Assembly (NCBI RefSeq): GCF_900182605.1
Contig: NZ_FXTB01000001.1
Coordinates: 930,001 to 994,000 of the forward strand
Direction of reading: 5' to 3'
Length of the DNA: 64,000 nucleotides
DNA from: Saccharicrinis carchari
Lineage (GTDB): Bacteria; Bacteroidota; Bacteroidia; Bacteroidales; Marinilabiliaceae
Shown: positions 1 to 64,000 of the stretch, one piece after another
Layout: each line of letters begins with the position of its first letter
How positions within the stretch are numbered: position 1 is the stretch's first letter
The notes under the pieces: model-generated
Database searches by the model: none
What the model saw: the letters and a program-made list of their open reading frames with translations, nothing else
What the model was told of the DNA's origin: nothing
Made by a program: the position numbers and the translations under genes

Positions 1-1303
1 AGTGGATATTGCCATCGAGCAAATGGCCCCAGGTTACCGAATCTTTGTATCCGTGCTCCTCCATGAGTTGCTGTATGGCAGGCAAAGCCTCTTCCAGGCG
101 GTCGCCGGGAAAGGTTACATCTTCGATGATACAAGTAGTTCCGTTGGGCCGTGTTGCAGCGGCCGAAGTAAAAAGCCCTTTGCGCACTTTCCAATAGGTA
201 TTGTAATCCCTGGCATTATCGGTAAAAGAGATTGGGAATAAAGTATGTATATCTACCAGTTTTTCTATAATTTCTTGCTTTTGCAGTAGCAGTTGCGCCT
301 TACTTTCTGCTGATGTTTCCACCAATAAAGCTGTTGCACCCTGAGGTAAATCCTTTAATAGTGCAGGAAGTCCCTCTACCTCTTCCACGGCTCTAAGCGC
401 GTTGCGATCCATCAATTCGGCAGCACTCACCTTGCATTGCCGTAAGGGAATAATTGTTTTGGCAGCCTCTTTAATATCGGGCAAAAACAAGAGGACGCAT
501 GTTTTTTCGGAATTATCTTTAATGGTATTAAAGCTTAGCTCTGATATAAAACCAAGCGTTCCTTCGGAACCCACCATTAAATGAGCAATAATATCCACCG
601 AATCGTCAAAGTCTAAAAAGGAATTCATACCATAACCTGTGGTATTTTTTATGAGGTATTTGTGCTTAATTTTTTCTAACAATTGGGGTGAGCGTACTAT
701 CTGCTGCTTTATTTCTGCTATTTCCCGAAGCAGATGTGCATGGCTAGTTTTAAATTCGCGTTTACTCTCATCACAAGCGGTATCCAGCACCGTACCATCG
801 ACCATAACGATACGCATAGACTGGATGGTATTGTAACTGTTGGTAACAATTCCATAACTGGCACCGCTGGCATTATTGGCTACAATACCGCCAATTTTAG
901 CCGCATTGATGGATGCCGGACTGGGACCGATTTTATATCCGTATTTGGCCAGTTGCAAGTTGGCAAAGCCTCCCCTTACACCGGGTTGCAAAACTATTTT
1001 TGCCCCCTCTTTCTCAATCTTATATTTGTTAAAGTCGGGACCTATCTCTATTAAAACAGCATCGCTTATGGTTTGTCCGCTCAAACTGGTTCCGGCGGCC
1101 TTAAAGGTCACCGGGATATTCATGGAGTGCGTGAGCTCAAGTATCTTTATGATTTCCTCTTCGCTGTTGGCCACTACTACCAGTTGCGGTATGAGTCGAT
1201 AAAAACCTGCATCGGTGCCCTTTGCCAGTCTATCGATATATTGATCGTAGATTTGTTTCGGTGGCAGTACGTCTTGCAGTTTTATTTTTAATTTTTTTAT
1301 CAT
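1..1303 (-). CDS. FAD-linked oxidase (D-lactate/glycolate oxidase-like), partial
   Basis: The minus strand is open from an ATG at 1303 to the window edge, giving 434 residues and no stop. The translation has an FAD-binding type 4 (PCMH) domain: TFKAAGTSLSGQ near residue 70, GPSPASINAAKIGGIVANNASG near 125-145 and HLMVGSEGTLGF near 255. An FAD-oxidase C-terminal domain follows, ending in GHLLDGNIHF. In Bacteroidota this arrangement usually continues into an Fe-S cluster domain in a protein of about 900 residues that oxidises a 2-hydroxy acid such as D-lactate; that part is outside the window, so substrate and full architecture are inferred. It lies 83 bp downstream of the epimerase gene on the same strand and may be co-transcribed. 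No signal peptide is seen, which fits a cytoplasmic or peripheral membrane enzyme. Confidence 0.85.
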   Translation of the reverse strand, partial: MIKKLKIKLQDVLPPKQIYDQYIDRLAKGTDAGFYRLIPQLVVVANSEEEIIKILELTHSMNIPVTFKAAGTSLSGQTISDAVLIEIGPDFNKYKIEKEGAKIVLQPGVRGGFANLQLAKYGYKIGPSPASINAAKIGGIVANNASGASYGIVTNSYNTIQSMRIVMVDGTVLDTACDESKREFKTSHAHLLREIAEIKQQIVRSPQLLEKIKHKYLIKNTTGYGMNSFLDFDDSVDIIAHLMVGSEGTLGFISELSFNTIKDNSEKTCVLLFLPDIKEAAKTIIPLRQCKVSAAELMDRNALRAVEEVEGLPALLKDLPQGATALLVETSAESKAQLLLQKQEIIEKLVDIHTLFPISFTDNARDYNTYWKVRKGLFTSAAATRPNGTTCIIEDVTFPGDRLEEALPAIQQLMEEHGYKDSVTWGHLLDGNIH

Positions 1304-1386
1304 TATTAGATACTCATCTTTTATTTAAAACCCTTACAAAGAAACCTTTCTACTCCTCTTACATAAAGCTTTAGCACATACAGCAG

Positions 1387-2529
1387 CTACAATTTTATTA
1401 CGCCAATACCGGGTTTATTATTTAATGTAATTTTGCCTTTCACCACTTTAAGCCCCTGGTACACATCGTTAGATATAAGCAGGTTTCCATCCAGGTCGGC
1501 CCAATCTACTAAGGGAGAAAGCTGTGCGGCTGCCGATATGGGGCAGGAGGTTGCTGTCATGCATCCTATCATCACTTTCATATCCAAGGCTCTGGCAATA
1601 GTTATCATTTTACGGGCTGCCCGGAGTCCGCCACATTTCATCAGTTTAATGTTGATACCTGAGTAAACACCTTTTAAGGGCAGCACGTCGGCGACGGTTT
1701 GCAGCGCCTCATCGGCAATAGTGGGCAGCGGGCTATTTTGAGTAAGCCATGCCATATCGTCTCTTCCTTCTTTAGACTTCGGCATGGGCTGTTCCACAAA
1801 CAGCACCCCTTTTTCTTTGAGCCAATAGATCAAATCCAAGGCTTCGTGTTTATCTTTCCATCCCTGATTCACATCCACGCATAAAGGCACATCGCTAACC
1901 GAGCGAATAGTTTCAATCATTGCCTTATCATTGCCTTTGCCCAGCTTCACTTTTAAAATATTATAAGCTGATGCCTCCTTAACTTTCTTCCTCACCACCT
2001 CCCGATGGTCTATACCAATAGTAAAACTTGTATTGGGTGTTTTTTCAGGGTTTAAGCCCCATAGTTTATGCAGTGGTTCATTAAGCAGCTTCCCCAACAA
2101 GTCGTGCAGCGCAATATCTACCGATGCTTTGGCCGCATAGTTGCCGGGTTTTATATTTTCAATATAGTCCAATATATCTTCAAGCAAAAAAGGACTACTG
2201 AACTGACTAAGGTTTACCTGCTCCAAAAATTTGGCCGCCGTTAGGTGCGACTCGCCCAGGTAAGGGGGCATGGCTGCCTCGCCATATCCGATTACGCCGT
2301 CATATTCCACCTGAACCAACATCACGGGTGTAGTGCTTCGGGAACTTGAAGCGATGGTAAAAACATGTTTCATTTGAATATCGTAAGCGGTATAGGACAG
2401 TTTCATGGTTTCATCAGCAGTTTTTACAGCACGCTTATCAATATTATCGCATGCTTTTATAGTAGATCCAATCAGGGTTACACCAGCCATTAAACCGGTA
2501 TTTTTAATAAATTGTCGTCTGTTGGTCAT
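1387..2529 (-). CDS. Exported dipeptide epimerase (enolase superfamily)
   Basis: This enolase-superfamily protein resembles L-Ala-D/L-Glu epimerases (YkfB/YcjG). The catalytic signature is complete: a KVKLG lysine pair, metal ligands in CVDVNQGW, FVEQPM and IADEAL, and a second lysine in NIKLMKCGG. The family epimerises L-Ala-D-Glu freed from peptidoglycan so that it can be used as L-amino acids. The start was placed at the second in-frame ATG because the following residues (RRQFIK, a hydrophobic stretch, then IKAC) form a twin-arginine-type signal with a possible lipobox; the upstream ATG adds 17 unrelated residues. Characterised homologues are cytoplasmic, so export is notable. It is followed upstream by an NlpC/P60 endopeptidase, the same partnership as ykfB-ykfC of Bacillus. 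Dipeptide specificity is inferred. Confidence 0.85.
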   Translation of the reverse strand: MTNRRQFIKNTGLMAGVTLIGSTIKACDNIDKRAVKTADETMKLSYTAYDIQMKHVFTIASSSRSTTPVMLVQVEYDGVIGYGEAAMPPYLGESHLTAAKFLEQVNLSQFSSPFLLEDILDYIENIKPGNYAAKASVDIALHDLLGKLLNEPLHKLWGLNPEKTPNTSFTIGIDHREVVRKKVKEASAYNILKVKLGKGNDKAMIETIRSVSDVPLCVDVNQGWKDKHEALDLIYWLKEKGVLFVEQPMPKSKEGRDDMAWLTQNSPLPTIADEALQTVADVLPLKGVYSGINIKLMKCGGLRAARKMITIARALDMKVMIGCMTATSCPISAAAQLSPLVDWADLDGNLLISNDVYQGLKVVKGKITLNNKPGIGVIKL

Positions 2530-2673
2530 TTCTGTCTTTATTAAGCCTTCTCCCAACGCTGTTCGACATGGCATTGCCAAAGCATCAGGAATATTACACT
2601 ATCTTAATTCTATTTACTTCCTCTTGCTACCCCATCCAAAAATATTGGGTTATCCTTCACCCTGGCGTTACAT

Positions 2674-3873
2674 TTATGGTATTGTGAGAGTCGCACTCCC
2701 GGCACCATCTGTATTTACATACCAGGAATGGCTACCCACGGGTATTAATCCATCCTGCACAGCTTGCCCCACATATCTACGCGCATACAGCCATGTATCT
2801 GCACGATACGTACTAAAATTAGGACGGACCGAGTCGAGGCTATTTACCATCACCCGCGCAGAAGCATGGATAAATTCGGTATCGCCGATGTACATCCCCA
2901 CATGCGTTACTTTTTTTGATTTGGCGTTGCCAAAAAACAAGAGGTCACCTGCATGGAGTTTGGCAAGGTCTGTATTTACATTTAATCCATACTTAACTTG
3001 CTGCGATGCGTCGCGAGCTAATATATATCCGTTCAAAAAATAAATATTTTTCATCAAACCGCTACAATCAAGCCCTTTAGAAGAAGTACCACCCCACAGG
3101 TAAGGTAAGCCAAAAAACGTAAAGGCTGTCTCTACCAATTTATCTTTTTTCAACCGGGTTTGATTCGTCCATTGGTCGAAATGCCGGAAACTGTTTCTTG
3201 CTAGGTAACCCCACCTACCGTCGGGGAGGGCTACTTTTGAAAATTCACTGCTATCGCTTACTATCTGCACAATACTTCCGGCCACCAGATCTGAAACTCT
3301 CTTACCATCAAACGCTAACATCCAGGCATCTCTTTTCAGCACAGCACGTTGGGTAATTTTCCATTTGGCAAACTCCAGATCGCTTAAAAAATGCAGAGAA
3401 GATGCGTTAGTCCAGGCTATGTACCTGTCGGGGCACTGGATGAGCACCCAAGCCCCTTGCTCCTTAAGTACTTTAACCGGGGTGCCCATGATAATTTGGG
3501 ACACCAGTTGTGCCGCGTGATAAGGTTTATCGCGAAGGTTGGCCACACTCACCGTAACCAAAGCCCAAAGTTGCTGCACCCGATTTACATCAGGCAGAAC
3601 AGTTAAACTGTCGATAAGAGCGATGTTATTTTTTTGCAGAGAAGATATAAGCTCCGTTTTGGCATCCGGCACCGTGGTTTCACCGCTTACAATAAGGACG
3701 CCTTTGTCGTTTTTGCTAAGATTAACATCAAAAAGGCTTACCCTATTGTCTGCAATATATTTACTCTTTACCCTTTCTACTTCAATTGTGCTTTTGTTAA
3801 CATGGCTTGCACACCCCATAAACAAAAGGATTAAAGCGGAAATAAAATAATATTTGATAATCTGTATCGCCAT
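2674..3873 (-). CDS. NlpC/P60 endopeptidase lipoprotein with SH3-like domains
   Basis: A 399-residue lipoprotein (lipobox MGC, Cys21). Residues about 100-230 look like two bacterial SH3-type modules (NLRDKPYHAAQL and later AWMLAFDGKR). Residues about 245-365 are NlpC/P60 with catalytic Cys270 in LDCSGLM, His324 in THVGMYIG and a second His336 in FIHAS. The family (YkfC, Spr) cuts the gamma-D-Glu-diamino acid bond of murein peptides. This product would act in the periplasm or at the outer membrane and supply L-Ala-D-Glu to the epimerase encoded 144 bp downstream. It has its own promoter with a palindromic operator-like sequence just 5' of the start. The C-terminal residues after the catalytic domain (about 366-399) are of unknown role. 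Confidence 0.9.
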   Translation of the reverse strand: MAIQIIKYYFISALILLFMGCASHVNKSTIEVERVKSKYIADNRVSLFDVNLSKNDKGVLIVSGETTVPDAKTELISSLQKNNIALIDSLTVLPDVNRVQQLWALVTVSVANLRDKPYHAAQLVSQIIMGTPVKVLKEQGAWVLIQCPDRYIAWTNASSLHFLSDLEFAKWKITQRAVLKRDAWMLAFDGKRVSDLVAGSIVQIVSDSSEFSKVALPDGRWGYLARNSFRHFDQWTNQTRLKKDKLVETAFTFFGLPYLWGGTSSKGLDCSGLMKNIYFLNGYILARDASQQVKYGLNVNTDLAKLHAGDLLFFGNAKSKKVTHVGMYIGDTEFIHASARVMVNSLDSVRPNFSTYRADTWLYARRYVGQAVQDGLIPVGSHSWYVNTDGAGSATLTIP

Positions 3874-3886
3874 CGTATGTTGTATT

Positions 3887-3901
3887 ACATCTTACAGATG
3901 T
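3887..3901. promoter_or_regulatory. Candidate operator, site 1 (ACATCTTACAGATGT)
   Basis: A perfect inverted repeat, ACATCT-TAC-AGATGT, directly downstream of the -7 box of the NlpC/P60 promoter, where a bound repressor would block initiation. The same 9-mer ACATCTTAC occurs in two other promoter regions of the MurNAc locus. The link to the GntR protein encoded in the locus is inference. Confidence 0.5.
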
Positions 3902-3932
3902 CAAATGTAAAAAATGTCTTAACAAATACAAA
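3902..3932 (-). promoter_or_regulatory. Promoter of the NlpC/P60 gene
   Basis: Read on the minus strand, there is a TTTG -33 box (3929-3932), a 19-nt spacer and a TACATTTG -7 box (3902-3909), which matches the Bacteroidota housekeeping consensus TTTG/TAnnTTTG. The ATG follows about 28 nt downstream. Confidence 0.6.
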
Positions 3933-4151
3933 CAAATTTTAAGGAATTGTGAAGAAATGGATGTAAATAGCAGGAGCCTCCGCAAGGATAATCTTATAGT
4001 CCCTACAAAAGGAAAAGCCTTGCCTGTTATAAACAGGGAATAGCCCTTGCTTATCGCAAGCCTTTCACCCTTCGCCCATCCAATTGCCAGAGTGCTCAAT
4101 AAGCCTTTTCACATTCCCTTATTCGGCATAGAGTAATGAAGTGGGCTTCTT

Positions 4152-5576
4152 TTAGTTCAACACCTGCATGCTGTAATTCCACTGGTCAAAATACAAGTTA
4201 CCGCCGGCCCATTCCACTTCGCCCCGTTGAAAGTCCCAGGGCTCGCTGCGTAGATATTTTTTGGCCGGTTCCAAAGCTGCCCCTATCCCATCGTTTATTA
4301 TCAAACGATAAGCATCCATTCCCGAAATATAAAAATCCTTAAGTTGAGTGTTATCGGTGTTTTGCAAGCCGAATGAATTATCCAAGGGCACCCAGCCCAC
4401 GCCCTGATAATACACTTCGCACCAGTCGTGCAGGTTAATATTGCGGGGATGCATCATCCATCCGCTTTGCCACTTCACCGGCACCCCCTGATACCTTGCC
4501 ATTGCCATAAATAAAAGGGTCTGCATACCACAGTCCCCTTTTTTATGGTCCAGGACGTATTGGGGAATGCAAGGTATTGTCCCGTATTCGAGCGCACCGG
4601 CCCAGGGTATGTTATCGTCTATCCAATAATAGAGTTTACGGACTTTCTCATGGGGTATTTTGGTGTTTCCCACAATACTATCGGATAATTTCTTTATCCT
4701 GTTGCTGAATACAATATGCGGATATTGTTCAGCGGTATACTTTTTATATAACTCCGAGTTTTCGTCATAAGCCTTAAGCTTATCGTTGCTTAATTGAAAA
4801 TACTGCGCCAGCGTTGTAAATTTGAATCGAACCCTAAAAACAGTTTCCCTATCCTTTTGCGCTCTCGCGGACATATAAATGGTGCGGTGGGTATTTGCAG
4901 ACTTAGATACATGATAATTTTTCTCCGAAGCCCACACGAATTGAACCTGCGTTTGCCTTGCATGGGATTCCTTAGGAAAAGGTAGCCAGCATCTTATTTC
5001 TTCACCGTTCGGTACGGCATTGGTATTAACACGAAGGGAAAATTCAACACTAAAAGTTTGCGGAAGTACCGGCTGCCCATTTAATTTAGTTGCCTTCATT
5101 ACCCGCCGGGTATGTTCGAGGCAAAAGCTTGCCAGCGAATCGGTAATCAAGCCCCCCCTGTTTAACAATAGTTTTAAATTGGAAACCGCCCGCTTAAAAT
5201 ACCTTTTTTCTCCATCGATATATCTATATTCCAAAAGACGGTCTTCTTCCCATTTTTTCTTTTCGGTAGCATCCACACTGCCCCATTGTTTGTGCAACAG
5301 CTTATCCACAGCAGCCTCGTCGAGGGTAAAATCCAATTCTATTCTATGGGCTATTTGTTCCAGCGAGTCGGCTTTAAACCATATTTTACCGTGGATTACA
5401 TTTTTTTCTTTTATCCAAGCCGTCCATTCCCGTAACTTCGTAAAATCCCCTGCCTCGAGCCAAATGTCGGCCTGCTTCCAATTTATTTTACCATTTTGAT
5501 ATTTATTAACAAAAAAAATAAATCCAACTATACTTAATACAACAACAGATTTAAAAAATGCAGCTTGAAAAAACAT
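4152..5576 (-). CDS. Membrane-anchored transglutaminase-like protein
   Basis: A 474-residue protein with one N-terminal hydrophobic segment (residues about 8-23) that would anchor it or act as a signal. The C-terminal half holds a transglutaminase-like (papain fold) domain with the triad Cys349 (KKGDCGMQ), His383 (NLHDW) and Asp399 (VPLDNS). The first 170 residues are charged and helical in character with no recognised domain. Bacterial members of this fold are mostly cysteine proteases or peptidases rather than cross-linking enzymes, and the position between an NlpC/P60 gene and the divergent namZ suggests action on peptides of cell-wall origin; that role is inferred. Its promoter lies back to back with that of namZ and shares the operator-like palindrome. 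Confidence 0.8.
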   Translation of the reverse strand: MFFQAAFFKSVVVLSIVGFIFFVNKYQNGKINWKQADIWLEAGDFTKLREWTAWIKEKNVIHGKIWFKADSLEQIAHRIELDFTLDEAAVDKLLHKQWGSVDATEKKKWEEDRLLEYRYIDGEKRYFKRAVSNLKLLLNRGGLITDSLASFCLEHTRRVMKATKLNGQPVLPQTFSVEFSLRVNTNAVPNGEEIRCWLPFPKESHARQTQVQFVWASEKNYHVSKSANTHRTIYMSARAQKDRETVFRVRFKFTTLAQYFQLSNDKLKAYDENSELYKKYTAEQYPHIVFSNRIKKLSDSIVGNTKIPHEKVRKLYYWIDDNIPWAGALEYGTIPCIPQYVLDHKKGDCGMQTLLFMAMARYQGVPVKWQSGWMMHPRNINLHDWCEVYYQGVGWVPLDNSFGLQNTDNTQLKDFYISGMDAYRLIINDGIGAALEPAKKYLRSEPWDFQRGEVEWAGGNLYFDQWNYSMQVLN

Positions 5577-5590
5577 AGTAGGTATCTTTA

Positions 5591-5623
5591 TTTGGAATTG
5601 ATTAGATATTGGGTTTATATTTG
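5591..5623 (+). promoter_or_regulatory. Promoter of namZ
   Basis: TTTG (-33, 5591-5594), a 21-nt spacer and TATATTTG (-7, 5616-5623) match the Bacteroidota consensus. The start codon of namZ is about 75 nt further on. The operator-like sequence begins 5 nt after the -7 box. Confidence 0.65.
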
Positions 5624-5627
5624 TACT

Positions 5628-5642
5628 ACATCTTACAAATGT
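5628..5642. promoter_or_regulatory. Candidate operator, site 2 (ACATCTTACAAATGT)
   Basis: Same 15-bp motif as site 1 with one changed base, ACATCT-TAC-AAATGT. It sits just past the -7 box of the namZ promoter and overlaps the -7 box of the divergent transglutaminase promoter, so one bound protein could control both directions. Confidence 0.5.
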
Positions 5643-5664
5643 AAAAATTATAGTTTTATTTCAA
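5636..5664 (-). promoter_or_regulatory. Promoter of the transglutaminase-like gene
   Basis: On the minus strand, a TTG-type -33 element (5662-5664) and a TACATTTG -7 box (5636-5643) are separated by 18 nt. It is divergent from the namZ promoter. Confidence 0.5.
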
Positions 5665-5697
5665 TCTATTATTCTTTTTTATTATTTATATACGTAT

Positions 5698-6930
5698 ATG
5701 AAAAAAATCGCACTTATTTGTCTTTCATTATTATTGATTGCAACAACCAATGCCCAAAGCGTTAAAACAGGAATCGAAGCACTGCGAAACAATAGCTTTG
5801 ACATACTGAAAGGGCGTAATGTGGGCCTGATCACCAATCCTACCGGCGTTGATCACAACTTAATCTCTACGGTGGATATTTTGTATAACGCCCCAGAAGT
5901 TCAGCTCAAGGCACTTTATGGTCCGGAACACGGGGTACGCGGAGATTATGCGGCGGGCGACCTGGTGGAGTTTTTTACCGACCCCAAAACCGGCTTACCC
6001 GTGTACAGCCTCTATGGCAAAAATAAAAAGCCAAACCCCGAGATGCTCAAAGGTATTGATGTGCTGGTTTATGACATTCAGGACATCGGCTCACGCTCTT
6101 ACACGTATATCAGTACCTTGGGATTGGCCATGGAGGCAGCAGCCGAAAACAATATTAAGATGGTGATACTGGACAGACCCAATCCCCTGGGCGGTTTAAA
6201 AATGGAAGGTGTTGTCACCGAACCCGGGTTTATATCTTTTGTGAGCCAGTTTGAGATACCTTATGTACATGGTTTAACCGTAGGCGAACTGGCTCTATTC
6301 CTGAATAACGAGGGGCATCTCAACAATAAAGTAAAGTGCGATTTAACAGTGATACAGATGGAGGGATGGAAACGCGCTATGAACTTTGTGGATACTAATT
6401 TACCCTGGGTTCCTTCCTCACCCCACATCCCTCATGCCAACTCATCGTTCTTTTATCCTGTTTCGGGTATATTGGGTGAGCTTTACGTGTACAGCATTGG
6501 TGTTGGCTACACCCTGCCCTTTCAGTTATTTGCAGCCGAACATTTTGATGCCGACAGTCTGGCCAACAACCTGAACAACTTACATTTGCCTGGTGTCATT
6601 TTTCGGCCCGTTCATTTTAAACCATATTATAGCGTATCAAAGGGCACCATGGTACATGGGGTGCAGGTACATTTTACCGATTACGGAAAAGCCCCCTTAT
6701 CACTCTTACAATTTTATGTGTTACAGGAGGCGCATAAACTATGGCCGGCGCACAATGTATTTGAATTGTGCGACCCATCGCGGTTGCTGATGTTTGATAA
6801 AGTGTGCGGAAGCGATAAAGTAAGGAAAAACTTTACCAAAAGATGGCTGGTAAGCGATATAGAGCAGATGTGGTATAAAGATATCGATGCGTTTAAAAAA
6901 ACAGCCGAAAAATATTTTTTGTATAAGTAA
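5698..6930 (+). CDS. namZ: Exo-beta-N-acetylmuramidase (NamZ/DUF1343, GH171)
   Basis: A 410-residue protein with a Sec signal peptide (MKKIALICLS through TNAQ) followed by the full DUF1343 fold: GLITNPTGVD near 43-52, the invariant PEHG at 76-79 whose Glu is the likely catalytic acid, YDIQDIGSRSYTY near 130 and DRPNPLGG near 160. The founding member, Bacillus NamZ, removes MurNAc from the non-reducing end of peptide-free glycan; a Tannerella homologue is also reported. The product would be periplasmic and feed the MurNAc uptake and MurK-MurQ steps. It is the only plus-strand gene among the minus-strand genes of this half of the locus, and its well-formed promoter is shared back to back with the transglutaminase gene. 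Confidence 0.9.
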   Translation: MKKIALICLSLLLIATTNAQSVKTGIEALRNNSFDILKGRNVGLITNPTGVDHNLISTVDILYNAPEVQLKALYGPEHGVRGDYAAGDLVEFFTDPKTGLPVYSLYGKNKKPNPEMLKGIDVLVYDIQDIGSRSYTYISTLGLAMEAAAENNIKMVILDRPNPLGGLKMEGVVTEPGFISFVSQFEIPYVHGLTVGELALFLNNEGHLNNKVKCDLTVIQMEGWKRAMNFVDTNLPWVPSSPHIPHANSSFFYPVSGILGELYVYSIGVGYTLPFQLFAAEHFDADSLANNLNNLHLPGVIFRPVHFKPYYSVSKGTMVHGVQVHFTDYGKAPLSLLQFYVLQEAHKLWPAHNVFELCDPSRLLMFDKVCGSDKVRKNFTKRWLVSDIEQMWYKDIDAFKKTAEKYFLYK

Positions 6931-6940
6931 AAGAGTGAAC

Positions 6941-6969
6941 TCCGGGTGCAACTTCAGGTAGCACCCGGA
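6941..6969. terminator. Hairpin between convergent namZ and DUF5009 genes
   Basis: A perfect 9-bp stem (TCCGGGTGC / GCACCCGGA) with an 11-nt loop lies between two converging genes 71 bp apart. No T-run follows on either strand, so it may mark a 3' end by processing rather than intrinsic termination. Confidence 0.5.
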
Positions 6970-7001
6970 ATAAGTGTTGGTATCAGACCGCCTCAACCAA
7001 C

Positions 7002-8111
7002 TCACACTTTAATAAATATCTTCTTTTTATAAAGTATCCAACCTAAAAACCAGAAAAATACGATATGAGTAAGGGCATAAAACAGGGAGCCATTCATATT
7101 ACCGGCCAGGGGTACAAAAATATTATTGTAAAGGGCGTGGGATGCCGGTACAGATTCCCCTGTTTCTGTTGTTACTTTAATCACACGGCCTAGAATCCTG
7201 GCCCATAAACCTGAGAAGGCATATATAAACAGCGGGTTCATGCCGAAGACCACGAAAAAGGAAGTCCATTTTTTATAGCCTCGCACATCAATCACCCATA
7301 CCAGTAAACCAAGGAATACAGTTGCCAGTCCACCTGTATAGAGCACATAGGAGCCAGTCCATATGGGTTTATTGATGGGCAGGATAAAACCCCAGAGCCA
7401 ACCGGCCAGAGCCAAGGTTCCACCAACCAACAACAAGCGTATGGGCAACTGTTTTTTAGTAGATGCCTTTATCATATGCCCCACAGCATAACCTACTATC
7501 ACGGTAACCACCGCCGACAAGGTACTGAACAGTCCTTCGGGGTCGAAGGGTATACCAAAGCCTCCATACAGATGTGCTTCGCCCAAGATAAAGGTATCGA
7601 AGGGGATGGTAGCATTTTGCGCTAAACTGTACGGGCTGTCACCACCCAGGAAATAAAGCAAAGCCCAATGAAGCAGAAGCAAGCCACCGGAAACCATGAT
7701 CAAAGGTTTAAATCTCAGCGACAGCACCAATATAGCCCCAATGCCATAGGCAAGGGCAATACGCTGAAGCACCCCCATGATACGTAGCGTGGGCAGCTCC
7801 ATTTGCCATTGCGGAAAAGAATTCAGAAATAAGCCGATGGCAAATATCAACGCAGTCCGTTTGCCCACTTTGAGCAAAGATGTTTTATTTAACGTATTCC
7901 CGTATTTTTGGAAGGAAAAGAACACCGAAACCCCTACTACAAAGAGGAAAAAGGGAAATACCAAATCGGTAGGAGTACAGCCGTGCCATTGAGCATGCCG
8001 CAATGGCGGATACACATACGACCAGCTACCGGGTGTATTTACCATTATCATTCCGGCTACTGTAATGCCCCGCAGCACATCGAGGGCTAGATAGCGCTCA
8101 GTTTTTTTCAT
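7002..8111 (-). CDS. DUF5009/NagX-type polytopic membrane protein
   Basis: A 369-residue inner membrane protein with about ten hydrophobic segments. The N-terminus (RYLALDVLRGITVAGM, HAQWHGCTPTDLVFPFFLF) is diagnostic of the COG4299/DUF5009 family, related to heparan-alpha-glucosaminide N-acetyltransferase and NagX. Members in amino-sugar loci have been proposed to be transporters or trans-acylating enzymes. I recall that the Tannerella forsythia MurNAc transporter MurT has been linked to such a protein, but cannot confirm it from sequence. Next to namZ, transport or modification of MurNAc across the inner membrane is the reasonable inference. The start is the only ATG that precedes the conserved N-terminal segment. 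Confidence 0.8.
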   Translation of the reverse strand: MKKTERYLALDVLRGITVAGMIMVNTPGSWSYVYPPLRHAQWHGCTPTDLVFPFFLFVVGVSVFFSFQKYGNTLNKTSLLKVGKRTALIFAIGLFLNSFPQWQMELPTLRIMGVLQRIALAYGIGAILVLSLRFKPLIMVSGGLLLLHWALLYFLGGDSPYSLAQNATIPFDTFILGEAHLYGGFGIPFDPEGLFSTLSAVVTVIVGYAVGHMIKASTKKQLPIRLLLVGGTLALAGWLWGFILPINKPIWTGSYVLYTGGLATVFLGLLVWVIDVRGYKKWTSFFVVFGMNPLFIYAFSGLWARILGRVIKVTTETGESVPASHALYNNIFVPLAGNMNGSLFYALTHIVFFWFLGWILYKKKIFIKV

Positions 8112-8132
8112 TTGTTTAAAATTAATGTTAAT

Positions 8133-8177
8133 ATGTGAGTATCAAGTATAAAGTATAAAGATGTGAGTATCAAGTAT
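8133..8177. repeat. 17-bp tandem direct repeat
   Basis: The 17-mer ATGTGAGTATCAAGTAT occurs at 8133-8149 and 8161-8177, 28 bp apart, in the 264-bp gap upstream of the DUF5009 gene. Likely a slippage product; no function is apparent. Confidence 0.6.
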
Positions 8178-8375
8178 CAGGAGGTTACCTAAACACCTCG
8201 CTTTGCTGCCTTGTTCTATCCGGACTTCTAATAACCCCAACAGGTCTGCGAGCCTACAATGTTTAATGGCCATTATTTCTATCTTATTTCTGTTTCTCAT
8301 TACGCTACACTCTGCACGCTATGCTATTTGCCATTCGCTTTACGCCCATCATGCGAGTACGCCCTTGCCCTGCAA

Positions 8376-9884
8376 CTACTCTTGCCTAAAAAATACGCTT
8401 ACCGACTCCTGATTGGTTTTGCTCACCCCTGTTACCATGTAATAATATTTATCGGGATGGGTAAACCGGTTTATTTCGCCAATAATACTATTTTGTCCCG
8501 TCACCCGTACAATGTTTTCTGCATTTTCGATACTGGCCGGTTTTCCTTTTCTGAATTTATACAGCACAAAATACTTGTTGTTTTTACCAGCTTCCCATTG
8601 CAAATGTATTTTACCCTTCTCCACGTTCATCCTAGCATTGGTGGGTGCTTCTGCTACAACCTGCTCAATACGCAAATTTACAGGAGGTAAAGCCTCGTAC
8701 TTGTACACTTTTTTGGTCATTCTCTCCTTCAACTTCAAAGGATTATGCCTCATGGATTTGGCACTAAAATACATGCTGCCTCCAATATTAGGAATGGTTC
8801 TGTTGAGTTTAATTTGTTTTTCTATTTGCTTTGGCGATCGCCAGGCTCTTACTTTTGATTTTTTATTCAGCTTGTAAAATGCCTGACCGGTATAAACCAG
8901 GCAACCGTAGGCATTCTTACTCCACCAATCGGCTATGATGGCATAATCAGCCACTTCCATGCCAATGTGCCAATAAATCTGAGGGGTCACATAATCAATC
9001 CAGCCTTCTTTTTGCCATTTTAATATATCGGCATACAAATCGTCGTAATTGGTTTGCCCGGCTCTTGTTGCCGAACCACTGGGATCGATATGTTGATTAC
9101 GCCAAACACCGAAAGGTGATATTCCAAACTCTACATGAGGATTAATGGATTTAATGGTATCGTTTAGCTGTTTTATAATCAGGTTTACATTGTCTCTGCG
9201 CCAGTCCTCTTTTTTATCGGGTGTAAAACCTCTGGGATGCATCTCAAAAGCAGCCTGGTCGGGAAACTCTTTATTGGCAATACGATAAGGATAAAAATAA
9301 TCGTCGAAGTGAATCGCGTCTACATCATATCGCCGGACAATATCAGCTACCACTTTTGCCACATGATTTCGCGTTTCGGGTAGTCCCGGGTTAAAATAAG
9401 CTGTTTTCCCATACTTTACAAACCACTCCGGATGCTGCCTGATGGGATGATTTTCGGAAACGGAACTCCGCAGGGTATCGGCCACGGCACGATAAGGGTT
9501 GAGCCACACATGGAGATCCAGACCACGCTTTTTGCATTGCTCTGCCGTAAATTGAAGCGGATCGTAAAGCGGATCGGGCGCTGTGCCCTGCACCCCGGTG
9601 AGCCATTGCGACCAAGGCTCTAAGGAGGAATAATATAAGGCATCCGTAGCGGGACGTATCTGAAAGATAACAGTATTCATTCTGTATTCTTTGGCCAGAT
9701 CGAGCAATTCTTCCATCTCCTGCTTTTGCAAATCAACAGTTAGACCCGCTTTTGAAGGCCAGTCGATATTGGCCACTGATGCGATCCAAACCGCCCGCAT
9801 CTCCCTTTTAGGATAGTCTTTGCCGAAGATATTGATTCCGAAAAACAAGCAGATACTCAGGATGATGTGTATTTTATTTTTCAT
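8376..9884 (-). CDS. GHL10-family glycan hydrolase, DigH-like
   Basis: A 502-residue secreted protein: Sec signal (residues 1-21), then a GHL10 (former DUF187) TIM-barrel with REMRAVWIASVANIDWPSK at the start, VWLNPYR, HFDDYFYP, GISPFGVWRN and YVTPQIYWHI, and a C-terminal beta-rich module (about 420-500) resembling a fibronectin type III fold. E. coli DigH, a family member, hydrolyses peptide-free (denuded) peptidoglycan strands. In this cluster of amidase, SpoIID-like and NamZ proteins the same substrate is likely. HFDDYF and the NPYR asparagine are probable active-site elements by family analogy. About 265 bp separates it from the DUF5009 gene downstream. Confidence 0.85.
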   Translation of the reverse strand: MKNKIHIILSICLFFGINIFGKDYPKREMRAVWIASVANIDWPSKAGLTVDLQKQEMEELLDLAKEYRMNTVIFQIRPATDALYYSSLEPWSQWLTGVQGTAPDPLYDPLQFTAEQCKKRGLDLHVWLNPYRAVADTLRSSVSENHPIRQHPEWFVKYGKTAYFNPGLPETRNHVAKVVADIVRRYDVDAIHFDDYFYPYRIANKEFPDQAAFEMHPRGFTPDKKEDWRRDNVNLIIKQLNDTIKSINPHVEFGISPFGVWRNQHIDPSGSATRAGQTNYDDLYADILKWQKEGWIDYVTPQIYWHIGMEVADYAIIADWWSKNAYGCLVYTGQAFYKLNKKSKVRAWRSPKQIEKQIKLNRTIPNIGGSMYFSAKSMRHNPLKLKERMTKKVYKYEALPPVNLRIEQVVAEAPTNARMNVEKGKIHLQWEAGKNNKYFVLYKFRKGKPASIENAENIVRVTGQNSIIGEINRFTHPDKYYYMVTGVSKTNQESVSVFFRQE

Positions 9885-10509
9885 TATTTGAAGATATGGA
9901 TTACAGATTACAAGATTATGTATTAAGTATTGGAAATAAAAATTTAACCACTAAATCACTAAGTTTACCGCTGCGGCAAAAGCCTCCGTCATTTAGCGGA
10001 GGCGGCTCTGCTGGGAAGGGGTACGGCCGAATTATTAGAGTAATCAATCACTTGAAACATTTTTACTTATTTAGTCCTCTCCACCCTCCTAAAGCCGGAG
10101 TGGCTGCTACTTTCTTGTCTTGAAACAAGAAAGTAAGCAAAGTAATTGAAGGCTGCCCGAAAAATATCATCTGTCTCTTTACGCTACCTAAGTGCGGCCG
10201 GGTGATCTCCGAACGTGTTCGGAGCTTCCCGGTCTTACTAAGGCAGCGCCTTGAGCCCAATAATATTTATCAGGAGGCCAGTCCCGTCCACATCAAACAA
10301 CTCTATATTCAAAAAAACAACAAAAAACTGCAATTAATTATCGTTAACATAGCCTCCCGAGGAGGAGCTCGGGACAGGTAGTGCCGAGCTTTCGTTAGTT
10401 GTCACCTAAGCACCTAAGAACACAGTGAAACACTAGTTATTTCAATATTTTTCAATCGCATTTCTAAATATTCATTAGTGTACTCCGCGCCTTTTTGATT
10501 CAGTTTTTT
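9885..10509. other. 625-bp gene-free stretch with structured repeat-like sequence
   Basis: No convincing gene. It holds a perfect 11-bp stem-loop (TACTTTCTTGT / ACAAGAAAGTA, 10108-10135) and a second hairpin (CTCCGAAC / GTTCGGAG at 10207-10224, with a CCGGG/CCCGG outer stem). The frames that read through here overlap both hairpins and lack protein-like composition. It resembles scattered Bacteroidota intergenic repeats. Confidence 0.6.
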
Positions 10510-12351
10510 TTATTCCTCTGCTTTTTTTATCCCAAAGGTAGGATCTATTTTTAGGAATTTGATAACCACAAAACTAGGTATGGTACATATCATCACCCAG
10601 ATAAAGAAATTTTGATAACCGATAATTTCTTGCAGCCAGCCCGATACCATTCCGGGAATCATCATACCCAAGGCCATAAAACCGGTACAGATGGCGTAAT
10701 GTGCTGTTTTGCTTTTTCCCTGCGAAAAATAAATCAAGTAGAGCATAAAAGCCGTAAAGCCAAAGCCATAACCAAACTGCTCCACCGCCACGCTGGATGC
10801 TATCAACCACATACTCTCGGGCATATAAAAGGATAGATATACATAAGTAAGATTAGGAAGGTTAATAGCCAATGTCATCCAGAAAATCCAATATTTAAGT
10901 CCCTGACGCGAGGCTACCCAACCACCCAGGATACCGCCGAGCGTTAAAAAGAGGATGCCTATGGTACCATAAATCAGTCCCACATCGCCCGTGGTTAAAC
11001 CCAGGCCACCAATTTCTTTGGCATCTAACAAAAAGGGAGATGCTAATTTTACGAGCTGGCTCTCGCCCAGGCGGAAAACCAGTATAAAAAGCATGGCCAT
11101 ACCAATATTATCTTTTTTAAAGAACGACACAAAGGTTTGTCCAAACTCTTTAAACATGCTGCTTCCTTGCGATACAGGCCTATCGCCCGCCGGCTTTGGC
11201 AAAATAAAACGATGGTAAATTAAAAAAGTAACAAACAAACCGGCCAGCACAAAAAAAGTGACCGACCACGCCAGTGGAATATTTCCCGACAAGCCTCTGA
11301 AGCTTGTGGACACCACTCCTTGCTGTTTAGGATCGACCTGAATGAGCACCTGGGCATTTTTATTCCAATTATCCGCTGTAAAAGTCAGGCGCTGCCCTTC
11401 TATCAGCGATAAATCTTTGGCTCCTTTGTTACGATCCATGTTAAGCACCACCGTTTCTCCCTCCCCGGGCGAGGTGGAAAGGCGAATTCCGATTACGGCA
11501 ATATTACCTTGTGCATCGGCCTGATTCACTACCTTATCGGCCTTACCAAATTTCTCTTTCAAGGTCTTCTTTAAGGGATCGGCCACCTGTCGTGCCCACC
11601 ACGAATCGTCCTTGGCCAGTGTGGCCTCCTGCTGAACAAAACCATTGTTGAGATTATGCGCTTTTGCCCATGCTTTTATTTCATCGGCCCTGGTCTTATT
11701 TATATTATTCGTTCCTAAGGCAACTTGGTCGGTATCTATCACAAAACTCATTTCTCCGTTTTGCGCCGAACCATAGTCGATATCCGTAGGTACAAGCCAT
11801 TCTGTTTTATGGCTTTGCGTTGTAACCGTAAAATCCACCGGTTCTAAACCTGACGAAGACTCGATAAAACCAGCCAGAATAATGAGCAAGCCTTGTCCGG
11901 TTATCATCGAAATACGATAGAACGTACTGCGAATACCAATAAAATAGGCTTGTTTATGTTCGTTGAGCCCTAACATGTAAAACCCGTCGGCAGCAATATC
12001 GTGTGTAGCAGAACTAAAGGCCAGCAACCAAAGAAAGGCCAAGGTAAATTTAAAAAAGTTGGGTACGGGGATAGTTAATGCCACACCAGCCAAGCCGGCA
12101 CCTATGAGTAATTGCATAATAATGATCCACCACCGCTTTGTTTTAAGCAAATCGACCACCGGACTCCATAAAGGTTTTATAACCCAAGGCAGATATAACC
12201 AACTGGTGTAAAGAGCTATATCCGTATTAGATACACCCAAACGTTTGTACATGATTACCGAAACAGTCATCACTACCACGTAGGGTATGCCTTGGGCAAA
12301 ATAAAGGGTGGGCACCCAAGCCCAGGGCGATGTAGATTTTAGTTTGTTCAT
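10510..12351 (-). CDS. ampG: AmpG-like MFS muropeptide permease with periplasmic insertion
   Basis: A 613-residue major facilitator. The N-terminus (WVPTLYFAQGIPYVVV) and the SATHDIAADGFYM segment near 114-126 are typical of AmpG, which imports GlcNAc-anhydroMurNAc (peptides) across the inner membrane. Hydrophobic segments 1-5 occupy residues 10-162; residues about 165-356 are hydrophilic and interrupt the bundle before segment 6 (AWSVTFFVLAGLFVTFLIY, 361-379). Ordinary AmpG has no such domain here. With the N-terminus inside, the loop is periplasmic. Its end (GQRLTFTADNWNKNAQVLIQV, near 319-339) resembles Ig/Calx-beta-type beta-sandwich repeats. Flanked by the DigH-like and SpoIID-like genes, uptake of murein sugars or muropeptides is the likely job; exact substrate unknown. 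Confidence 0.85.
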   Translation of the reverse strand: MNKLKSTSPWAWVPTLYFAQGIPYVVVMTVSVIMYKRLGVSNTDIALYTSWLYLPWVIKPLWSPVVDLLKTKRWWIIIMQLLIGAGLAGVALTIPVPNFFKFTLAFLWLLAFSSATHDIAADGFYMLGLNEHKQAYFIGIRSTFYRISMITGQGLLIILAGFIESSSGLEPVDFTVTTQSHKTEWLVPTDIDYGSAQNGEMSFVIDTDQVALGTNNINKTRADEIKAWAKAHNLNNGFVQQEATLAKDDSWWARQVADPLKKTLKEKFGKADKVVNQADAQGNIAVIGIRLSTSPGEGETVVLNMDRNKGAKDLSLIEGQRLTFTADNWNKNAQVLIQVDPKQQGVVSTSFRGLSGNIPLAWSVTFFVLAGLFVTFLIYHRFILPKPAGDRPVSQGSSMFKEFGQTFVSFFKKDNIGMAMLFILVFRLGESQLVKLASPFLLDAKEIGGLGLTTGDVGLIYGTIGILFLTLGGILGGWVASRQGLKYWIFWMTLAINLPNLTYVYLSFYMPESMWLIASSVAVEQFGYGFGFTAFMLYLIYFSQGKSKTAHYAICTGFMALGMMIPGMVSGWLQEIIGYQNFFIWVMICTIPSFVVIKFLKIDPTFGIKKAEE

Positions 12352-12484
12352 ATTTTTTATAGCTAACAGCTTTTTATTGTTTTTAACTTTTATCTAACTG
12401 CCAACAGTTAGGATATTGGAAATGCCGTTTTTTGCGGCTAAAGTACTGATTACTGAATAACCCCCATCCCCGCGCCTTTGGCAC

Positions 12485-12527
12485 GGTACTTCCCCCTCCC
12501 CCCGAAAATGGGAGAGGGAAGAGCCGT
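12485..12527. repeat. Short hairpin repeat, copy 1 (GTACTTCCCC type)
   Basis: GTACTTCCCC opens a stem that closes with GGGAAGAGCC; the outer part matches a second copy in the region near 44223 while the inner stem differs but is still paired. It lies between the SpoIID-like and AmpG-like genes. The flanking hairpin CTAACTG/CAGTTAG is at 12394-12411. Confidence 0.5.
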
Positions 12528-12575
12528 CTCTGTGTAATAAGGATTTACCGATTACTGTTCACTGAGAACTGATCG

Positions 12576-13907
12576 CTAATACCTTTTTTTCAACTCCGCG
12601 CCTCTAAAATAGTGCATTAAAATGGCATTATAAGCAAACCCTTTGGCTCCCATTACAGCCGCTCCTATTTGGCACAGCCCAACGCCATGCCCCCACCCGG
12701 CTCCTTTAAGCACAAACTTTATCCGGCCCTTAAGCTCCTCTTTTTGCACAATAAAAGCAGCGCTGTACAAATGCGATTTGGACAATGCTTTTCTTATTTC
12801 CAGCTCCTTACCAATGGTTAAAGTTTTTTTATGGCCCACAATCTGTAGTTTAATTAAACGTCCTGAGTCGCCTCTTTCCACAGGTATTAAATCTTGTATC
12901 AAACCAAAATCAATCCCTGTTCTTTCTTTTATTAGTTCGCTTATTTCACTTTGCGTATAAACCACTGTCCAACGGTAAAAGTCATTGGTTTCCTGATCGT
13001 AATCGTTAAGTACCTGACTCAGCACTTCTTTGTCGGCGGTATTACAATACGCTTCAGGTTGTCCCAGCATCCAATTTTTGGCGGCTTCTTCGTTTTTTAA
13101 GTTGAGACTGAAGCCCGCGGGATTTTTATCGTTATCGGTAAAAGTCTGCAAATAAGGATGGTTAATGGGTTCCCACACATGCTCAAAGCGTTCCACTACT
13201 CCACCGCAACATTTTGAAAAGCGCGTGTCGCAGATGGCCTTTTCAAACATAAGTACTTCGCCCCAAGTGGCTTTAACCGCCTCCACCACTGCTTTGGTTG
13301 ATGAGCGGGTTATACCCTGGTAACGCTGGCAATGATCATCGGCACACACATCAAAATTGATATGATCCTCTCTATCGTACCACTTTATAAACTCGCTGTC
13401 CGATTCATGCACAGTTTGATAAGTCTGCTTTTTTTGTTGCAATGATTTGTTTTTTTGTATTTGCGCCAGTAACCAGCTTCGCGAAATAACCGCATGTGCT
13501 TTTAGTAGTTCCAAGGAGGAGGTGGCACTCATTTCGGAGGAAATAACGCTGATAAGATAATCCTCTACCGACAGCATGTTGATGGCAGTAATTTTCTTAT
13601 CCTCAACAAGCAGCTTTAATCCACCTTTAAACGACTGATCCTCATCGCGCTCCCAATGAAAGTTGATACCTATGGTTACAGCATGTAAAGTAAAAAAATC
13701 ACTGTCGGGATGCACAGGACTCAACGTCACGTCCGTAGGAAAAGCCAGCTCTTGCTTACCATTCGATAATTTTATATCGTGGCCTTCCATAACTGCCTTC
13801 CATTTTCCTGTTAAGATGGTGTCGCCTATTTTAAAATCGCCGCTAAGGGTAAACTGAATTTCAGGCCTAAACTGAATGCCTACGTGTATAAGTGGTATGT
13901 TATTCAT
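12576..13907 (-). CDS. SpoIID/LytB-domain protein without signal peptide
   Basis: A 443-residue protein with the SpoIID fold: YLISVISSEMSATSSLELLKAHAVISRSW near 118-145 includes Glu125, the position of the catalytic glutamate of SpoIID lytic transglycosylases, and the DVCADDHCQRYQG and SKCCGGVVE segments supply the usual Cys/His zinc-binding set. The C-terminus holds GAGWGHGVGLCQIGA. Clostridial and Bacillus SpoIID cut denuded glycan. The N-terminus (MNNIPLIHVGIQFRP) is a beta-strand start, not a signal peptide, and no upstream ATG offers one, so the product is predicted cytoplasmic unless exported by another route. This is odd for a murein lytic enzyme and suggests it may act on imported oligosaccharides. 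Confidence 0.85.
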   Translation of the reverse strand: MNNIPLIHVGIQFRPEIQFTLSGDFKIGDTILTGKWKAVMEGHDIKLSNGKQELAFPTDVTLSPVHPDSDFFTLHAVTIGINFHWERDEDQSFKGGLKLLVEDKKITAINMLSVEDYLISVISSEMSATSSLELLKAHAVISRSWLLAQIQKNKSLQQKKQTYQTVHESDSEFIKWYDREDHINFDVCADDHCQRYQGITRSSTKAVVEAVKATWGEVLMFEKAICDTRFSKCCGGVVERFEHVWEPINHPYLQTFTDNDKNPAGFSLNLKNEEAAKNWMLGQPEAYCNTADKEVLSQVLNDYDQETNDFYRWTVVYTQSEISELIKERTGIDFGLIQDLIPVERGDSGRLIKLQIVGHKKTLTIGKELEIRKALSKSHLYSAAFIVQKEELKGRIKFVLKGAGWGHGVGLCQIGAAVMGAKGFAYNAILMHYFRGAELKKRY

Positions 13908-14099
13908 TTTTTTTAGATTAGAGACTATGAGATAATAGACAAAAGACTATGGTTACTTATTACATAAAAACACATTGTTATTTTTTTGTCAACTATCCGA
14001 ATATTAATATTTTATAAAAGCATGGTTTATTCAACGCATTGTAATCTGTCACTTGTAAATAAATCTAATGTCTATTATCTTGTTATCTAACAATCTATC

Positions 14100-15047
14100 T
14101 TACACATGCAATATGGCTTTAATAGCCGATTCAGCATCCTCCTCACTCAGGCACACCTGATTTAATATGTTGGTAATATCGTTTGCTGTAATCTTTTCAA
14201 AATCCTCCTGCCGGGGGGTAATAAATACGCCCGCCATATCCACCGATGCCGGACTTAATAATATTTGCTCCCTCCCTTGGGCAAAATAACATGCCGGGCG
14301 ATGCAGAATGCGTGGAAAAATGTGTACTACCCATTCCTCGCCTTCAAAATAAGCCAATACATTCAGCATAGGCTCAATCTCTTGTATTTGTTTAGCATGC
14401 AGGTAGTTGTGCAACTTTTGAAATAAAATCGCAACCGACTCTTTATCCGAACCTTTTAAAGTAATTACTCCTCTGTTGTAGCCTTTCCAATTATACACTT
14501 TTACCTTATTCTCTTCACCTATGCGATGCGTATACTTGCCACTTTTAAAATCCGCTTCGATAGGCAAAAAATTCTTTATGCCTGCCTGAAAGTGAAAATG
14601 ATCTGGAGCCGAAGCACCACACTTAGGGCCGTTGTAAAACAGGGTAAACCTGTTCAACTCCCCGGCCAACGAAAGCATCGAAATAAAATAAGGGGCTATC
14701 AGCTGGTTGGTGTGCGCATTATGCGGAATGGTAAGATGCTGCGGAAAAATGGGAAAAGGATTGATGAGAATGGTATAATCATCACCAAAAGGAACACCTT
14801 GCTGTTGCGCAGGTCTGTTCTCGGCACACAAAAAGCAGGCTCGCTCCTGAATACTCTTTGCATCTACCTTAGCAGCTGACGAACGAATACGCTCCGGGTT
14901 AAATTGAACTTTGACCCTACTGCCTCCCGGCAATTCCACATCGCGGGTGACTACCTTTTGCAAGCCCTGGTAGTTACTTTTAGCCAAAGCCCAATCCTGC
15001 AGCTGGGTATGTATAAGTTGTTTGGTCTTTGTAGAAATAGTTGTCAT
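14100..15047 (-). CDS. DUF4922 protein, HIT/GalT-like nucleotidyl enzyme
   Basis: A 315-residue cytoplasmic protein of the DUF4922 family. ACFLCAENRP near 90-100 is a C-x2-C zinc-type motif and GASAPDHFHFQAG near 155-167 supplies the H-x-H-x-Q signature of the HIT/GalT/Ap4A phosphorylase superfamily, so a nucleotide-sugar or dinucleotide phosphoryl or nucleotidyl transfer is likely. The reaction is not known. It lies between the SpoIID-like and glycosyltransferase genes on the same strand; a role in activating a sugar that the glycosyltransferase uses would fit but is speculative. Confidence 0.75.
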   Translation of the reverse strand: MTTISTKTKQLIHTQLQDWALAKSNYQGLQKVVTRDVELPGGSRVKVQFNPERIRSSAAKVDAKSIQERACFLCAENRPAQQQGVPFGDDYTILINPFPIFPQHLTIPHNAHTNQLIAPYFISMLSLAGELNRFTLFYNGPKCGASAPDHFHFQAGIKNFLPIEADFKSGKYTHRIGEENKVKVYNWKGYNRGVITLKGSDKESVAILFQKLHNYLHAKQIQEIEPMLNVLAYFEGEEWVVHIFPRILHRPACYFAQGREQILLSPASVDMAGVFITPRQEDFEKITANDITNILNQVCLSEEDAESAIKAILHV

Positions 15048-15165
15048 TACGATTCTATATTTTTTTTCAAGACTCGGCTGATTTTATGATAATTCACCAG
15101 AAACTCTACATTTTTATACTGATTGATAATTTAGGGCTAAAGCCCGAAATGAAAACGATAAAATA

Positions 15166-15185
15166 CCCCGGGATAAATCCCGGGG
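15166..15185. repeat. Perfect small palindrome (CCCCGGGAT stem)
   Basis: CCCCGGGAT-AA-ATCCCGGGG, nine paired bases with a 2-nt loop, preceded at 15133-15145 by a GGGCTAAAGCCC-type hairpin. It is the same kind of element as the palindromes near 26536 and 26670. Confidence 0.6.
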
Positions 15186-15200
15186 CTAGTTAAGGTTGTT

Positions 15201-15327
15201 CTGCATAACAGATCTTTTTATAACTAGGCACGGCATTTGCTCCTCCGCTAGAGCCTCCACAGCGTAGCTATGGCGCTCGCGGAAAGATATGGCGGCACGT
15301 GGAATGCCGTGTAACATTAAGTTATGC
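15201..15327. repeat. MITE-like inverted-repeat element
   Basis: An outer pair GCATAAC (15203-15209) / GTTATGC (15321-15327) encloses a 9-bp inner pair CACGGCATT (15229-15237) / AATGCCGTG (15303-15311). The interior is GC-rich and not convincingly coding. It occupies the gap between the DUF4922 and glycosyltransferase genes. A non-autonomous transposon remnant or folded intergenic repeat would both fit; no flanking target duplication was identified. Confidence 0.5.
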
Positions 15328-15434
15328 GAATCAGTTTTAACCGAAACATAAAATTCAGAAATACTATTTTTGTAACTTCCCGAATTGTTCAATATGTTGC
15401 AAACCAGATTAAAGAATACCAATTGACACTCTTT

Positions 15435-16904
15435 TTACACTGGCTGTCCCTGAGCTACGTACTGCTTACGGGCTTTCAACTCGATGGTTCGGATTTTATC
15501 TTTATAAAAATTATGATTATTCATTTTAACTATATCTAAAGAGGCATCCGAATTATCGTCCCAGCGACGGCATAGGTACAGTGGATCATAAATGCGCCCT
15601 ATCTGGTATTTACGGCTGATATTGAGTCCCAGCGCATAATCCTCGCCATAACTTGTGTTAGGCACTTTTACATCGCGCAGTACAGGCGTATAAAATGCTC
15701 TGGGGGCACCCAGTCCGTTTATCCTTAAAGCATTGTTCCTTCCGTTATCGGGCGTCCACTCTTTATGGTCTATTAATCCAGGGGGTATCTCTTCCAGTTT
15801 AAAATTCACCATTTGATAGCTCCCCACCACCATGGCACAATTTTGCGCATAAAAAGCATCTACAATACGCTGTATCACCGTTTCGTCAATGTACAAGTCG
15901 TCGCTATCTAACTGAATTGAAAACTTACCGCAACGCTCATCAGCCACACCTGCATTCCAGCATCCGCCTATCCCTAAATCCTTACGCTCCGGCACAATGG
16001 TAACCAGTCGTTTATCATGTGCAAAGGATTGGATTATCTCGGCTGTTTTATCGGTGGAATGGTTATCCACGATAATCAGGTTAAAATCAAAATCTGTTTT
16101 TTGTTTTAATACCGATTCAATGGCATCGCCAATGGTTTTTTCGCGGTTGCGCACCGGGATAATCACTGAGGCTTCCACGGGATAATTTCCCTTACTGAAT
16201 TCTACCGGAGTAAATTTTGGTTCGAGATAGGCATCTATCGTTTTGAGGTGCGCGGTGCACACTTTTTCCATCTCTATTTGGCGATCACGATTGCGCGGAT
16301 CGACATAGTCGAATATTTTTTCGCCCGATTTACGGGTATCCAATTCCACTTCGGTATAAAGTAACTCGGGCAAGTGCATCAATTCATATTGTTGCGAAAC
16401 CTTTAATCGCAGCTCGTATAAAGCAGCAAAGTTATAATCCACCGCCATGGCACCTACAGCGGCCTTAACTGCCTGTGTGCTAAAAAACAACAAAGAGCCA
16501 AAATTAAAATCGTCGCGCAGGCTGCCCTCTTGATAGTCTAACAGCGGGTGGGCCGTCATTGTGCCATCTTTTTGTTCGTAATAATCGGCATACACCATGC
16601 CGGCAGCCGTATCCTCGCATGTGTTGCGCAAGCGCTCCAAGGCATATTGTCCCAGGTTAAGTTCCATGGTTTTGGTATAAAGCACCAAAAACTCACTATC
16701 CACATGGGCAATCAACTCCTTCCACGTAGCCGTAGCTTCTAATCCCGATTCGCTTACGAGCACCTCGGCACCGTCTAATACCACTTGTTCTTTGGCCACC
16801 ACAATAATTTTTGCGGTATCCTTTGATTCTTTAAAACCCTTTATGGTGGGCATTATCTCTTCCATACCCGAATATGGCAGAATACATGTTATTTTTTTGC
16901 TCAT
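15435..16904 (-). CDS. Family 2 glycosyltransferase (cytoplasmic)
   Basis: A 489-residue protein. Residues about 245-440 are a GT2 (GT-A fold) domain beginning ASVIIPVRNREKTI, with IIVDNHSTDKT, the metal-binding DSDD at 333-336 and GEDYAL near 425 as the likely base. The first 240 residues look like a second, degenerate GT-A-like domain (starting ITCILPYSG). No membrane segment or signal is present. It ends 19 bp upstream of nothing else and begins 20 bp after the amidase gene, so the two are almost certainly co-transcribed. A biosynthetic transferase inside a degradative locus is unexpected; acceptor and donor are unknown. Confidence 0.8.
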   Translation of the reverse strand: MSKKITCILPYSGMEEIMPTIKGFKESKDTAKIIVVAKEQVVLDGAEVLVSESGLEATATWKELIAHVDSEFLVLYTKTMELNLGQYALERLRNTCEDTAAGMVYADYYEQKDGTMTAHPLLDYQEGSLRDDFNFGSLLFFSTQAVKAAVGAMAVDYNFAALYELRLKVSQQYELMHLPELLYTEVELDTRKSGEKIFDYVDPRNRDRQIEMEKVCTAHLKTIDAYLEPKFTPVEFSKGNYPVEASVIIPVRNREKTIGDAIESVLKQKTDFDFNLIIVDNHSTDKTAEIIQSFAHDKRLVTIVPERKDLGIGGCWNAGVADERCGKFSIQLDSDDLYIDETVIQRIVDAFYAQNCAMVVGSYQMVNFKLEEIPPGLIDHKEWTPDNGRNNALRINGLGAPRAFYTPVLRDVKVPNTSYGEDYALGLNISRKYQIGRIYDPLYLCRRWDDNSDASLDIVKMNNHNFYKDKIRTIELKARKQYVAQGQPV

Positions 16905-16923
16905 TTGTTTTAGATTTTATGCG

Positions 16924-19900
16924 TTAATTGTCTTCCCGCAATGCAGCGGCATGTCGCGTTGCTCCATATTTAAAAAACTCTAATATCTCTTTCATCAGTT
17001 TATCCCTGTCCTCTTGCCTGAGAATAGTTTCGAAGGGAAAACCGAGCACCACAGTTTTATTATTGCCATTGTAAATTACACCGGCACTGGTTCCGTTTTG
17101 GGAATATCTGAATGCTGTAAGCGCATTTTTATCCGCTGGTTCAATGGCATCGGGTGCTTCAGCGGCATATATATGCGGATGATATTGCGTGTTAAAGGTA
17201 AAATTACTTTTAAAATAGGGCGACACCTTATCGGTAGGCTCCACCTCTCCCCTGTTAACAGCATGATTGCTACGCCATTTAAAATGCAACAGCTCGGCCG
17301 CAAATTGTTGTACTATGGTATCCTTTAAGAGCTGCATTTCTGACCCGATATAGGCTCCGCTTATAAAAACTGGGGTAGCATTTTCGGCCAACTCTTTTAA
17401 ACGATCCATCAAGCCTTGGGTATAAATTTTAAAATCGTATTGATTCTTATCCATAAAACCGGGCGTTGCTTTTTCCTCTCCCAAAATAATGTCGACCGCT
17501 TTAAAGTTTTTCGCCTCATATCCTTCACTTTCAAATACCTCGTCGCTCACCGAAACATAGGAATACCCTGCTTGTAGAATGGATTGCCCATGTGTTATCA
17601 CATTATCGAAGCTATTTCCCGGTATGGCCTTACCTTCCATATCGGCATAGCTGCCCCCCCAGCCGGGACTATCATCATCCAACCATGGCGATTTGCGATC
17701 GAAATCGTATTGATTTCCCGTATGGCCGTATTCATATTGATCGGCCACACCCTGATCGTTCCACCAGGCTACACCCGCAAAACCCTTTTTGTCTACAAAA
17801 GCGGGCGCACTCACCCTGTCAAAGGCATTTACAACCAAAACGGTGGGGGCATTTTCCGCAGCAATGCCCATTGACAGTATTTCGCCGGGCATGCTTTCCC
17901 CGCCCTGGTTTACAGCGGTAACTTTAAAACTGAGATGTTGACCTACTACCGGATTATTGATTTTATATGAAGTACCACTCACCAGGGTGCCATTATCAAA
18001 ACCGTTGTTACCGATTCTTTTATACACCTTATACTGGGTGGGCAAAGCCGATTTTTCCAAAGGATCTTTTACCGGCTGCCAACTTAATTTATATCCGTCA
18101 TTTTGTTTTAGGATAGCCATGTGATCTACCGGTAGTGGTTGCACCACAAACTCGCGCCCTTCCTGAAAAGCAAGAAACCTAAGCATCCCTTTATAAATTG
18201 CCCGGCTCACATGAAACCTGAAACGCGGGTCGAGTCCATATTGCATATCGGCCAGGTTCTGGTGCGAATAAAGTTCGAGCAACATAGTGGGCACATTGGG
18301 CCTCCAGGCTTCAGAATACTGTTTGTCCCACATGGCCCGACGTGTCCAGTCCGGGTTAAACAGCGCCCGTATATCCTCTACTATCTGCGTTTGTACCACA
18401 TCGCATAAATCGCGACTGGCCAATTTGGATTGCCCGTTAGGAAAAATTCCATCCTCACGCGCAGTGCTAAAAATACCCAGCGTACCAATAATTGAATCGT
18501 CAGGCGTTACGCCTGCATCGGTATGAAAAGCAAAAGCTAAATCGATAGGGATGTTTAATCCAGGCACATTGCGATACCCGGTGGGTCCATTGGGCTTACC
18601 CATCAAATAACCTACCCATTCGCCACGCGATTGATAATCATCGTTATAATCGTTTTTATCATCATTCAGATTAAAAATAAGCGTATCGGGCATACCTGCA
18701 TATTGTAGCCAATACCTTGCTGCCTCCATATAGCGAGGACGTTGGGATGTTTTCCATCTAAAATTATCGGGGTTTACCTTTTCTCCTTTCGGTTTGTTGG
18801 TTTGCCCTGATTTTAGCGACCATTGGTTAGGCGCCACCTCAATACCCGGACGGCGTGCCACATTACCCATACCACCACCAAAACGGATGGCATCGATAGA
18901 AACCGTACCCTCTTTACAGCTTAGCTCTACCGAACCGGAATCAGGATGCAGGCCTTTGTTAAAATCAAAACTCCCCAGATAAATCCAGGTTCCACCTCCC
19001 ATACTTTGATTTACAAAAAAAGAAGTACTGCCACCTGTATGATTAATTTTATATTCGGCCTGTTTTGTATTAGAGGATGATTGCTGATACGAGACATAAA
19101 CTTCGTACATTCCCTTCGCCGGTATATAAGGTAAATAATGAGCTACCTTTCCGTTTGCACCTGACACATTTAAGGCACTGCCCAATTTAAAGGGATTATC
19201 GCCGGGAAACAAAGTGTCTCTGGCGGCAAAACCTACTACGGATGATGTGCTTAAACCAGGCTCCAATTCAAAGCGGGAGCCCTGTGTACTTACATCATTA
19301 TCAACAATAACCTCTTGTTGCTGAAAACTACGCTCACGCGGCAAAAAGGTGGTAGCCCCGGCATTCTCGAGCATAGGTACCAGGTAAGGCAACACATACA
19401 TCATGGGCGATACATCCTCTACAGAACCATAAAGCCGGGCCCTTTGCCATTCCCACCTGTCGAGCTTCGATTCGTAATACCAACCATGACTATGCCATAA
19501 AGCGATATAATTATCAGACAGTCCTTTTGTATAGTTCAATTGACCTTGCCTGCGAAGTAGCTTTTTCCGATCAGCACTTGCAGACAAACGCTGTTGGTGC
19601 ACCCTATCTTTAGCTCTGTACCTGTTAGGAATCAGATTATTCACTTCGCTGCCGTTTGAATAAACCTGCAGTTGGTATGATTTTAACCTGCCCCTAAATT
19701 CACTTTTCAGGCTTTCTTTAAATTTCTTTTCTATCGCGGGACGCCAAGGCCAATAGGTCAGGTTTTTATTATAGTACAAGTTAATTAGCCTATCCGCAGG
19801 CATCACTGCAAGCGAGTCTAACGCAATGTTTCCCATATGCGCCACCCCATTTACCGGATTGGTCCATCCTTGTAAATTCCTAGTGGCTTTTCGTTCCAGC

Positions 19901-20013
19901 CTTTTTTGTTGCGCCTGCAAGCCGGATGCAAAAATAAAAAAACTGATTACTAACGATATGACTATAGGTCGGGTAGCATTTATCATCATTGTTAAAAATT
20001 GTTCATTTTGCAT
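16924..20013 (-). CDS. Large secreted N-acetylmuramoyl-L-alanine amidase-like protein
   Basis: A 1029-residue exported protein. Domains in order: N-terminal region with NYIALWHSHGWYYE (about 165), a golvesin-C-like beta domain (about 245-385, ending SIDAIRFGGG), the rest of an Amidase_3-like catalytic core (LAFAFHTDAG, LLELYSHQN; His and Glu zinc ligands), a fibronectin-III-like segment (about 640-730) and a C-terminal alpha/beta region. Such proteins are often labelled xanthan lyase or golvesin-domain proteins; the zinc-ligand pattern supports removal of stem peptides from MurNAc. The interrupted amidase core is unusual. The promoter -7 box is 8 nt before the first ATG, so translation may really begin at the MM pair at 19989/19986, which directly precedes the signal peptide (VISLVISFFIFASGLQAQ). 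Confidence 0.75.
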   Translation of the reverse strand: MQNEQFLTMMINATRPIVISLVISFFIFASGLQAQQKRLERKATRNLQGWTNPVNGVAHMGNIALDSLAVMPADRLINLYYNKNLTYWPWRPAIEKKFKESLKSEFRGRLKSYQLQVYSNGSEVNNLIPNRYRAKDRVHQQRLSASADRKKLLRRQGQLNYTKGLSDNYIALWHSHGWYYESKLDRWEWQRARLYGSVEDVSPMMYVLPYLVPMLENAGATTFLPRERSFQQQEVIVDNDVSTQGSRFELEPGLSTSSVVGFAARDTLFPGDNPFKLGSALNVSGANGKVAHYLPYIPAKGMYEVYVSYQQSSSNTKQAEYKINHTGGSTSFFVNQSMGGGTWIYLGSFDFNKGLHPDSGSVELSCKEGTVSIDAIRFGGGMGNVARRPGIEVAPNQWSLKSGQTNKPKGEKVNPDNFRWKTSQRPRYMEAARYWLQYAGMPDTLIFNLNDDKNDYNDDYQSRGEWVGYLMGKPNGPTGYRNVPGLNIPIDLAFAFHTDAGVTPDDSIIGTLGIFSTAREDGIFPNGQSKLASRDLCDVVQTQIVEDIRALFNPDWTRRAMWDKQYSEAWRPNVPTMLLELYSHQNLADMQYGLDPRFRFHVSRAIYKGMLRFLAFQEGREFVVQPLPVDHMAILKQNDGYKLSWQPVKDPLEKSALPTQYKVYKRIGNNGFDNGTLVSGTSYKINNPVVGQHLSFKVTAVNQGGESMPGEILSMGIAAENAPTVLVVNAFDRVSAPAFVDKKGFAGVAWWNDQGVADQYEYGHTGNQYDFDRKSPWLDDDSPGWGGSYADMEGKAIPGNSFDNVITHGQSILQAGYSYVSVSDEVFESEGYEAKNFKAVDIILGEEKATPGFMDKNQYDFKIYTQGLMDRLKELAENATPVFISGAYIGSEMQLLKDTIVQQFAAELLHFKWRSNHAVNRGEVEPTDKVSPYFKSNFTFNTQYHPHIYAAEAPDAIEPADKNALTAFRYSQNGTSAGVIYNGNNKTVVLGFPFETILRQEDRDKLMKEILEFFKYGATRHAAALREDN

Positions 20014-20020
20014 GATGTGC

Positions 20021-20051
20021 CAAAATTATAAATATTTTTTTACCATTCAAA
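20021..20051 (-). promoter_or_regulatory. Promoter of the amidase gene
   Basis: On the minus strand, TTTG (20048-20051), a 19-nt spacer and TAATTTTG (20021-20028). The implied start point, near 20014, favours the internal ATG codons at 19989/19986 as the true start. Confidence 0.5.
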
Positions 20052-20060
20052 TTTTTGTCA

Positions 20061-20076
20061 TACATCTTACGTCTTA
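20061..20076. promoter_or_regulatory. Candidate operator, site 3 (half-site TACATCTTAC)
   Basis: The left half of the motif seen at sites 1 and 2 is intact (TACATCTTAC, 20061-20070); the right half (GTCTTA) is degenerate. It lies between the divergent amidase and murK promoters. Confidence 0.35.
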
Positions 20077-20077
20077 T

Positions 20078-20109
20078 TTTGTTTTGTAAAAATTTTATTT
20101 CTACTTTTG
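20078..20109 (+). promoter_or_regulatory. Promoter of murK-murQ
   Basis: TTTG (20078-20081), a 20-nt spacer and TACTTTTG (20102-20109) match the Bacteroidota consensus; the chosen murK start is about 100 nt downstream. Confidence 0.6.
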
Positions 20110-20209
20110 TATTAAGCTAAACAATATAGCAAATATTGTTTTGGGTATGGATAATACCAGAATAATACAGCAGACTCAAACTTATAATACATATCACACT
20201 TTACAAGCT

Positions 20210-21073
20210 ATGATACTAATTGCGGACAGTGGTTCTACTAAAACAGAATGGAGAGTTAGCGGAGACCATGTAGGCTCTGAAAACACCTGTATCACCAAAG
20301 GAATCAATCCTTTTCATCAGACTACGGAAGAAATATTAATGAGTCTTAAAGAAAGTTTCTCCTTAGCTGTGGATGAGATAAACGAAATTTACTTTTACGG
20401 TGCCGGCTGTGCCAACCAAGAAAAAAACAACATTGTAAGGAGTGCGCTTTTTAGTTTTTTTGGTACGGATAAAATTTATGTTGACAGTGACCTGGCTGGT
20501 GCTGCCCGATCGCTTTGTGGCAACAGCGCGGGCATTGCTTGCATTTTGGGCACAGGCTCTAACTCCTGCCTTTACGACGGTAAAAACGTGATCGACAACG
20601 TTTCACCACTGGGCTATATCCTTGGTGATGAAGGCAGTGGCGCGTATTTAGGAAAGCAACTAATAGGCGACATCCTTAAAAAGCAACTCCCGGACAACCT
20701 TATCGATTTATTTTGGCAAGAGCACCAAACCAACCGAGCCGAAATACTGGAACATGTGTATAAAAAGCCAATGGCCAACAGGTATTTGGCACAGTACACC
20801 AAATTTTTATCTAAACATATCCATCAAGCTGCACTGGATCGTTTGGTTACGCAATCGTTCAGTAGTTTTGTACAGCGCAACCTGTTGCAATATAACAATG
20901 TTCTGCATTTGGAGGTTAATTTTACCGGGAGTGTGGCCTATTATTTTAGGCCCCAATTAAAAAAAGCATTAAATCAGCACAACTTAACACTGGGCATTGT
21001 TACTCAGGCTCCAATGAGCGGATTAGAAAAATACCACCGATTAACAAAACTGCATCATGACCGACACAATTAA
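20210..21073 (+). CDS. murK: BadF/BadG-family sugar kinase, MurNAc kinase-like
   Basis: A 287-residue ASKHA-fold kinase. MILIADSGSTKTEW at the start is the phosphate-1 loop, ACILGTGSNSCLYDG (near 100) the phosphate-2 region and ILGDEGSGAYLGK (near 135) the family signature. Members phosphorylate N-acetylglucosamine or MurNAc; the 17-bp overlap with murQ strongly suggests that the product is MurNAc-6-phosphate. The start was moved to the ATG directly before the P-loop; the longer frame adds 23 residues (many Gln, Thr, Tyr) not seen in the family. Cytoplasmic. Specificity between GlcNAc and MurNAc cannot be settled from sequence. Confidence 0.88.
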   Translation: MILIADSGSTKTEWRVSGDHVGSENTCITKGINPFHQTTEEILMSLKESFSLAVDEINEIYFYGAGCANQEKNNIVRSALFSFFGTDKIYVDSDLAGAARSLCGNSAGIACILGTGSNSCLYDGKNVIDNVSPLGYILGDEGSGAYLGKQLIGDILKKQLPDNLIDLFWQEHQTNRAEILEHVYKKPMANRYLAQYTKFLSKHIHQAALDRLVTQSFSSFVQRNLLQYNNVLHLEVNFTGSVAYYFRPQLKKALNQHNLTLGIVTQAPMSGLEKYHRLTKLHHDRHN

Positions 21074-21890
21074 TAAAAACAAAAAAGTTAGTGTTACCGA
21101 ATCACCCTCCAGATTCGATAACTTAGAGGATATGAGCGTTGAGGAATTACTCACGAGCATCAATAAGGAAGATGCCAACGTGCACATTGCCGTACAGCGC
21201 GCCCTGCCTCAAATAAAGGAGCTGGTTGAGCGTATTGTAAGCAGAATGGAAAAAGGAGGAAGGGTTTTTTACCTGGGTGCCGGCACAAGTGGCAGACTGG
21301 GTGTTTTGGACGCGTCGGAATTACCACCCACATTCGGTGTACCCGACAGCATGGTAATCGGACTGATCGCTGGTGGCGATGTGGCACTGCGTAAAGCCGT
21401 TGAAGCTGCCGAAGACGACCCCAACAAAGCCTGGTCGGAACTGATGGCTTACGATATCAATCAAATGGACACCATTATAGGCATTGCTGCATCGGGGACT
21501 ACCCCGTACGTAATAGGCGGCATCAAGCATGGTCGCAAAAACGGCTTACTGACCGGCTGCATCACCTGCAACCCTAATAGTGAAGTAGCATCGGTTACGG
21601 AATTTCCGATTGAAGCCATCGTTGGGCCCGAATTTGTTACAGGCAGTACGCGATTAAAAGCAGGAACGGCTCAAAAAATGATTCTCAACATGATTACCAC
21701 TACCATCATGATTAAACTGGGCCGGGTAAAAGGAAACAAAATGGTAAACATGCAGCTTACCAACAAAAAGCTGGTGGCCAGAGGTGCACGTATGATTATG
21801 GAAGAAACCAAACTTACGTATGCGGAAGCAAAGCGCCTGCTATTGCTACATGGATCCGTTAAAAAAGCCATTGACGCATACAGAAAATAA
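21057..21890 (+). CDS. murQ: N-acetylmuramic acid 6-phosphate etherase
   Basis: A 277-residue SIS-domain protein with the MurQ hallmarks: VFYLGAGTSGRLGVLDASELPPTFG at 70-94 (sugar-phosphate loop, with Glu88 equivalent to the catalytic acid of E. coli MurQ), GIAASGTTPYVIGG near 140 and GSTRLKAGTAQKMILNM near 197. It splits MurNAc-6-P into GlcNAc-6-P and D-lactate in the cytoplasm. Its start overlaps the end of the kinase gene, indicating translational coupling. The D-lactate could be consumed by the FAD-linked oxidase encoded at the left edge, though that link is an inference. Confidence 0.95.
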   Translation: MTDTINKNKKVSVTESPSRFDNLEDMSVEELLTSINKEDANVHIAVQRALPQIKELVERIVSRMEKGGRVFYLGAGTSGRLGVLDASELPPTFGVPDSMVIGLIAGGDVALRKAVEAAEDDPNKAWSELMAYDINQMDTIIGIAASGTTPYVIGGIKHGRKNGLLTGCITCNPNSEVASVTEFPIEAIVGPEFVTGSTRLKAGTAQKMILNMITTTIMIKLGRVKGNKMVNMQLTNKKLVARGARMIMEETKLTYAEAKRLLLLHGSVKKAIDAYRK

Positions 21891-22016
21891 AAGCTGAAAG
21901 TGTTACGAATTTTTGATAGGTGCAGTTAAATTTGAACCCAAAAAAAACACCAGCTCCCGCAATGTTAAAGAGGGCAGTTAGTCCGTACTTGTTTTCGGTA
22001 TGCTGCCCTAATAGTA

Positions 22017-22742
22017 TTAGTAAACCCCTTTAAAATACTTATCGTAAACCGCCATATTGCGCTCCAACAGTTCAACGGCATATTTATAGGAGTTTTCTTC
22101 GTCCTTTTTTACGATGGCATTAAAAATTTCTTTTTGTAAGCGCAAGGTATATTCCTTTTCGCCTTCAATATTTGCATAAATCATATTGCGCATACGCGGC
22201 AGCAGCGAATAAATGGGTTCCATAGAAAGAATGACTATAGGATTGCCTGTAGCCTTGGATATATTCATATGAAACCTGTTAATCAAATCCACTTCTAATT
22301 GTGTATTGTCCGGATCGCAAGCTATTAACTCCTTTAAACACTCTTGTAACAACAACAGGTCATCCTCCGTTCTGTTTCGTGCGGCCAGCTTACTTATTTC
22401 AGGTTCAAATAGTCTGCGTACTTCTATAATTTGTCGAATTAAACTCGAATCAAACCTCAAATCATAATACAAATTTAAGGATTCGATGGCATCTTCGATC
22501 TTAATTTCGGAAACATACATCCCGCTGCCTTTTTTTATCTCTACCAAACCGCGGGCACTCAATCTTCGTAAAGCTTCGCGCAAGGCTGTACGGCTGACAG
22601 CAAAGCTTGCACACAACTCTTTCTCAGATGGCAGCTTGGTTCCGGATACCAACTTTCTGGAACGAATCGCCTCCTCAATCTTCCTCTCTATTTTTTGACT
22701 TAGCGTTTGACTTGTTCCAATTTTTTGAAAAATATTGTCCAT
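22017..22742 (-). CDS. GntR-family regulator (FadR/FCD subfamily)
   Basis: A 241-residue regulator: residues about 12-80 are a winged helix (SGTKLPSEKELCASF, RTALREALRRLSARGLVEIKKGSGMYV) and about 95-235 an FCD ligand-binding domain, predicted all-helical with metal-ligand-like His and Asp residues (DLINRFHMNI, near 160). Genes of this type often repress a neighbouring catabolic operon and respond to a sugar acid or sugar phosphate. It converges with murQ across a 126-bp gap. It is the only DNA-binding regulator gene in the MurNAc region, so it is the candidate reader of the ACATCTTAC motif. Its own upstream region contains a related palindromic stretch. Confidence 0.88.
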   Translation of the reverse strand: MDNIFQKIGTSQTLSQKIERKIEEAIRSRKLVSGTKLPSEKELCASFAVSRTALREALRRLSARGLVEIKKGSGMYVSEIKIEDAIESLNLYYDLRFDSSLIRQIIEVRRLFEPEISKLAARNRTEDDLLLLQECLKELIACDPDNTQLEVDLINRFHMNISKATGNPIVILSMEPIYSLLPRMRNMIYANIEGEKEYTLRLQKEIFNAIVKKDEENSYKYAVELLERNMAVYDKYFKGVY

Positions 22743-22759
22743 TTACATAGGGTTTCTTA

Positions 22760-22777
22760 ACATATCATACAAATGTA
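22760..22777. promoter_or_regulatory. Putative autoregulatory site and -7 box of the GntR gene
   Basis: TACATTTG on the minus strand (22770-22777) fits a -7 box. It overlaps the imperfect palindrome ATnATACA-AA-TGTATnAT (22765-22782), and the stretch ACATATCATACAAATGTA is a two-base-longer variant of the operator-like motif. No good -33 box was found. Confidence 0.3.
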
Positions 22778-22918
22778 TCATCTTTTATTTAAAAAAAGTC
22801 ATTTCAATTGAAATAATGAAGTGCAGCAGGCTAATAATAGTATCCTGAATTTTTTTAAACTAATTGTATCCATTTTTTGTACCTTGGATTGATTATTTCA
22901 ACTAAATTGATTAAGGAT

Positions 22919-23749
22919 ATGGCATCAGAAAATGACGCACCCCACAAAATAAAGCCCATTTACGATGAAGATGGACGACTCAATAAACCCTATTATTTTA
23001 ATGAACTGGACAGGCTGCAGTTAGAACTGGTGCGGATGCAAGCCTGGATTAAGCATAAGGGACTAAAGGTTGTAGTGATTTTTGAGGGTAGAGATGCGGC
23101 CGGTAAAGGCGGTGTTATAAAAAGAATAAAGCAACGACTCAACCCGCGCAATACCAAGATAGTGGCCTTGCCCATTCCCACTGAACGCGAGAGAACACAA
23201 TGGTATTTTCAGCGTTATGTGGCACATCTACCGGCAGCCGGCGAAATGGCCTTATTCGACCGCAGCTGGTACAACCGGGCAGGGGTAGAAAAAGTAATGG
23301 GTTTTTGTACCCAGCAGGAATATGAGGAGTTTTTACGCTCCTGCCCCGATTTTGAACGTATGCTAATCCGATCCGGCATTATATTGGTTAAATATTGGTT
23401 TTCGGTTAGCGATGATGAACAGGAAAAACGATTTAAAGAAAGAATTAACACGCCCTTAAAAAGATGGAAAATAAGTGAAATGGACTTGGCGGCACGAACG
23501 CATTGGGTAGATTATTCCATTGCCAAGGATAGGATGTTTAAATATACCGACCAGAAACTTTCGCCATGGTATGTAGTGGAAGGCGACGACAAGCGCAAAG
23601 CCCGCTTAAACTGCATTTCGCACCTCTTATCCATGATACCTTATGAAAGAATTCCGTACAAAAAGCTGGAACTCCCCGAAATACAAAGCAAAGTAGGTTA
23701 CATGCGTCCTCCCATGGAGGAACAGACCCACGTACCTGCAGTTTATTAA
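22919..23749 (+). CDS. ppk2: Polyphosphate kinase 2
   Basis: A 276-residue P-loop kinase with the complete PPK2 pattern: VVVIFEGRDAAGKGGVIK (Walker A at 57-65), PTERERTQWYFQRYVAHLPAAGE, LFDRSWYNRAGVEKVMGF (Walker B and lid) and RMLIRSGIILVKYWFSVSD. PPK2 moves phosphate between polyphosphate and nucleoside di- or monophosphates in the cytoplasm. The length and single domain fit the class I type, which mainly phosphorylates ADP/GDP. The start was set at the ATG before ASENDAPHK; the longer frame begins with TTG and adds 14 hydrophobic residues. CorA follows 32 bp downstream, so they are probably one transcript. Confidence 0.92.
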   Translation: MASENDAPHKIKPIYDEDGRLNKPYYFNELDRLQLELVRMQAWIKHKGLKVVVIFEGRDAAGKGGVIKRIKQRLNPRNTKIVALPIPTERERTQWYFQRYVAHLPAAGEMALFDRSWYNRAGVEKVMGFCTQQEYEEFLRSCPDFERMLIRSGIILVKYWFSVSDDEQEKRFKERINTPLKRWKISEMDLAARTHWVDYSIAKDRMFKYTDQKLSPWYVVEGDDKRKARLNCISHLLSMIPYERIPYKKLELPEIQSKVGYMRPPMEEQTHVPAVY

Positions 23750-23781
23750 AACATCTTGATTACAGTTGAAAAATATATTGA

Positions 23782-24846
23782 ATGGCCAGATTTATTAAAA
23801 GCAATAAGGAATTCATCGGTATATCCCCCGACAGCATCCGCTTTAGAGGGGAAAAAAAAACCGACTCTACACTTATTAAGCTCACCCGGTACAACGAAAA
23901 TTCACTAAGCGAAAATACCATAGGCGAAATCGAAGACTTGACTGATTTATACAAGCCCGGATTCACCTCCTGGTTAAACATCGATGGCCTGCACGATATG
24001 GATTTGATGCGACAATTACCAGTAAATCTAGATATTGAACCCGTAATTATTTCGGAAGTACTGAATACACATGCCCGCCCCAAAGTTATTGAATACGACA
24101 ATTGCCTGTATATTGGTTTAAAAATGCTGCATTACCTGGGCGATGGCATAACCATTAAAACGGAGAATATTGTATTTGTGGTTAAAGAAGGCGTGCTGAT
24201 TACATTCCAGGAAAGAACGGGTGATGTTTTTGATCCGGTGCGTGAGCGATTAAAAAACGCTAAAAAAAGGATCAGACGTTTAGGTGCGGATTATTTGGCA
24301 TTTACCCTTATCGATATTATCATCGACAATTACACTTACCTTATCAGCCGAATTGGGCAGGATATTGAAACATTGGATGAAAAATTACTGCGCAGTGCCA
24401 ATGACGATATCCTGCATCAGATTAACAAATTTAAAAGTGAACTGATTTATCTCCACAAATCGATATTGCCCGGTAAGGAGATGATTTACCACTTGATAAA
24501 GATGGATTCTGAATACATTAACGAAGACAGCCTGGTACATTACCGCGAGTTGCAGAGCAATATAAACCATGCCGTTGATTCACTGAACAACTACAAAGAA
24601 ATTTTAAGCAGCCAATTGAATATTTACCATACCCAGGTATCCTCGCGCTTGAACGATGTGATGAAATTTTTGACCGTGTTCTCCGTCATCTTTATACCGC
24701 TAACATTTATTGCGGGCATTTATGGTACCAACTTCGTGCATATACCCGAATTGCATTACAAATTGGGATACCCCGTTATGCTGGTGGCCATGGCCATAAT
24801 AGCAGTTGGCATGTTGGTTTATTTTAAGAGGAAGAGGTGGATTTGA
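23782..24846 (+). CDS. corA: CorA-family divalent cation transporter with GTN in place of GMN
   Basis: A 354-residue CorA/ZntB-type channel: long cytoplasmic domain (1-290, with a coiled-coil-prone helix near 190-270), two C-terminal membrane segments (about 288-312 and 328-348) and a short periplasmic loop between them. The loop carries YGTNF at 314-318 where CorA normally has the selectivity-filter motif YGMNF; the codon is ACC, so the Met to Thr change is real in this sequence. ZntB has GIN there, so variation is tolerated, but selectivity for Mg2+ should not be assumed. It probably shares a transcript with ppk2. Confidence 0.88.
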   Translation: MARFIKSNKEFIGISPDSIRFRGEKKTDSTLIKLTRYNENSLSENTIGEIEDLTDLYKPGFTSWLNIDGLHDMDLMRQLPVNLDIEPVIISEVLNTHARPKVIEYDNCLYIGLKMLHYLGDGITIKTENIVFVVKEGVLITFQERTGDVFDPVRERLKNAKKRIRRLGADYLAFTLIDIIIDNYTYLISRIGQDIETLDEKLLRSANDDILHQINKFKSELIYLHKSILPGKEMIYHLIKMDSEYINEDSLVHYRELQSNINHAVDSLNNYKEILSSQLNIYHTQVSSRLNDVMKFLTVFSVIFIPLTFIAGIYGTNFVHIPELHYKLGYPVMLVAMAIIAVGMLVYFKRKRWI

Positions 24847-24914
24847 TTGGGTGTTGTATTATAGGCAGCATGCCATCGATAATGCATTCAACACACATGG
24901 GAATCAATGTAAGA

Positions 24915-24941
24915 GGGTCGGTACCGTAATGGTATCGACCC
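24915..24941. terminator. Bidirectional hairpin, copy 1 (GGGTCGGTACC)
   Basis: GGGTCGGTACC / GGTATCGACCC, 11 pairs including one G-T, with a 5-nt loop, followed by TTAAATAGTTACAG. It sits between the converging corA and thioredoxin genes. A near-identical copy lies in the gap before the ROK gene stop. Confidence 0.55.
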
Positions 24942-24973
24942 TTAAATAGTTACAGCACACAAACCAGGAAAAT

Positions 24974-25020
24974 GGCCTTTATTCATATTTTTAGTAATTT
25001 ATGAATAGTCCAGGTTAAGG
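24974..25020 (-). repeat. Isolated terminal hairpin of the 165-bp element (copy D)
   Basis: On the minus strand CCTGGACTATTCATAAAT pairs with TATGAATAAAGGCC across an A/T-rich loop. It matches only the last third of the longer elements at 37969, 47327 and 54405, so this module exists on its own. It lies 3' of the thioredoxin gene. Confidence 0.6.
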
Positions 25021-25081
25021 TGCAAGCTATCGCGAATAGCTTTTAAATGATGCACCAAAATTTCAGTTTACACTCCCCGGT

Positions 25082-26251
25082 TTAGTTACCCTCCATAAAT
25101 TTTACCGACCAAAGATCTTTCTTTTGTTCTTCGGTAGCTAATTCAATCGATTTTTTAGCTTGAACCTTAGCCTCTTTAATCCTACCTGCCTTATTTAAAA
25201 CACAGGCATACGTATCAATATTGGCAAAATTAGTATTGAGCTCTATTGAACGTTTCGCCATTATTATCGCTTTATCCATCAAGTCTTTACTAATTTCCTC
25301 TTCAGCTTGCGCAATCCACCAGGCATATTTATTTAAGCCCTCCATATTGTCAAAGTCATATTTAATAGCGTAATTAGCCAGTGCCTCAAAGAATTTTACA
25401 CGCTCCGGACTTCTATAAAGTGCATTGACTTCTGCGGTAGCTATAACTTTTACTCCCACTTCTTTATCAAGCGAAATCAATTCTGCCTCCTTGGCGGCAA
25501 TTGCGGCTTTGTCTTCTTCACGAGTTACCTTCATTAACTCCTCCATCATAATTTGCTCAATAAACTGATCAATTTGAGCCTTTTCGGATAGGGCATAAAA
25601 CTTGGCCTTATTCTTTAATACGAAGCGAAATTTTGAATCAGCAGTAGATTTTACTGTAGATGTAATTATTTTTAAATCTGTGGCATTAATCAATTCCTCG
25701 GGCTTTTTAAGAGCATAATAAGCTTCAGTTGCAGCCTTGGTATCGAATTCTCCTTGCGATGAAATTAAAATGAAGTTTTGTAAAAATGCCGCACTACGTT
25801 CGCCGGCTTCAAATTTCTTATTTAAAGCCCCCCAGCTATTTTCAGGGTCTGCAGCTGTTTTAGCTGTAAGTAATAGTGCCTCTGCATCGCTCGCTCCAAG
25901 TGATTTGTGCTGAATATTGCCATCAGAGTCTAACCACAATAAAGTAGGAAATGCGCTAACATTGTACTTACCCATTAAAGGTTTTCCTGCTTCTGACTCC
26001 ATGTCCATTTTCACATTCACAAAATTCTTATTAAAGAAATCTCCCACTTCCTTTTGTGTGAAGACATTTTTAGCCAAATATTTACAAGGCCCGCACCAAG
26101 TGGTGTAACAATCCATAAAAACGATTTTATTTTCTTTTTTAGCCTTTGCTAAAGCCTCCTGAAGGGTGCCATGCCCAAATTCAATTCCTTGTGCGAATAC
26201 AGCAGTATAGGCCATTATGGCAACTAGCGATAGAATAATTTTTCTCATCAA
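25082..26251 (-). CDS. Periplasmic thioredoxin-fold protein
   Basis: A 389-residue exported protein: Sec signal (1-20), thioredoxin-like domain (about 25-140) with active site C53-G-P-C56 in TTWCGPCKYLA and the cis-proline segment SAFPTLLWLD, then about 250 residues rich in helices that resemble TPR-like repeats (for instance RSIELNTNFANIDTYACVLNKAGRIKEAK at the end). Such proteins act in periplasmic thiol redox or repair. It is 583 bp from the two TlpA genes upstream and so is probably its own transcript, although it is part of the same thioredoxin-rich neighbourhood. Starts at the first of two adjacent ATG codons. Confidence 0.85.
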   Translation of the reverse strand: MMRKIILSLVAIMAYTAVFAQGIEFGHGTLQEALAKAKKENKIVFMDCYTTWCGPCKYLAKNVFTQKEVGDFFNKNFVNVKMDMESEAGKPLMGKYNVSAFPTLLWLDSDGNIQHKSLGASDAEALLLTAKTAADPENSWGALNKKFEAGERSAAFLQNFILISSQGEFDTKAATEAYYALKKPEELINATDLKIITSTVKSTADSKFRFVLKNKAKFYALSEKAQIDQFIEQIMMEELMKVTREEDKAAIAAKEAELISLDKEVGVKVIATAEVNALYRSPERVKFFEALANYAIKYDFDNMEGLNKYAWWIAQAEEEISKDLMDKAIIMAKRSIELNTNFANIDTYACVLNKAGRIKEAKVQAKKSIELATEEQKKDLWSVKFMEGN

Positions 26252-26339
26252 TTTTAGATTTAAGTCACAAATGCTTGCAACAGATTATATATATAGATGC
26301 CCAAGAGTTTTCTTAGGTGTAATAAGTAACATATACTTA

Positions 26340-26462
26340 GTGGCTATAAGAAAACGCCAAATACTGCGTTATTCTCATCTTGAAAACAGTCATTTACAAC
26401 AGTAAACTCCTTGATTTTCAATACTCGAATGCCTTGTCTTTGGCGTTTTCTTATCGAGCCAC
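26340..26462. repeat. Foldback element with arms of about 22 bp
   Basis: GTGGCT-ATAAGAAAACGCCAAA (26340-26361) pairs with TTTGGCGTTTTCTTAT-cg-AGCCAC (26439-26462), the arms differing by one 2-nt bulge and separated by 77 bp. The interior carries a smaller inverted pair (CTTGAAAA / TTTTCAAT). It lies in the 583-bp gap between thioredoxin genes. A MITE or an RNA hairpin element would both fit. Confidence 0.65.
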
Positions 26463-26504
26463 ACAAAAATATTCGAGTTTTCTTATATGCACTACTTAGG
26501 GTCT

Positions 26505-26730
26505 GCTGAAAAACTCCAGAGGAGTTTGCTGTGCATAACCCCCAGATTTATCTGGGGGTTATAGTGTCGTAATGAATGAACTCCAACGGAGTTTCCCATA
26601 TAAAACACCCCATAAAAATAGCTTTCGGGCTACTCCTACGGAGTAAAATCTCAAGTGCATATTTCATCGCCCAGATAAATCTGGGGGGTATGTAAAGGTA
26701 ATCCCTACGGGATAAAGATTTTTACTCTGC
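26505..26730. repeat. Cluster of short palindromes
   Basis: In about 225 bp there are at least five short inverted repeats: AACTCC/GGAGTT pairs (26512-26525 and 26579-26592), TAACCCCCAGAT-TT-ATCTGGGGGTTA (26536-26561, 12 bp perfect), ACTCC/GGAGT (26633-26645), CCCAGAT-AA-ATCTGGG (26670-26685) and ATCCC/GGGAT (26701-26713). The two CCCAGAT palindromes are related. It is a REP-like intergenic cluster with no coding potential. Confidence 0.6.
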
Positions 26731-26834
26731 ATGGAAAATCTCATTTCATAAGCTAAATCCTTTTACTTTAGATTCATTTTAGATTCACAATCTACTTATT
26801 ATATGATATATGGTTGTTTTTTAGGAAGCCCTAC

Positions 26835-28208
26835 TTAAATACCTTCCAAACTATTTAAAAACTGGATGGTTTGCTCCGATGACGGTAATGTCATCTCCTT
26901 TTTTATGATGTGTCCCTTTTTATCCAGCAAAATAAATCGGGGAATACTATTTACGCGGTAATTCTTCTGAAATTGACTTTTATTTCCTAAATACAGCTGA
27001 TATCCAGCCATTTCCTTATTCTGATTAATCATGTTGAGCCACTTATCTTTATCAGTATCAACAGACAGGCTAAGAAAATTAATATTTTTATCGCTAAACT
27101 GTTTACTCAAATTGTGTAGTGCCGGTATTTCCTTCCTACAAGGACCACACCAGGTAGCCCAAATATCGATGTACACGTATTTACCCAGAAAATCCTTTAG
27201 TGAATACAATTTCCCATCCTTATCTGTAGCATTAAAATCTGGCGAAGGTTTTCCGAAAGATAAAGTGTCGTACTTGTCATATACCTCACTATATATTTTC
27301 CTCAATTCAGGAATTTGAACGTAAGTATCATAATAACGTTGCAACTCCGAAATATTATCAATTCCATACCTGTGTATATATTCCACGGCCAAATAATTTA
27401 ACATACTCTGCTTAACGATATCGTTTTTAAAATTTTCAATAAAAAACTTCATCTTTAAGAGCGTCTTATCATAAAAATTAGTGCTTGGCTCGCTGTTTCG
27501 ATAGGAAATATAAGCGCCTTCTTTTAAAAATTCACGATAAGGCATAACACCAATTATATCCTCATCTTCAACCATCATCTTCTGAATAGAATTATAATAT
27601 TCATCATCAGGCGTATAACTATTTCCTTTTGTGTGAAAGGAGTGACCTACCGGATACATTAACAGTGACTGCGCATAGGCATATTTAATTTTATTAGACT
27701 CCATTTTATAAAAGACAGGAAAAGTTTCCTGAAACTTCCTTGCACTAAACAAGTCCTGAGATTCCTTATCTAATTCCCAAAGTCTTTTTTCAAAATCTGA
27801 AAAAGACAATTGGTAATCCGATGGTTTAATTCGTGTTATTGAAAAACTATTTAAATAATCAACAATACGTTCTTTTGCACCAATAAATTTGAATGATTTT
27901 ATAAAATCAAATCCATCAAAGGATATTTCAATTCTATCTTTTTTCTCAATAAATATCTGTCTTGACTCTTCACCATAATGAAGACTTGCATAACTGTGAT
28001 CAATATCACTCAAAACACACTCTCCCTCCCCGTTATCGTCTATTTGAATTTCGCGGATACTTAAATCACAATACAGCGTAAGCGTTTCAAATGTTTTATT
28101 CTCGACCTTAAATTTGATAACAACATCATCCTCTTCGTATTTACTACAAGACGATAGCATTACAGCAACTAGAAGGGACGCACACGATATAATATTTTTT
28201 ATCTTCAT
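26835..28208 (-). CDS. TlpA-family disulfide reductase lipoprotein
   Basis: A 457-residue lipoprotein (lipobox LSSC, Cys21). The N-terminal 310 residues are poorly conserved and include a beta-rich start of the kind found in thiol-disulfide reductases of this phylum. Residues about 318-455 are an AhpC/TSA-TlpA domain starting GKPSPDFNATDKDGKLYSLKDF, with the redox pair Cys354-Gly-Pro-Cys357 and cis-Pro in SIPRFILLDKKG. It acts in the periplasm, probably anchored to a membrane. It is the last gene of a run 28208-38707 and follows the next TlpA gene by 5 bp, so the two are translationally close and probably paralogous. Confidence 0.88.
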   Translation of the reverse strand: MKIKNIISCASLLVAVMLSSCSKYEEDDVVIKFKVENKTFETLTLYCDLSIREIQIDDNGEGECVLSDIDHSYASLHYGEESRQIFIEKKDRIEISFDGFDFIKSFKFIGAKERIVDYLNSFSITRIKPSDYQLSFSDFEKRLWELDKESQDLFSARKFQETFPVFYKMESNKIKYAYAQSLLMYPVGHSFHTKGNSYTPDDEYYNSIQKMMVEDEDIIGVMPYREFLKEGAYISYRNSEPSTNFYDKTLLKMKFFIENFKNDIVKQSMLNYLAVEYIHRYGIDNISELQRYYDTYVQIPELRKIYSEVYDKYDTLSFGKPSPDFNATDKDGKLYSLKDFLGKYVYIDIWATWCGPCRKEIPALHNLSKQFSDKNINFLSLSVDTDKDKWLNMINQNKEMAGYQLYLGNKSQFQKNYRVNSIPRFILLDKKGHIIKKEMTLPSSEQTIQFLNSLEGI

Positions 28209-28213
28209 ATTTT

Positions 28214-29356
28214 TTAATTATTATAAATCCTGTTCAATTCCATATCTAACCAACCGCCTCTTAAATCAACATGGGTTATAATTCCCTTTTTATCGACTAA
28301 AAAAGTAGAAGGCACATAAGTTACACCATACGTTTCAACAATTGAGTTATCTCCTTTTCTATTCCTTAACTGCACCCAACTCATATCTTCTTCGCGTACT
28401 GCTTTTTGCCATGATTTAATATTTTTGTCAATAGAAACACTTACAATATTAAAACCACGGGGGTGATATTTTTCATAAGCCCGCTTAACAGAAGGAATAT
28501 CCCCCCTACAAGGACCACACCAGGATGCCCAAAACTCAATTAGCGTATGTGTGCCATCTTTAATATAATCCTTTAAATTACATTGATTTAACGCTATGTC
28601 ATCAACAATAGCGTCTCGAAATAATTCTCCCACATACACTTTCCTGGCCTCAAGCAGTGATTTTGTAAAAACGCCGGCTTCCGAATTTCTTAACTTTACG
28701 GATAGTGTATTAAACAGTTCTAAAGTTTCCTTACGCGAAACATTACCTGCTCGTGTAATCATATCTTGAACTATTTTTAAGGAAACCGGAGATTCGGGAT
28801 GATTATTAATAAATTGTACCCGATGATCGTGCTTTTTTTTCCGGAACAAGGCGACTTCTTTTGCATATTTATATGCCAGGTCCAGATCATTTTCTTTATA
28901 ATAGGCATCTGAATATTTCTGAAACACTTCCTTATCATAGAGTTGCTCATTTTCCTTGATATATTCAGCGTATTGGTCGCTAATTGAAGAACCGATAACA
29001 GAGAAGCTTGGTCGCTTATCAAACTTATCGCACCTTACATTAACTTCTGTACTGTCTACAAAAAAAGAAGAGCTTACAATAAAGTTTCGATTATTTTTAT
29101 CATTTGGATTTAAGTATAACCTTAACTCACAAAACCTTGGGGTTTCGAAATTTCCTTTTATTTCAAATTTACCTTTTGAAATGACCGTGCTATCGATTAA
29201 CCTTGAGGGTTCTACATCTTTTAAATAGAGATATACCTTTTTTCCATCCCAGGACTCTCTTACATCTCCGCTTATCGTGTATCCATCGTGGGCTTGCTTG
29301 CACCCCACAATAGCACACATAGTAATAATAATTATTAATAAAATACTGTTTTTCAT
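28214..29356 (-). CDS. DUF4369-TlpA thiol-disulfide lipoprotein
   Basis: A 380-residue lipoprotein (lipobox IVGC, Cys19). Residues about 25-110 are a DUF4369 beta domain (YTISGDVRESWDGKKVYLYLKD, then STVISKGKFEIKGNF), typical of Bacteroidota thioredoxin-like proteins. Residues about 245-380 are the TlpA domain with Cys280-Gly-Pro-Cys283 and the cis-proline YVPSTFLVDKKG. It is predicted to reduce disulfides in exported proteins. It is 17 bp downstream of the PKD-like lipoprotein gene and therefore part of the SusC/SusD operon. Confidence 0.9.
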   Translation of the reverse strand: MKNSILLIIIITMCAIVGCKQAHDGYTISGDVRESWDGKKVYLYLKDVEPSRLIDSTVISKGKFEIKGNFETPRFCELRLYLNPNDKNNRNFIVSSSFFVDSTEVNVRCDKFDKRPSFSVIGSSISDQYAEYIKENEQLYDKEVFQKYSDAYYKENDLDLAYKYAKEVALFRKKKHDHRVQFINNHPESPVSLKIVQDMITRAGNVSRKETLELFNTLSVKLRNSEAGVFTKSLLEARKVYVGELFRDAIVDDIALNQCNLKDYIKDGTHTLIEFWASWCGPCRGDIPSVKRAYEKYHPRGFNIVSVSIDKNIKSWQKAVREEDMSWVQLRNRKGDNSIVETYGVTYVPSTFLVDKKGIITHVDLRGGWLDMELNRIYNN

Positions 29357-29373
29357 ATATAGACTACTTTGTA

Positions 29374-30912
29374 TTATTCAACTAACTCAACATATATAAC
29401 ATCCACGATATTACCGAAATCCGAATGTTTTTCCTTCGGTTCAGTCGCACTAAAATCACCATCTGAGGCCATACCATCATAAATACTTAGTGTTCCTTCC
29501 GTAGTTCCAACTATCAGATCATAGGATCTGGTTAAATTGCTTGCTTGATAATATTGATGAAACTTTAAACTGGAGATTACTTCGCCTGCCGTGTCAAACT
29601 GGAACACTGAACTCAATGCGGAATTTGACAGATCCACTCTATACACCTTGTCTCCAACAGCGTAATACATGTAATTTTTGAGAGAACTAAAGGCAAAATG
29701 TGAGGCCGAACCAATATCCGTACAAGCTGAAAGATCGCCATAAAAGGCTTTGTTGCACGAATATATGCAATGTGAAGCCGCTTCTCCTGCATACATATCG
29801 CCCATTTGGAAACCATACAAATAGTAATTTGCACCTGATGTAAGAATAGCATAGGTCATTCCATCATAACTACCGGCAGGGTCATATTTCGTATTTTCAA
29901 TATATTTAAAATCATATCCCATCGGTAATTCAAAAGCATCTCCTGTCACCAATCCAAACATTTCATAGTTTTCCAAACCTAAATCCATCCCACTTGAAGT
30001 GAGCATGGGAGCAATATATTGATTATAAGAAATGAATTTCTTTTGATCATCATCATACAGCAGAAACAAGGGAGCCAGAATATATTCAGCACCAATATTA
30101 GCGCCTATTCCATCGGCAATATTATAGTCTTTATTTATAGTTTGACCAAACAAACCATCTCCGGTAATAAAATCACAGAAATAAGCTTTCGAATCAGAAA
30201 TAAACATTTTACTTGTTCCCCCGTAAACAATGCCCGTAGGTAATACCTTTTTACCATTTCCCATCTCATAACTCATATCATATTCAGGTTTCCACTCAAT
30301 ATCATTCCTTCCGAGCTTCGTTGCTGCATTATCGGCAAACAAATAAAAAGGGCTATTATGGTCTGTTAACATGTTAGGTAAAACTTGTAATTTGCGCGGA
30401 CCAGTAATCACACCCAAGTCATACGGACTCAATATATCAAAATACGTCTGGTCCGTTACTTTAGAGTGTATATCGAGTCGTGCATTTCCATTATCATCAC
30501 ATAACACTAACCAACCTTCGGAGGTAATCGATTTAACACGCAATTCAACTACTTTTCGCGAAAACACCTCAGCTTCCTTTTCCCTAACCGTATAGACGAG
30601 GGAATACAAAGCCGGGGGGAGCTTCACTGAATAATTCAAATTCTTCTCTTCCCCTATTATAGTTGTTTGCATGTCTCCATCTCTGCGTATCGCCTTCCAC
30701 TCAAACAGATAGTTAGACTCATTTATATCGCCTAACTCCGGCTCAATCACTAAATCACTAAACGACAAAGCCGTTATTTCTGATTCTATATTATTAAACT
30801 CAATTTCTTTGAGATCGATATAATCGTAATTGCCCAGATCCTCAGTACAGGAGGCAAGCAGCAGCAAGAGGAAAAATATAGATCCAAACTTATTATATTT
30901 TGCTTTTTTCAT
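29374..30912 (-). CDS. PKD-like family surface lipoprotein
   Basis: A 512-residue lipoprotein (LLLASC at the signal end) of the PKD-like type found downstream of SusD and DUF4843 genes. Residues about 30-130 are an Ig/PKD-like fold (YNYLFEWKAI-like segment, SLVYTVREKEAEVFSRKVVELRV), and the rest appears to be a beta-propeller-like repeat region (GWLVLCDDNGNARLD, then blades with repeated YY and aromatic motifs). The start was chosen at the second ATG since MKKAKYNKFGSIFFLLLLLASC is a normal signal, and because this ATG aligns exactly with the start codons next to the other two copies of the leader repeat. Its ligand is unknown. Confidence 0.75.
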   Translation of the reverse strand: MKKAKYNKFGSIFFLLLLLASCTEDLGNYDYIDLKEIEFNNIESEITALSFSDLVIEPELGDINESNYLFEWKAIRRDGDMQTTIIGEEKNLNYSVKLPPALYSLVYTVREKEAEVFSRKVVELRVKSITSEGWLVLCDDNGNARLDIHSKVTDQTYFDILSPYDLGVITGPRKLQVLPNMLTDHNSPFYLFADNAATKLGRNDIEWKPEYDMSYEMGNGKKVLPTGIVYGGTSKMFISDSKAYFCDFITGDGLFGQTINKDYNIADGIGANIGAEYILAPLFLLYDDDQKKFISYNQYIAPMLTSSGMDLGLENYEMFGLVTGDAFELPMGYDFKYIENTKYDPAGSYDGMTYAILTSGANYYLYGFQMGDMYAGEAASHCIYSCNKAFYGDLSACTDIGSASHFAFSSLKNYMYYAVGDKVYRVDLSNSALSSVFQFDTAGEVISSLKFHQYYQASNLTRSYDLIVGTTEGTLSIYDGMASDGDFSATEPKEKHSDFGNIVDVIYVELVE

Positions 30913-31015
30913 GCGTTTATATTTTTTCAATGGTTGCATGGAACTGGCCAGTTATAATCATTCTCGTGTGCTTCAGCTACACGCATCTGTGAGAAGCATT
31001 CTCATGGCTCGTTTC
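30913..31015 (-). promoter_or_regulatory. Leader element, copy 1 (5' of the PKD-like gene)
   Basis: On the minus strand: GAAACGAGCCATGAGAA-TGC-TTCTCACA (hairpin TGAGAA/TTCTCA), then CACGAGAATGA, CCAGTTCC, and CCATTGAAAAAATATAAACGC ending at the ATG. Homologous sequences stand 5' of the ROK kinase and second susD genes. It lies between DUF4843 and PKD-like genes, inside the operon, so it may control translation or a secondary transcript. Confidence 0.6.
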
Positions 31016-31031
31016 CTAACTATTTTAATAA

Positions 31032-31790
31032 TTAAAACTCTAAGGGATTTCCATCTTTATCTAAAATCTCTTCATCAAAGGGCATTCCGTACCACATTTT
31101 CATCGATTCATCCATCACATACTTATTCATTTCACTACGGATATAGCTGAATTTTGCCCAGGTAACCTTTTTCGGGTCATTAAAATCAGATCGCGGAATA
31201 TCCAATACTCTGGAAATTAAAAAGAGTTTTTCGGGCAGGAAAACACCACAAATTTCCTCATCATTCCAGGCTGCGGGTGGACTTGTGAACAACTCGGAAA
31301 ACTCAATTTTATAGTGAACCCTACTTACTTTTTTATTTATTACCATCTCTTCTAAAAAAGGAAGTGTAAAGTGCTCATTCGCAATAATTTCGAATTGGAT
31401 TGTTTTCGATGCTTCTTTTAACGGAGGGGTTCTTAACAGTTTTACCGTATAGTTCAATTTGGAACTATTGGCGGGTATAACACACGATTGGGGAAGTATA
31501 TAATCAATTCCTTCTTCTGCATTTTCAGAACTTACACGCAAATTCACTACCCTATCAACATCGGATTGAGGGCCTAAGGTTTGCATCTGAACATCCACCT
31601 CAATAACATCCTCTTCAATATATACAAAGGTGTAATTGGAACTATCGGCAAGCTGTCTGTCTAAATAATTATCGAAATAGATACCTTCGACGGAATCATA
31701 AACTTTAAGGCTATCTTCCTCGCACGAAATAATACCAATACTAAACATCAGCATTAGCACTATATTTATAAATATATTTTTATGTCTCAT
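31032..31790 (-). CDS. DUF4843 domain lipoprotein
   Basis: A 252-residue lipoprotein (signal ending GIISC). The body matches the DUF4843 layout: VEGIYFDNY near 33-41, TFVYIEEDVIEVDVQMQTLGP, NLRVSSENAEEGIDYILPQSCVIPANSSKLNYTVKLLRTP, and the C-terminal KIEFSELFTSPPAAWND and FMLISR-like segments. Proteins of this family sit next to SusC/SusD and PKD-like genes and are presumed surface components of the uptake complex; no ligand is known. It is 11 bp downstream of susD. Confidence 0.85.
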   Translation of the reverse strand: MRHKNIFINIVLMLMFSIGIISCEEDSLKVYDSVEGIYFDNYLDRQLADSSNYTFVYIEEDVIEVDVQMQTLGPQSDVDRVVNLRVSSENAEEGIDYILPQSCVIPANSSKLNYTVKLLRTPPLKEASKTIQFEIIANEHFTLPFLEEMVINKKVSRVHYKIEFSELFTSPPAAWNDEEICGVFLPEKLFLISRVLDIPRSDFNDPKKVTWAKFSYIRSEMNKYVMDESMKMWYGMPFDEEILDKDGNPLEF

Positions 31791-31800
31791 TGCTAATTAT

Positions 31801-33285
31801 TTAACGATTATTTTTTTCAGTATCTGGTAATGGAACAACAAATATTTTATCACTCGGTCTGGCTCCTTCAGGATAGCCCAGATCGTCGTCGTAGGTACTT
31901 CTCAAGTAAGTATTAACCCTTTTGTAGTAGTAAAATAATTGGCCTTCGGCAAACATTTCCCTGATGTATTCATTTGTAAGCTTGCTCTTTTTTAATTTAG
32001 TAATGGCAGGAACACCACGTTTACTTCTTAAAAAATTAACATATTCCAACCCGTCGTTAAGTTCTGGTTGACACTCAGCGGCTATTAAGTACATCTCACT
32101 AAGGCGCACCATTGGAATTATGGTATTTCTGATCAAGCCGGTATTTGCAATATCCATGTACTTATAGCAATACATTTTGGCGCCATCGTTACCTAAACCA
32201 ATATTGGCACTTTTCCAATTGGCCACATACCTGTAGTCATTTACATTTCCACCACCTAAATCTCCCCCAAAAATGTAGTCTTTCAGTAAGCTTTGATGCA
32301 TTGTAAATACAAACCCCGGGAATTTATTAGGATCATGGTTTTCCTTAAACAACTCATTCCTTTTATTATTTGTTAAACCGAATATTATCTCGGATGAGAA
32401 AATTCGATCCGGATTTTCGGGAGAACCTAATATTAAAGTATTATCCACAAAAGAAAACAATCCATTATCAGCAGCACTCATAAGCTTATTCGCATATATT
32501 AAAGCATTTGTTTTATCTCCTGCATATAAATATACGCGTGCAAGTAAAGCTTGCACCGCATAATAATTTAAGCGTAAGGTTCTATACTCTAAAAAATTTT
32601 CACCTATAATTTTATTACTGGTAATTGCCCCCCCATTTTTTATTATTGGATCATTTTTTAATGCCTCCTGCGCATCCAGTAAATCCGCAATAACATTATC
32701 CAACACTTTATCGGCACTCAACAGTTCTCCAATCTCGAGCGTTTGGGTTTTGTAATAAGGAATGCTCTCATTTTCGGGGTTTGTACTTATTACAGGACCA
32801 AACATTCGTAACATATCAAAATGTAACATGGCTCTAAGCGCCAGGGCCTCCCCCTTTATAATATTTAAATTGTCACCAGTAAATAATTGCTCATTCCCTT
32901 TAAGCTGATCTAATAAAACATTAGCGTTAGAAATTAAAGCATACGCCCTCTCCCATACCTTATCAAATCGCCCCCGCCAGTATGTAGTGGTGTAATTATG
33001 TGCTGCCAGGTCTCTGTATTCGCCCCATGTTACAGGATCATTACCTATTTCATAAATACCACTCATCACCTCCAGCATCTCAACCGTTAATGACTTGCCA
33101 TATAAATCTTCTTCATTTAAACTGATATATATTCCATTAAGTAATTTCTGAAACCCGGTCTCTTTTGAGAACAACTCTTCCTCTGATATTTTATCGTAGG
33201 GTTTTACATCAAGCCATTTATCACACCCACTACTTAGGAGCAAACAACACGTGAATAAGATAATATACCCTTTTATTTTTTTCAT
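31801..33285 (-). CDS. SusD/RagB-like lipoprotein 1
   Basis: A 494-residue outer-membrane lipoprotein. Signal and lipobox (LLLSSGC), KWLDVKPYDKISEEELF (start of the SusD fold), four TPR-like helical pairs with MLRMFGP and RVYLYAGDKTNALIYANKL, and the C-terminal motif MVRLSEMYLIAAECQPELNDGLEYVNFLRSKRGVPAI are typical of RagB/SusD. It caps the SusC barrel and presents substrate. The start was placed at the ATG before KKIKGYIILF since the upstream 36 residues overlap the susC 3' end and are not signal-like. With a TlpA-rich set of neighbours and no glycosidase, the substrate is more likely a peptide or metal complex than a polysaccharide (inference). Confidence 0.9.
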   Translation of the reverse strand: MKKIKGYIILFTCCLLLSSGCDKWLDVKPYDKISEEELFSKETGFQKLLNGIYISLNEEDLYGKSLTVEMLEVMSGIYEIGNDPVTWGEYRDLAAHNYTTTYWRGRFDKVWERAYALISNANVLLDQLKGNEQLFTGDNLNIIKGEALALRAMLHFDMLRMFGPVISTNPENESIPYYKTQTLEIGELLSADKVLDNVIADLLDAQEALKNDPIIKNGGAITSNKIIGENFLEYRTLRLNYYAVQALLARVYLYAGDKTNALIYANKLMSAADNGLFSFVDNTLILGSPENPDRIFSSEIIFGLTNNKRNELFKENHDPNKFPGFVFTMHQSLLKDYIFGGDLGGGNVNDYRYVANWKSANIGLGNDGAKMYCYKYMDIANTGLIRNTIIPMVRLSEMYLIAAECQPELNDGLEYVNFLRSKRGVPAITKLKKSKLTNEYIREMFAEGQLFYYYKRVNTYLRSTYDDDLGYPEGARPSDKIFVVPLPDTEKNNR

Positions 33286-33298
33286 AGTTTTATTTTTT

Positions 33299-36200
33299 TT
33301 AAAAGGTTGCTGCAATAGAAAATGAAACTGATTTGGCATAAGGATAGAAAATTCCTCTTTCCTCTTTAACGGTAGAGCTATAAAAGAAGTCATTCATATT
33401 GGCTAAAACCGTTAAACTGGACATGCCTATATTGTTAATAATTTTTTGAGGTATCTCATAGGAAATATTAATCGACTCACCGCTAATCGTATTCTCGTCC
33501 ATTACAAATCGAGAAGATTTTTCGGTTCGCTGTATTAAAGATATTCTTTTATACTCGGCAACTTGCCCTTCCTTTTGCCATCGATTATACAAAGCTCTCT
33601 TGTCTTGATTATAATTAATATCGTTTAAACTAATGTTTTCTACTTTATCAAATAATGCGGAATTAAATGTCTGTCCACCAAATCGATATCTGAAGTAGCA
33701 CGAAACAGAAAGTCCTTTGAAGTAGAAGCTGGTCCCAAACACGCCTTCTAAATCAGGTTGAGAGTTACCAACCACTACCTCATCGCTGGTATCATAGGTA
33801 AAGGATTTACTGCCATCTTTTTTAATAAACAACTCTTTTCCGGTTGCCGGGTCAATACCAGCTGAGCGTACAGCCCATATATCGCTCGGACTTCCACCAT
33901 CGTAATATCTGGTTGTGCCGGCTGGTTTAATCTTTTCTTTATCGTTTAATGCGCTTAAAGAAGCTCCTATATTTGAATATTCCGATTGAGAATGCCTCAT
34001 ATTCAAACTTAAATTCCAAAGAATTCGGTTTTGCGGCTCGTAAATAGGCGATACCTTTATAGTAGATTCGATACCGTTTACTGTTTGAACACCCGTATTC
34101 ATAGCCACCGTACTGGTACCTATTGAACTTGGTGTGGTGATAAAAGCAAGTAATGGATCGGTAACTTTTCGATATGCATCCGCGGTAATATTTAGTTTAT
34201 TTCTCAGCAATACCATGTCGGTACCAACATTGTAATGTAATGTTTCCTGCCAATCCAGGTTATCATTTCCAATTGTAGCAAGTAAAACACCGGAACCAAA
34301 AACATTATTCAACCAATTGGTATAGGCATAGGTTGAAAATGCCTGATAAGCGGCAAAATTTTGATTACCCGGATTACCTATTGAGCCACGTATTTTAAGC
34401 AATTGAAAAAAGCTATTCTCTTCCAGGAAGTTTTCATTATGCAAATTCCAACCTAATCCAACCGACCATGTGTTCCTAAATTTCTTATTCACACCAAACA
34501 TTGAAGCCCCATCTTTTCTATAATTTAGGTCAAGCAGATATCTGTTATCATAGGCATAACCCCCATTTAAATAAAAGCTTGAAGCATGAATTTCACTTTC
34601 ATTATAAACTGATTTTCCGCCACTTGGATATCCATTTGTAAAAGAAGGGGCATCAAACTGGTCATCGGTATATCCTTTTGCCTTATAACCATTATTCATT
34701 GATTCATTGGAACTAAAATTGAAACCACCAACTAAGTTTACGGAATGTACATCATTAATCAATCGTCCATAAATCATTGATAAATCACCTTCGTATCTTA
34801 AGTTCTCGCTGTTTAAATATGAATAAGTTCCTTTATCAATATCACTTACATCGTCGAACATGGTGTGGTACGGCGAAATACGTACTTCGTCAATACGAAT
34901 GGATTTTCTTATACCAAATTTAGCTCTGGCCCGCAGATTTTGGGTTGCAAACCATTCGCCGATAAAATTGTTTGTAAACGAATAATGCTTTTCTGCATCT
35001 TTATTATTTAAGCTTGCATGCCACAGTGGATTTCCTATCGGCGATTCAAACTCATCAATGGGCTCGTATAGATTTTTTAATATTGTACCATCTTCTTGTC
35101 TTTTTCTGAAATACGGATTCGCATTTACATAATCTAAAAAGGAAACATTGGGGTTATTACTTTTAATAGAATTGATAGTCAACTTATTACTAAACTTAAA
35201 ATCTCCTTGCCTGTACACTAAATCCACATTTCCACCAATAGTTTGCCTATCCGAGCCTTTCATTACACCTTTGGCATCTCCAAAAGATAGTCCAATACCA
35301 TATCTTATCTTCTCCTCTCCACCTTCGGCAAAAACATTGTGCTTATGCGTAAAGCCGGTTCTAATAGGTTCACTTAACCAATAGGTATCCACCCCTCTGG
35401 CTATTTCTGTTAACCTTTCGTTCTTCAAGTTGTCTAAGTGCATCTGATCCAATGGATCGCCGGAATAACTTTTATAACGTCCGGCTAATATTTCAAATTC
35501 CATTTTTTCACTTGCATTCATCAGGTTATAATCCGAAAGATCGGCCATAGTGACCGTATAATCCCCTTTATATGACATTTGTAATTTACCGGTTTTGGGA
35601 ACTAAGGTTTCGATAACTACAACACCATTTGCGGCTTTTGACCCATAAATTGCCGTAGATGCAGCGTCTTTTAGTATTGTGACAGACCTTACCCTATTCA
35701 TATTTAAATCCATTACGGTCTGCAAATTGGTTTCAAAACCATCCAAAATAAATAAAGGCTGATTTGGATCTGTTCCATATTCCTCCTTTAAACCCATTAT
35801 GCTTGTTTTACCTCTAATTTCAATATCCGGTAATTTATTGGGATCGGAACCAAATAAATTATTATCTACAATATTTAAAGAAGGATCAATAGTTGTAAGA
35901 CTCTGCAAGGCACTACTGCTACCAACAGCTTTTAGTTCATCTACCCCAAAAGATGCAGCAGCCCCAGTAAAACTTTCTTTATTTCGGTTATAGATACCCG
36001 TTACCACAACCTCATCAATTTCTGCTATTGAGCTTTCCAATACAATACTCAGTTCAGATTGATCCTGAATCGCTATCTCAATTGTTTCAAAGCCAATGCT
36101 AGAAATTACTAAAACCAGATTGCTACTCTCTTCGGTTTCAAGCTCAAACTTTCCATCCATGCTTGTAATAGTTCCTTTATTTGTTCCTTTAAAAGCAACG

Positions 36201-36676
36201 GACACAAAAGGTAAAGCTTCACCTTTTGTATCGGTAACGGTTCCTTTAATTATTTTTTTTTCTTGCTGAACTGCTTGTTCAGCAAGGGGAGCTTTTTTTT
36301 GAATTACCTCGGGTAACTTCTTTTGAATTACAACGACATCATCATCCAATATATATTCCAACTCTGTTCCAAATAAGAGTTTATCCAGAATTTCGGCAAT
36401 GGACACATCTTTCATATCAATGCTTACTTCAGGCAAATTTTCGAGGTCTTTGGTATTAAATACAAAAACAGCATCCGATTTTTCTTGTAATTCCCACAAA
36501 AGTTCTGACATGCTAACTTGCTCAACCTGAACATTGATTTTTCCTGTTTGTGAATACACATTGGCCGATACTTGTATCATGCCAATAAGCATCAAGAAAA
36601 CTGAAAGTTTCATAACTTTGATTGTTTGATTTCGCTTCCGCATGAAAATGCGAAACATTTTTGCAAATTTTTCCAT
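33299..36676 (-). CDS. SusC/RagA TonB-dependent transporter 1 with STN domain
   Basis: A 1125-residue outer-membrane protein. Signal (about 20-43), secretin/TonB short N-terminal (STN) domain (about 46-125, KINVQVEQVSMSELLWELQEKSDAVFVFN), carboxypeptidase-regulatory-like domain (about 143-225, IKGTVTDTKGEALPFVSVAFKG), plug (LQSLTTIDPSLNIVDN, TILKDAASTAIYGSKAANGVVVIET) and a 22-strand barrel ending with an aromatic residue (SIAATF). The STN domain would contact FecR in the periplasm, so substrate binding can activate the ECF sigma factor. susD follows 13 bp downstream. A plus-strand promoter-like box and terminator overlap the 5' end of the gene. Confidence 0.93.
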   Translation of the reverse strand: MEKFAKMFRIFMRKRNQTIKVMKLSVFLMLIGMIQVSANVYSQTGKINVQVEQVSMSELLWELQEKSDAVFVFNTKDLENLPEVSIDMKDVSIAEILDKLLFGTELEYILDDDVVVIQKKLPEVIQKKAPLAEQAVQQEKKIIKGTVTDTKGEALPFVSVAFKGTNKGTITSMDGKFELETEESSNLVLVISSIGFETIEIAIQDQSELSIVLESSIAEIDEVVVTGIYNRNKESFTGAAASFGVDELKAVGSSSALQSLTTIDPSLNIVDNNLFGSDPNKLPDIEIRGKTSIMGLKEEYGTDPNQPLFILDGFETNLQTVMDLNMNRVRSVTILKDAASTAIYGSKAANGVVVIETLVPKTGKLQMSYKGDYTVTMADLSDYNLMNASEKMEFEILAGRYKSYSGDPLDQMHLDNLKNERLTEIARGVDTYWLSEPIRTGFTHKHNVFAEGGEEKIRYGIGLSFGDAKGVMKGSDRQTIGGNVDLVYRQGDFKFSNKLTINSIKSNNPNVSFLDYVNANPYFRKRQEDGTILKNLYEPIDEFESPIGNPLWHASLNNKDAEKHYSFTNNFIGEWFATQNLRARAKFGIRKSIRIDEVRISPYHTMFDDVSDIDKGTYSYLNSENLRYEGDLSMIYGRLINDVHSVNLVGGFNFSSNESMNNGYKAKGYTDDQFDAPSFTNGYPSGGKSVYNESEIHASSFYLNGGYAYDNRYLLDLNYRKDGASMFGVNKKFRNTWSVGLGWNLHNENFLEENSFFQLLKIRGSIGNPGNQNFAAYQAFSTYAYTNWLNNVFGSGVLLATIGNDNLDWQETLHYNVGTDMVLLRNKLNITADAYRKVTDPLLAFITTPSSIGTSTVAMNTGVQTVNGIESTIKVSPIYEPQNRILWNLSLNMRHSQSEYSNIGASLSALNDKEKIKPAGTTRYYDGGSPSDIWAVRSAGIDPATGKELFIKKDGSKSFTYDTSDEVVVGNSQPDLEGVFGTSFYFKGLSVSCYFRYRFGGQTFNSALFDKVENISLNDINYNQDKRALYNRWQKEGQVAEYKRISLIQRTEKSSRFVMDENTISGESINISYEIPQKIINNIGMSSLTVLANMNDFFYSSTVKEERGIFYPYAKSVSFSIAATF

Positions 36677-36689
36677 AAATTTGTATTGA

Positions 36690-36761
36690 TTAAATAATGG
36701 TTCGTCTATGATTTAATTTACGGGGGAAGGGATATTCGCAGTATCTCTTTCCCATTTTTTT
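36690..36761 (+). ncRNA. Predicted antisense RNA at the 5' region of susC 1
   Basis: A plus-strand box TAAATTTG (36676-36683, overlapping the susC start codon) matches TAnnTTTG; about 6 nt later TTAAATAATGGTT begins, and a T7-followed hairpin ends the unit about 70 nt on. The same order recurs at the other susC gene, including 12 of 13 identical bases at the 5' end. No plus-strand gene needs this terminator. Short antisense RNAs at susC 5' ends (such as DonS) are known in Bacteroides; that this is one is inference. The alternative is a conserved feature of the susC leader. Confidence 0.4.
36724..36761 (+). terminator. Intrinsic terminator, plus strand, in the susC 1 leader
   Basis: GGGAAGGGATA (36724-36734) pairs with TATCTC-TTTCCC (36742-36753, one bulged T) around a 7-nt loop, followed by ATTTTTTT. 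The T-run overlaps the FecR stop codon. Confidence 0.6.
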
Positions 36762-37899
36762 ATTCAACAATCAATGCCGAGTTATTAATTTCTATTTGAA
36801 CACTTCTTGTTAATTCTAAATGACGGATTAAGGGGTGAATTTCATCATAACGATTAACACTGATAGAAAAACGTTCGTCCTTTTTTGATGCATCCCTATA
36901 AAACACAGAAAGACCATACCACCTACTTAGCGTATTTAAGATATCTTCTAATCTCTCATCTTTAAACAAAAGCCGTCCTTCTGTCCATGCTGAATAAATG
37001 GATGCGTCAACTGTTTTTGTAGTGTATTCCTTATTGATTTTATTAAAAACAACTTGTTCATTGGGTGATATTACTTTTTGATTATCGTCCATTATAAGAC
37101 TAACCTTTCCCTCATTAAGGGTAGTGTAGGTATAATCTTCATCAGCATAAGCTTTCAGATTAAACTTCGTTCCCAACACTTTTACAAAAGTATGTGCTGT
37201 TTTAACCACAAATGGCATTTCAGGATCCTTTGCAACTTCGAAATAGGCCTCTCCCTGCAATTCGACAACACGCTGCTTCCCAACAAACTTAGATTTGAAT
37301 TTTAATGACGACTCAGCATTCAACCAAACTTTAGTTCCATCCGACAATTGCACAAAATACTCACCTTTACTTGGCACGTTTATCGTGTGAATCTCGAATT
37401 TGTCTTGATTACTATCGGTATTAGAATAAACTAACTTACCAGAATTTATTTGTCCTTTTACTTGCTGAAAATGAATGATAGTATCTTGATCCGACAGATT
37501 GATTTTTCCCTGATTTTCAACCTGTAAAACGGCAACTGATTCGCCGGGCAAACCTAAAACTGTTTCCTGTGGTTTAGTATCCTGGAATATAAAATAGGCT
37601 CCAGTTCCCAAAGCAACCAATAAAACAGCTGCGGCAACTGAGCGCCAAGTCCTTAACAATCGATTATTTTTTGTTTGCTGTTTCTTTTCAAACTGAATGG
37701 TATTCTCAATGTATTGCCATGACTCTTTTTTATCAAACTTTTGTATGTAAGCATTTCTCCATGTTTCGTACTTTCCGCTCTCAACAGCATGCAGGTCATT
37801 AATCTCAGAATCCTTTATATCAGATTGCGATTTTTCTTCTGACAATATTTGTTTTGCCAAAACTTTAGCTCGCTCTAAGAAATATGTTATTGATCCCAT
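36760..37899 (-). CDS. FecR-family anti-sigma factor 1
   Basis: A 379-residue single-pass inner membrane protein. Residues 1-80 are cytoplasmic and would hold the sigma factor, one membrane segment lies near 87-107 (SVAAAVLLVALGTGAYFIF), the FecR domain is about 170-270 (INVPSKGEYFVQLSDGTKVWLNAESSLKF, VVELQGEAYFEVAKD, VLGTKFNLKAY) and the C-terminal DUF4974 domain about 305-379 (EDILNTLSRWYGLSVFY) would touch the STN domain of SusC. It lies between the sigma gene and susC, with 83 bp to susC. A 165-bp structured element separates it from the sigma gene. Confidence 0.92.
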   Translation of the reverse strand: MGSITYFLERAKVLAKQILSEEKSQSDIKDSEINDLHAVESGKYETWRNAYIQKFDKKESWQYIENTIQFEKKQQTKNNRLLRTWRSVAAAVLLVALGTGAYFIFQDTKPQETVLGLPGESVAVLQVENQGKINLSDQDTIIHFQQVKGQINSGKLVYSNTDSNQDKFEIHTINVPSKGEYFVQLSDGTKVWLNAESSLKFKSKFVGKQRVVELQGEAYFEVAKDPEMPFVVKTAHTFVKVLGTKFNLKAYADEDYTYTTLNEGKVSLIMDDNQKVISPNEQVVFNKINKEYTTKTVDASIYSAWTEGRLLFKDERLEDILNTLSRWYGLSVFYRDASKKDERFSISVNRYDEIHPLIRHLELTRSVQIEINNSALIVE

Positions 37900-37968
37900 T
37901 TTTTGAATATAGATTTATCTATATACCCGAAAAATAAAAAGAGGGTGTGTCAAAAAATGAATTTTTTT

Positions 37969-38134
37969 AGCCCAAATAATTGACTACGACGAACGTTGTT
38001 TCAAGAATTATTTCTGTCTCCGACAGCGACTAAGCTTCCGTAAAAACTTTTTTCAAAAGTTCAACTTCAGCTAAGTCGGGGTTAACCTGGCCTTTATTCA
38101 TATTTTGAGAAATTTATGAATGGTCCAGGTTAAG
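37969..38134 (-). repeat. 165-bp structured intergenic element, copy A
   Basis: It begins 7 bp after the sigma gene stop (reading minus strand) and ends 70 bp before the FecR start. On the minus strand it contains a terminal hairpin (AACCTGG ... CCAGGTT with ATTCATA/TATGAAT), an apical hairpin CTGTC-GGA-GACAG and an outer pair AAATAATT/AATTATTT. In copies B and C the apical stem reads CTACC-GGA-GGTAG: both sides changed together. Confidence 0.75.
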
Positions 38135-38140
38135 AAGGGC

Positions 38141-38707
38141 TTACGAATTAAGGATATCTGAGATAAAAAGCAGAGCAAACACATACTTATGCAATTTCTT
38201 TCTCAGCTTTGCATAGCCCACCTTTTTAAGAGATTTTACCGTGTTAATTGAAATTTCCAATTCATCGGCTATTTCCTGGTTTGAACAACCATTTAGAGTC
38301 AACATGATAATTTTTTGCGTTTGATCCGGTAAGTTATTAACAGCATCCCGCACTAACTTATACGATTCCTCTTTTAGTATTTGCGAATTAAACTCCGCAC
38401 TCTCCTCCTCTTCTTTGAAGGTATGTTGCTCAATTGAAACTGTTTTAGAATCTCGTATGTGATTTAAGATATTATTTCGAACAGCAGTATATAAGTAGGA
38501 TTTTGTTCCTACCAATGAGTTAAACTCACTCCTTTTATTCCAAACAGAAATAAATGATTCCTGAACAATGTCCCTTACAACATCTTCGTTTGAAATCATC
38601 TTATAACCATACAAGCAAAGGGAATAAAACATATTTTCATATATCTCTTTAAATGATATTAAATCACCCTTCGCAATTCTTTGAATATGGTCGTTTGTTA
38701 AACTCAT
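38141..38707 (-). CDS. ECF RNA polymerase sigma factor 1
   Basis: A 188-residue sigma-70 ECF protein: region 2 (about 20-85, DVVRDIVQESFISVWNKRSEF, SYLYTAVRNNILNHIR) and region 4 helix-turn-helix (about 125-175, LPDQTQKIIMLTLNGCSNQEIADELEISINTVKSLKKVGYAKLRKKL). It is presumed to be sequestered by the FecR protein downstream and to be released by substrate binding at SusC. It carries its own housekeeping-type promoter 12 nt upstream of the ATG, which suggests basal, constitutive synthesis of the sigma/anti-sigma pair. Confidence 0.92.
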   Translation of the reverse strand: MSLTNDHIQRIAKGDLISFKEIYENMFYSLCLYGYKMISNEDVVRDIVQESFISVWNKRSEFNSLVGTKSYLYTAVRNNILNHIRDSKTVSIEQHTFKEEEESAEFNSQILKEESYKLVRDAVNNLPDQTQKIIMLTLNGCSNQEIADELEISINTVKSLKKVGYAKLRKKLHKYVFALLFISDILNS

Positions 38708-38718
38708 TTTAGTTGGCG

Positions 38719-38749
38719 CAAAGGTATATAAAGAATAAATTTAACCAAA
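38719..38749 (-). promoter_or_regulatory. Promoter of the first ECF sigma gene
   Basis: On the minus strand TTTG (38746-38749), a 19-nt spacer and TACCTTTG (38719-38726). Transcription would begin about 5 nt before the ATG, giving an almost leaderless message. Confidence 0.6.
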
Positions 38750-38940
38750 TACTCTTGCGTTTATAAATGAAATACAAACTGTTCTAAAAACCTTATTACC
38801 CGCTACAAGGCAATACACAAAAGTCGCACAATACATCCGGATTTATGCAGCAGTAAGCGTTGTTAGCAAAAAAAATTTAATCCTGAGATGTTCTTTCATC
38901 CCCTCCAATCATGCCAAATTGTTTTTTCCCGGAATTAGAT

Positions 38941-39085
38941 TTAATATAGACCCAGCTGGTTAAGTTTGGGAATTCTTTCGCAAAAAGCATCAACTACCTT
39001 TTGACCCATCAAAGCAATCTTTTTAGTTTTGTGTTGCGCTGGTACGGGATTAAGCTCCCTTAATTCTATCGAACAAGTCGCCCTA
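38941..39085 (-). pseudogene. Possible C-terminal coding remnant, family unknown
   Basis: The minus strand is open here without an obvious start and ends in RIPKLNQLGLY-stop; preceding residues SIELRELNPVPAQHKT and KKIALMGQKVVDAF look protein-like. The family was not recognised. It lies just 3' of the hsdM scar and may belong to the same deletion event. The remainder of the 609-bp gap (38708-39316) shows no other gene. Confidence 0.3.
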
Positions 39086-39316
39086 CATCTTTGTGGAAGG
39101 AGAAGTGCTACCACAGGCGCTTACTGAACCCCTGTAAACACCGACACTTTGTCTGTTGATTTACAAGAGGGTGGGGTTTATTAATTTTATTTGTTGGTTA
39201 GAATATTATACGAAAGGAATGCATACAACTACCCCCTCAGATATTTGGCGCATTGCGCTGTCGCAATCGCTTTGACGTACGCGACAATATCATCCAAACC
39301 GCCTTTAAAAGCAATG

Positions 39317-40069
39317 TTAAACTTGGGGTTTTTGGAATAGTAGGTTGGGCAATGCTATCACCGCTTTCAGTAGGTCGTTTTCGATAATCCATTGGCGTAT
39401 GCTGCTCTCGTTTTTCTTGGCACTTGGCGCGCCCGAAAACAAGGGAGAACCATTAAATACAATGGCCAGGCGCGAACCTTCGGGTTTCATTTTGCTTATC
39501 AGGTTCATCAAAAACAGGAACGAACCATCGCTTTTGGCCGGAAGCCCGGCGGTTTCGTTGGATATCTCGGAAAACTTACGGATCAACTCCTCGAACATAT
39601 ACCCCATCTCCATGGATGAAACCGTGTCGGGGTGTAGATCCAATTCCTGAAAACGTTTGAGCACCATAAACAACAGGTTATTGTCGTCCAGTTTGGTGAT
39701 TTGATTGTCAAAATCGAACTGTTCGATGATCTCCCTTGCCACTTCAGAAAAACCGTTGATATAGTTCCGCAGGTTGGAAGCAATGTTATTTGGGTCGGCC
39801 ACCAATTTATCGAAATCGTACAGGCTGCGGTTGTTAAAATTGCACCCTGCCACCTTATTCAGGATAGGATCGATATTTTGGATGTTCATCGATTCAACCT
39901 GGGCAAACTTTTTGAGCACTTCGGGTTTGGTCTTTGCCAAAACGCAATCCAATCGCCTTAATACGGTTAATGGCAATATCACCTTACCGTAGTCGCTTTG
40001 CTTGTAATCACCCCTTAACAAGTCGGCAATAGCCCAAATAAAATTGGCTGCTTCTTTTACGTTATGCAT
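39317..40069 (-). pseudogene. hsdM: Internally deleted type I restriction methyltransferase (hsdM) remnant
   Basis: The first 175 codons match the N-terminus of HsdM (EAANFIWAIADLLRGDYKQSDYGKVILPLTVLRRLDCVL, then MGYMFEELIRKFSE). After SNETAG the family normally continues with HFTPREV, the SAM-binding motif and the NPPF catalytic motif; here it jumps directly to DGSFLFLMNLISKM and RLAIVFNGSPLFSG, which lie about 150-200 residues further on in intact HsdM. It ends shortly after LKAVIALPNLLF, again earlier than normal. So the SAM site and catalytic motif are gone while the reading frame is kept. No hsdS or hsdR is present. The start used is the ATG before HNVKEAANF. Confidence 0.85.
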
Positions 40070-40286
40070 ATATTGTTTTAGTTTTTTGATATGTCTAAAT
40101 AATGGGCGCACCCGATGTGGTTTCTAAAATTTCAGTTATAAGCTTTCAAAGATATATAGGTATTGCTTATTAAAAACCATAATTAATAAAAGTTAAATAG
40201 TTACATGGTGCAATCGATTCAATATGTTAAAATCCAATTTGATCATCATAAATCTATATTCAAATACATCGCAACATCATTTAAAA

Positions 40287-40536
40287 GTACCTCCCGGCCT
40301 TACAAAACACTTCTTAGAGGCGCAAAAGCACTAAAAAATGCCGCAAAAGTGCTACATAGACACACAAATACACCACATAAAGGCTTAAAAGTGCTACATA
40401 AAGGCTTAAAAGCAATACACAGAGGCTTAAAAGCGACACATTGTCGGATAAAACGCTGCTTAATGGCTCGGGAGTGCTACACAGAGGCACAAAAACACTA
40501 CATAGAGGCACAAAAGCGACACATTGTCAGACAAAA
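40287..40536. repeat. Tandem array of about twelve 20-21-bp units with phased A-tracts
   Basis: Units such as GTGCTACATAAAGGCTTAAAA, ACACTACATAGAGGCACAAAA and GCGACACATTGTCAGACAAAA repeat head to tail; nearly all are 21 bp and end in AAAA. Frames that read through it have no protein-like logic. It lies between the hsdM remnant and the interrupted gene, within a 509-bp gap that holds nothing else recognised. A 21-bp period equals two helical turns, so the A-tracts face one side. Confidence 0.8.
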
Positions 40537-40578
40537 ATGCGTTTAGTTAAATAGATTATTTGAAAAAAATCAGATAAT

Positions 40579-41223
40579 ATGAAACGAACAATTGAAGGAC
40601 GTCTTGAAGACGGAAGGATTTTAGTTTATGGTGTTTCGGAAAATGCATCCATAAAAGCACGTATTGCCGCCATTTACAACGACGAAAGATTAACCCGTGG
40701 TACGGAGCTCTATCAGGACGCTTATGAAGCCAATAAAAAGCAGACCAAGGAAATTGTGGAGAGTACGGTTGCCACACGGCAGTTAAACGACTTAAAGCAA
40801 AGTATTCACTAGCGGCTTATGCAGATACGTGGTGGGATAAGGTATTTTTTTAAAACAGACCCGGCCATGATGGATGTTTTACAGATGAATAAATTGGTAC
40901 CTACCAACTATGCCCAATGGCGTACTTTAATCGATTTAACCTTGTCGGCCATTGAAACTGAACCAGCTGCTCAGGAAAAACTAACCTTGATAGAGATGGG
41001 GCCCGAGCACATAACCCGCATGAAAGCCGACCTTGCTAGGCTGGAGCAGCTTAAGCTAAGGGCCGAAAAAGAGGATGGGGAAGCACAGGAAGCCACCGCC
41101 AAAAAGCAAGAGCTATTCGACGAATTTATGCGTTATTGTTCGGATTTGCGCGAGTGCCTGGGCTTATTTTACCAAGGGAGCGAACGTCAGCAGCTGGAAA
41201 AAGTAGGTATTACCGTTAAGTAA
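40579..41223 (+). pseudogene. Conserved-looking small gene interrupted by an in-frame TAG
   Basis: Codons 1-77 (MKRTIEGRLEDGRILVYGV to NDLKQSIH) end at TAG (40810-40812). The same frame continues from the next codon for 136 more codons (RLMQIRGGIRYFFKTDPAMM to QLEKVGITVK). The lack of any frame change, and the uniform helical, Glu/Gln/Lys-rich style of both parts, indicate one 214-residue protein with a single nonsense change (CAG to TAG would restore QSIHQRLMQ). Family not recognised; no signal or membrane segment. Re-initiation at ATG 40819 could still give the C-terminal 134 residues. Sequencing error cannot be excluded. Confidence 0.65.
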
Positions 41224-41266
41224 AATATAAATGGGGGATTAATGCGATTGGGGATTTGTGCTAAAG

Positions 41267-41293
41267 GGGTCGGTACCATATTGGTATCGACCC
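41267..41293. terminator. Bidirectional hairpin, copy 2 (GGGTCGGTACC)
   Basis: GGGTCGGTACC-ATATT-GGTATCGACCC followed by TTAAATATTTACAG, almost the same as copy 1 near 24915. It again lies between converging genes, and its 3' flank merges into the ROK gene stop codon (41302-41304). Confidence 0.55.
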
Positions 41294-41301
41294 TTAAATA
41301 T

Positions 41302-42240
41302 TTACAGCTTAAACACCAAGGAAGCCGCACCTATACATGCCGCTTTGTTGCCCAATGTGGCACCCTCTACCAAGCTGTTTGCAGCACAATCGGGCATGGC
41401 ATATTTAAAAGCCGTTTGTGCTATTTTATCGATATAAAAGTCGCCGGCTTCGGATATGCCGCCCCCGATCAATACTTTTTGCGGGCTAAAGATGTTGATG
41501 AACGCTGCCACGCCCCGTCCCAAAAAATAGCAATGCTCATTGATGGATTGCACGGCGATTGGATCTTCCTGTTTAAACAATTCAACGATTAATTCGCCGT
41601 TAATTTCACGGTCTAATTTAAGTTTGGCCTCCTTTGCACGCTCTGCAAATCGTCTGACTAAAGCAGAGGTAGAAGCATACTGCTCCAGGCAGCCTACCGA
41701 ACCGCAAGAGCAATCCTCTCCGTCAATAATCAGGGGGATATGACCCAACTCCCCTCCCCTATTCTGATGACCGCTAAAAAGTTGGCCGTTAATACACAAA
41801 GCACCTCCAATGCCCGTTCCCACGGTCATGAACACCACATTTTCACAATCGCGCCCGGCGCCTGAGGCCAGCTCCCCTAATGCCATCATATTGGCATCGT
41901 TTTCCACAACTACGGGGACATTAAATCGTTTTTCGAGGATGTCGGCTAGTGCGATATTTTTCCACCCAACAATATTGTCGGCCCCACCCAGCACGGTACG
42001 GTATTTATCATCGACAATGCCGGGCGTTCCAATCCCGATGCCGGTTATTTTGGCTTCCTGTTTTTGGGCAAAAAGGCAACAATCTTCAATGGCAATACCC
42101 AGCTGATTGATCACACTTTCCGCCGACTCATGAGCCAGCGAAGGGATACTTTTATAATTGCTCAATTCAAAAGCCTCATTTACAAGGGTGTATTTTATGG
42201 CCGTTCCGCCAAGGTCGATGCTTATGGCTTGTTTTTTCAT
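41302..42240 (-). CDS. ROK-family sugar kinase
   Basis: A 312-residue cytoplasmic kinase: AISIDLGGTAIKY (phosphate 1), GIGIGTPGIVD, ENDANMMALGE (catalytic Asp), MTVGTGIGGALCI (phosphate 2) and the ROK zinc motif GELGHIPLIIDGEDCSCGSVGCLEQYAS. ROK kinases phosphorylate glucose, mannose, fructose or N-acetyl sugars. As the last gene of an alpha-mannan locus, mannose is the likely substrate (inference). It starts right after a copy of the leader element and so may be transcribed or translated independently of the phosphatase gene 657 bp upstream. Confidence 0.9.
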   Translation of the reverse strand: MKKQAISIDLGGTAIKYTLVNEAFELSNYKSIPSLAHESAESVINQLGIAIEDCCLFAQKQEAKITGIGIGTPGIVDDKYRTVLGGADNIVGWKNIALADILEKRFNVPVVVENDANMMALGELASGAGRDCENVVFMTVGTGIGGALCINGQLFSGHQNRGGELGHIPLIIDGEDCSCGSVGCLEQYASTSALVRRFAERAKEAKLKLDREINGELIVELFKQEDPIAVQSINEHCYFLGRGVAAFINIFSPQKVLIGGGISEAGDFYIDKIAQTAFKYAMPDCAANSLVEGATLGNKAACIGAASLVFKL

Positions 42241-42352
42241 GTGTCTAAATTTTGTTTTTCAATTGTCACATAGCCTGTCCCGATTTTTCATCGGGGGAAC
42301 TCGCCACAGTAGTCATTCCTCTTTGTGAGAGGTAACTCTCATGGCTCGTTTC
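42241..42352 (-). promoter_or_regulatory. Leader element, copy 2 (5' of the ROK kinase gene)
   Basis: Minus strand: GAAACGAGCCATGAGAG-TTAC-CTCTCACA, then GAGGAATGA, GCGAGTTCC, an extra hairpin (CCCCGAT/ATCGGG) and ATTGAAAAACAAAATTTAGACAC up to the ATG. The last 31 nt differ from the susD 2 copy at one base. The hairpin arms changed together relative to copy 1 (A-T to G-C). Confidence 0.6.
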
Positions 42353-42400
42353 ATATACTCTAATTATTTTCAGTATTGTCTGGTAAAAACTACTCTTTAA

Positions 42401-42592
42401 ATGAAGCATTATATTTTGTCTCAAGCCGACGGGCTTTTCATTTTTTTATTTAAGATTATTGCTTCGTTCAACATAATTCAAGCAAGCTTGATTCTGTCCT
42501 CACTTATCGCAATAATTGCCTACAGCAGCAAAAACGAAACAAAAAATGCCGCCGCTGACATGAAAAAACTAAAAATAAGCGCTCTACACTAA
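42401..42592 (+). CDS. Doubtful small open frame
   Basis: Sixty-three codons encoding one hydrophobic stretch (about residues 8-43) and a Lys/Asn-rich tail. No family is recognised, and no promoter or ribosome site is evident. It lies in a gap of about 650 bp that also holds an orphan leader element. I would not annotate it without transcript evidence. Confidence 0.15.
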   Translation: MKHYILSQADGLFIFLFKIIASFNIIQASLILSSLIAIIAYSSKNETKNAAADMKKLKISALH

Positions 42593-42815
42593 AAGAAAAG
42601 AACTCGTTTCTCTCAAACAGCTTTTCTTTTTTTACGCTTCGTTTGCTGATTTTCTTCACGCTTTTTCATGAAGGCGGATCGATAGCCCCACTAAACTCAC
42701 AAACCCTTATAACACTATATTTTATGCAACTTACGGTTGGATCGAAATTCGTAACCGGACACCATTGAATTATTTATTCATTGGGCATTTGATGCCCTGT
42801 TTGTGGAACAGACAG

Positions 42816-42890
42816 GGAACTCGCTTATAATGACTTCCCTCCCGCTTTGGCGGGACAGGTAGTGTGAGAAGCATTGCGCATGCCGGTTTC
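42816..42890 (-). repeat. Orphan, degenerate leader element (copy 4)
   Basis: Minus strand: GAAACCGGCATGCGCAATGCTTCTCACA resembles the opening of copy 1, followed about 40 nt later by GCGAGTTCC. No start codon follows it within the usual distance. It lies immediately 3' of the alkaline phosphatase stop. A lost gene or an insertion into the 3' region would explain it. Confidence 0.4.
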
Positions 42891-42896
42891 ATGGGG

Positions 42897-44042
42897 TTAA
42901 AGTTTCAATATCGACTTTATTTTATTGAAAATATCGGTGTTATCCATTACGCCGGAAAACAATTCAGACTGAGGGCCGTAGGAATACACCGGCACCATAA
43001 TGTCGGAATGGCTTGTATTGGCAAAATTTACAGTTACCTCACCTTTGGATAAATTACCATCGGTAAGCGTTAAGGCTCCTGTTTCGTGATCGGCGAGTAT
43101 CACCACCAGCGTTTTGCCGTCCTGCTCGGCCCATTGCAACACCTCTCCTACACTTTGATCAAAATCATTGATTTCGGGTATCAGTTGCGACACCTTATTC
43201 CAGTGCCCGCAATCATCGATGCGTGAGCCCTCGAACAAGGTAAAAAAACCCTTTTTATTGGCACTTAAATTTTCAAGGGCTTTTAGGATTGCCTTGTTAA
43301 AAAGATCGCCTCTTTCATCGGCCAGGGGCAGTTGCCCATCCTCTATTACAGCAAATACTTTCCCCATCTGTGCCAGCTTTGTCTCCTGCCAGGAGTAACA
43401 AACCTGGTATCCCTTCTGCTGCATCTCCTGCATCAAATCGCGCTTATCGCTGCGCTGATTGAATTTAGTTCTGCCTCCTCCAAAAATAAAATCCACATCG
43501 CAATGTAAATAGTCGAGTGCGATTTCCTCTTCCCGGTCCCTATCGATATTGTTGGCACAAAATGCGGCCGGGGTGGCATCGGTTAAACCACAGGTTACCA
43601 CTACACCTGTGGAAAGTCCTTTGTTATTAGCTAAATCAGTTAGCGACTGCAGGGCATTTCCTTGGGTATCGACCCCGATGGAATGATAATTTGTTTTTTG
43701 CCCTGTTGCCATGGCCGTACCGGAGGCTCCCGAATCTGTTATTAACTTATTGGCACTGTAGGTCTTCGACAATCCGGTATGTGTGGCATTATCAAGAATA
43801 TTCAGTTTGCCTTTGTTGGCGACATAAGCCGTTGAAAGCTGTGTTAGCCCCATACCGTCGCCAATCATCAATATCACGTTCTTCACTTTTTTGCCCTTTA
43901 CCGGTTCCACCTGAACTATTTTATGATTGGAATGGCCCGTATAGCTCGATCGTAAACCATTCTCGGTCTGGACCATCTGGGCAAACGATTCAACAGTAAA
44001 AAAGAAGCTGAGGAACAAAAGGTACGTTGAAATATATTTCAT
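42897..44042 (-). CDS. Alkaline phosphatase (PhoA-like)
   Basis: A 381-residue exported enzyme: Sec signal (MKYISTYLLFLSFFFTVESFAQ), VILMIGDGMGLTQL (first metal-ligand Asp), LITDSGASGTAMATG with the nucleophile Ser, CGLTDATPAAF, LFEGSRIDDCGHWN, VILADHETGALTL and a final His in TSHSDIMVPVYSYG; the whole metal-binding set is present. It cleaves phosphomonoesters in the periplasm. Placed 3' of the GH92 gene, it could remove phosphate from mannan-derived oligosaccharides. The start was taken at the ATG before KYISTYL; the longer frame adds 11 residues that spoil the signal. Confidence 0.92.
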   Translation of the reverse strand: MKYISTYLLFLSFFFTVESFAQMVQTENGLRSSYTGHSNHKIVQVEPVKGKKVKNVILMIGDGMGLTQLSTAYVANKGKLNILDNATHTGLSKTYSANKLITDSGASGTAMATGQKTNYHSIGVDTQGNALQSLTDLANNKGLSTGVVVTCGLTDATPAAFCANNIDRDREEEIALDYLHCDVDFIFGGGRTKFNQRSDKRDLMQEMQQKGYQVCYSWQETKLAQMGKVFAVIEDGQLPLADERGDLFNKAILKALENLSANKKGFFTLFEGSRIDDCGHWNKVSQLIPEINDFDQSVGEVLQWAEQDGKTLVVILADHETGALTLTDGNLSKGEVTVNFANTSHSDIMVPVYSYGPQSELFSGVMDNTDIFNKIKSILKL

Positions 44043-44382
44043 AATAGCATGTTGAAGATAAGTAGTTAGTTGCATATTCTTTTAAATTGATATTTTGGCC
44101 TAGTAGGTAGGTTTATGCAGGTTAATTAAAAGAGCTTGTCTTAAAAGTGTTTTATTTAACATTTAACTTACAAGTTGTAAGTGAGGTCACCTCACGATCC
44201 CCATCTCACCGCCTCTGGCGGCGTACTTCCCCTTGTTCTCAGGAACAAAGGGAAGAGCCATTTACATGGTACTTGCAATTTTGGTTAGAAAAAAACAAGC
44301 TGCCTGCCACCACCTGACCCGAACTCGTTTCGGAAGGCAGTTAGCGTTCTTAAAAGAGAATTTGTGCCTTTTCTTGCATTAT
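44043..44382. other. 340-bp gap with a hairpin repeat
   Basis: No gene. It contains a copy of the GTACTTCCCC hairpin (44223-44259: CTTCCCCTTGTTC / GAACAAAGGGAAG with one mismatch and a 4-nt loop) and a small palindromic stretch AACTTACAAGTTGTAAGT-type near 44164-44182. Confidence 0.5.
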
Positions 44383-47295
44383 CTACTTAATAAAGAGCAC
44401 TTCCGGACTTATTCTTTCATACGCTTTGTTTCCGGGAAGTATCCAGCTCCAAGTCAGCGACTGACCTTCGTAGTCTTCAAAATACAGGAGCTTGTAGGCA
44501 TGGAATCCCTTTTTTAGCGCTACTTGTCCGGTAGCGGTAATTGCACCGTGCGACATATCGTTATCCACTACCAACTGATCGTTAATAAAAAGCACACTTC
44601 CATCGTCGCTGGTCGTTGCAAAGGAATACACGCCATCGTGCGGTACTTTAATGTAACCCGAAAAAGCTATTCCAAAGTGATCCGGTATTTCGGCTATGCT
44701 CAGCGTGGGTTCCGGACAAATACCGGTTTTTTTAAGCCTGCCTGTTTTAAACATATCCGCTGTTTCCGAGAAATGTCCTTCGTAATAAGCGTAAGCCACC
44801 CCATTTTTATGCAGGTGCACTTTTTTAGCATCCTGTGGGACTGCTTTTGTAGCCGTGTAATTTGAAATGGAACTGGCCTCATACCCCGTTTTAAACGCCC
44901 TTAAGCGGATATCTGTTGTTTTATCTACACCAAACGGTTCGGTATATAAGGCGGATGCTTCGGTTGGTTCGCTACCATCGGTAGTATACCTGATCTCGGC
45001 TCCGGGCGTGGCACTTCCACAGACAATATCCACTTTGTTTTCAAAAAACGATATCTCGCTCGAAACGTAGGGAATGGACACCTCTTTTTTTGTGCTCATG
45101 GAGAACGGGGCAGTGTTAGTTCTACGAACCATATCCTCATCTGAACCCAGAATAAATTGGAGTTGACCACCGCCCATCACTTGATTGTATGTGATAAAAC
45201 TATTACCGAGCGACTCACCGTTTAAAAGCACATCCTCAATATAGATATTCTCGGAAGGGTTGTTGGCCGTAATCTCCAGCTGATTGCCATTGGCCAGTTT
45301 TACTGTTGCTTTGGGGAACAGGGGGCTGGTTAAAACAAACTGTCCGCTCCCGGGACAAACAGGATAAAATCCCATACTGCTCATGATATACCAGGCCGAC
45401 ATTTGTCCGCAATCCTCGTTTCCAATAATGCCATCGGGCTGGTCGCTGTACATTTCGTTTAGCAAGCGCCTAACCAACTGTTGCGTTTTATGTGCCTCTC
45501 CCACATAGGAGTATAGGTAGGCGATATGATGGCTCGGCTCATTTCCATGTGCATATTGCCCCAGCAGGCCGGTAATATCAACTAACTCGCCTTCCACTTT
45601 TCTATTGGTATAAAACAAGGAATCAAGCCCTTTTATAAACTCGTCCTGGCCGCCAAACAGATTGATCATCCCGTTTACGTCATGTGGCACTGCAAAACGA
45701 TATTGCCAGGCCGTAGCCTCGGTATAAGCCCGGCCTACTTCATATGGATTAAAATTAGGTTCCCATGAACCGTCCATACGGCGAGGCCTGAAAAACTGGC
45801 TGTCGCCATCAAAAACATTTTTATACAAGGAGGCTCTTGGGGCAAACTCCTTATAAACCGCCTCATCGCCAAGTGCTTTGGCCATTTGGGCTATGCACCA
45901 ATCGTCGTACGCATTCTCCAACAGGCGCGACACCGATTCCTTTTTAGAGTCGGAAGGGATAAAACCCAAATTGATGTATGGACTGGTACCCTTACTATTT
46001 TTATGCGCAGATGCTACCATGGCCTCCAAGGCCTTTTGGGCATCAAAGTCGCGAATATTATTGTTATAGGCATCCCAAATAACCGAAACCGAATGATAAC
46101 CGATCATGGTTCCCGTTTCGCCCGGTGCCAATGACCAGATAGGTAATTCGCCAGTTTGATCGTAGAAGTTGAGCATCGAATTAATCATATCGTTGACCAG
46201 GGGCGTATCTGTAATGGTCATCAAGGGGTTCCATGCCCTGTAGGTATCCCATAACGAAAAAGTAGAATAAACAGGCCTATCCTTACTGTTGTATACTTTC
46301 AAATCGGCTCCCCTATAATCGCCATTTACATCGCTAATAACATTTGGTGCCATCATAGTGTGGTACACCGCCGTGTAAAAAGTAGTTCTTTCGGCATCGG
46401 ATGCACCTTCAATTGTATAGGTGGATAAGGCCTCCTCCCACTCTTGTTGTGTCCTGTCCTTTATCTGATCAAAAGTCAGGTCGGCCACTTCGCTCTCCAG
46501 GTTAAGACGTGCATTATGGATGCTTACCAGGGAAATCCCCACCTTGACCTCTACAGGTTGACCATTGGTGTTGGAAAAATAGGCCACCGCCTGCAAACTA
46601 TCGCCGCTAATGCTTTTGCTATCGGGCACAAGCGAACGCGATGAAATAAGATCCGTATTATCAAAGGGTTGAGAGAACTGTGCCACAAAATACACCTGCT
46701 GATTATCCACCCATCCTTTGGTGGAGCGCATCCCGGTAATTTCAGAGTTATTGCTCACATTAAGCTCGGCCTTATGTATCTTTTCATTGTCGAGCAGATG
46801 GGCCATATCGATAACGATTTTACCTTCTTTCTCGGGAAAATGATATCGGTGGATACCTGCACGGGAAGTAGCCGTGAGTTCAACAAGTATATCCTTGTCA
46901 GTCTTTACCCGGTAATAGCCGGGCTCGGCATATTCGTTTTTATGCGAAAAATTCAAGGGTTTAAAAATATACCCATCACCCCCCAAATTAATTTCGCCCG
47001 TGGTGGGATGAAACAACACATCGCCCAAATCGATACAGCCCGTGCCGCTCAAATGGGTATGCGAAAACCCGATTATGGTTGAATCGCTGTAATGATAACC
47101 CGAACAGGCATCCCAATTCCCCCTGCGCGTATCGGGGCTAAGCTGCACACCGCCAAAAGGGGTGGTGGCCCCGGGGTAGGTGTGCCCGTGAAAATCGGTG
47201 CCGATAAAAGGGTTCACATTTTTTATAAGCGGCTTCTCGGCACAACTCCAGCTTATAAATAGTATAAAGGCCAACAAGGGCAATTTATTTATCAT
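44383..47295 (-). CDS. GH92 alpha-mannosidase lipoprotein with CHB and PA14 modules
   Basis: A 970-residue lipoprotein (lipobox SWSC). Residues about 22-735 are GH92: NVNPFIGTDFHGHTYPGATTPFGGVQLSPDTR near the start, GFSHTHLSGTGC, SLWDTYRAWNPLMTI, and NEDCGQMSAWYIMSSMGFYPVCPGSG, which contains the family's catalytic Glu/Asp region. GH92 enzymes are Ca2+-dependent, inverting exo-alpha-mannosidases. The extra C-terminal 230 residues comprise a chitobiase-like beta domain (about 755-820, GAEIRYTTDGSEPTEAS) and a PA14 module (about 835-970, ATTSDDGSVLFINDQLVVDND), which usually bind glycans. It is surface or periplasmic. It is separated from GH125 by the 165-bp element. Confidence 0.95.
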   Translation of the reverse strand: MINKLPLLAFILFISWSCAEKPLIKNVNPFIGTDFHGHTYPGATTPFGGVQLSPDTRRGNWDACSGYHYSDSTIIGFSHTHLSGTGCIDLGDVLFHPTTGEINLGGDGYIFKPLNFSHKNEYAEPGYYRVKTDKDILVELTATSRAGIHRYHFPEKEGKIVIDMAHLLDNEKIHKAELNVSNNSEITGMRSTKGWVDNQQVYFVAQFSQPFDNTDLISSRSLVPDSKSISGDSLQAVAYFSNTNGQPVEVKVGISLVSIHNARLNLESEVADLTFDQIKDRTQQEWEEALSTYTIEGASDAERTTFYTAVYHTMMAPNVISDVNGDYRGADLKVYNSKDRPVYSTFSLWDTYRAWNPLMTITDTPLVNDMINSMLNFYDQTGELPIWSLAPGETGTMIGYHSVSVIWDAYNNNIRDFDAQKALEAMVASAHKNSKGTSPYINLGFIPSDSKKESVSRLLENAYDDWCIAQMAKALGDEAVYKEFAPRASLYKNVFDGDSQFFRPRRMDGSWEPNFNPYEVGRAYTEATAWQYRFAVPHDVNGMINLFGGQDEFIKGLDSLFYTNRKVEGELVDITGLLGQYAHGNEPSHHIAYLYSYVGEAHKTQQLVRRLLNEMYSDQPDGIIGNEDCGQMSAWYIMSSMGFYPVCPGSGQFVLTSPLFPKATVKLANGNQLEITANNPSENIYIEDVLLNGESLGNSFITYNQVMGGGQLQFILGSDEDMVRRTNTAPFSMSTKKEVSIPYVSSEISFFENKVDIVCGSATPGAEIRYTTDGSEPTEASALYTEPFGVDKTTDIRLRAFKTGYEASSISNYTATKAVPQDAKKVHLHKNGVAYAYYEGHFSETADMFKTGRLKKTGICPEPTLSIAEIPDHFGIAFSGYIKVPHDGVYSFATTSDDGSVLFINDQLVVDNDMSHGAITATGQVALKKGFHAYKLLYFEDYEGQSLTWSWILPGNKAYERISPEVLFIK

Positions 47296-47326
47296 GATAA
47301 TATTTTAAGATTAAACTACTTGCTTT

Positions 47327-47487
47327 AGCCCAAATAATTGGCTGCGCCTAACATTTTTTCACAAATTATTTCTACCTCCGGTAGCGACTACGTTTCATTA
47401 AAACTTTTTTCAAAAGTTTAACTTCAACTATGTCGGGGCTCTGAACTTTACTCATGTTTTGAAAAATTTACGAATAGCTCAGGTTAA
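47327..47487 (-). repeat. 165-bp structured intergenic element, copy B
   Basis: It overlaps the last codons and stop of the GH125 gene and ends 32 bp before the GH92 start. Apical stem CTACC-GGA-GGTAG; terminal hairpin CTGA.../TCAG where copy A has CTGG/CCAG, again a paired change. The inner ATTCGT/ATGAGT stem remains paired through G-U pairs on the minus-strand RNA. Confidence 0.75.
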
Positions 47488-48894
47488 CAAATGCTTTTTT
47501 TCCTTATGTATTTTAATGATCAACTCTCCAAAAAGCGTATTTACCCAGGCAAACCAACTTCTGGTAAAATTGGCCGGATCGTCAATATGAAATGTTTCGT
47601 GCATAAAGCCGGTTCCGGCATGGGTGTTCTTCAGCCACTTTAAGCATTGCACTATTTCTGCATCATCGTTTGATGTCAGGGCACGCATAATAATGCTCAT
47701 GGGCCAAATCATTTCAACGCCCACATGAGGCCCACCTATCCCTTCGGCGGCCTTTCCTTTGAAAAACCAGGGGTTATCCTTGCTGAGCACAAAAGACCGG
47801 GTATTTTTATACACCGGATCGTTTCTGTCCACTCCGTCCAGATAAGGCAAACTCAACAAACTCGGAATATTGGCATCGTCCATATATAGCCTGTTCCCAA
47901 AACCATCTACTTCAAAGGCAAATATATCGCCATGATTGGGATGGTTGAAGATGGCATGTTTTTTTACAGCCTGTTCCACTTCAAGGGCCAGGGCATTGCA
48001 TTCACTTGCAAACTCCTTATCGCCATACAGCTGCTCTACTATCTGCGCCATTTGGCGTAAGCTGGTTACCGCAAACAAATTGGAAGGCACCAAAAACAAA
48101 AAGGTAGTAGCATCATCCGATGGACGGAAGGCGGAGCATATCATACCCACCGGATTCACCGGGTTTCCGTACCCGCCACCGGCCATGGTATCTGTTGGCT
48201 TTTCCGTTACCCTTTGAAAAGTATAGGCTCCCCTGTTATGTTTGCGTTGCTGATCTTTAAATGTTTTTACAATGGCCTTGGCGGCTTTAAACCAATCGGC
48301 ATTAAAAGGTCGCTTGTCGTTCGTCTTTTTCCAGTAATGATACGACAAGCGGATAGGGTAACACAGTGAGTCGATTTCCCATTTGCGTTCGTGCAGCTCT
48401 GGTTTCATATCGGTTAAATCCGTTTCCCAATAACTGCCTTCCTTATTTTTGTTAAATGCGTTGGCATACGGGTCGATAAGTATACTTTTCACCTGACGGT
48501 TAATCAAGCCCCTAAAAAGGTTTACCAGTTTAGGATCTTTAGCTACCAATGGCAGGTACGGCCATACCTGAGCGGTTGAATCGCGCAACCACATGGCATC
48601 GATATCGCCTGTTATGATAAAAGAATCCGGCTTGCCGTTCGCTTCGCTGTAATACACGGTAGTATCTAAAGTATTGGGATAACAATTCTCGAATAGCCAG
48701 GCTATCTCGGGATCGGCAATATCCTTTTTCACTCTTTTCAGTTCTTCTTCAACGGCCTGGCTTAAAAACAAACGTTTCGACACCGGAGGCCTTAGGTTTG
48801 CCTTTTCTTTTGAACCGGCCATAAGTACGCTGGGCATCAAGGTAACTGCTCCGGCACCAAGTATTGATTGGGTAATAAATTTTCTGCGCTGCAT
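47479..48894 (-). CDS. GH125 exo-alpha-1,6-mannosidase
   Basis: A 471-residue protein with a twin-arginine signal (MQRRKFITQSILGAGAV) and the GH125 core: PEIAWLFENCYPNTLDTTV, FIITGDIDAMWLRDSTAQVWPYLPL (acid/base region), FNADWFKAAKAIVKTF and LDGVDRNDPVY. GH125 enzymes are metal-independent and remove alpha-1,6-linked mannose, the backbone linkage of yeast mannan after debranching. The start was placed at the ATG 4 bp after the neighbouring stop codon, since the Tat motif follows directly. The stop codon lies inside the repeat element copy B. Confidence 0.93.
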   Translation of the reverse strand: MQRRKFITQSILGAGAVTLMPSVLMAGSKEKANLRPPVSKRLFLSQAVEEELKRVKKDIADPEIAWLFENCYPNTLDTTVYYSEANGKPDSFIITGDIDAMWLRDSTAQVWPYLPLVAKDPKLVNLFRGLINRQVKSILIDPYANAFNKNKEGSYWETDLTDMKPELHERKWEIDSLCYPIRLSYHYWKKTNDKRPFNADWFKAAKAIVKTFKDQQRKHNRGAYTFQRVTEKPTDTMAGGGYGNPVNPVGMICSAFRPSDDATTFLFLVPSNLFAVTSLRQMAQIVEQLYGDKEFASECNALALEVEQAVKKHAIFNHPNHGDIFAFEVDGFGNRLYMDDANIPSLLSLPYLDGVDRNDPVYKNTRSFVLSKDNPWFFKGKAAEGIGGPHVGVEMIWPMSIIMRALTSNDDAEIVQCLKWLKNTHAGTGFMHETFHIDDPANFTRSWFAWVNTLFGELIIKIHKEKKHLLT

Positions 48895-48898
48895 AGTA

Positions 48899-50518
48899 TT
48901 AAATTTTAGTCGTCCCTTTTGGTATTTCAACTTCTTTATTTCCTCCACTCCAACTCACGTTTAATTTAAACGCCACGTTAGATGTAACTTCAATATAGGG
49001 TTTGCTTTTTATAGTATCCCGTTGTGCACATTTAAAGGTGATGGATCCATCCGTTCCGTAGGGGTATCTTTCAATACCATGCTCTTCGGTTAAATTAACA
49101 CGCCAATGAATGGTCTTATTGTCAATATCGGGCTGGATACCAAAGATCGATTCGATAAGTACGGCTATGGGCACCAGTCCGGTCCATCCCACAAAATCCG
49201 GCCGTGCCATCAAGCCCGGATTTGCCGACTCGGGCGCATAGTATTCCCAGAATGTGTCTGTATCTTTATATACTTCCAGTATTTGTGCGTGATGCCTTTT
49301 GGCGATATCAAAAGCCAGATCGTTGTAATCATTTTTCTGCAATCCCCTGATGAGCATATAGTTGGCCGGTGCCCAAATGCCCCCTTGCCAATAACGACCG
49401 TCCTCCTGGTATTTTTCGTGATCGGCAGAAAGGGAGGGAACGGGGTATTTGCGCTTGAATGTACTGGTGTCGCTAAGGTGGGCAACCAGTTTGTTTAATT
49501 GATCTTTATCGAGCACATCGGCCAGCAGTGCCCAGTATGCACCTATACTTTTTAGGTCGCTCAGGCTGCCGTCGGCAAAGCGGTCGTATAAAAAGCCCGA
49601 TTGGTCGTCCCATAGTTTCTCCCTGATATAGTTCTCCAACACACTGATTTCATCCTCAATATCCTCAATCTCCTGCCAGCGCTCCAGAATAAACCCAAAC
49701 TTCAATAATATTTTATCCACCATCAGTTGCTGTAAGCAGGCATCTAACCAAACCATGTGGCCATGGCTGTAAATCATACTGTATCCTTTTGGCACACGGG
49801 GCTGATTATCCATTCCCGTGCCCCAGCCGCTGGACCAGTACGATCCATCGCGCCAGGTTCTGTTCAGCCGTAGCCAACGGCTATATGCTGCCAAAGCAGG
49901 AAAAATCCTATTAATCCTTTCGCTGTCGCCAAATTGGTTATAATACTCCAGTTCGCTCCAGGGAATAATATTTGGCCCCGTGCTAACAGGATCGTAACGA
50001 TGGAAACAATCATCGCCCGAAGCCATTATCTCACGACAAATAAATCCATCGAGATGCTGTAGCGCATAAAAATTATCCAGTGTTTTTTGAAAGGGGAACA
50101 GCCTGTTGCCGTAACGGGCAAATAAGGTAATAAAAGCAGAGTCCCACATAAAGATATTGCCATTATAGGCCGTATCCAGATAACTGGCTACAAAACCTGA
50201 ATTGGGCTGTGGCTTGCGCACGTTGCCGATTCCAATCTCCCAGGCTTTCCAATACATATCGATGGACACATCGTTCCCTTTCCAAAACGGCGAAGGAAGG
50301 ATTTTTTTAGCATCGGCAAAGGACGGTGGCTCCAATTGGTTCGAGGTCATCCTGCGGTATTCGTTTTCGGCTACAAAACTATTTTTAACGTAGGTGTTTT
50401 TATAGGGAAGCTTATATTGATGTTCTTTATTTTGGTTGCTACCGATTAAAGGAACACTAATTAGCGAAGCACCTGCGAGTGCCCCGCCTTTTAAAAAATT
50501 TCTTCGATTGATGGCCAT
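48899..50518 (-). CDS. MGH1/GH63-like glycoside hydrolase
   Basis: A 539-residue protein: twin-arginine signal (RRNFLKGGALAGASLISVP) and an (alpha/alpha)6 barrel of the GH63/mannosylglycerate-hydrolase-like/trehalase type (YNGNIFMWDSAFITLFARYG, YYNQFGDSERINRIFPAL, GWGTGMDNQPR, WQGGIWAPANYMLIRGLQKNDYNDLAF, WEYYAPESANPG). Members remove terminal alpha-linked glucose or mannosyl residues; the substrate here is unknown but probably a decorated mannan. GH125 begins 4 bp downstream, so the two are co-translated. Both use a Tat signal, suggesting that they are folded before export. Confidence 0.85.
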   Translation of the reverse strand: MAINRRNFLKGGALAGASLISVPLIGSNQNKEHQYKLPYKNTYVKNSFVAENEYRRMTSNQLEPPSFADAKKILPSPFWKGNDVSIDMYWKAWEIGIGNVRKPQPNSGFVASYLDTAYNGNIFMWDSAFITLFARYGNRLFPFQKTLDNFYALQHLDGFICREIMASGDDCFHRYDPVSTGPNIIPWSELEYYNQFGDSERINRIFPALAAYSRWLRLNRTWRDGSYWSSGWGTGMDNQPRVPKGYSMIYSHGHMVWLDACLQQLMVDKILLKFGFILERWQEIEDIEDEISVLENYIREKLWDDQSGFLYDRFADGSLSDLKSIGAYWALLADVLDKDQLNKLVAHLSDTSTFKRKYPVPSLSADHEKYQEDGRYWQGGIWAPANYMLIRGLQKNDYNDLAFDIAKRHHAQILEVYKDTDTFWEYYAPESANPGLMARPDFVGWTGLVPIAVLIESIFGIQPDIDNKTIHWRVNLTEEHGIERYPYGTDGSITFKCAQRDTIKSKPYIEVTSNVAFKLNVSWSGGNKEVEIPKGTTKI

Positions 50519-50718
50519 AGTAATTTATTTAAGATGGTTATAGCTGAGCTTGACGAGCTGTAAAAATATTGAGTCAAGTGTCAAGATAAAAGTAGCAAGT
50601 AGCAAGATACTTAGTATTCGGCGTGAGTAATACGGGAAAAATGACATTCAACCCGCAACCTTTCGCAACCCATTCATGCACAAGTACAGCTAAGGAGAAT
50701 GACTTGTCAGGCTCCAAT

Positions 50719-52173
50719 TTATTCTTCAACAAAGAAAAAGGAATCGGGAATGATGCATTCCCTGATTTTTACACTCGAAAAACCAACTTCCAGTTTTTCG
50801 CCCATATAACTTTCGAAATACAGCAGTTTAAACTCATGAAACCCTTTGTCTAAGGCAATTACTCCTTCTTCGCGTTTTGCACTGTGCGATCCGTCATTGT
50901 CAACCACAACTTTACCGTCGATTAGTAATTTCGATCCATCATCTGAATAAGTATAAAAACGATAAAGCCCTTTAACGGGAATGTTGATCAATGCGTTGTA
51001 TTCGAAACCGAAATAGTCCGTCACATCCGCTTCTGCCAAGGATATATTGCTGATAAGTCCGGTCTTTTTGGGTGTTTGCCCTGAGAGCTCATCAGTTGAA
51101 CTGAATTCGCCCTCGAAGTATTTATATTTTACCCCGGGTTTTACCTTACCCACATTTTTAGCCGGTGAAAATTCCGTGTTCTCATCGTAGGCGGCGAGAC
51201 CCGAGGGAAAATAATACATATGATCCGTTCCGCTGGGGGTTCTGATCCAGGTATCATAACTAAAATCGCCTTCGTGCATGCGGATAATACGGCAGCCCGG
51301 CTCCAATTGCCCGTATGCCTGGAAACCTGACCTTTGCCCAAAAGCAAGACCTATACCTTTATGAATTCCGATATAGTTATTGTCATGGTCGTGCCCTACA
51401 AATACACCGATAACATCATTTTTATCGATGAAAGAAGCAAACATACCGGAGTTTATATCGGCAGATGCTACTCCTTCGTATTGATCGCCCACCGTGGTTT
51501 CTGCCCCTACTATTTCGTTATATTCGATTAGCGGGATATGAAAAAACGCCAGAGAGGGAAGTGGCATTTGATTGTTAGCAGCGGTAAACTCATCACTCTT
51601 ATTCCGGTACCACGCAATCTGATCGAAGCGAATCCAATCGTAGTTGCTGATCATTGGATTACTGGAATAATCATTGGAATCGATACAGTATAAAACTGCT
51701 GCGGTGCTATTTCCTTTAGCGCCTTTTACCGGTAATGCATAATTACCCGCACCGTGCACATCTCCGGCCTCCCCAACAAAGTAGGGTAAGCCTTCCAGTA
51801 TCTCGAAAATTCCGTTACGGGTAACATCGGGTTCGGCATCGTGGTTACCCAAAGTAACTGCCCACGGGATTTTTTCTTCCTCAAAAATTTTAGCCAGCGA
51901 TAACCAGCCTTCTTTTGCCGGGTCGGCAGTAACAATGTCGCCCGTTAAAACGGCCAAATCCGGTTTCTCGGCTCTTAGCACAATACGTATGGTTTCTTCT
52001 GTTTTCTTATATTCGTCGGAAGAGTTGTTCCAATGCGTATCGGTTATTTGTGCGATTTTAAATGTACCCTCATTATTGAACCTTAGCTCAACTTTATCTT
52101 GTGCGCCAGCTAATGTTATTCCAATATGAAATAACAATATAACAACGATAGATAAATGATATATATGTTTCAT
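50719..52173 (-). CDS. Secreted metallophosphoesterase with C-terminal PA14
   Basis: A 484-residue protein with a Sec signal (about 1-24) and a calcineurin-like phosphoesterase domain (about 30-330): KIAQITDTHWN, LAVLTGDIVTADP, AVTLGNHDAEPD, FFHIPLIEY and GVFVGHDHDNNY, all metal ligands present. A PA14-type module follows (about 345-480, YTYSDDGSKLLIDGKVVVDND), closely resembling the one at the end of the GH92 protein. It would cleave a phosphodiester or phosphomonoester on a glycan at the cell surface. It is positioned in the mannan locus between SusD and the Tat-exported hydrolases. Confidence 0.9.
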   Translation of the reverse strand: MKHIYHLSIVVILLFHIGITLAGAQDKVELRFNNEGTFKIAQITDTHWNNSSDEYKKTEETIRIVLRAEKPDLAVLTGDIVTADPAKEGWLSLAKIFEEEKIPWAVTLGNHDAEPDVTRNGIFEILEGLPYFVGEAGDVHGAGNYALPVKGAKGNSTAAVLYCIDSNDYSSNPMISNYDWIRFDQIAWYRNKSDEFTAANNQMPLPSLAFFHIPLIEYNEIVGAETTVGDQYEGVASADINSGMFASFIDKNDVIGVFVGHDHDNNYIGIHKGIGLAFGQRSGFQAYGQLEPGCRIIRMHEGDFSYDTWIRTPSGTDHMYYFPSGLAAYDENTEFSPAKNVGKVKPGVKYKYFEGEFSSTDELSGQTPKKTGLISNISLAEADVTDYFGFEYNALINIPVKGLYRFYTYSDDGSKLLIDGKVVVDNDGSHSAKREEGVIALDKGFHEFKLLYFESYMGEKLEVGFSSVKIRECIIPDSFFFVEE

Positions 52174-52230
52174 AATTATTTAATATTACCTATTTCATTA
52201 AAATTGAAAATACCATTTCATGGAAGGGTA

Positions 52231-52587
52231 TTAATGGAGAAAAAATTTGATCTCATCTAAATAATCGGTCCCAATTAGATCAGCCCGGGCACCCAACAAT
52301 TCTGTCCAGATAGCCCTTCTTTGCTTTTTAGTTGCGTTAGGGGTACCCCAAAAGCGAATTACGTAGCCTTCTTTTTTTACGTCAGAGATGATACTTAGTA
52401 ATTTCTTTTTTTCTTCGAGAGGAATATCTCCATTTCCGTTCCAACTAAAATAATCACCCCAATGATCACTAATTATTGGCATTAATTTATTTGAGATGCC
52501 TTTATTTAAATGAATAAAACCATCCCATTGCTCAAATATAGTATCCACATAACACTCGATTTCATGGAATTTAAAATTGTACGGCAA
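52231..52587 (-). pseudogene. C-terminal fragment of a PI-PLC/GDPD-type phosphodiesterase
   Basis: The 118-residue frame (SDHWGDYFSWNGNGDIPLEEKKKLLSIISDVKKEGYVIRFWGTPN, then WTELLGARADLIGTDYLDEIKFFL) matches the C-terminal part of Bacteroidota glycerophosphodiester/PI-specific phosphodiesterases, whose full length is near 280-300 residues. The catalytic N-terminal histidines are absent, and only 39 bp separates its ATG from the susD terminator, so the 5' part was deleted. Presumably a pseudogene; the ATG may be fortuitous. Confidence 0.75.
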
Positions 52588-52625
52588 TTTTCATTATTGA
52601 AGTCTCACACCCTATTTATTCAAAC

Positions 52626-52668
52626 GAAAAAAGAGTAGAGAAAGCCTTGAATTACAGGCTTTCTCTAC
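52626..52668 (-). terminator. Intrinsic terminator of susC-susD 2
   Basis: A perfect 13-bp stem, GTAGAGAAAGCCT (52635-52647) / AGGCTTTCTCTAC (52656-52668), with an 8-nt loop, followed on the minus strand by TCTTTTTTC. It begins 9 bp after the susD stop. Confidence 0.85.
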
Positions 52669-52676
52669 TACACTTG

Positions 52677-54260
52677 TTAATTCCAACCTTCGTTTTGAGG
52701 TATTCCTGATATGGCAATATCATCGTTGGGAATAAGCCATACATGATGTACTGTCGGATCGAATTGTGAACGTGCAGCCAGCACCTCGATTACGGTATAT
52801 GGCGAATCAGGATCGGTTTTATCAGCATGGTCACGACCGTGCAGGGGCATATTGTAGGTATCGTCGGCATCGCCCCAGCGAACCAAATCAAAGTGCCTGT
52901 TGGCAAACTCACCTGCGAATTCTACACGTCGTTCTTGTTTTAAATCGCTCATGCCAGCATTGGTAATAGGAGCCAAACCAGCCCTGTTACGAACCATATT
53001 TATTTCGGCATCGGCATTCTGGCTTTTCATAAGCAGGGCTTCTGCTTTCATCAATACTATTTCGGTGTAACGCATAATAGGCACATTGGCAATAGTTGTT
53101 GGAGCATTTCCGTTTGGATTGATGGTTGTTCCAACAGGGTTTTCATAGCCATAGGCGTCCATATATTTGTTAAACTGAAAACCCGATTGTGAGTTCTGCG
53201 AAGTATATCTCCGGGTTTCGCCGAACCATTTAAACTCCTGGCCAAACTCCAAAATAGTTTCGCTACGGCGCATATCGCCCGGTTCATAGGCATTATACAA
53301 TTCAAGCGTTGGCTGATAGTATCCCCAACCATTGTAATCGCCCCATCCTTTGTTTTCGAGCATTACCCCGGGTAGTTTGCTTCCGGCATCCACTCCTGAA
53401 ACTACCGACCAAATGTACTCTGGTCCATAATTTTGCTGGTAGGTGAACACATCCCCAAAATCAGTTGCAGGACTGTCCGTATCCAGGATTTTCCGGCCCG
53501 ATCCGGAGTTGGTCACCTTATCGCAATACTCAATTACTTTGTCCCACTTGGAGTTATCGTACTGTGCCCAATATAAGTATGTTTTAGCTATGTAGGCCAG
53601 TGCAGCATCTTTGTGGGCCCGTCCCAGATCGGCAGAGGCATACGCGGTGAAAAGGGGCAGTATCTCAACCGCCTTTTCCAGGTCGCTGATGATGTGTTCG
53701 TAGTTTTCGACTACACTGGCAGGCCGTGTAAAATGATCCTGAAACATGTTCTCTTCAGTTACGATAGGTACACCACCGTTTGGTCCGTTATCGCCATAGG
53801 TATGAGCCAGCCAAAAATAATGGAAAGCACGCATAAAGTAGGCTTCGCCCAAGATTCTGTTTTTCAACGATGTCTCTATCTCAATGCTTGGCACATGTGC
53901 CAGCACGTCGTTTGCTCTGCGGATAATTTTGTACGACTGCGGATACATCCAACTAAAATACCCCTCATCGCCACTTAAGGTAAAGTTGACGGCAGCATCG
54001 GCTCGCGCATTATTACGGCCTGTTATCATATCGTCCGAGGCATTGATGTACCACATAAATCCACGGGCAAACATATCTTCGTCCTTCATGTAATAATACA
54101 TGGCATTTGCTCCTGCCAGCGCATCATCCTGAGTCTGCCAGTAGTTTCCTTCCGTTGCACTTCCCTTAGGGGTTAAATCGGTAAAGCTATCCGAGCATCC
54201 CCAGGCTGTAAAAATCATTATCACAGCGGCAACAATATTCGATATTCTTATATTTTTCAT
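52677..54260 (-). CDS. SusD/RagB-like lipoprotein 2
   Basis: A 527-residue lipoprotein (TAWGC lipobox) with SusD features: DSFTDLTPKGSATEGNYWQTQDDALAGANAMYYYM at the start, ILGEAYFMRAFHYFWLAHTYGD, AYIAKTYLYWAQYDNSKWDKVIEYCDKVT, and MRYTEIVLMKAEALLMKSQNADAEINMVRNRAGL. It caps the SusC 2 barrel and binds mannan at the surface. Its upstream gap from susC (306 bp) is occupied by the 165-bp element and a leader element directly before the ATG, so susC:susD stoichiometry is probably set there. It is followed by a strong terminator. Confidence 0.93.
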   Translation of the reverse strand: MKNIRISNIVAAVIMIFTAWGCSDSFTDLTPKGSATEGNYWQTQDDALAGANAMYYYMKDEDMFARGFMWYINASDDMITGRNNARADAAVNFTLSGDEGYFSWMYPQSYKIIRRANDVLAHVPSIEIETSLKNRILGEAYFMRAFHYFWLAHTYGDNGPNGGVPIVTEENMFQDHFTRPASVVENYEHIISDLEKAVEILPLFTAYASADLGRAHKDAALAYIAKTYLYWAQYDNSKWDKVIEYCDKVTNSGSGRKILDTDSPATDFGDVFTYQQNYGPEYIWSVVSGVDAGSKLPGVMLENKGWGDYNGWGYYQPTLELYNAYEPGDMRRSETILEFGQEFKWFGETRRYTSQNSQSGFQFNKYMDAYGYENPVGTTINPNGNAPTTIANVPIMRYTEIVLMKAEALLMKSQNADAEINMVRNRAGLAPITNAGMSDLKQERRVEFAGEFANRHFDLVRWGDADDTYNMPLHGRDHADKTDPDSPYTVIEVLAARSQFDPTVHHVWLIPNDDIAISGIPQNEGWN

Positions 54261-54349
54261 GTGTCTAAATTTTGTTTTTCAATGGTCACATGGAACTCAC
54301 CAAACTCAATCCTCCTCGTGTGTGAGAAAGGTTTGTCATGGCTCGTTTC
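54261..54349 (-). promoter_or_regulatory. Leader element, copy 3 (5' of susD 2)
   Basis: Minus strand: GAAACGAGCCATGACAAACCTTTCTCACA, CACGAGGAGGATTGA, GTGAGTTCC, then ATGTGACCATTGAAAAACAAAATTTAGACAC directly before the start codon. The hairpin is weaker than in copies 1 and 2, but the flanks are the best conserved part. Confidence 0.6.
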
Positions 54350-54404
54350 ATCATTGTTTTCGTTTTTAATCTTCTTAAAATAATCATTTTCTTCAAATCA
54401 AATT

Positions 54405-54570
54405 AACCCAAATAATTGACTATGTCGAACGTTGTTTCTTGAATTATTTCTACCTCCGGTAGCGACTAAGTTTCACTAATAATTTTTTTTCAAAAATAAA
54501 AGTTCCGCTATGTCGGGGTTAACCTAAACTTTATTCATATTTTAAAAAATTTATGAATAGTTCAGGCTAA
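54405..54570 (-). repeat. 165-bp structured intergenic element, copy C
   Basis: It starts at the susC 2 stop codon (54567-54569). Apical stem CTACC-GGA-GGTAG as in copy B; terminal hairpin CCTGA/TTTAGG with a G-U pair; outer AAATAATT/AATTATTT. The order is terminal hairpin, CCCCGAC, apical hairpin, outer stem, as in A and B. Confidence 0.75.
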
Positions 54571-57500
54571 AAAGTAAATGACAAACCAGTTGACAATGTG
54601 CGCGCTACCGGATAGGAACCTACATCAAGTCCTATTCCGCCTACTTCCGGATCCAATCCAGAATAATCGGTAATGGTAAACAGGTTTTCGGCTGTAACAT
54701 AAATACGCAGATTAGAACCTTTAATTACCTTATTGAGCACATTTTGCGGAACGGTATAGCCCAGGGTCATATTCTTCATACGCAGGTACGACGCATCTTC
54801 GAGATACCACGTTGAGTTGGTAGCAAAGTTTCTGTTGTCGTCACTGGTTTGCAACCTGGGGATATTTGAATTGGGATTACTTGTAGACCAAGCACCTAAA
54901 ATACGATTGTCGCGATTATAAGTTTGTTCGCTCATATTGTATGTTGAGTACTTATATCCATTAAACGCCTTCGACCCTTCAACTCCTTGTAAAATAATAG
55001 CCAGGTCAAAGCCTTTGTATTCCAGGTTAATATTGAAAGCATAGGTAAAAGTGGGAAAAGCGTTACCATGAAATACCCTATCCTCGTCCGAAATCTTTCC
55101 ATCGTTGTTGGCATCGGTAAATTTAAGATCACCGGGTTTGGCATTGGGCTGAATGGGTGCACCGTTAAATGTGTGCGCATCTATTTCGGCCTGTGTTTTA
55201 AAAATACCCTCCGAAGTAACCAAATGGTAGCTATATAAAGGCTGCCCGGGCTCGGAACGGAACGGAAATAAAGAGGAGCGAACATTGTTGCTATGATAAA
55301 TGTAATCGCTGGTATATCCGTCCAGATCCAATAGTTCATTATCTATCGTCGAAAAATTAGCTCCTATGGAGTATTTTAGTTGTCTATCGTTATTCCTATA
55401 AATCAAAGATCCTTCAAACCCCTTGTTTTTAACATTGCCTACATTGGAAGTTGGCCCATCGCTCACACCGGTATGCGGATCTGCAGCATTTGTCAGGATC
55501 ATGTCGTGGGTAGTCTTCTCAAAATAATCGGCAACCAATTCCAGGCGACCGCCAAATAAAGTAGCATCTAAACCCAAATCGTAGGTTTCTGATCTCTCCC
55601 ATTTCAAGTCTCTGTTCGATTGCTGTGCCACATAATATCCCGGAAGATAAGCCGGGTTCTCACCAAGGTAAGGCCTGTGGGAGCTCATGGGCACGTTATA
55701 TGCATAATAATTCACTGACTGGATATTCCCAATCTCTCCCCAGGAAGCCCTCAGTTTTAAGGAGCTCAACCAATCTACATCATTCAGGAAAGGCTCTTCG
55801 GACAATCTCCAGGCTGCCGAAAGAGAAGAAAAAACATCACTATTGTTTTCTTTTGCCAGACGCGACGAACGATCTTTTCGTATGCTGGCCGAGAAGAAAT
55901 AACGACTGGCATAATTATAACGGAAACGGCCGATTGCTGAGGTTAAAGCGTCTTCATATACATCACTGTCCCACTCTACTATTTCGCCCGCATTTTTTAA
56001 ATAATGATACCATTCTTCTTCGCGTGCAAAATCCTGTGCATTAACCACGTTATACTCATAATCGGTATGCTGGGCCGAGTACACTGCAGTAAGGTTAAAA
56101 TTGTGTTTTTTATAAGATCTTTCGTAATTAATCTGATTATCCCAGATCCATTTGTTGCGATTAGACCAGGATTGATCCATATAATTCATATCCGTACGAC
56201 GACCGGACTCCGGTATCCTGGGTGTAAACTTTTTATAATCGTCATCTCTCAGGTCGATAGCAAACGAGGTACGGAACTTGAAACCTTCAAAGGCTTTATA
56301 ATCCAGGTAGGCGTTCGCATTCATGTTTGTAATAGGATTCGTTGTGCTTGGTCTGCTCAATAAGGCAACGGGATTATACACATCGCCATAAGCACCGGCA
56401 AATACAGAACCTTCGGGGGCAACTCCATGAAAATTACCTTGTTCGTCGCGTATAGGTGCAGCTGAAGGCATGTACATGGCGTTAATAATCGCACCGGAAT
56501 AACTGGAAGAGGTATTGGCACCTACCGCTTCGGTACGAGCCATATAAAAATTCTCACCTACTGTTATTTTATCCGTAATATCATATGCACTTTTTAACCT
56601 GAGGGCAAAACGTTTTGAGTTTGTTCCTATTAGTAGACCGTCCTTATCCTGGTAATTGAACGAAGACATATACCGTCCCTTTTCACCGCCGCCGGATACA
56701 GAAGCATTTACATTATTTACTTTGGCTGTCCTAAATATGGCATCCACCCAATTGGTACGCGTAACAGCACCCCACGGATTTTGGGCAGCATCGTGAGCCG
56801 GTAAGCGCGACGCACCGGAATTATCGGTTGCCGTATTATAGGCCCAGCTCTGCTGCTCGGCATTCAAAGGTGTTGGTTTGTTCATGGCCTGTTGTACACC
56901 GGTAAAAAAATCGAAGCTAACCTTGGGCTTGCCACTCTTACCACTTTTGGTGGTAACAACAATTACACCTGAAGCAGCCTGTGCTCCATATATGGCAGCC
57001 GAAGCCGCATCTTTTAATATGGACATTGTTTCAATATCGTTGGGGTTGATTGCTCCGCCATAGTAAGGCATTCCGTCAACCACCCACAATGGCGACTCGT
57101 CGCTAACCGAACCAACACCACGTATTACTACTTTAGCCGTTTTAGTTGGATCGCCACCCTGCTGCACTACAGTAACACCGGCCGTATTTCCCTGCAGAAA
57201 GTCCGATGGACTTGTAATGGCACGACTGTTAATTTTATCCAACCCGGTAACGGTAGCTATAGATGAAGAAAGATCTGATTTTTTTGCTGACCCATAACCT
57301 ATGGCCACCACTTCGTCCAGTCCTATGGTTTCTTCCTCCAAGGTGATATTTACAACTGACTGTCCGGACAAGACCACCTCTTGGTTTATCATTCCTATAA
57401 ACGAAAACACCAATGTGGCATTAGCAGGCACCTCGCTCAAACTGTAATTACCATCCATATCTGTTATGGTTCCCATTGTACTGCCCTTCACCATTATAGA

Positions 57501-57953
57501 TGCACCCGGAACCGGTTCGCCCAATTTATCGCGTACTTTACCCGTAATAGTTCGCTGCCCGGCCTGTTGTACACCACTCATCGCTTTAGCCGATGACAAA
57601 ACAATTTGCCTGTCGAGTATGGCGTAGGTCACATCGGTGCCCCTAAACAACTGATCGAGTACAGTACTTATCTTTTCTTTTTCTACATCTACATCAACCT
57701 GTCGTTCAACATCAATAAGCTTGTTGTTATAGGCAAAATAAAATTCCGATTTATCTTCAATAACTTTGAGCACATCGCGAACCGTTGTGTTGCTCTCGCG
57801 CACAGTGATACGGGTGTTTTGCGAGTAACTATTGGAAGCCTGCAGGCTAAATATCGCACCCAACATCAATAGTAATGTTATTTTCATAACTCGTCTGTTT
57901 TGCTTTGAAAAAGGTACATAGTTCCTTCTCCAAAAATTCGACATTTTTTTCAT
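54567..57953 (-). CDS. SusC/RagA TonB-dependent transporter 2 with STN domain
   Basis: A 1128-residue outer-membrane protein. Signal (KITLLLMLGAIFSLQASNSYS), STN domain (about 47-120, RITVRESNTTVRDVLKVIEDKSEFYFAYN), regulatory-like domain (about 134-210, ITGKVRDKLGEPVPGASIMVKG), linker EEETIGLDEVVAIGYGSAKKSDLS, plug (ITSPSDFLQGNTAGVTVVQQGGDPT, MSILKDAASAAIYGAQAASGVIVVTTKSGKSG) and a barrel ending STGLSFTF. It imports mannan-derived oligosaccharides across the outer membrane, powered by TonB, and signals to FecR through the STN domain. A plus-strand promoter-like box and terminator overlap its 5' end, as in the first susC. Confidence 0.94.
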   Translation of the reverse strand: MKKMSNFWRRNYVPFSKQNRRVMKITLLLMLGAIFSLQASNSYSQNTRITVRESNTTVRDVLKVIEDKSEFYFAYNNKLIDVERQVDVDVEKEKISTVLDQLFRGTDVTYAILDRQIVLSSAKAMSGVQQAGQRTITGKVRDKLGEPVPGASIMVKGSTMGTITDMDGNYSLSEVPANATLVFSFIGMINQEVVLSGQSVVNITLEEETIGLDEVVAIGYGSAKKSDLSSSIATVTGLDKINSRAITSPSDFLQGNTAGVTVVQQGGDPTKTAKVVIRGVGSVSDESPLWVVDGMPYYGGAINPNDIETMSILKDAASAAIYGAQAASGVIVVTTKSGKSGKPKVSFDFFTGVQQAMNKPTPLNAEQQSWAYNTATDNSGASRLPAHDAAQNPWGAVTRTNWVDAIFRTAKVNNVNASVSGGGEKGRYMSSFNYQDKDGLLIGTNSKRFALRLKSAYDITDKITVGENFYMARTEAVGANTSSSYSGAIINAMYMPSAAPIRDEQGNFHGVAPEGSVFAGAYGDVYNPVALLSRPSTTNPITNMNANAYLDYKAFEGFKFRTSFAIDLRDDDYKKFTPRIPESGRRTDMNYMDQSWSNRNKWIWDNQINYERSYKKHNFNLTAVYSAQHTDYEYNVVNAQDFAREEEWYHYLKNAGEIVEWDSDVYEDALTSAIGRFRYNYASRYFFSASIRKDRSSRLAKENNSDVFSSLSAAWRLSEEPFLNDVDWLSSLKLRASWGEIGNIQSVNYYAYNVPMSSHRPYLGENPAYLPGYYVAQQSNRDLKWERSETYDLGLDATLFGGRLELVADYFEKTTHDMILTNAADPHTGVSDGPTSNVGNVKNKGFEGSLIYRNNDRQLKYSIGANFSTIDNELLDLDGYTSDYIYHSNNVRSSLFPFRSEPGQPLYSYHLVTSEGIFKTQAEIDAHTFNGAPIQPNAKPGDLKFTDANNDGKISDEDRVFHGNAFPTFTYAFNINLEYKGFDLAIILQGVEGSKAFNGYKYSTYNMSEQTYNRDNRILGAWSTSNPNSNIPRLQTSDDNRNFATNSTWYLEDASYLRMKNMTLGYTVPQNVLNKVIKGSNLRIYVTAENLFTITDYSGLDPEVGGIGLDVGSYPVARTLSTGLSFTF

Positions 57954-57966
57954 ATATTTGAGCGTT

Positions 57967-58039
57967 TTTAAATTATGGTTTTTCCTGTTTCAGCAGGTTA
58001 AAATCGTTTGGGAGAGTGCTGGTAACACTCTCCTTTTTT
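57967..58039 (+). ncRNA. Predicted antisense RNA at the 5' region of susC 2
   Basis: Box TATATTTG (57953-57960) overlaps the susC start codon. After 7 nt, TTAAATTATGGTT begins (12 of 13 bases as in the first predicted RNA), then a small CCTG/CAGG hairpin and a terminal 8-bp stem with a T6 tail, giving about 73 nt. Its pairing target would be the leader of susC mRNA. Not shown to be transcribed. Confidence 0.4.
58011..58039 (+). terminator. Intrinsic terminator, plus strand, in the susC 2 leader
   Basis: GGAGAGTG / CACTCTCC, an 8-bp perfect stem with a 7-nt loop, followed by TTTTTT. It lies between FecR and susC, both on the minus strand; read on the minus strand there is no T-run. Confidence 0.6.
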
Positions 58040-58172
58040 ATTTAATATTAATTAGTTTAATAATGGCCTAACCATCATTGATTTCTCCATTTTTTTTAAG
58101 GGGGTTTTTGTACGTTTCGTTTCATAGATTTTTTTTATTTAGTTAATAATTAGCACTCACCTTATGTACTTA

Positions 58173-59210
58173 TCATTGTGCCTTTCGTAAAATTATTTTT
58201 CTCTTGCTAAATACGCCCTCGTTATTTTCATTCTGTTCAATAACTTCAGATGATATGGGCGACGATAGCTGCAGTATTTTCAACGCCCTTTCCAGCGTTT
58301 CATTGGTAAAGGTAAGAGTAAAACGGTACTCCAAAAGCTCATCATTTTCAATCACTACATCCACATTGTACAGTTTCTCAAAACGGGCTACTACAACCTC
58401 AATGGGGTCATTATCAAATATGGTACGCCCTGATTTCCAGGATGTAAACTTACTGATATTGTTTGATTGGCTGATATCTAAAGTATTTTTGGCTTTGTTT
58501 AAAGTAGCTACCTCATTGGGGTTTAAATCTGCTATATTTTTAAATATTCCTTCCGTTTGGTTTAGTTCTCCTATTTCAACGGCTCCCTCCACCAAGGCCA
58601 CCGACATCAGGTTTTCGTCGGTGTACGATCGGATATTAAAGGCCGTACCGGTTACTTTTACATCCAGGTTGTTCATGTCTATAATAAAGGGTAGCTCAGA
58701 ATTATTCTCTACATCAAAATAAGCTTCGCCTTCGAGTTGAACCAGGCGCATATCATTTGCTTTAAAAGACGACGGATAGGTGAAGGTGCTTCCTGAGTTA
58801 AGCCAAACCAAAGTGCCATCGGGCAAGGTTAATTGACTTACCGCTCCCAACGGAACTGTAATTTTGTTGCTGGCAACATAGTTATCCTTTGTGCTTTTGC
58901 CAATATAATATACTAAGGCCATCAACAAAGGTATCATCACAATGGCAGCAATCTTCGAAAACAGGAGATAGACCTTGCGCCCGGTTGATATTTGTTTTGC
59001 TGACAGGTTAATTTGGTGATGTACCTTACTTAATATCCGATCGAAATGCTTTTCATCCCCGATAGGGTCGTTTCCACATTTTTTCCAATATCCATGCATT
59101 ACTTTTTCCAACTCCGGCTCAGCTTCCTTATCGTTAAGTATAGATATGACCTCATTTAGTTCTGTATTGGAATAGTTTCCCTCAATATATTTATCAATCT
59201 TCTTCTTCAT
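58173..59210 (-). CDS. FecR-family anti-sigma factor 2
   Basis: A 345-residue single-pass protein: cytoplasmic N-terminus (1-80), membrane segment near 85-106 (IAAIVMIPLLMALVYYIG), FecR domain (about 118-215, KITVPLGAVSQLTLPDGTLVWLNSGSTFTYPSSF, LVQLEGEAYFDVENN, VTGTAFNIRSY) and a C-terminal DUF4974 domain (PIEVVVARFEKLYNVDVVIEN). It holds the sigma factor until SusC signals. The 313-bp region upstream contains two 32-bp direct repeats that may be promoters. Terminator-like hairpins separate it from susC. Confidence 0.92.
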   Translation of the reverse strand: MKKKIDKYIEGNYSNTELNEVISILNDKEAEPELEKVMHGYWKKCGNDPIGDEKHFDRILSKVHHQINLSAKQISTGRKVYLLFSKIAAIVMIPLLMALVYYIGKSTKDNYVASNKITVPLGAVSQLTLPDGTLVWLNSGSTFTYPSSFKANDMRLVQLEGEAYFDVENNSELPFIIDMNNLDVKVTGTAFNIRSYTDENLMSVALVEGAVEIGELNQTEGIFKNIADLNPNEVATLNKAKNTLDISQSNNISKFTSWKSGRTIFDNDPIEVVVARFEKLYNVDVVIENDELLEYRFTLTFTNETLERALKILQLSSPISSEVIEQNENNEGVFSKRKIILRKAQ

Positions 59211-59230
59211 ATTTTATCGCTCTGATATCT

Positions 59231-59262
59231 GTAAAACGCACAAGCCGCCTTTTACCCCTGCT
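59231..59262 (-). repeat. 32-bp direct repeat upstream of FecR 2, copy 1
   Basis: Minus strand: AGCAGGGGTA-N10-CTTGTGCGTTTTAC, 21 bp upstream of the FecR start. Its partner is 126 bp further upstream. It could be a sigma-dependent promoter or the boundary of a duplication. Confidence 0.5.
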
Positions 59263-59356
59263 CTCTACTTGTTTTTTTACTATTTATTCTTATTATTTTT
59301 TCAACGACACAATTGTCGAGTTGGAATTCAACTAACGTATTCCGCATTTATTACAG

Positions 59357-59388
59357 GTATAACGCACAAGTTGTATGCTACCCCTGCT
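59357..59388 (-). repeat. 32-bp direct repeat upstream of FecR 2, copy 2
   Basis: Minus strand: AGCAGGGGTA-N10-CTTGTGCGTTATAC. The conserved ends and variable ten-base middle recall a two-box promoter. The 94 bp between the copies and the rest of the gap up to the sigma gene hold nothing else recognised. Confidence 0.5.
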
Positions 59389-59523
59389 TTATTTTTAAAA
59401 ATAATTTCTTTGAATCGCAATACCGATCCGTCACCGTTTCTCACAATGCAGTAGATTACACTGAAACAGGCCATTGGCTTGATAAGGAAATAAAATAATA
59501 GTAAGGAAAAACTTGCGCGTTAT

Positions 59524-60102
59524 TTATTGTAAAAATAGGTTGACGTATAGCCCGGCCCATACGCCAAAAAGCAAAAAATCTTTTCGAAGAAATGCGAGCG
59601 CTTTAGTAATATGATCTTCAACTGTTTTTTCCGAAATTCCTTTAAGTTTAGCAATTTCTTTATTAGAAAGTCCTTTTTCCCTACTCAATAAAAAAATGGC
59701 CTTTCGTTTTGGTGGTAGCTGGGGAACTAGCTTATCATACTGTTCCTTCAAAAAAAAGTAATCGACTTGTTCTTTTGTCCCTGAGCTGTTGGTATCCACC
59801 GTTTGTTTTAAATAATTCAGGTATTTTTGTTCGGAAGAACGCTTGCGAAATATTGAAAGTATGGTATTTTTTGCAATGGTAAAGAAGAGGGCCTCTATAT
59901 TACTGTCTGAATTTAAAGATGAGCGCTTCTCCCAAAATTTAACAAACACCTCTTGAACAACATCGTAGGCGTCTTCTTCGTTTTTTAAAAACGAAAATGA
60001 AAAGCGAAAAATTTTATGATGAAACTGCTTGTAAATTTCATCAATCACTCTTTTGTCATTATTCATTAATCGCCTGCAATATGCCTGTTGAATATGCTCC
60101 AT
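59524..60102 (-). CDS. ECF RNA polymerase sigma factor 2
   Basis: A 192-residue sigma-70 ECF protein: region 2 (EIYKQFHHKIFRFSFSFLKNEEDAYDVVQEVFVKFWEKRSSL, FFTIAKNTILSIFRKR) and region 4 (LPPKRKAIFLLSREKGLSNKEIAKLKGISEKTVEDHITKALAFLRK), followed by a short hydrophobic tail (LLFGVWAGLYVNLF) that is unusual and might bring it to the membrane. The start used is the ATG before EHIQQAYCRR; the longer frame adds 24 residues outside the fold. It is presumed to control the mannan locus together with FecR 2. It is divergent from the DUF1275 gene. Confidence 0.9.
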   Translation of the reverse strand: MEHIQQAYCRRLMNNDKRVIDEIYKQFHHKIFRFSFSFLKNEEDAYDVVQEVFVKFWEKRSSLNSDSNIEALFFTIAKNTILSIFRKRSSEQKYLNYLKQTVDTNSSGTKEQVDYFFLKEQYDKLVPQLPPKRKAIFLLSREKGLSNKEIAKLKGISEKTVEDHITKALAFLRKDFLLFGVWAGLYVNLFLQ

Positions 60103-60227
60103 GTGGGGTTTGCGTGTAGATTTAAAAAGAGCCTTCACAATAGTATAAAGGATTATTGAAAATTCCAACTCCAACGTTAATTTCTCTTAAATTGAATAGT
60201 TCAGATGCTTTAGTCTTATCGAAACAT

Positions 60228-60235
60228 TATATTTG
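60228..60235 (+). promoter_or_regulatory. Probable -7 box of the DUF1275 gene
   Basis: TATATTTG fits TAnnTTTG; no clear -33 box was found at the usual distance. It implies a leader of about 80 nt to the chosen ATG and argues against the earlier in-frame ATG codons. Confidence 0.4.
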
Positions 60236-60320
60236 TATGCTTCAGATATACAGCACGCCAGCAACCCATAACATAAGCTGCGCGGTGCTGCACAGTCAAA
60301 TTACCTCAAATCAATTAAAA

Positions 60321-61052
60321 ATGTTCCGACACCAGGGAGAATCACGCACACCCAGGCACAATGTGCGAATTGCCGTGCCCCTTTCTTTTATTGCAGGCCT
60401 GGTTAATATAACAGGTTTTTTAGGTATACATACGCTCACTTCAAATGTTACAGGTCATTTTGCCACCTTAATATTAGGTACGCATGCAATGGATTGGACT
60501 ATCGTATTTATATATATAGGCTATCTCGCCTCATTTTTAGTTGGTTCATTTACTTCGGGCGTATTAATAGAATGGATAAGAATACACAGGAAAATAAACA
60601 AATATTTACTGCCCACATTGTTAGAGTTTACCATACTTGTTATTGTTCCCTTTATGGTGTATAGCAATGTTGCAATATCACCAAGTTGGATAGCATGCTT
60701 ATTACTGTTTGCCATGGGCGTACAGAACTCATTTGTAACCCGAATATCAGATGCAGTTGTAAGAACCACCCACCTAACCGGATTATTTACTGACTTGGGA
60801 CTGGAGTTGTCGCATTTATTGTTTTCGTCGCAGAAACAGTTTTATCGTGAAAATGTATCCACCATAAAGTTGAGGTTAAACATTATTTTCTTCTTCTTTT
60901 TAGGTGGTCTCGTGGGTGTAATCCTCTATAATAAAATTGGATTCTTTGTACTACTATTTGCTGCAGGCATTTTACTAATAGGTTTATTTTTGGATGATGT
61001 GCAATACAATGTTAAAAAGCTGTTCCGATGGGTAAACAACAAGTCTGCCTAA
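60321..61052 (+). CDS. DUF1275 (YoaK-like) membrane protein
   Basis: A 243-residue protein with six or so membrane segments and DUF1275 signatures: RIAVPLSFIAGLVNITGFLGIHTLTSNVTGHFATLI, FLVGSFTSGVLIEW, LLLFAMGVQNSFVTRISDAVVRTTHLTGLFTDLGLELSHLLF. The family's function is unknown; transport has been suggested. The start was placed at the ATG before FRHQGES since the upstream frame (55 residues) crosses the promoter-like box. It faces away from the sigma gene, and its transcription is probably independent of the mannan locus. Confidence 0.88.
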   Translation: MFRHQGESRTPRHNVRIAVPLSFIAGLVNITGFLGIHTLTSNVTGHFATLILGTHAMDWTIVFIYIGYLASFLVGSFTSGVLIEWIRIHRKINKYLLPTLLEFTILVIVPFMVYSNVAISPSWIACLLLFAMGVQNSFVTRISDAVVRTTHLTGLFTDLGLELSHLLFSSQKQFYRENVSTIKLRLNIIFFFFLGGLVGVILYNKIGFFVLLFAAGILLIGLFLDDVQYNVKKLFRWVNNKSA

Positions 61053-61244
61053 CTATTATGACTGTATTTTTTCATGACAACGAATTATCATCTTTATAAC
61101 TTTGTGAACTAAATAAAATTATGGGGAAAACATACCACGTTTCGCTGTATCAATTGATAAAATAAACGCTATGCTTCACTACCTTTAAAAATATATTATT
61201 ACAAAATAAATTAGTACTTTACTTTCCAAACCAAGTTTTTCACT

Positions 61245-61496
61245 TTAAAAAACAAGCTTCACAACAAAGTAAGCCATTTCGGATGTTCTAACGGCTATGG
61301 TTATTGGCATCGTAGCACTCAATGCCTTTCCCGTAGCCTCCGGAGCAACACCAGTAAAAGGATTGGTTACCGGATAATCGCCGGTATCATTTAAAAAAGC
61401 TATTTCAAAAGCATTAAGGGCAAAAATCGCCGCTTTTTCTAATCCCTGACACGAATTATAAGTACACCCAATAGCGCAATTTTCATATTTCCTCAA
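61245..61496 (-). CDS. Small hypothetical protein
   Basis: Eighty-three codons with a protein-like composition: two cysteines near the N-terminus (NCAIGCTYNSCQG) and a mixed hydrophobic C-terminal half (LSATMPITIAVRTSEMAYFVVKLVF). No family recognised. It ends about 190 bp from the DUF1275 gene (converging) and is divergent from the DUF2293 gene 86 bp away. No competing frame on the plus strand is open. It could be a gene fragment. Confidence 0.35.
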   Translation of the reverse strand: MRKYENCAIGCTYNSCQGLEKAAIFALNAFEIAFLNDTGDYPVTNPFTGVAPEATGKALSATMPITIAVRTSEMAYFVVKLVF

Positions 61497-61582
61497 ACTA
61501 TTCGCTCTACTTTAATGTAGTCTTTCCGCTTACCTTTTTAACAGCATATTGATCCGTTTTTTCGTTTCTTTGCTTAAAAAAA

Positions 61583-62266
61583 ATGAGCGAAAAAAACCTA
61601 ACCGTCACGAGCAATAAAACCGGACAATTATTTGATGCAAAAGGACAGCTCTTGAGCCCTCCCTCGCAGTGGAGTTTTTTACCTGCGGGCGATGCAGGGG
61701 TGACCCGAAAAGTGACGGCCAATGGCAAATATTGGCGGGTAGTATTTAAAAAAGGTCGTCGCATTATGTCCAAAGGTGTTTGGGCACCTACCCAAGTTAT
61801 TGAAATGGCAAAAAAAGAAATGGAGGCTACCCGAAGCACCGATGATTACCTAAAGAAAAAGGAATATAATGCCAAACGTCGCAAAAAACAGCAACAAGCC
61901 TATGAAATAGAATTCTGTGCCGAGGTGGAGAAATTCTTAAACTTTCATTCCGATTATGCACCTGTTGCACGGGCAATGGCCATTTTAGTTACACGCCATG
62001 CAGTACCTGTGGGTAGCGGAACCGTAGCACGTACCGCCATGATACCCGTCCATGAGCGGGCTGCACGTGCTGTAATTGCCTGGATGCGCCACCAAACAAC
62101 GGCCTACGACCACATGAAAATTGCCCGTATAAAAGGCGAAAGAAGAGAAGTGCGACGTATGCTGGCCCAAGAATCTACACGCTTAATGAACAACTATCGG
62201 CGTGGTTTGCCCATACCGTTCACTTGCCCTTTAAAAAAAGCCCTGGATAAAATCATATCACCATAA
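61583..62266 (+). CDS. DUF2293-like protein
   Basis: A 227-residue, very basic protein (many Lys and Arg, especially 95-125 and 190-215). The C-terminal half, YAPVARAMAILVTRHAVPVGSGTVARTAMIPVHERAARAVIAWMRHQTTAYDHM and RREVRRMLAQESTRLMNNYRRG, fits the DUF2293 pattern of a helical region ending in an H-x2-T-x-YD motif. The basic character suggests nucleic-acid contact, but no function is known. No signal peptide or membrane segment. It has its own start region with an A-rich leader. Confidence 0.6.
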   Translation: MSEKNLTVTSNKTGQLFDAKGQLLSPPSQWSFLPAGDAGVTRKVTANGKYWRVVFKKGRRIMSKGVWAPTQVIEMAKKEMEATRSTDDYLKKKEYNAKRRKKQQQAYEIEFCAEVEKFLNFHSDYAPVARAMAILVTRHAVPVGSGTVARTAMIPVHERAARAVIAWMRHQTTAYDHMKIARIKGERREVRRMLAQESTRLMNNYRRGLPIPFTCPLKKALDKIISP

Positions 62267-62369
62267 TGAAATAAAACTCCTTCCGAACTACTTGACAAAA
62301 ATCACCTTGTGTTGCAACAATTAGTGCTTATCTTGTAAAGCGTTTAAAAAATGTATAAAACCAAAGCAT

Positions 62370-63620
62370 ATGGCAATAGTAAAACCATTTAAAGGCCTTC
62401 GTCCTCCTCAAAAAATAGCAGCTACCTTAGCCTGCCTACCCTATGATGTGATGAACCGCGAGGAAGCGGCACGCATGGCGCAGGGAAAACCGGAATCGCT
62501 ACTGCATGTTACACGAAGCGAAATAGATTGTCCGGCGGATACGGATATCCACTCGCAAGAGGTATATGATAAGTCGGTACAGAATTTTAAGCTGTTTCAG
62601 GAAAAGGGCTGGCTGGTGCAAGATACCGAAGCCCATTTTTACATCTACGCCCAAACCATGGACGGCCGAACGCAGTATGGCATAGTGGGTGCAGCATCCA
62701 TTGACGATTATTTAAACGGCATCATTAAAAAACATGAGCTTACGCGCAGCGAGAAAGAAAAAGACCGCATGGTGCATGTACGCATTAACAATGCCAATAT
62801 TGAGCCTGTTTTTTTTACCTATCCTAATGTAAAAGAGATAGACCGAATAGTTGAAGACATTGTAGCCAGGCAAAAACCGGAATACGATTTTATCGCCGAG
62901 GATGGTTTCGGACACCATTTCTGGGTGGTTAAGGATGCCCAAACCAATCAGCATCTCGAGCAGCTTTTCGCTAACAAAGTACCTGCCACCTATGTTGCCG
63001 ACGGCCATCACCGAACTGCCGCAGCCGCTTTGGTGGGCAAAGAAAAACGCGAACAGAATCCCAATCATACCGGGGAAGAAAACTACAACTTCTTTTTGGC
63101 GGTACATTTTCCGGATACACAACTTAAAATTATCGATTACAACCGTGTGGTAAAAGATCTGAACGGTCTGAGCAAGGCATCCTTTATCCATAAGCTAAGC
63201 GAAAGCTTTGAGGTGGGGCCGGCTGCAAAAGAAATCATTAAACCTACTGCCTTGCACGAATTTTCGATGTATTTAGATGGGCATTGGTATAAATTGAATG
63301 CCAAGCCGGGCACCTATAACGACAAAGACCCTATTGGCGTATTGGATGTAACGGTATTATCGGATCTTGTTTTAGATAAAATTTTAGGCATAGTAGATTT
63401 ACGTACCGATAAACGGATTGATTTTGTTGGCGGTATTCGTGGTCTTGGCGAATTGAAGAAAAGAGTGGACAGTGGTGAAATGGAAGTGGCTTTTGCCATG
63501 TATCCGGTTAGCATGCAGCAGCTTATCGATATTGCCGACACAGGCAACATCATGCCGCCAAAAACTACCTGGTTCGAACCTAAGCTACGATCGGGATTGG
63601 TGATCCATAAGCTCGATTAA
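62370..63620 (+). CDS. DUF1015 family protein
   Basis: A 416-residue cytoplasmic protein of the DUF1015 family, intact along its length: MAIVKPFKGLRPP, LPYDVMNREEA, ESLLHVTRSEID, IKKHELTRSEKEKDRMVH, YVADGHHRTAAAAL and DFVGGIRGLGELKKRVDSGEMEVAFAMYPVSMQQLI. Bacteroidota members are usually next to serine biosynthesis genes (serC, serA) and the ADGHHR motif recalls ParB/SerK-like nucleotide-dependent kinases, so free-serine phosphorylation is conceivable, but no serC or serA is visible here. The next gene converges from the right. Confidence 0.9.
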   Translation: MAIVKPFKGLRPPQKIAATLACLPYDVMNREEAARMAQGKPESLLHVTRSEIDCPADTDIHSQEVYDKSVQNFKLFQEKGWLVQDTEAHFYIYAQTMDGRTQYGIVGAASIDDYLNGIIKKHELTRSEKEKDRMVHVRINNANIEPVFFTYPNVKEIDRIVEDIVARQKPEYDFIAEDGFGHHFWVVKDAQTNQHLEQLFANKVPATYVADGHHRTAAAALVGKEKREQNPNHTGEENYNFFLAVHFPDTQLKIIDYNRVVKDLNGLSKASFIHKLSESFEVGPAAKEIIKPTALHEFSMYLDGHWYKLNAKPGTYNDKDPIGVLDVTVLSDLVLDKILGIVDLRTDKRIDFVGGIRGLGELKKRVDSGEMEVAFAMYPVSMQQLIDIADTGNIMPPKTTWFEPKLRSGLVIHKLD

Positions 63621-63773
63621 ATATTCCCTCGTTTAATGGCAGAAGCTGCTTTTAATTTAGATGGAATCGAAATACATCATTTACAATGTTTTGTACACGG
63701 AGGTGGCGCTATGCTCACCTCCTTTTTTATATATCATCGGCCACCGTCTCCTGGCTTTTAAAGTTCTGTGAAC

Positions 63774-63992
63774 CTATCCGCGAAGCAATTTCAACTTCCT
63801 TTCTTTTTCCAGTTCTTCATGCAATATCTCCTCCACATCATCGTAGCAAGCTCCGCAAATGGTGGCAGCACCGGTCTCATCCTGCACATCGTCCACCGTT
63901 TTTAGTTGTTTATCGTGTATGGCTTTTACCAAATCCTGCTTTCGGAGCATCATATGCTTACATACAAAATCTCTATCTTTAAATTTGCTCAT
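63774..63992 (-). CDS. BFD-like [2Fe-2S] protein with C-x-H motif
   Basis: A 72-residue protein of the bacterioferritin-associated-ferredoxin type: FVCKHMMLRKQDLVKAIHDKQLKTVDDVQDETGAATICGACYDDVEEIL. The family normally binds [2Fe-2S] with C-x-C near the N-terminus and C-x2-C after a helix pair. Here the first pair is C-K-H (TGT AAG CAT), so coordination would be three Cys and one His unless another residue substitutes. The charged C-terminus (HEELEKERKLKLL) is short. It converges with the DUF1015 gene, with about 150 bp between them. Confidence 0.75.
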   Translation of the reverse strand: MSKFKDRDFVCKHMMLRKQDLVKAIHDKQLKTVDDVQDETGAATICGACYDDVEEILHEELEKERKLKLLRG

Positions 63993-64000
63993 TATTTTTT

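Follow-up and report, generated by a model that had tools for sequence, protein, structure and literature searches.

A Marinilabiliaceae gene cluster of the T. forsythia peptidoglycan-salvage kind, with a candidate cytosolic enzyme triad

Gene content of the locus

The stretch of DNA that we analyzed, here called the window, comprises 64,000 nucleotides of a Saccharicrinis carchari contig, and the locus of interest occupies positions 1387-22742 of it (table 1; all coordinates are positions within the window). An earlier note on this DNA had listed genes for murein degradation and MurNAc catabolism, and domain and profile searches recovered every gene type that it named at its coordinates, although the amidase call is weak. 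The list is right as far as it goes, but it overlooked the GT2, DUF4922, transglutaminase, and GntR regulator genes. The regulator gene adjoins MurQ in relatives too, and the transglutaminase gene adjoins those for NlpC and the epimerase in one further locus (L138) and lies with them within the same 20-kb loci in two others (L140 and L141).

Table 1. Genes of the locus, with their positions in the window, strand, and family match.
Product	Position	Strand	Family match
MR/MLE-type dipeptide epimerase, L-Ala-D/L-Glu epimerase-like	1387-2580	-	Pfam MR_MLE
NlpC/P60 peptidase, SH3 domains, lipoprotein-like leader	2674-3873	-	
Transglutaminase-like protein, N-terminal hydrophobic segment; accessory	4152-5576	-	
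NamZ exo-beta-N-acetylmuramidase family, signal-peptide-like N-terminus	5698-6930	+	Pfam NamZ_N + NamZ_C
NagX/HGSNAT-like multi-span membrane protein	7002-8111	-	
GHL10 glycosyl hydrolase-like, signal-peptide-like N-terminus	8376-9884	-	
AmpG-like muropeptide permease	10510-12351	-	
SpoIID/LytB-like, lytic transglycosylase-type, without evident export signal	12576-13907	-	
DUF4922, GalT/Apa2-type nucleotidyltransferase or phosphorylase fold	14100-15047	-	
GT2 (family-2 glycosyltransferase), no transmembrane segment	15435-16904	-	
Golvesin-domain protein, 1029 aa, signal-peptide-like N-terminus; probable Amidase_3-type	16924-20013	-	
BadF-type kinase, MurK-type MurNAc kinase	20141-21073	+	
MurQ, MurNAc-6-phosphate etherase	21057-21890	+	TIGR00274
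GntR/FCD transcriptional regulator, candidate for cluster control	22017-22742	-	

The protein previously called an amidase is not named as such by either database: Pfam detects Golvesin_C and a sub-threshold fn3 domain with no Amidase_3 match, and NCBIfam gives no family. A PDB profile search matched its golvesin and fn3 parts and added two matches near E 0.5. His176, His497, and Glu580 are invariant in all 49 aligned sequences (window included), and the family without its golvesin insert is collinear with E. coli AmiC over one His and one Glu motif, though at low significance (E 0.017 in one comparison, hhalign probability 2.7%). The protein is probably an Amidase_3-type amidase split by a golvesin domain, an assignment that we regard as weak. 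The GHL10 protein, which had been likened to DigH, combines a GHL10 domain match with a signal-peptide-like N-terminus, and DigH itself, we assume, has a GHL10 domain, a term absent from the text of the DigH paper. The likeness holds at the level of the family; the closest solved relative is Cwp19, the sole PDB match at E<=0.01 (E 9e-102). In the peptide branch, the epimerase reaches 201.6 bits against the NCBIfam DgcA model, below the cut-off of 400, and it may be exported because its leader, read by eye, is twin-arginine-like and lipobox-like (MTNRRQFIKNTG...STIKAC).

Candidate genes for MurNAc release, uptake, and conversion

NamZ matches PDB 4k05 at E 1.9e-167. In the AmpG-like protein, an insert of about 190 residues separates the two halves and splits the TIGR00901 match in two (163.3 bits vs a subfamily cut-off of 350). 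The NagX label proved to be a family-level resemblance only, at 140.5 bits versus an equivalog cut-off of 480. The NagX-like gene stands between NamZ and MurK in two loci (Dysgonomonas L086 and L194) and likewise, with one gene intervening, in Bacteroides fragilis S82 (L116), and by synteny it takes the place of T. forsythia murT. We consider that its product is probably the MurNAc permease MurT, a protein that passages of PMC5790795 place in the sodium symporter superfamily at one point and in the MFS at another.

Homology of the kinase begins at an ATG, residue 24 of the listed open reading frame, and the protein scores 241.7 bits against 8ow9, described in PMC10465942 as MurK with MurNAc. 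It keeps the S-P-L patch, NVSPLGYILGDEG being aligned to NVSPLGFILGDEG of 8ow9/8oqw, and these residues are presented in the relevant passages of that paper as the mark of a MurNAc-specific MurK. The K1058 chains 8oqk/8ow7 carry R-A instead, in agreement with the same passages. MurQ exceeds its equivalog cut-off (TIGR00274, 309.2 bits vs 302) and is patchy among eight congeners, three of which have it whole while in one more the gene is divided between two contigs.

The earlier description of the locus as near-complete is too strong, since NagA and AnmK are present in the genome but unlinked to the locus, NagB has only a weak unlinked candidate (TIGR00502, 72.4 bits vs 236.9), none of the nine GH3 matches in the genome reaches the NagZ model cut-off, and in other loci linkage of the peptide genes is uncommon. 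This NagB candidate, a protein of 772 aa with no Pfam family and a 24% alignment to a Glucosamine_iso/PIG-L protein, was judged weak, and a 900-aa GH3/beta-lactamase protein was set aside as NagZ, Pfam detecting its beta-lactamase part only.

The GT2, DUF4922, and SpoIID-like proteins

Three of the genes next to AmpG encode enzymes for which we found no published function as a set in the open-licence literature. The SpoIID-like protein shares the SpoIID domain with the C. difficile and B. anthracis proteins (PDB matches of E 1.4e-15 and weaker) as well as the catalytic glutamate, its Glu125 aligning with Glu101 of C. difficile SpoIID, which we take to be catalytic. All 94 scored proteins, three of them duplicates, retain the catalytic motif. 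Unlike those of C. difficile and B. anthracis, the SpoIID-like protein shows no anchor or leader, has some 100 extra N-terminal residues, carries a CADDHC motif (again 94/94), and in certain lineages forms a fusion with DUF4922. The DUF4922 protein resembles yeast Apa2 and GalT in its fold and His motif: against the Ap4A phosphorylase Apa2 it gives a TM of 0.59-0.66 (both normalizations) and a best E of 6.5e-11 at 18-19% identity. Its signature is HxHxQ together with a CxxC that presumably resembles the GalT zinc site, and H.HF[QH] is found in 120 of 121 DUF4922 proteins, a few loci of one genome being counted twice. The GT2 protein has two GT-A-like domains, with QLDSDD and GED motifs in the C-terminal one.

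Two lines of evidence bear on where these enzymes act. First, none of the three proteins of the window has an evident export signal, and a leader is likewise not evident in 86 of 90 distinct SpoIID-like relatives, whereas at the same hydropathy threshold a leader-like stretch is flagged in 61/63 NamZ, 38/42 golvesin, and 7/8 GHL10 proteins. Being based on hydropathy alone, this test can overlook leaders: it flagged none (0/3) of the related epimerases that were read by eye as Tat-like. Second, the SpoIID-like protein is fused in frame behind DUF4922 in six loci, which requires four label changes on the DUF4922 tree, two of them unsure owing to long branches (L170 and L172), and a single locus has a GT2-DUF4922 fusion. 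L153, whose SpoIID frame is 755 aa long but does not include DUF4922, was considered as a further fusion and left uncounted. Because evident leaders are lacking and fusions occur, we would place the three enzymes in the cytosol, where they look like a module tied to AmpG; on sequence grounds, this location and module status are well supported.

The earlier note had instead assigned SpoIID to denuded glycan as part of murein use. On that reading it would be a lytic transglycosylase on the wall side of the membrane, exported without a recognizable leader. The invariant catalytic motif and the failure of hydropathy with Tat-like leaders suit such a role, as do passages reporting that T. forsythia extracts release GlcNAc-anhMurNAc from PGN (PMC7670621) and that Chlamydia SpoIID cleaves septal glycan (PMC9928106). 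Given that relatives are leaderless where neighboring exported families are flagged, and that in several lineages the protein is joined to a leaderless partner of cytosolic type, we hold a wall-side role to be very unlikely.

Neighboring genes support the tie to AmpG. Our named sample contained 80 DUF4922 loci, those cut by contig ends included, and neighbors were counted within 10 kb. GT2 (77/80), SpoIID (68/80), and AmpG (65/80) form the core around DUF4922, followed by MurK (49/80), golvesin (47/80), NamZ (42/80), MurQ (38/80), and the NagX-like gene (31/80); GHL10 (5/80), NlpC (3/80), and the epimerase (3/80) are seldom near. This recurrence argues that the grouping is not due to chance. 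Among the 99 genomes of an order sample, DUF4922 occurs in 24, MurQ in 21, and both in 14 (Fisher p 2.6e-6, uncorrected for kinship), and within 10 kb of DUF4922 we find AmpG at 17/23 loci, SpoIID at 15/23, and MurQ at 6/23. In the same loci, some of which are cut by contig ends, NamZ (6/23), golvesin (4/23), GHL10 (1/23), the NagX-like gene (1/23), NlpC (0/23), and the epimerase (0/23) are less frequent. The expectation that the gene set recurs in relatives is therefore borne out for the core and hardly at all for NlpC and the epimerase.

A phylum sample gave a different picture, and it is here that one may ask whether the GT2-DUF4922 pair serves another pathway, for a glycoconjugate or for glycosylation, and lies beside peptidoglycan genes by accident. 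In this sample GT2 adjoins DUF4922 in 14/16 loci, yet within 10 kb SpoIID is found in 4/16, AmpG in 5/16, and MurQ in 0/16, and 11 of the 16 loci, all of one family code, have neither SpoIID nor AmpG within that distance. MurQ occurs in 15/18 DUF4922-positive and 55/81 DUF4922-negative genomes, with no clear enrichment. The T. forsythia operon, too, was formerly viewed as glycosylation-related, according to passages of the work on it. Against an accidental association stand the DUF4922-SpoIID fusions, with the four changes that they need on the tree, and the frequent AmpG and SpoIID neighbors in the order sample, and on balance we regard a separate pathway as unlikely.

Relation to the T. forsythia operon and proposed function

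The closest parallel is the PGN-salvage operon Tanf_08345-08385 of T. forsythia, which passages of PMC5388701 and PMC7670621 describe as co-transcribed and containing an AmpG that is required for growth on PGN fragments. Its published order is xanthan lyase, gtf, gtf, lytB, ampG (PMC5388701, Fig. 2 legend), the gene in the SpoIID place being labeled "lytB, amidase enhancer precursor". By that annotation and order, golvesin (in the place of the "xanthan lyase"), GT2, DUF4922, SpoIID, and AmpG are arranged identically in the window, and ybbC (NamZ), murK, murQ, and a gene in the murT place are all present. Unlike in T. forsythia, the genes behind ampG (NamZ, murT, murK, and murQ) are rearranged: murKQ diverges from the rest, NamZ lies on the other strand after the NagX-like gene, the GntR gene adjoins MurQ, and the window has GHL10 and the NlpC/epimerase/transglutaminase group as extra genes. 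The full T. forsythia-type order, including NamZ, the NagX-like gene, MurK, and MurQ, is kept in Dysgonomonas L086 and L194. In B. fragilis S82, B. clarus (L114), and B. oleiciplenus (L118), NamZ, golvesin, GT2, DUF4922, SpoIID, AmpG, NamZ, NagX-like, MurK, and MurQ run in one direction, with an additional D-lactate dehydrogenase-like protein and, unlike in the window, no GHL10; B. fragilis S82 further has a Na+ symporter and a phosphoesterase/beta-propeller protein. Based on this comparison we assign the locus to the kind of the T. forsythia operon.

The T. forsythia-type synteny of the core and the SPL patch of the kinase support the earlier proposal that the locus serves murein and MurNAc utilization and not wall remodeling. 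A related possibility is that it recycles murein turned over by the cell itself and does not use foreign murein as food. AmpG, MurQ, and AnmK are recycling enzymes in other bacteria, and AnmK is encoded in this genome; the T. forsythia authors, in the passages concerned, write of "putative PGN recycling genes". The patchy occurrence of MurQ in congeners, however, is more in keeping with an accessory trait for feeding than with a housekeeping function, and in the window NamZ, GHL10, and an exported protein resembling an amidase lie at one place with a peptide branch. We thus regard recycling of the cell's own murein as possible but the less probable reading.

We consider it likely that the locus is a Bacteroidota peptidoglycan-salvage cluster of the T. 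forsythia kind that includes a cytosolic triad, and from gene content and motifs we infer the following activities. Outside the cytosol, the golvesin amidase, GHL10, NamZ, and NlpC/P60 would strip and cut murein. Import of peptide-free GlcNAc-(anhydro)MurNAc would fall to AmpG, whereas MurNAc would probably enter through the NagX-like protein in the role of MurT. Once in the cytosol, MurNAc is predicted to be converted by MurK and MurQ to GlcNAc-6-P and D-lactate, and GT2, DUF4922, and the SpoIID-like protein, the conserved cytosolic core around AmpG, would probably handle imported glycan. With about an even chance at best, we suggest that the three form an undescribed cytosolic pathway processing the peptide-free murein glycan imported by AmpG, with a lytic-transglycosylase-type enzyme inside the cell beside a nucleotidyl-transfer enzyme. 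The boldest form is a long-shot guess: GT2, running in reverse, might transfer the GlcNAc of GlcNAc-MurNAc to a nucleotide, after which DUF4922 might phosphorolyse the nucleotide sugar to a sugar-1-phosphate, which if true would be an energy-saving replacement for NagZ.

Several observations count against the overall proposal: AmpG (163 vs 350), NagX, and DgcA fall under their model cut-offs, the amidase assignment is weak, MurQ is patchy in congeners and not clearly enriched in the phylum sample, and exported enzymes are rarely near in the order sample. If the proposal is correct, a known salvage operon extends to a Marinilabiliaceae genome, and in Bacteroidales, including gut Bacteroides, the salvage cluster holds three conserved enzymes whose published labels in T. 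forsythia point to glycosylation or wall cutting, whereas the sequence evidence above would assign all three jointly to the cytosol.

A D-lactate dehydrogenase-like FAD/Fe-S protein is encoded within 10 kb of DUF4922 in 26/80 named loci (L116, for example) and in 1/23 and 2/16 loci of the other samples, a neighbor that is as expected downstream of MurQ. Ten proteins that recur beside GT2-DUF4922 in the phylum sample were scanned and are mostly regulators giving no clue to a pathway, the exception being an FAD/Fe-S oxidase in two loci (L031 and L033).

Gene content and the Tannerella forsythia counterpart

We consider it likely that the locus is a murein-salvage cluster of the Tannerella forsythia type that includes a cytosolic triad of GT2, DUF4922 and SpoIID-like proteins; synteny with T. 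forsythia is narrower than an identical order. Profile and family searches of the window recovered every gene type that the earlier note had named, each where it had been placed, as well as four that had been overlooked, namely GT2 and DUF4922 (see table for coordinates), a transglutaminase and GntR. On the minus strand, the main run reads, in transcription order, golvesin protein, GT2, DUF4922, SpoIID, AmpG, GHL10 and NagX-like; it is known here as a gene order, with intergenic gaps of up to 625 bases. Beyond NagX-like lie NamZ on the plus strand and then transglutaminase, NlpC/P60 and the epimerase on the minus strand, and the golvesin gene and MurK-MurQ are divergently oriented. Right after the cluster, at window positions 24000-40000, G+C drops from ~0.43 to 0.36, and thioredoxin-like and PKD-like genes are found there.

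Coordinates of selected genes of the cluster in the window
Gene	Position	Strand	Remark
GT2	15435-16904	-	core gene overlooked in the earlier note
DUF4922	14100-15047	-	core gene overlooked in the earlier note
AmpG-like permease	10510-12351	-	member of main run
Dipeptide epimerase	1387-2580	-	last gene of downstream minus-strand group

The available text of PMC5388701 describes a T. forsythia operon, co-transcribed by RT-PCR and controlled by GppX, that opens with xanthan lyase, gtf, gtf, lytB and ampG, continues with ybbC and ends with murT, murK and murQ. Mapped by this published order and annotation, as far as that text gives them, the first five genes stand in equal order in the window, but the remaining four, though present, are rearranged; by position, the second 'gtf' corresponds to DUF4922 and 'xanthan lyase' to the golvesin protein. 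According to the available text of PMC7670621, growth of T. forsythia on complex MurNAc sources requires AmpG, whose major substrates are peptide-free GlcNAc-MurNAc and GlcNAc-anhMurNAc. A Dysgonomonas locus (L086) and locus L194 carry the full order GT2, DUF4922, SpoIID, AmpG, NamZ, NagX-like, MurK, MurQ.

Linkage to DUF4922 in three samples

Among the 80 named loci, which are the best 80 of at least 581 DUF4922 loci and are biased to close relatives, the genes within 10 kb of DUF4922 were GT2 (77), SpoIID (68), AmpG (65), MurK (49), golvesin (47), NamZ (42), MurQ (38), NagX-like (31), GntR (7), GHL10 and transglutaminase (5 each), and NlpC and epimerase (3 each). An evenly drawn sample of the order (99 genomes, completeness at least 90%) contained DUF4922 in 24 genomes, MurQ in 21 and both in 14. 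The earlier note's proposed search for the same gene set in relatives gave a divided answer here: with the window's own genome left out and several loci cut by contig ends, GT2, AmpG and SpoIID lay within 10 kb of DUF4922 in 18, 17 and 15 of 23 positive genomes, and NlpC and the epimerase, like GntR, in 0/23. Intermediate counts were obtained for MurK (9), MurQ and NamZ (6 each), golvesin (4), and GHL10, NagX-like and transglutaminase (1 each). Across the phylum sample, DUF4922 occurred in 18/99 genomes and MurQ in 70/99; at 16 loci (the window's own, a weak G027 match and a second, split G047 match being left out), GT2 was within 10 kb in 14, AmpG in 5, SpoIID in 4, NamZ in 2 and MurQ in none. 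In a separate search, 17 of 41 genomes passed the MurQ cut-off, the window's own included. Taken together, the linkage counts indicate that GT2-DUF4922 is the most widely shared unit, followed by AmpG and SpoIID, and that MurKQ, NamZ and the exported enzymes are more variable.

Compartment of the SpoIID-like protein

The earlier note had cast the SpoIID-like protein as a wall-side cutter of denuded glycan, and the available text of PMC9928106 places the Chlamydia SpoIID at the septum. Two lines of evidence argue against a wall-side role here. First, the window protein begins MNNIPLIHVGIQF, without a leader. We collected 94 relatives scoring >400 bits (91 distinct), all of which keep the SEM catalytic motif and CADDHC (94/94 each). 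Among the 90 distinct sequences with an N-terminus anchor, 86 had no 12-residue N-terminal stretch with a mean hydropathy of at least 1.8, and the four that did (L050, L059, L170, L182) are not leader-like in layout by eye. At an equal threshold over a 38-residue N-terminal stretch, positives were NamZ 61/63, golvesin protein 38/42, GHL10 7/8 and NlpC 3/3, and MurK 0/73, MurQ 0/56, DUF4922 1/119, GT2 1/103 and GntR 0/14. The test can miss leaders, since 0/3 epimerases passed despite a leader read as Tat-like. The N-terminus of the window epimerase is twin-arginine-like and lipobox-like, so this enzyme may act outside the cytosol; to our knowledge, known dipeptide epimerases are cytosolic.

Second, DUF4922 and SpoIID are fused in frame in six loci (L075 of Carboxylicivirga linearis, L144, L146, L149, L170 and L172), and L171 has a GT2-DUF4922 fusion. 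On the DUF4922 tree (127 rows) the fused label requires four changes: L075 falls within a starred set beside five unfused rows, L144, L146 and L149 form one starred set, and long branches lie under L170 and L172. The window's genome encodes a second, unlinked SpoIID-like protein of 319 aa (C1:485991; L195:5659-6615), without an evident leader by eye.

Proposed route and candidate enzymes

We propose that murein would be depeptidated and cut outside the cytosol, imported via AmpG and the NagX-like protein, and converted by MurK-MurQ to GlcNAc-6-P and D-lactate. The cytosolic GT2-DUF4922-SpoIID module would work on the imported glycan, as linkage, fusion and compartment suggest. The AmpG-like permease has a ~190-residue insert between its halves, with a beta-sandwich, perhaps Calx-beta-like, look by eye; frames of at least 580 aa occur in 37/90 scored relatives. 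GHL10 matches Cwp19, NagX-like matches HGSNAT, and the golvesin protein is, from its sequence, a probable though weakly supported amidase.

The AlphaFold2 model of DUF4922 (mean pLDDT 94.1) matched yeast Apa2 in a structure search (E 6.5e-11, TM ~0.6) ahead of GalT proteins (TM ~0.4), and Apa2 was also matched by profile search (E 0.00039). Residues invariant in 23/23 sequences include C71, C74, H104, H112, H150 and H152; the cysteines presumably resemble GalT's zinc site. The accessible open-licence literature mentions DUF4922 in plant papers only. The best match of the GT2 model (pLDDT 90.1) was the two-domain chondroitin polymerase K4CP, whose TM of ~0.4 and large rmsd suggest matching domains in a different arrangement; QLDSDD is kept in 114/114 GT2 relatives (with double counting of a few loci from one genome). 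One candidate reaction, GT2 in reverse moving GlcNAc from GlcNAc-MurNAc onto a nucleotide followed by DUF4922 phosphorolysis to sugar-1-phosphate, seems to us improbable; cellular UDP-GlcNAc is high and would oppose it, unless a different nucleotide were used.

MurK and MurQ form one open frame of 560 aa at L067:4112-5791; MurK structure entries are as given in the available text of PMC10465942. Elsewhere in the window's genome are a second NamZ adjoining RNA polymerase genes (C6:219517), NagA (C4:36770; 243 bits, cut-off 225.65), AnmK (C2:405587) and a NagB candidate (C1:1249758); none of its nine GH3 matches exceeded the NagZ cut-off. NagB-like and PIG-L-like domains share one protein at L115:1957-3957 and L165:2442-4760, a candidate deaminase for the GlcNAc-6-P branch; in Labilibaculum (L115) it sits between MurK and the golvesin gene. 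A FAD/Fe-S D-lactate dehydrogenase-like protein, which could burn D-lactate freed by MurQ, is seen in Bacteroides clusters (L116:14788-17694) and beside GT2-DUF4922 in the phylum-sample loci L031 (L031:6587-9517) and L033.
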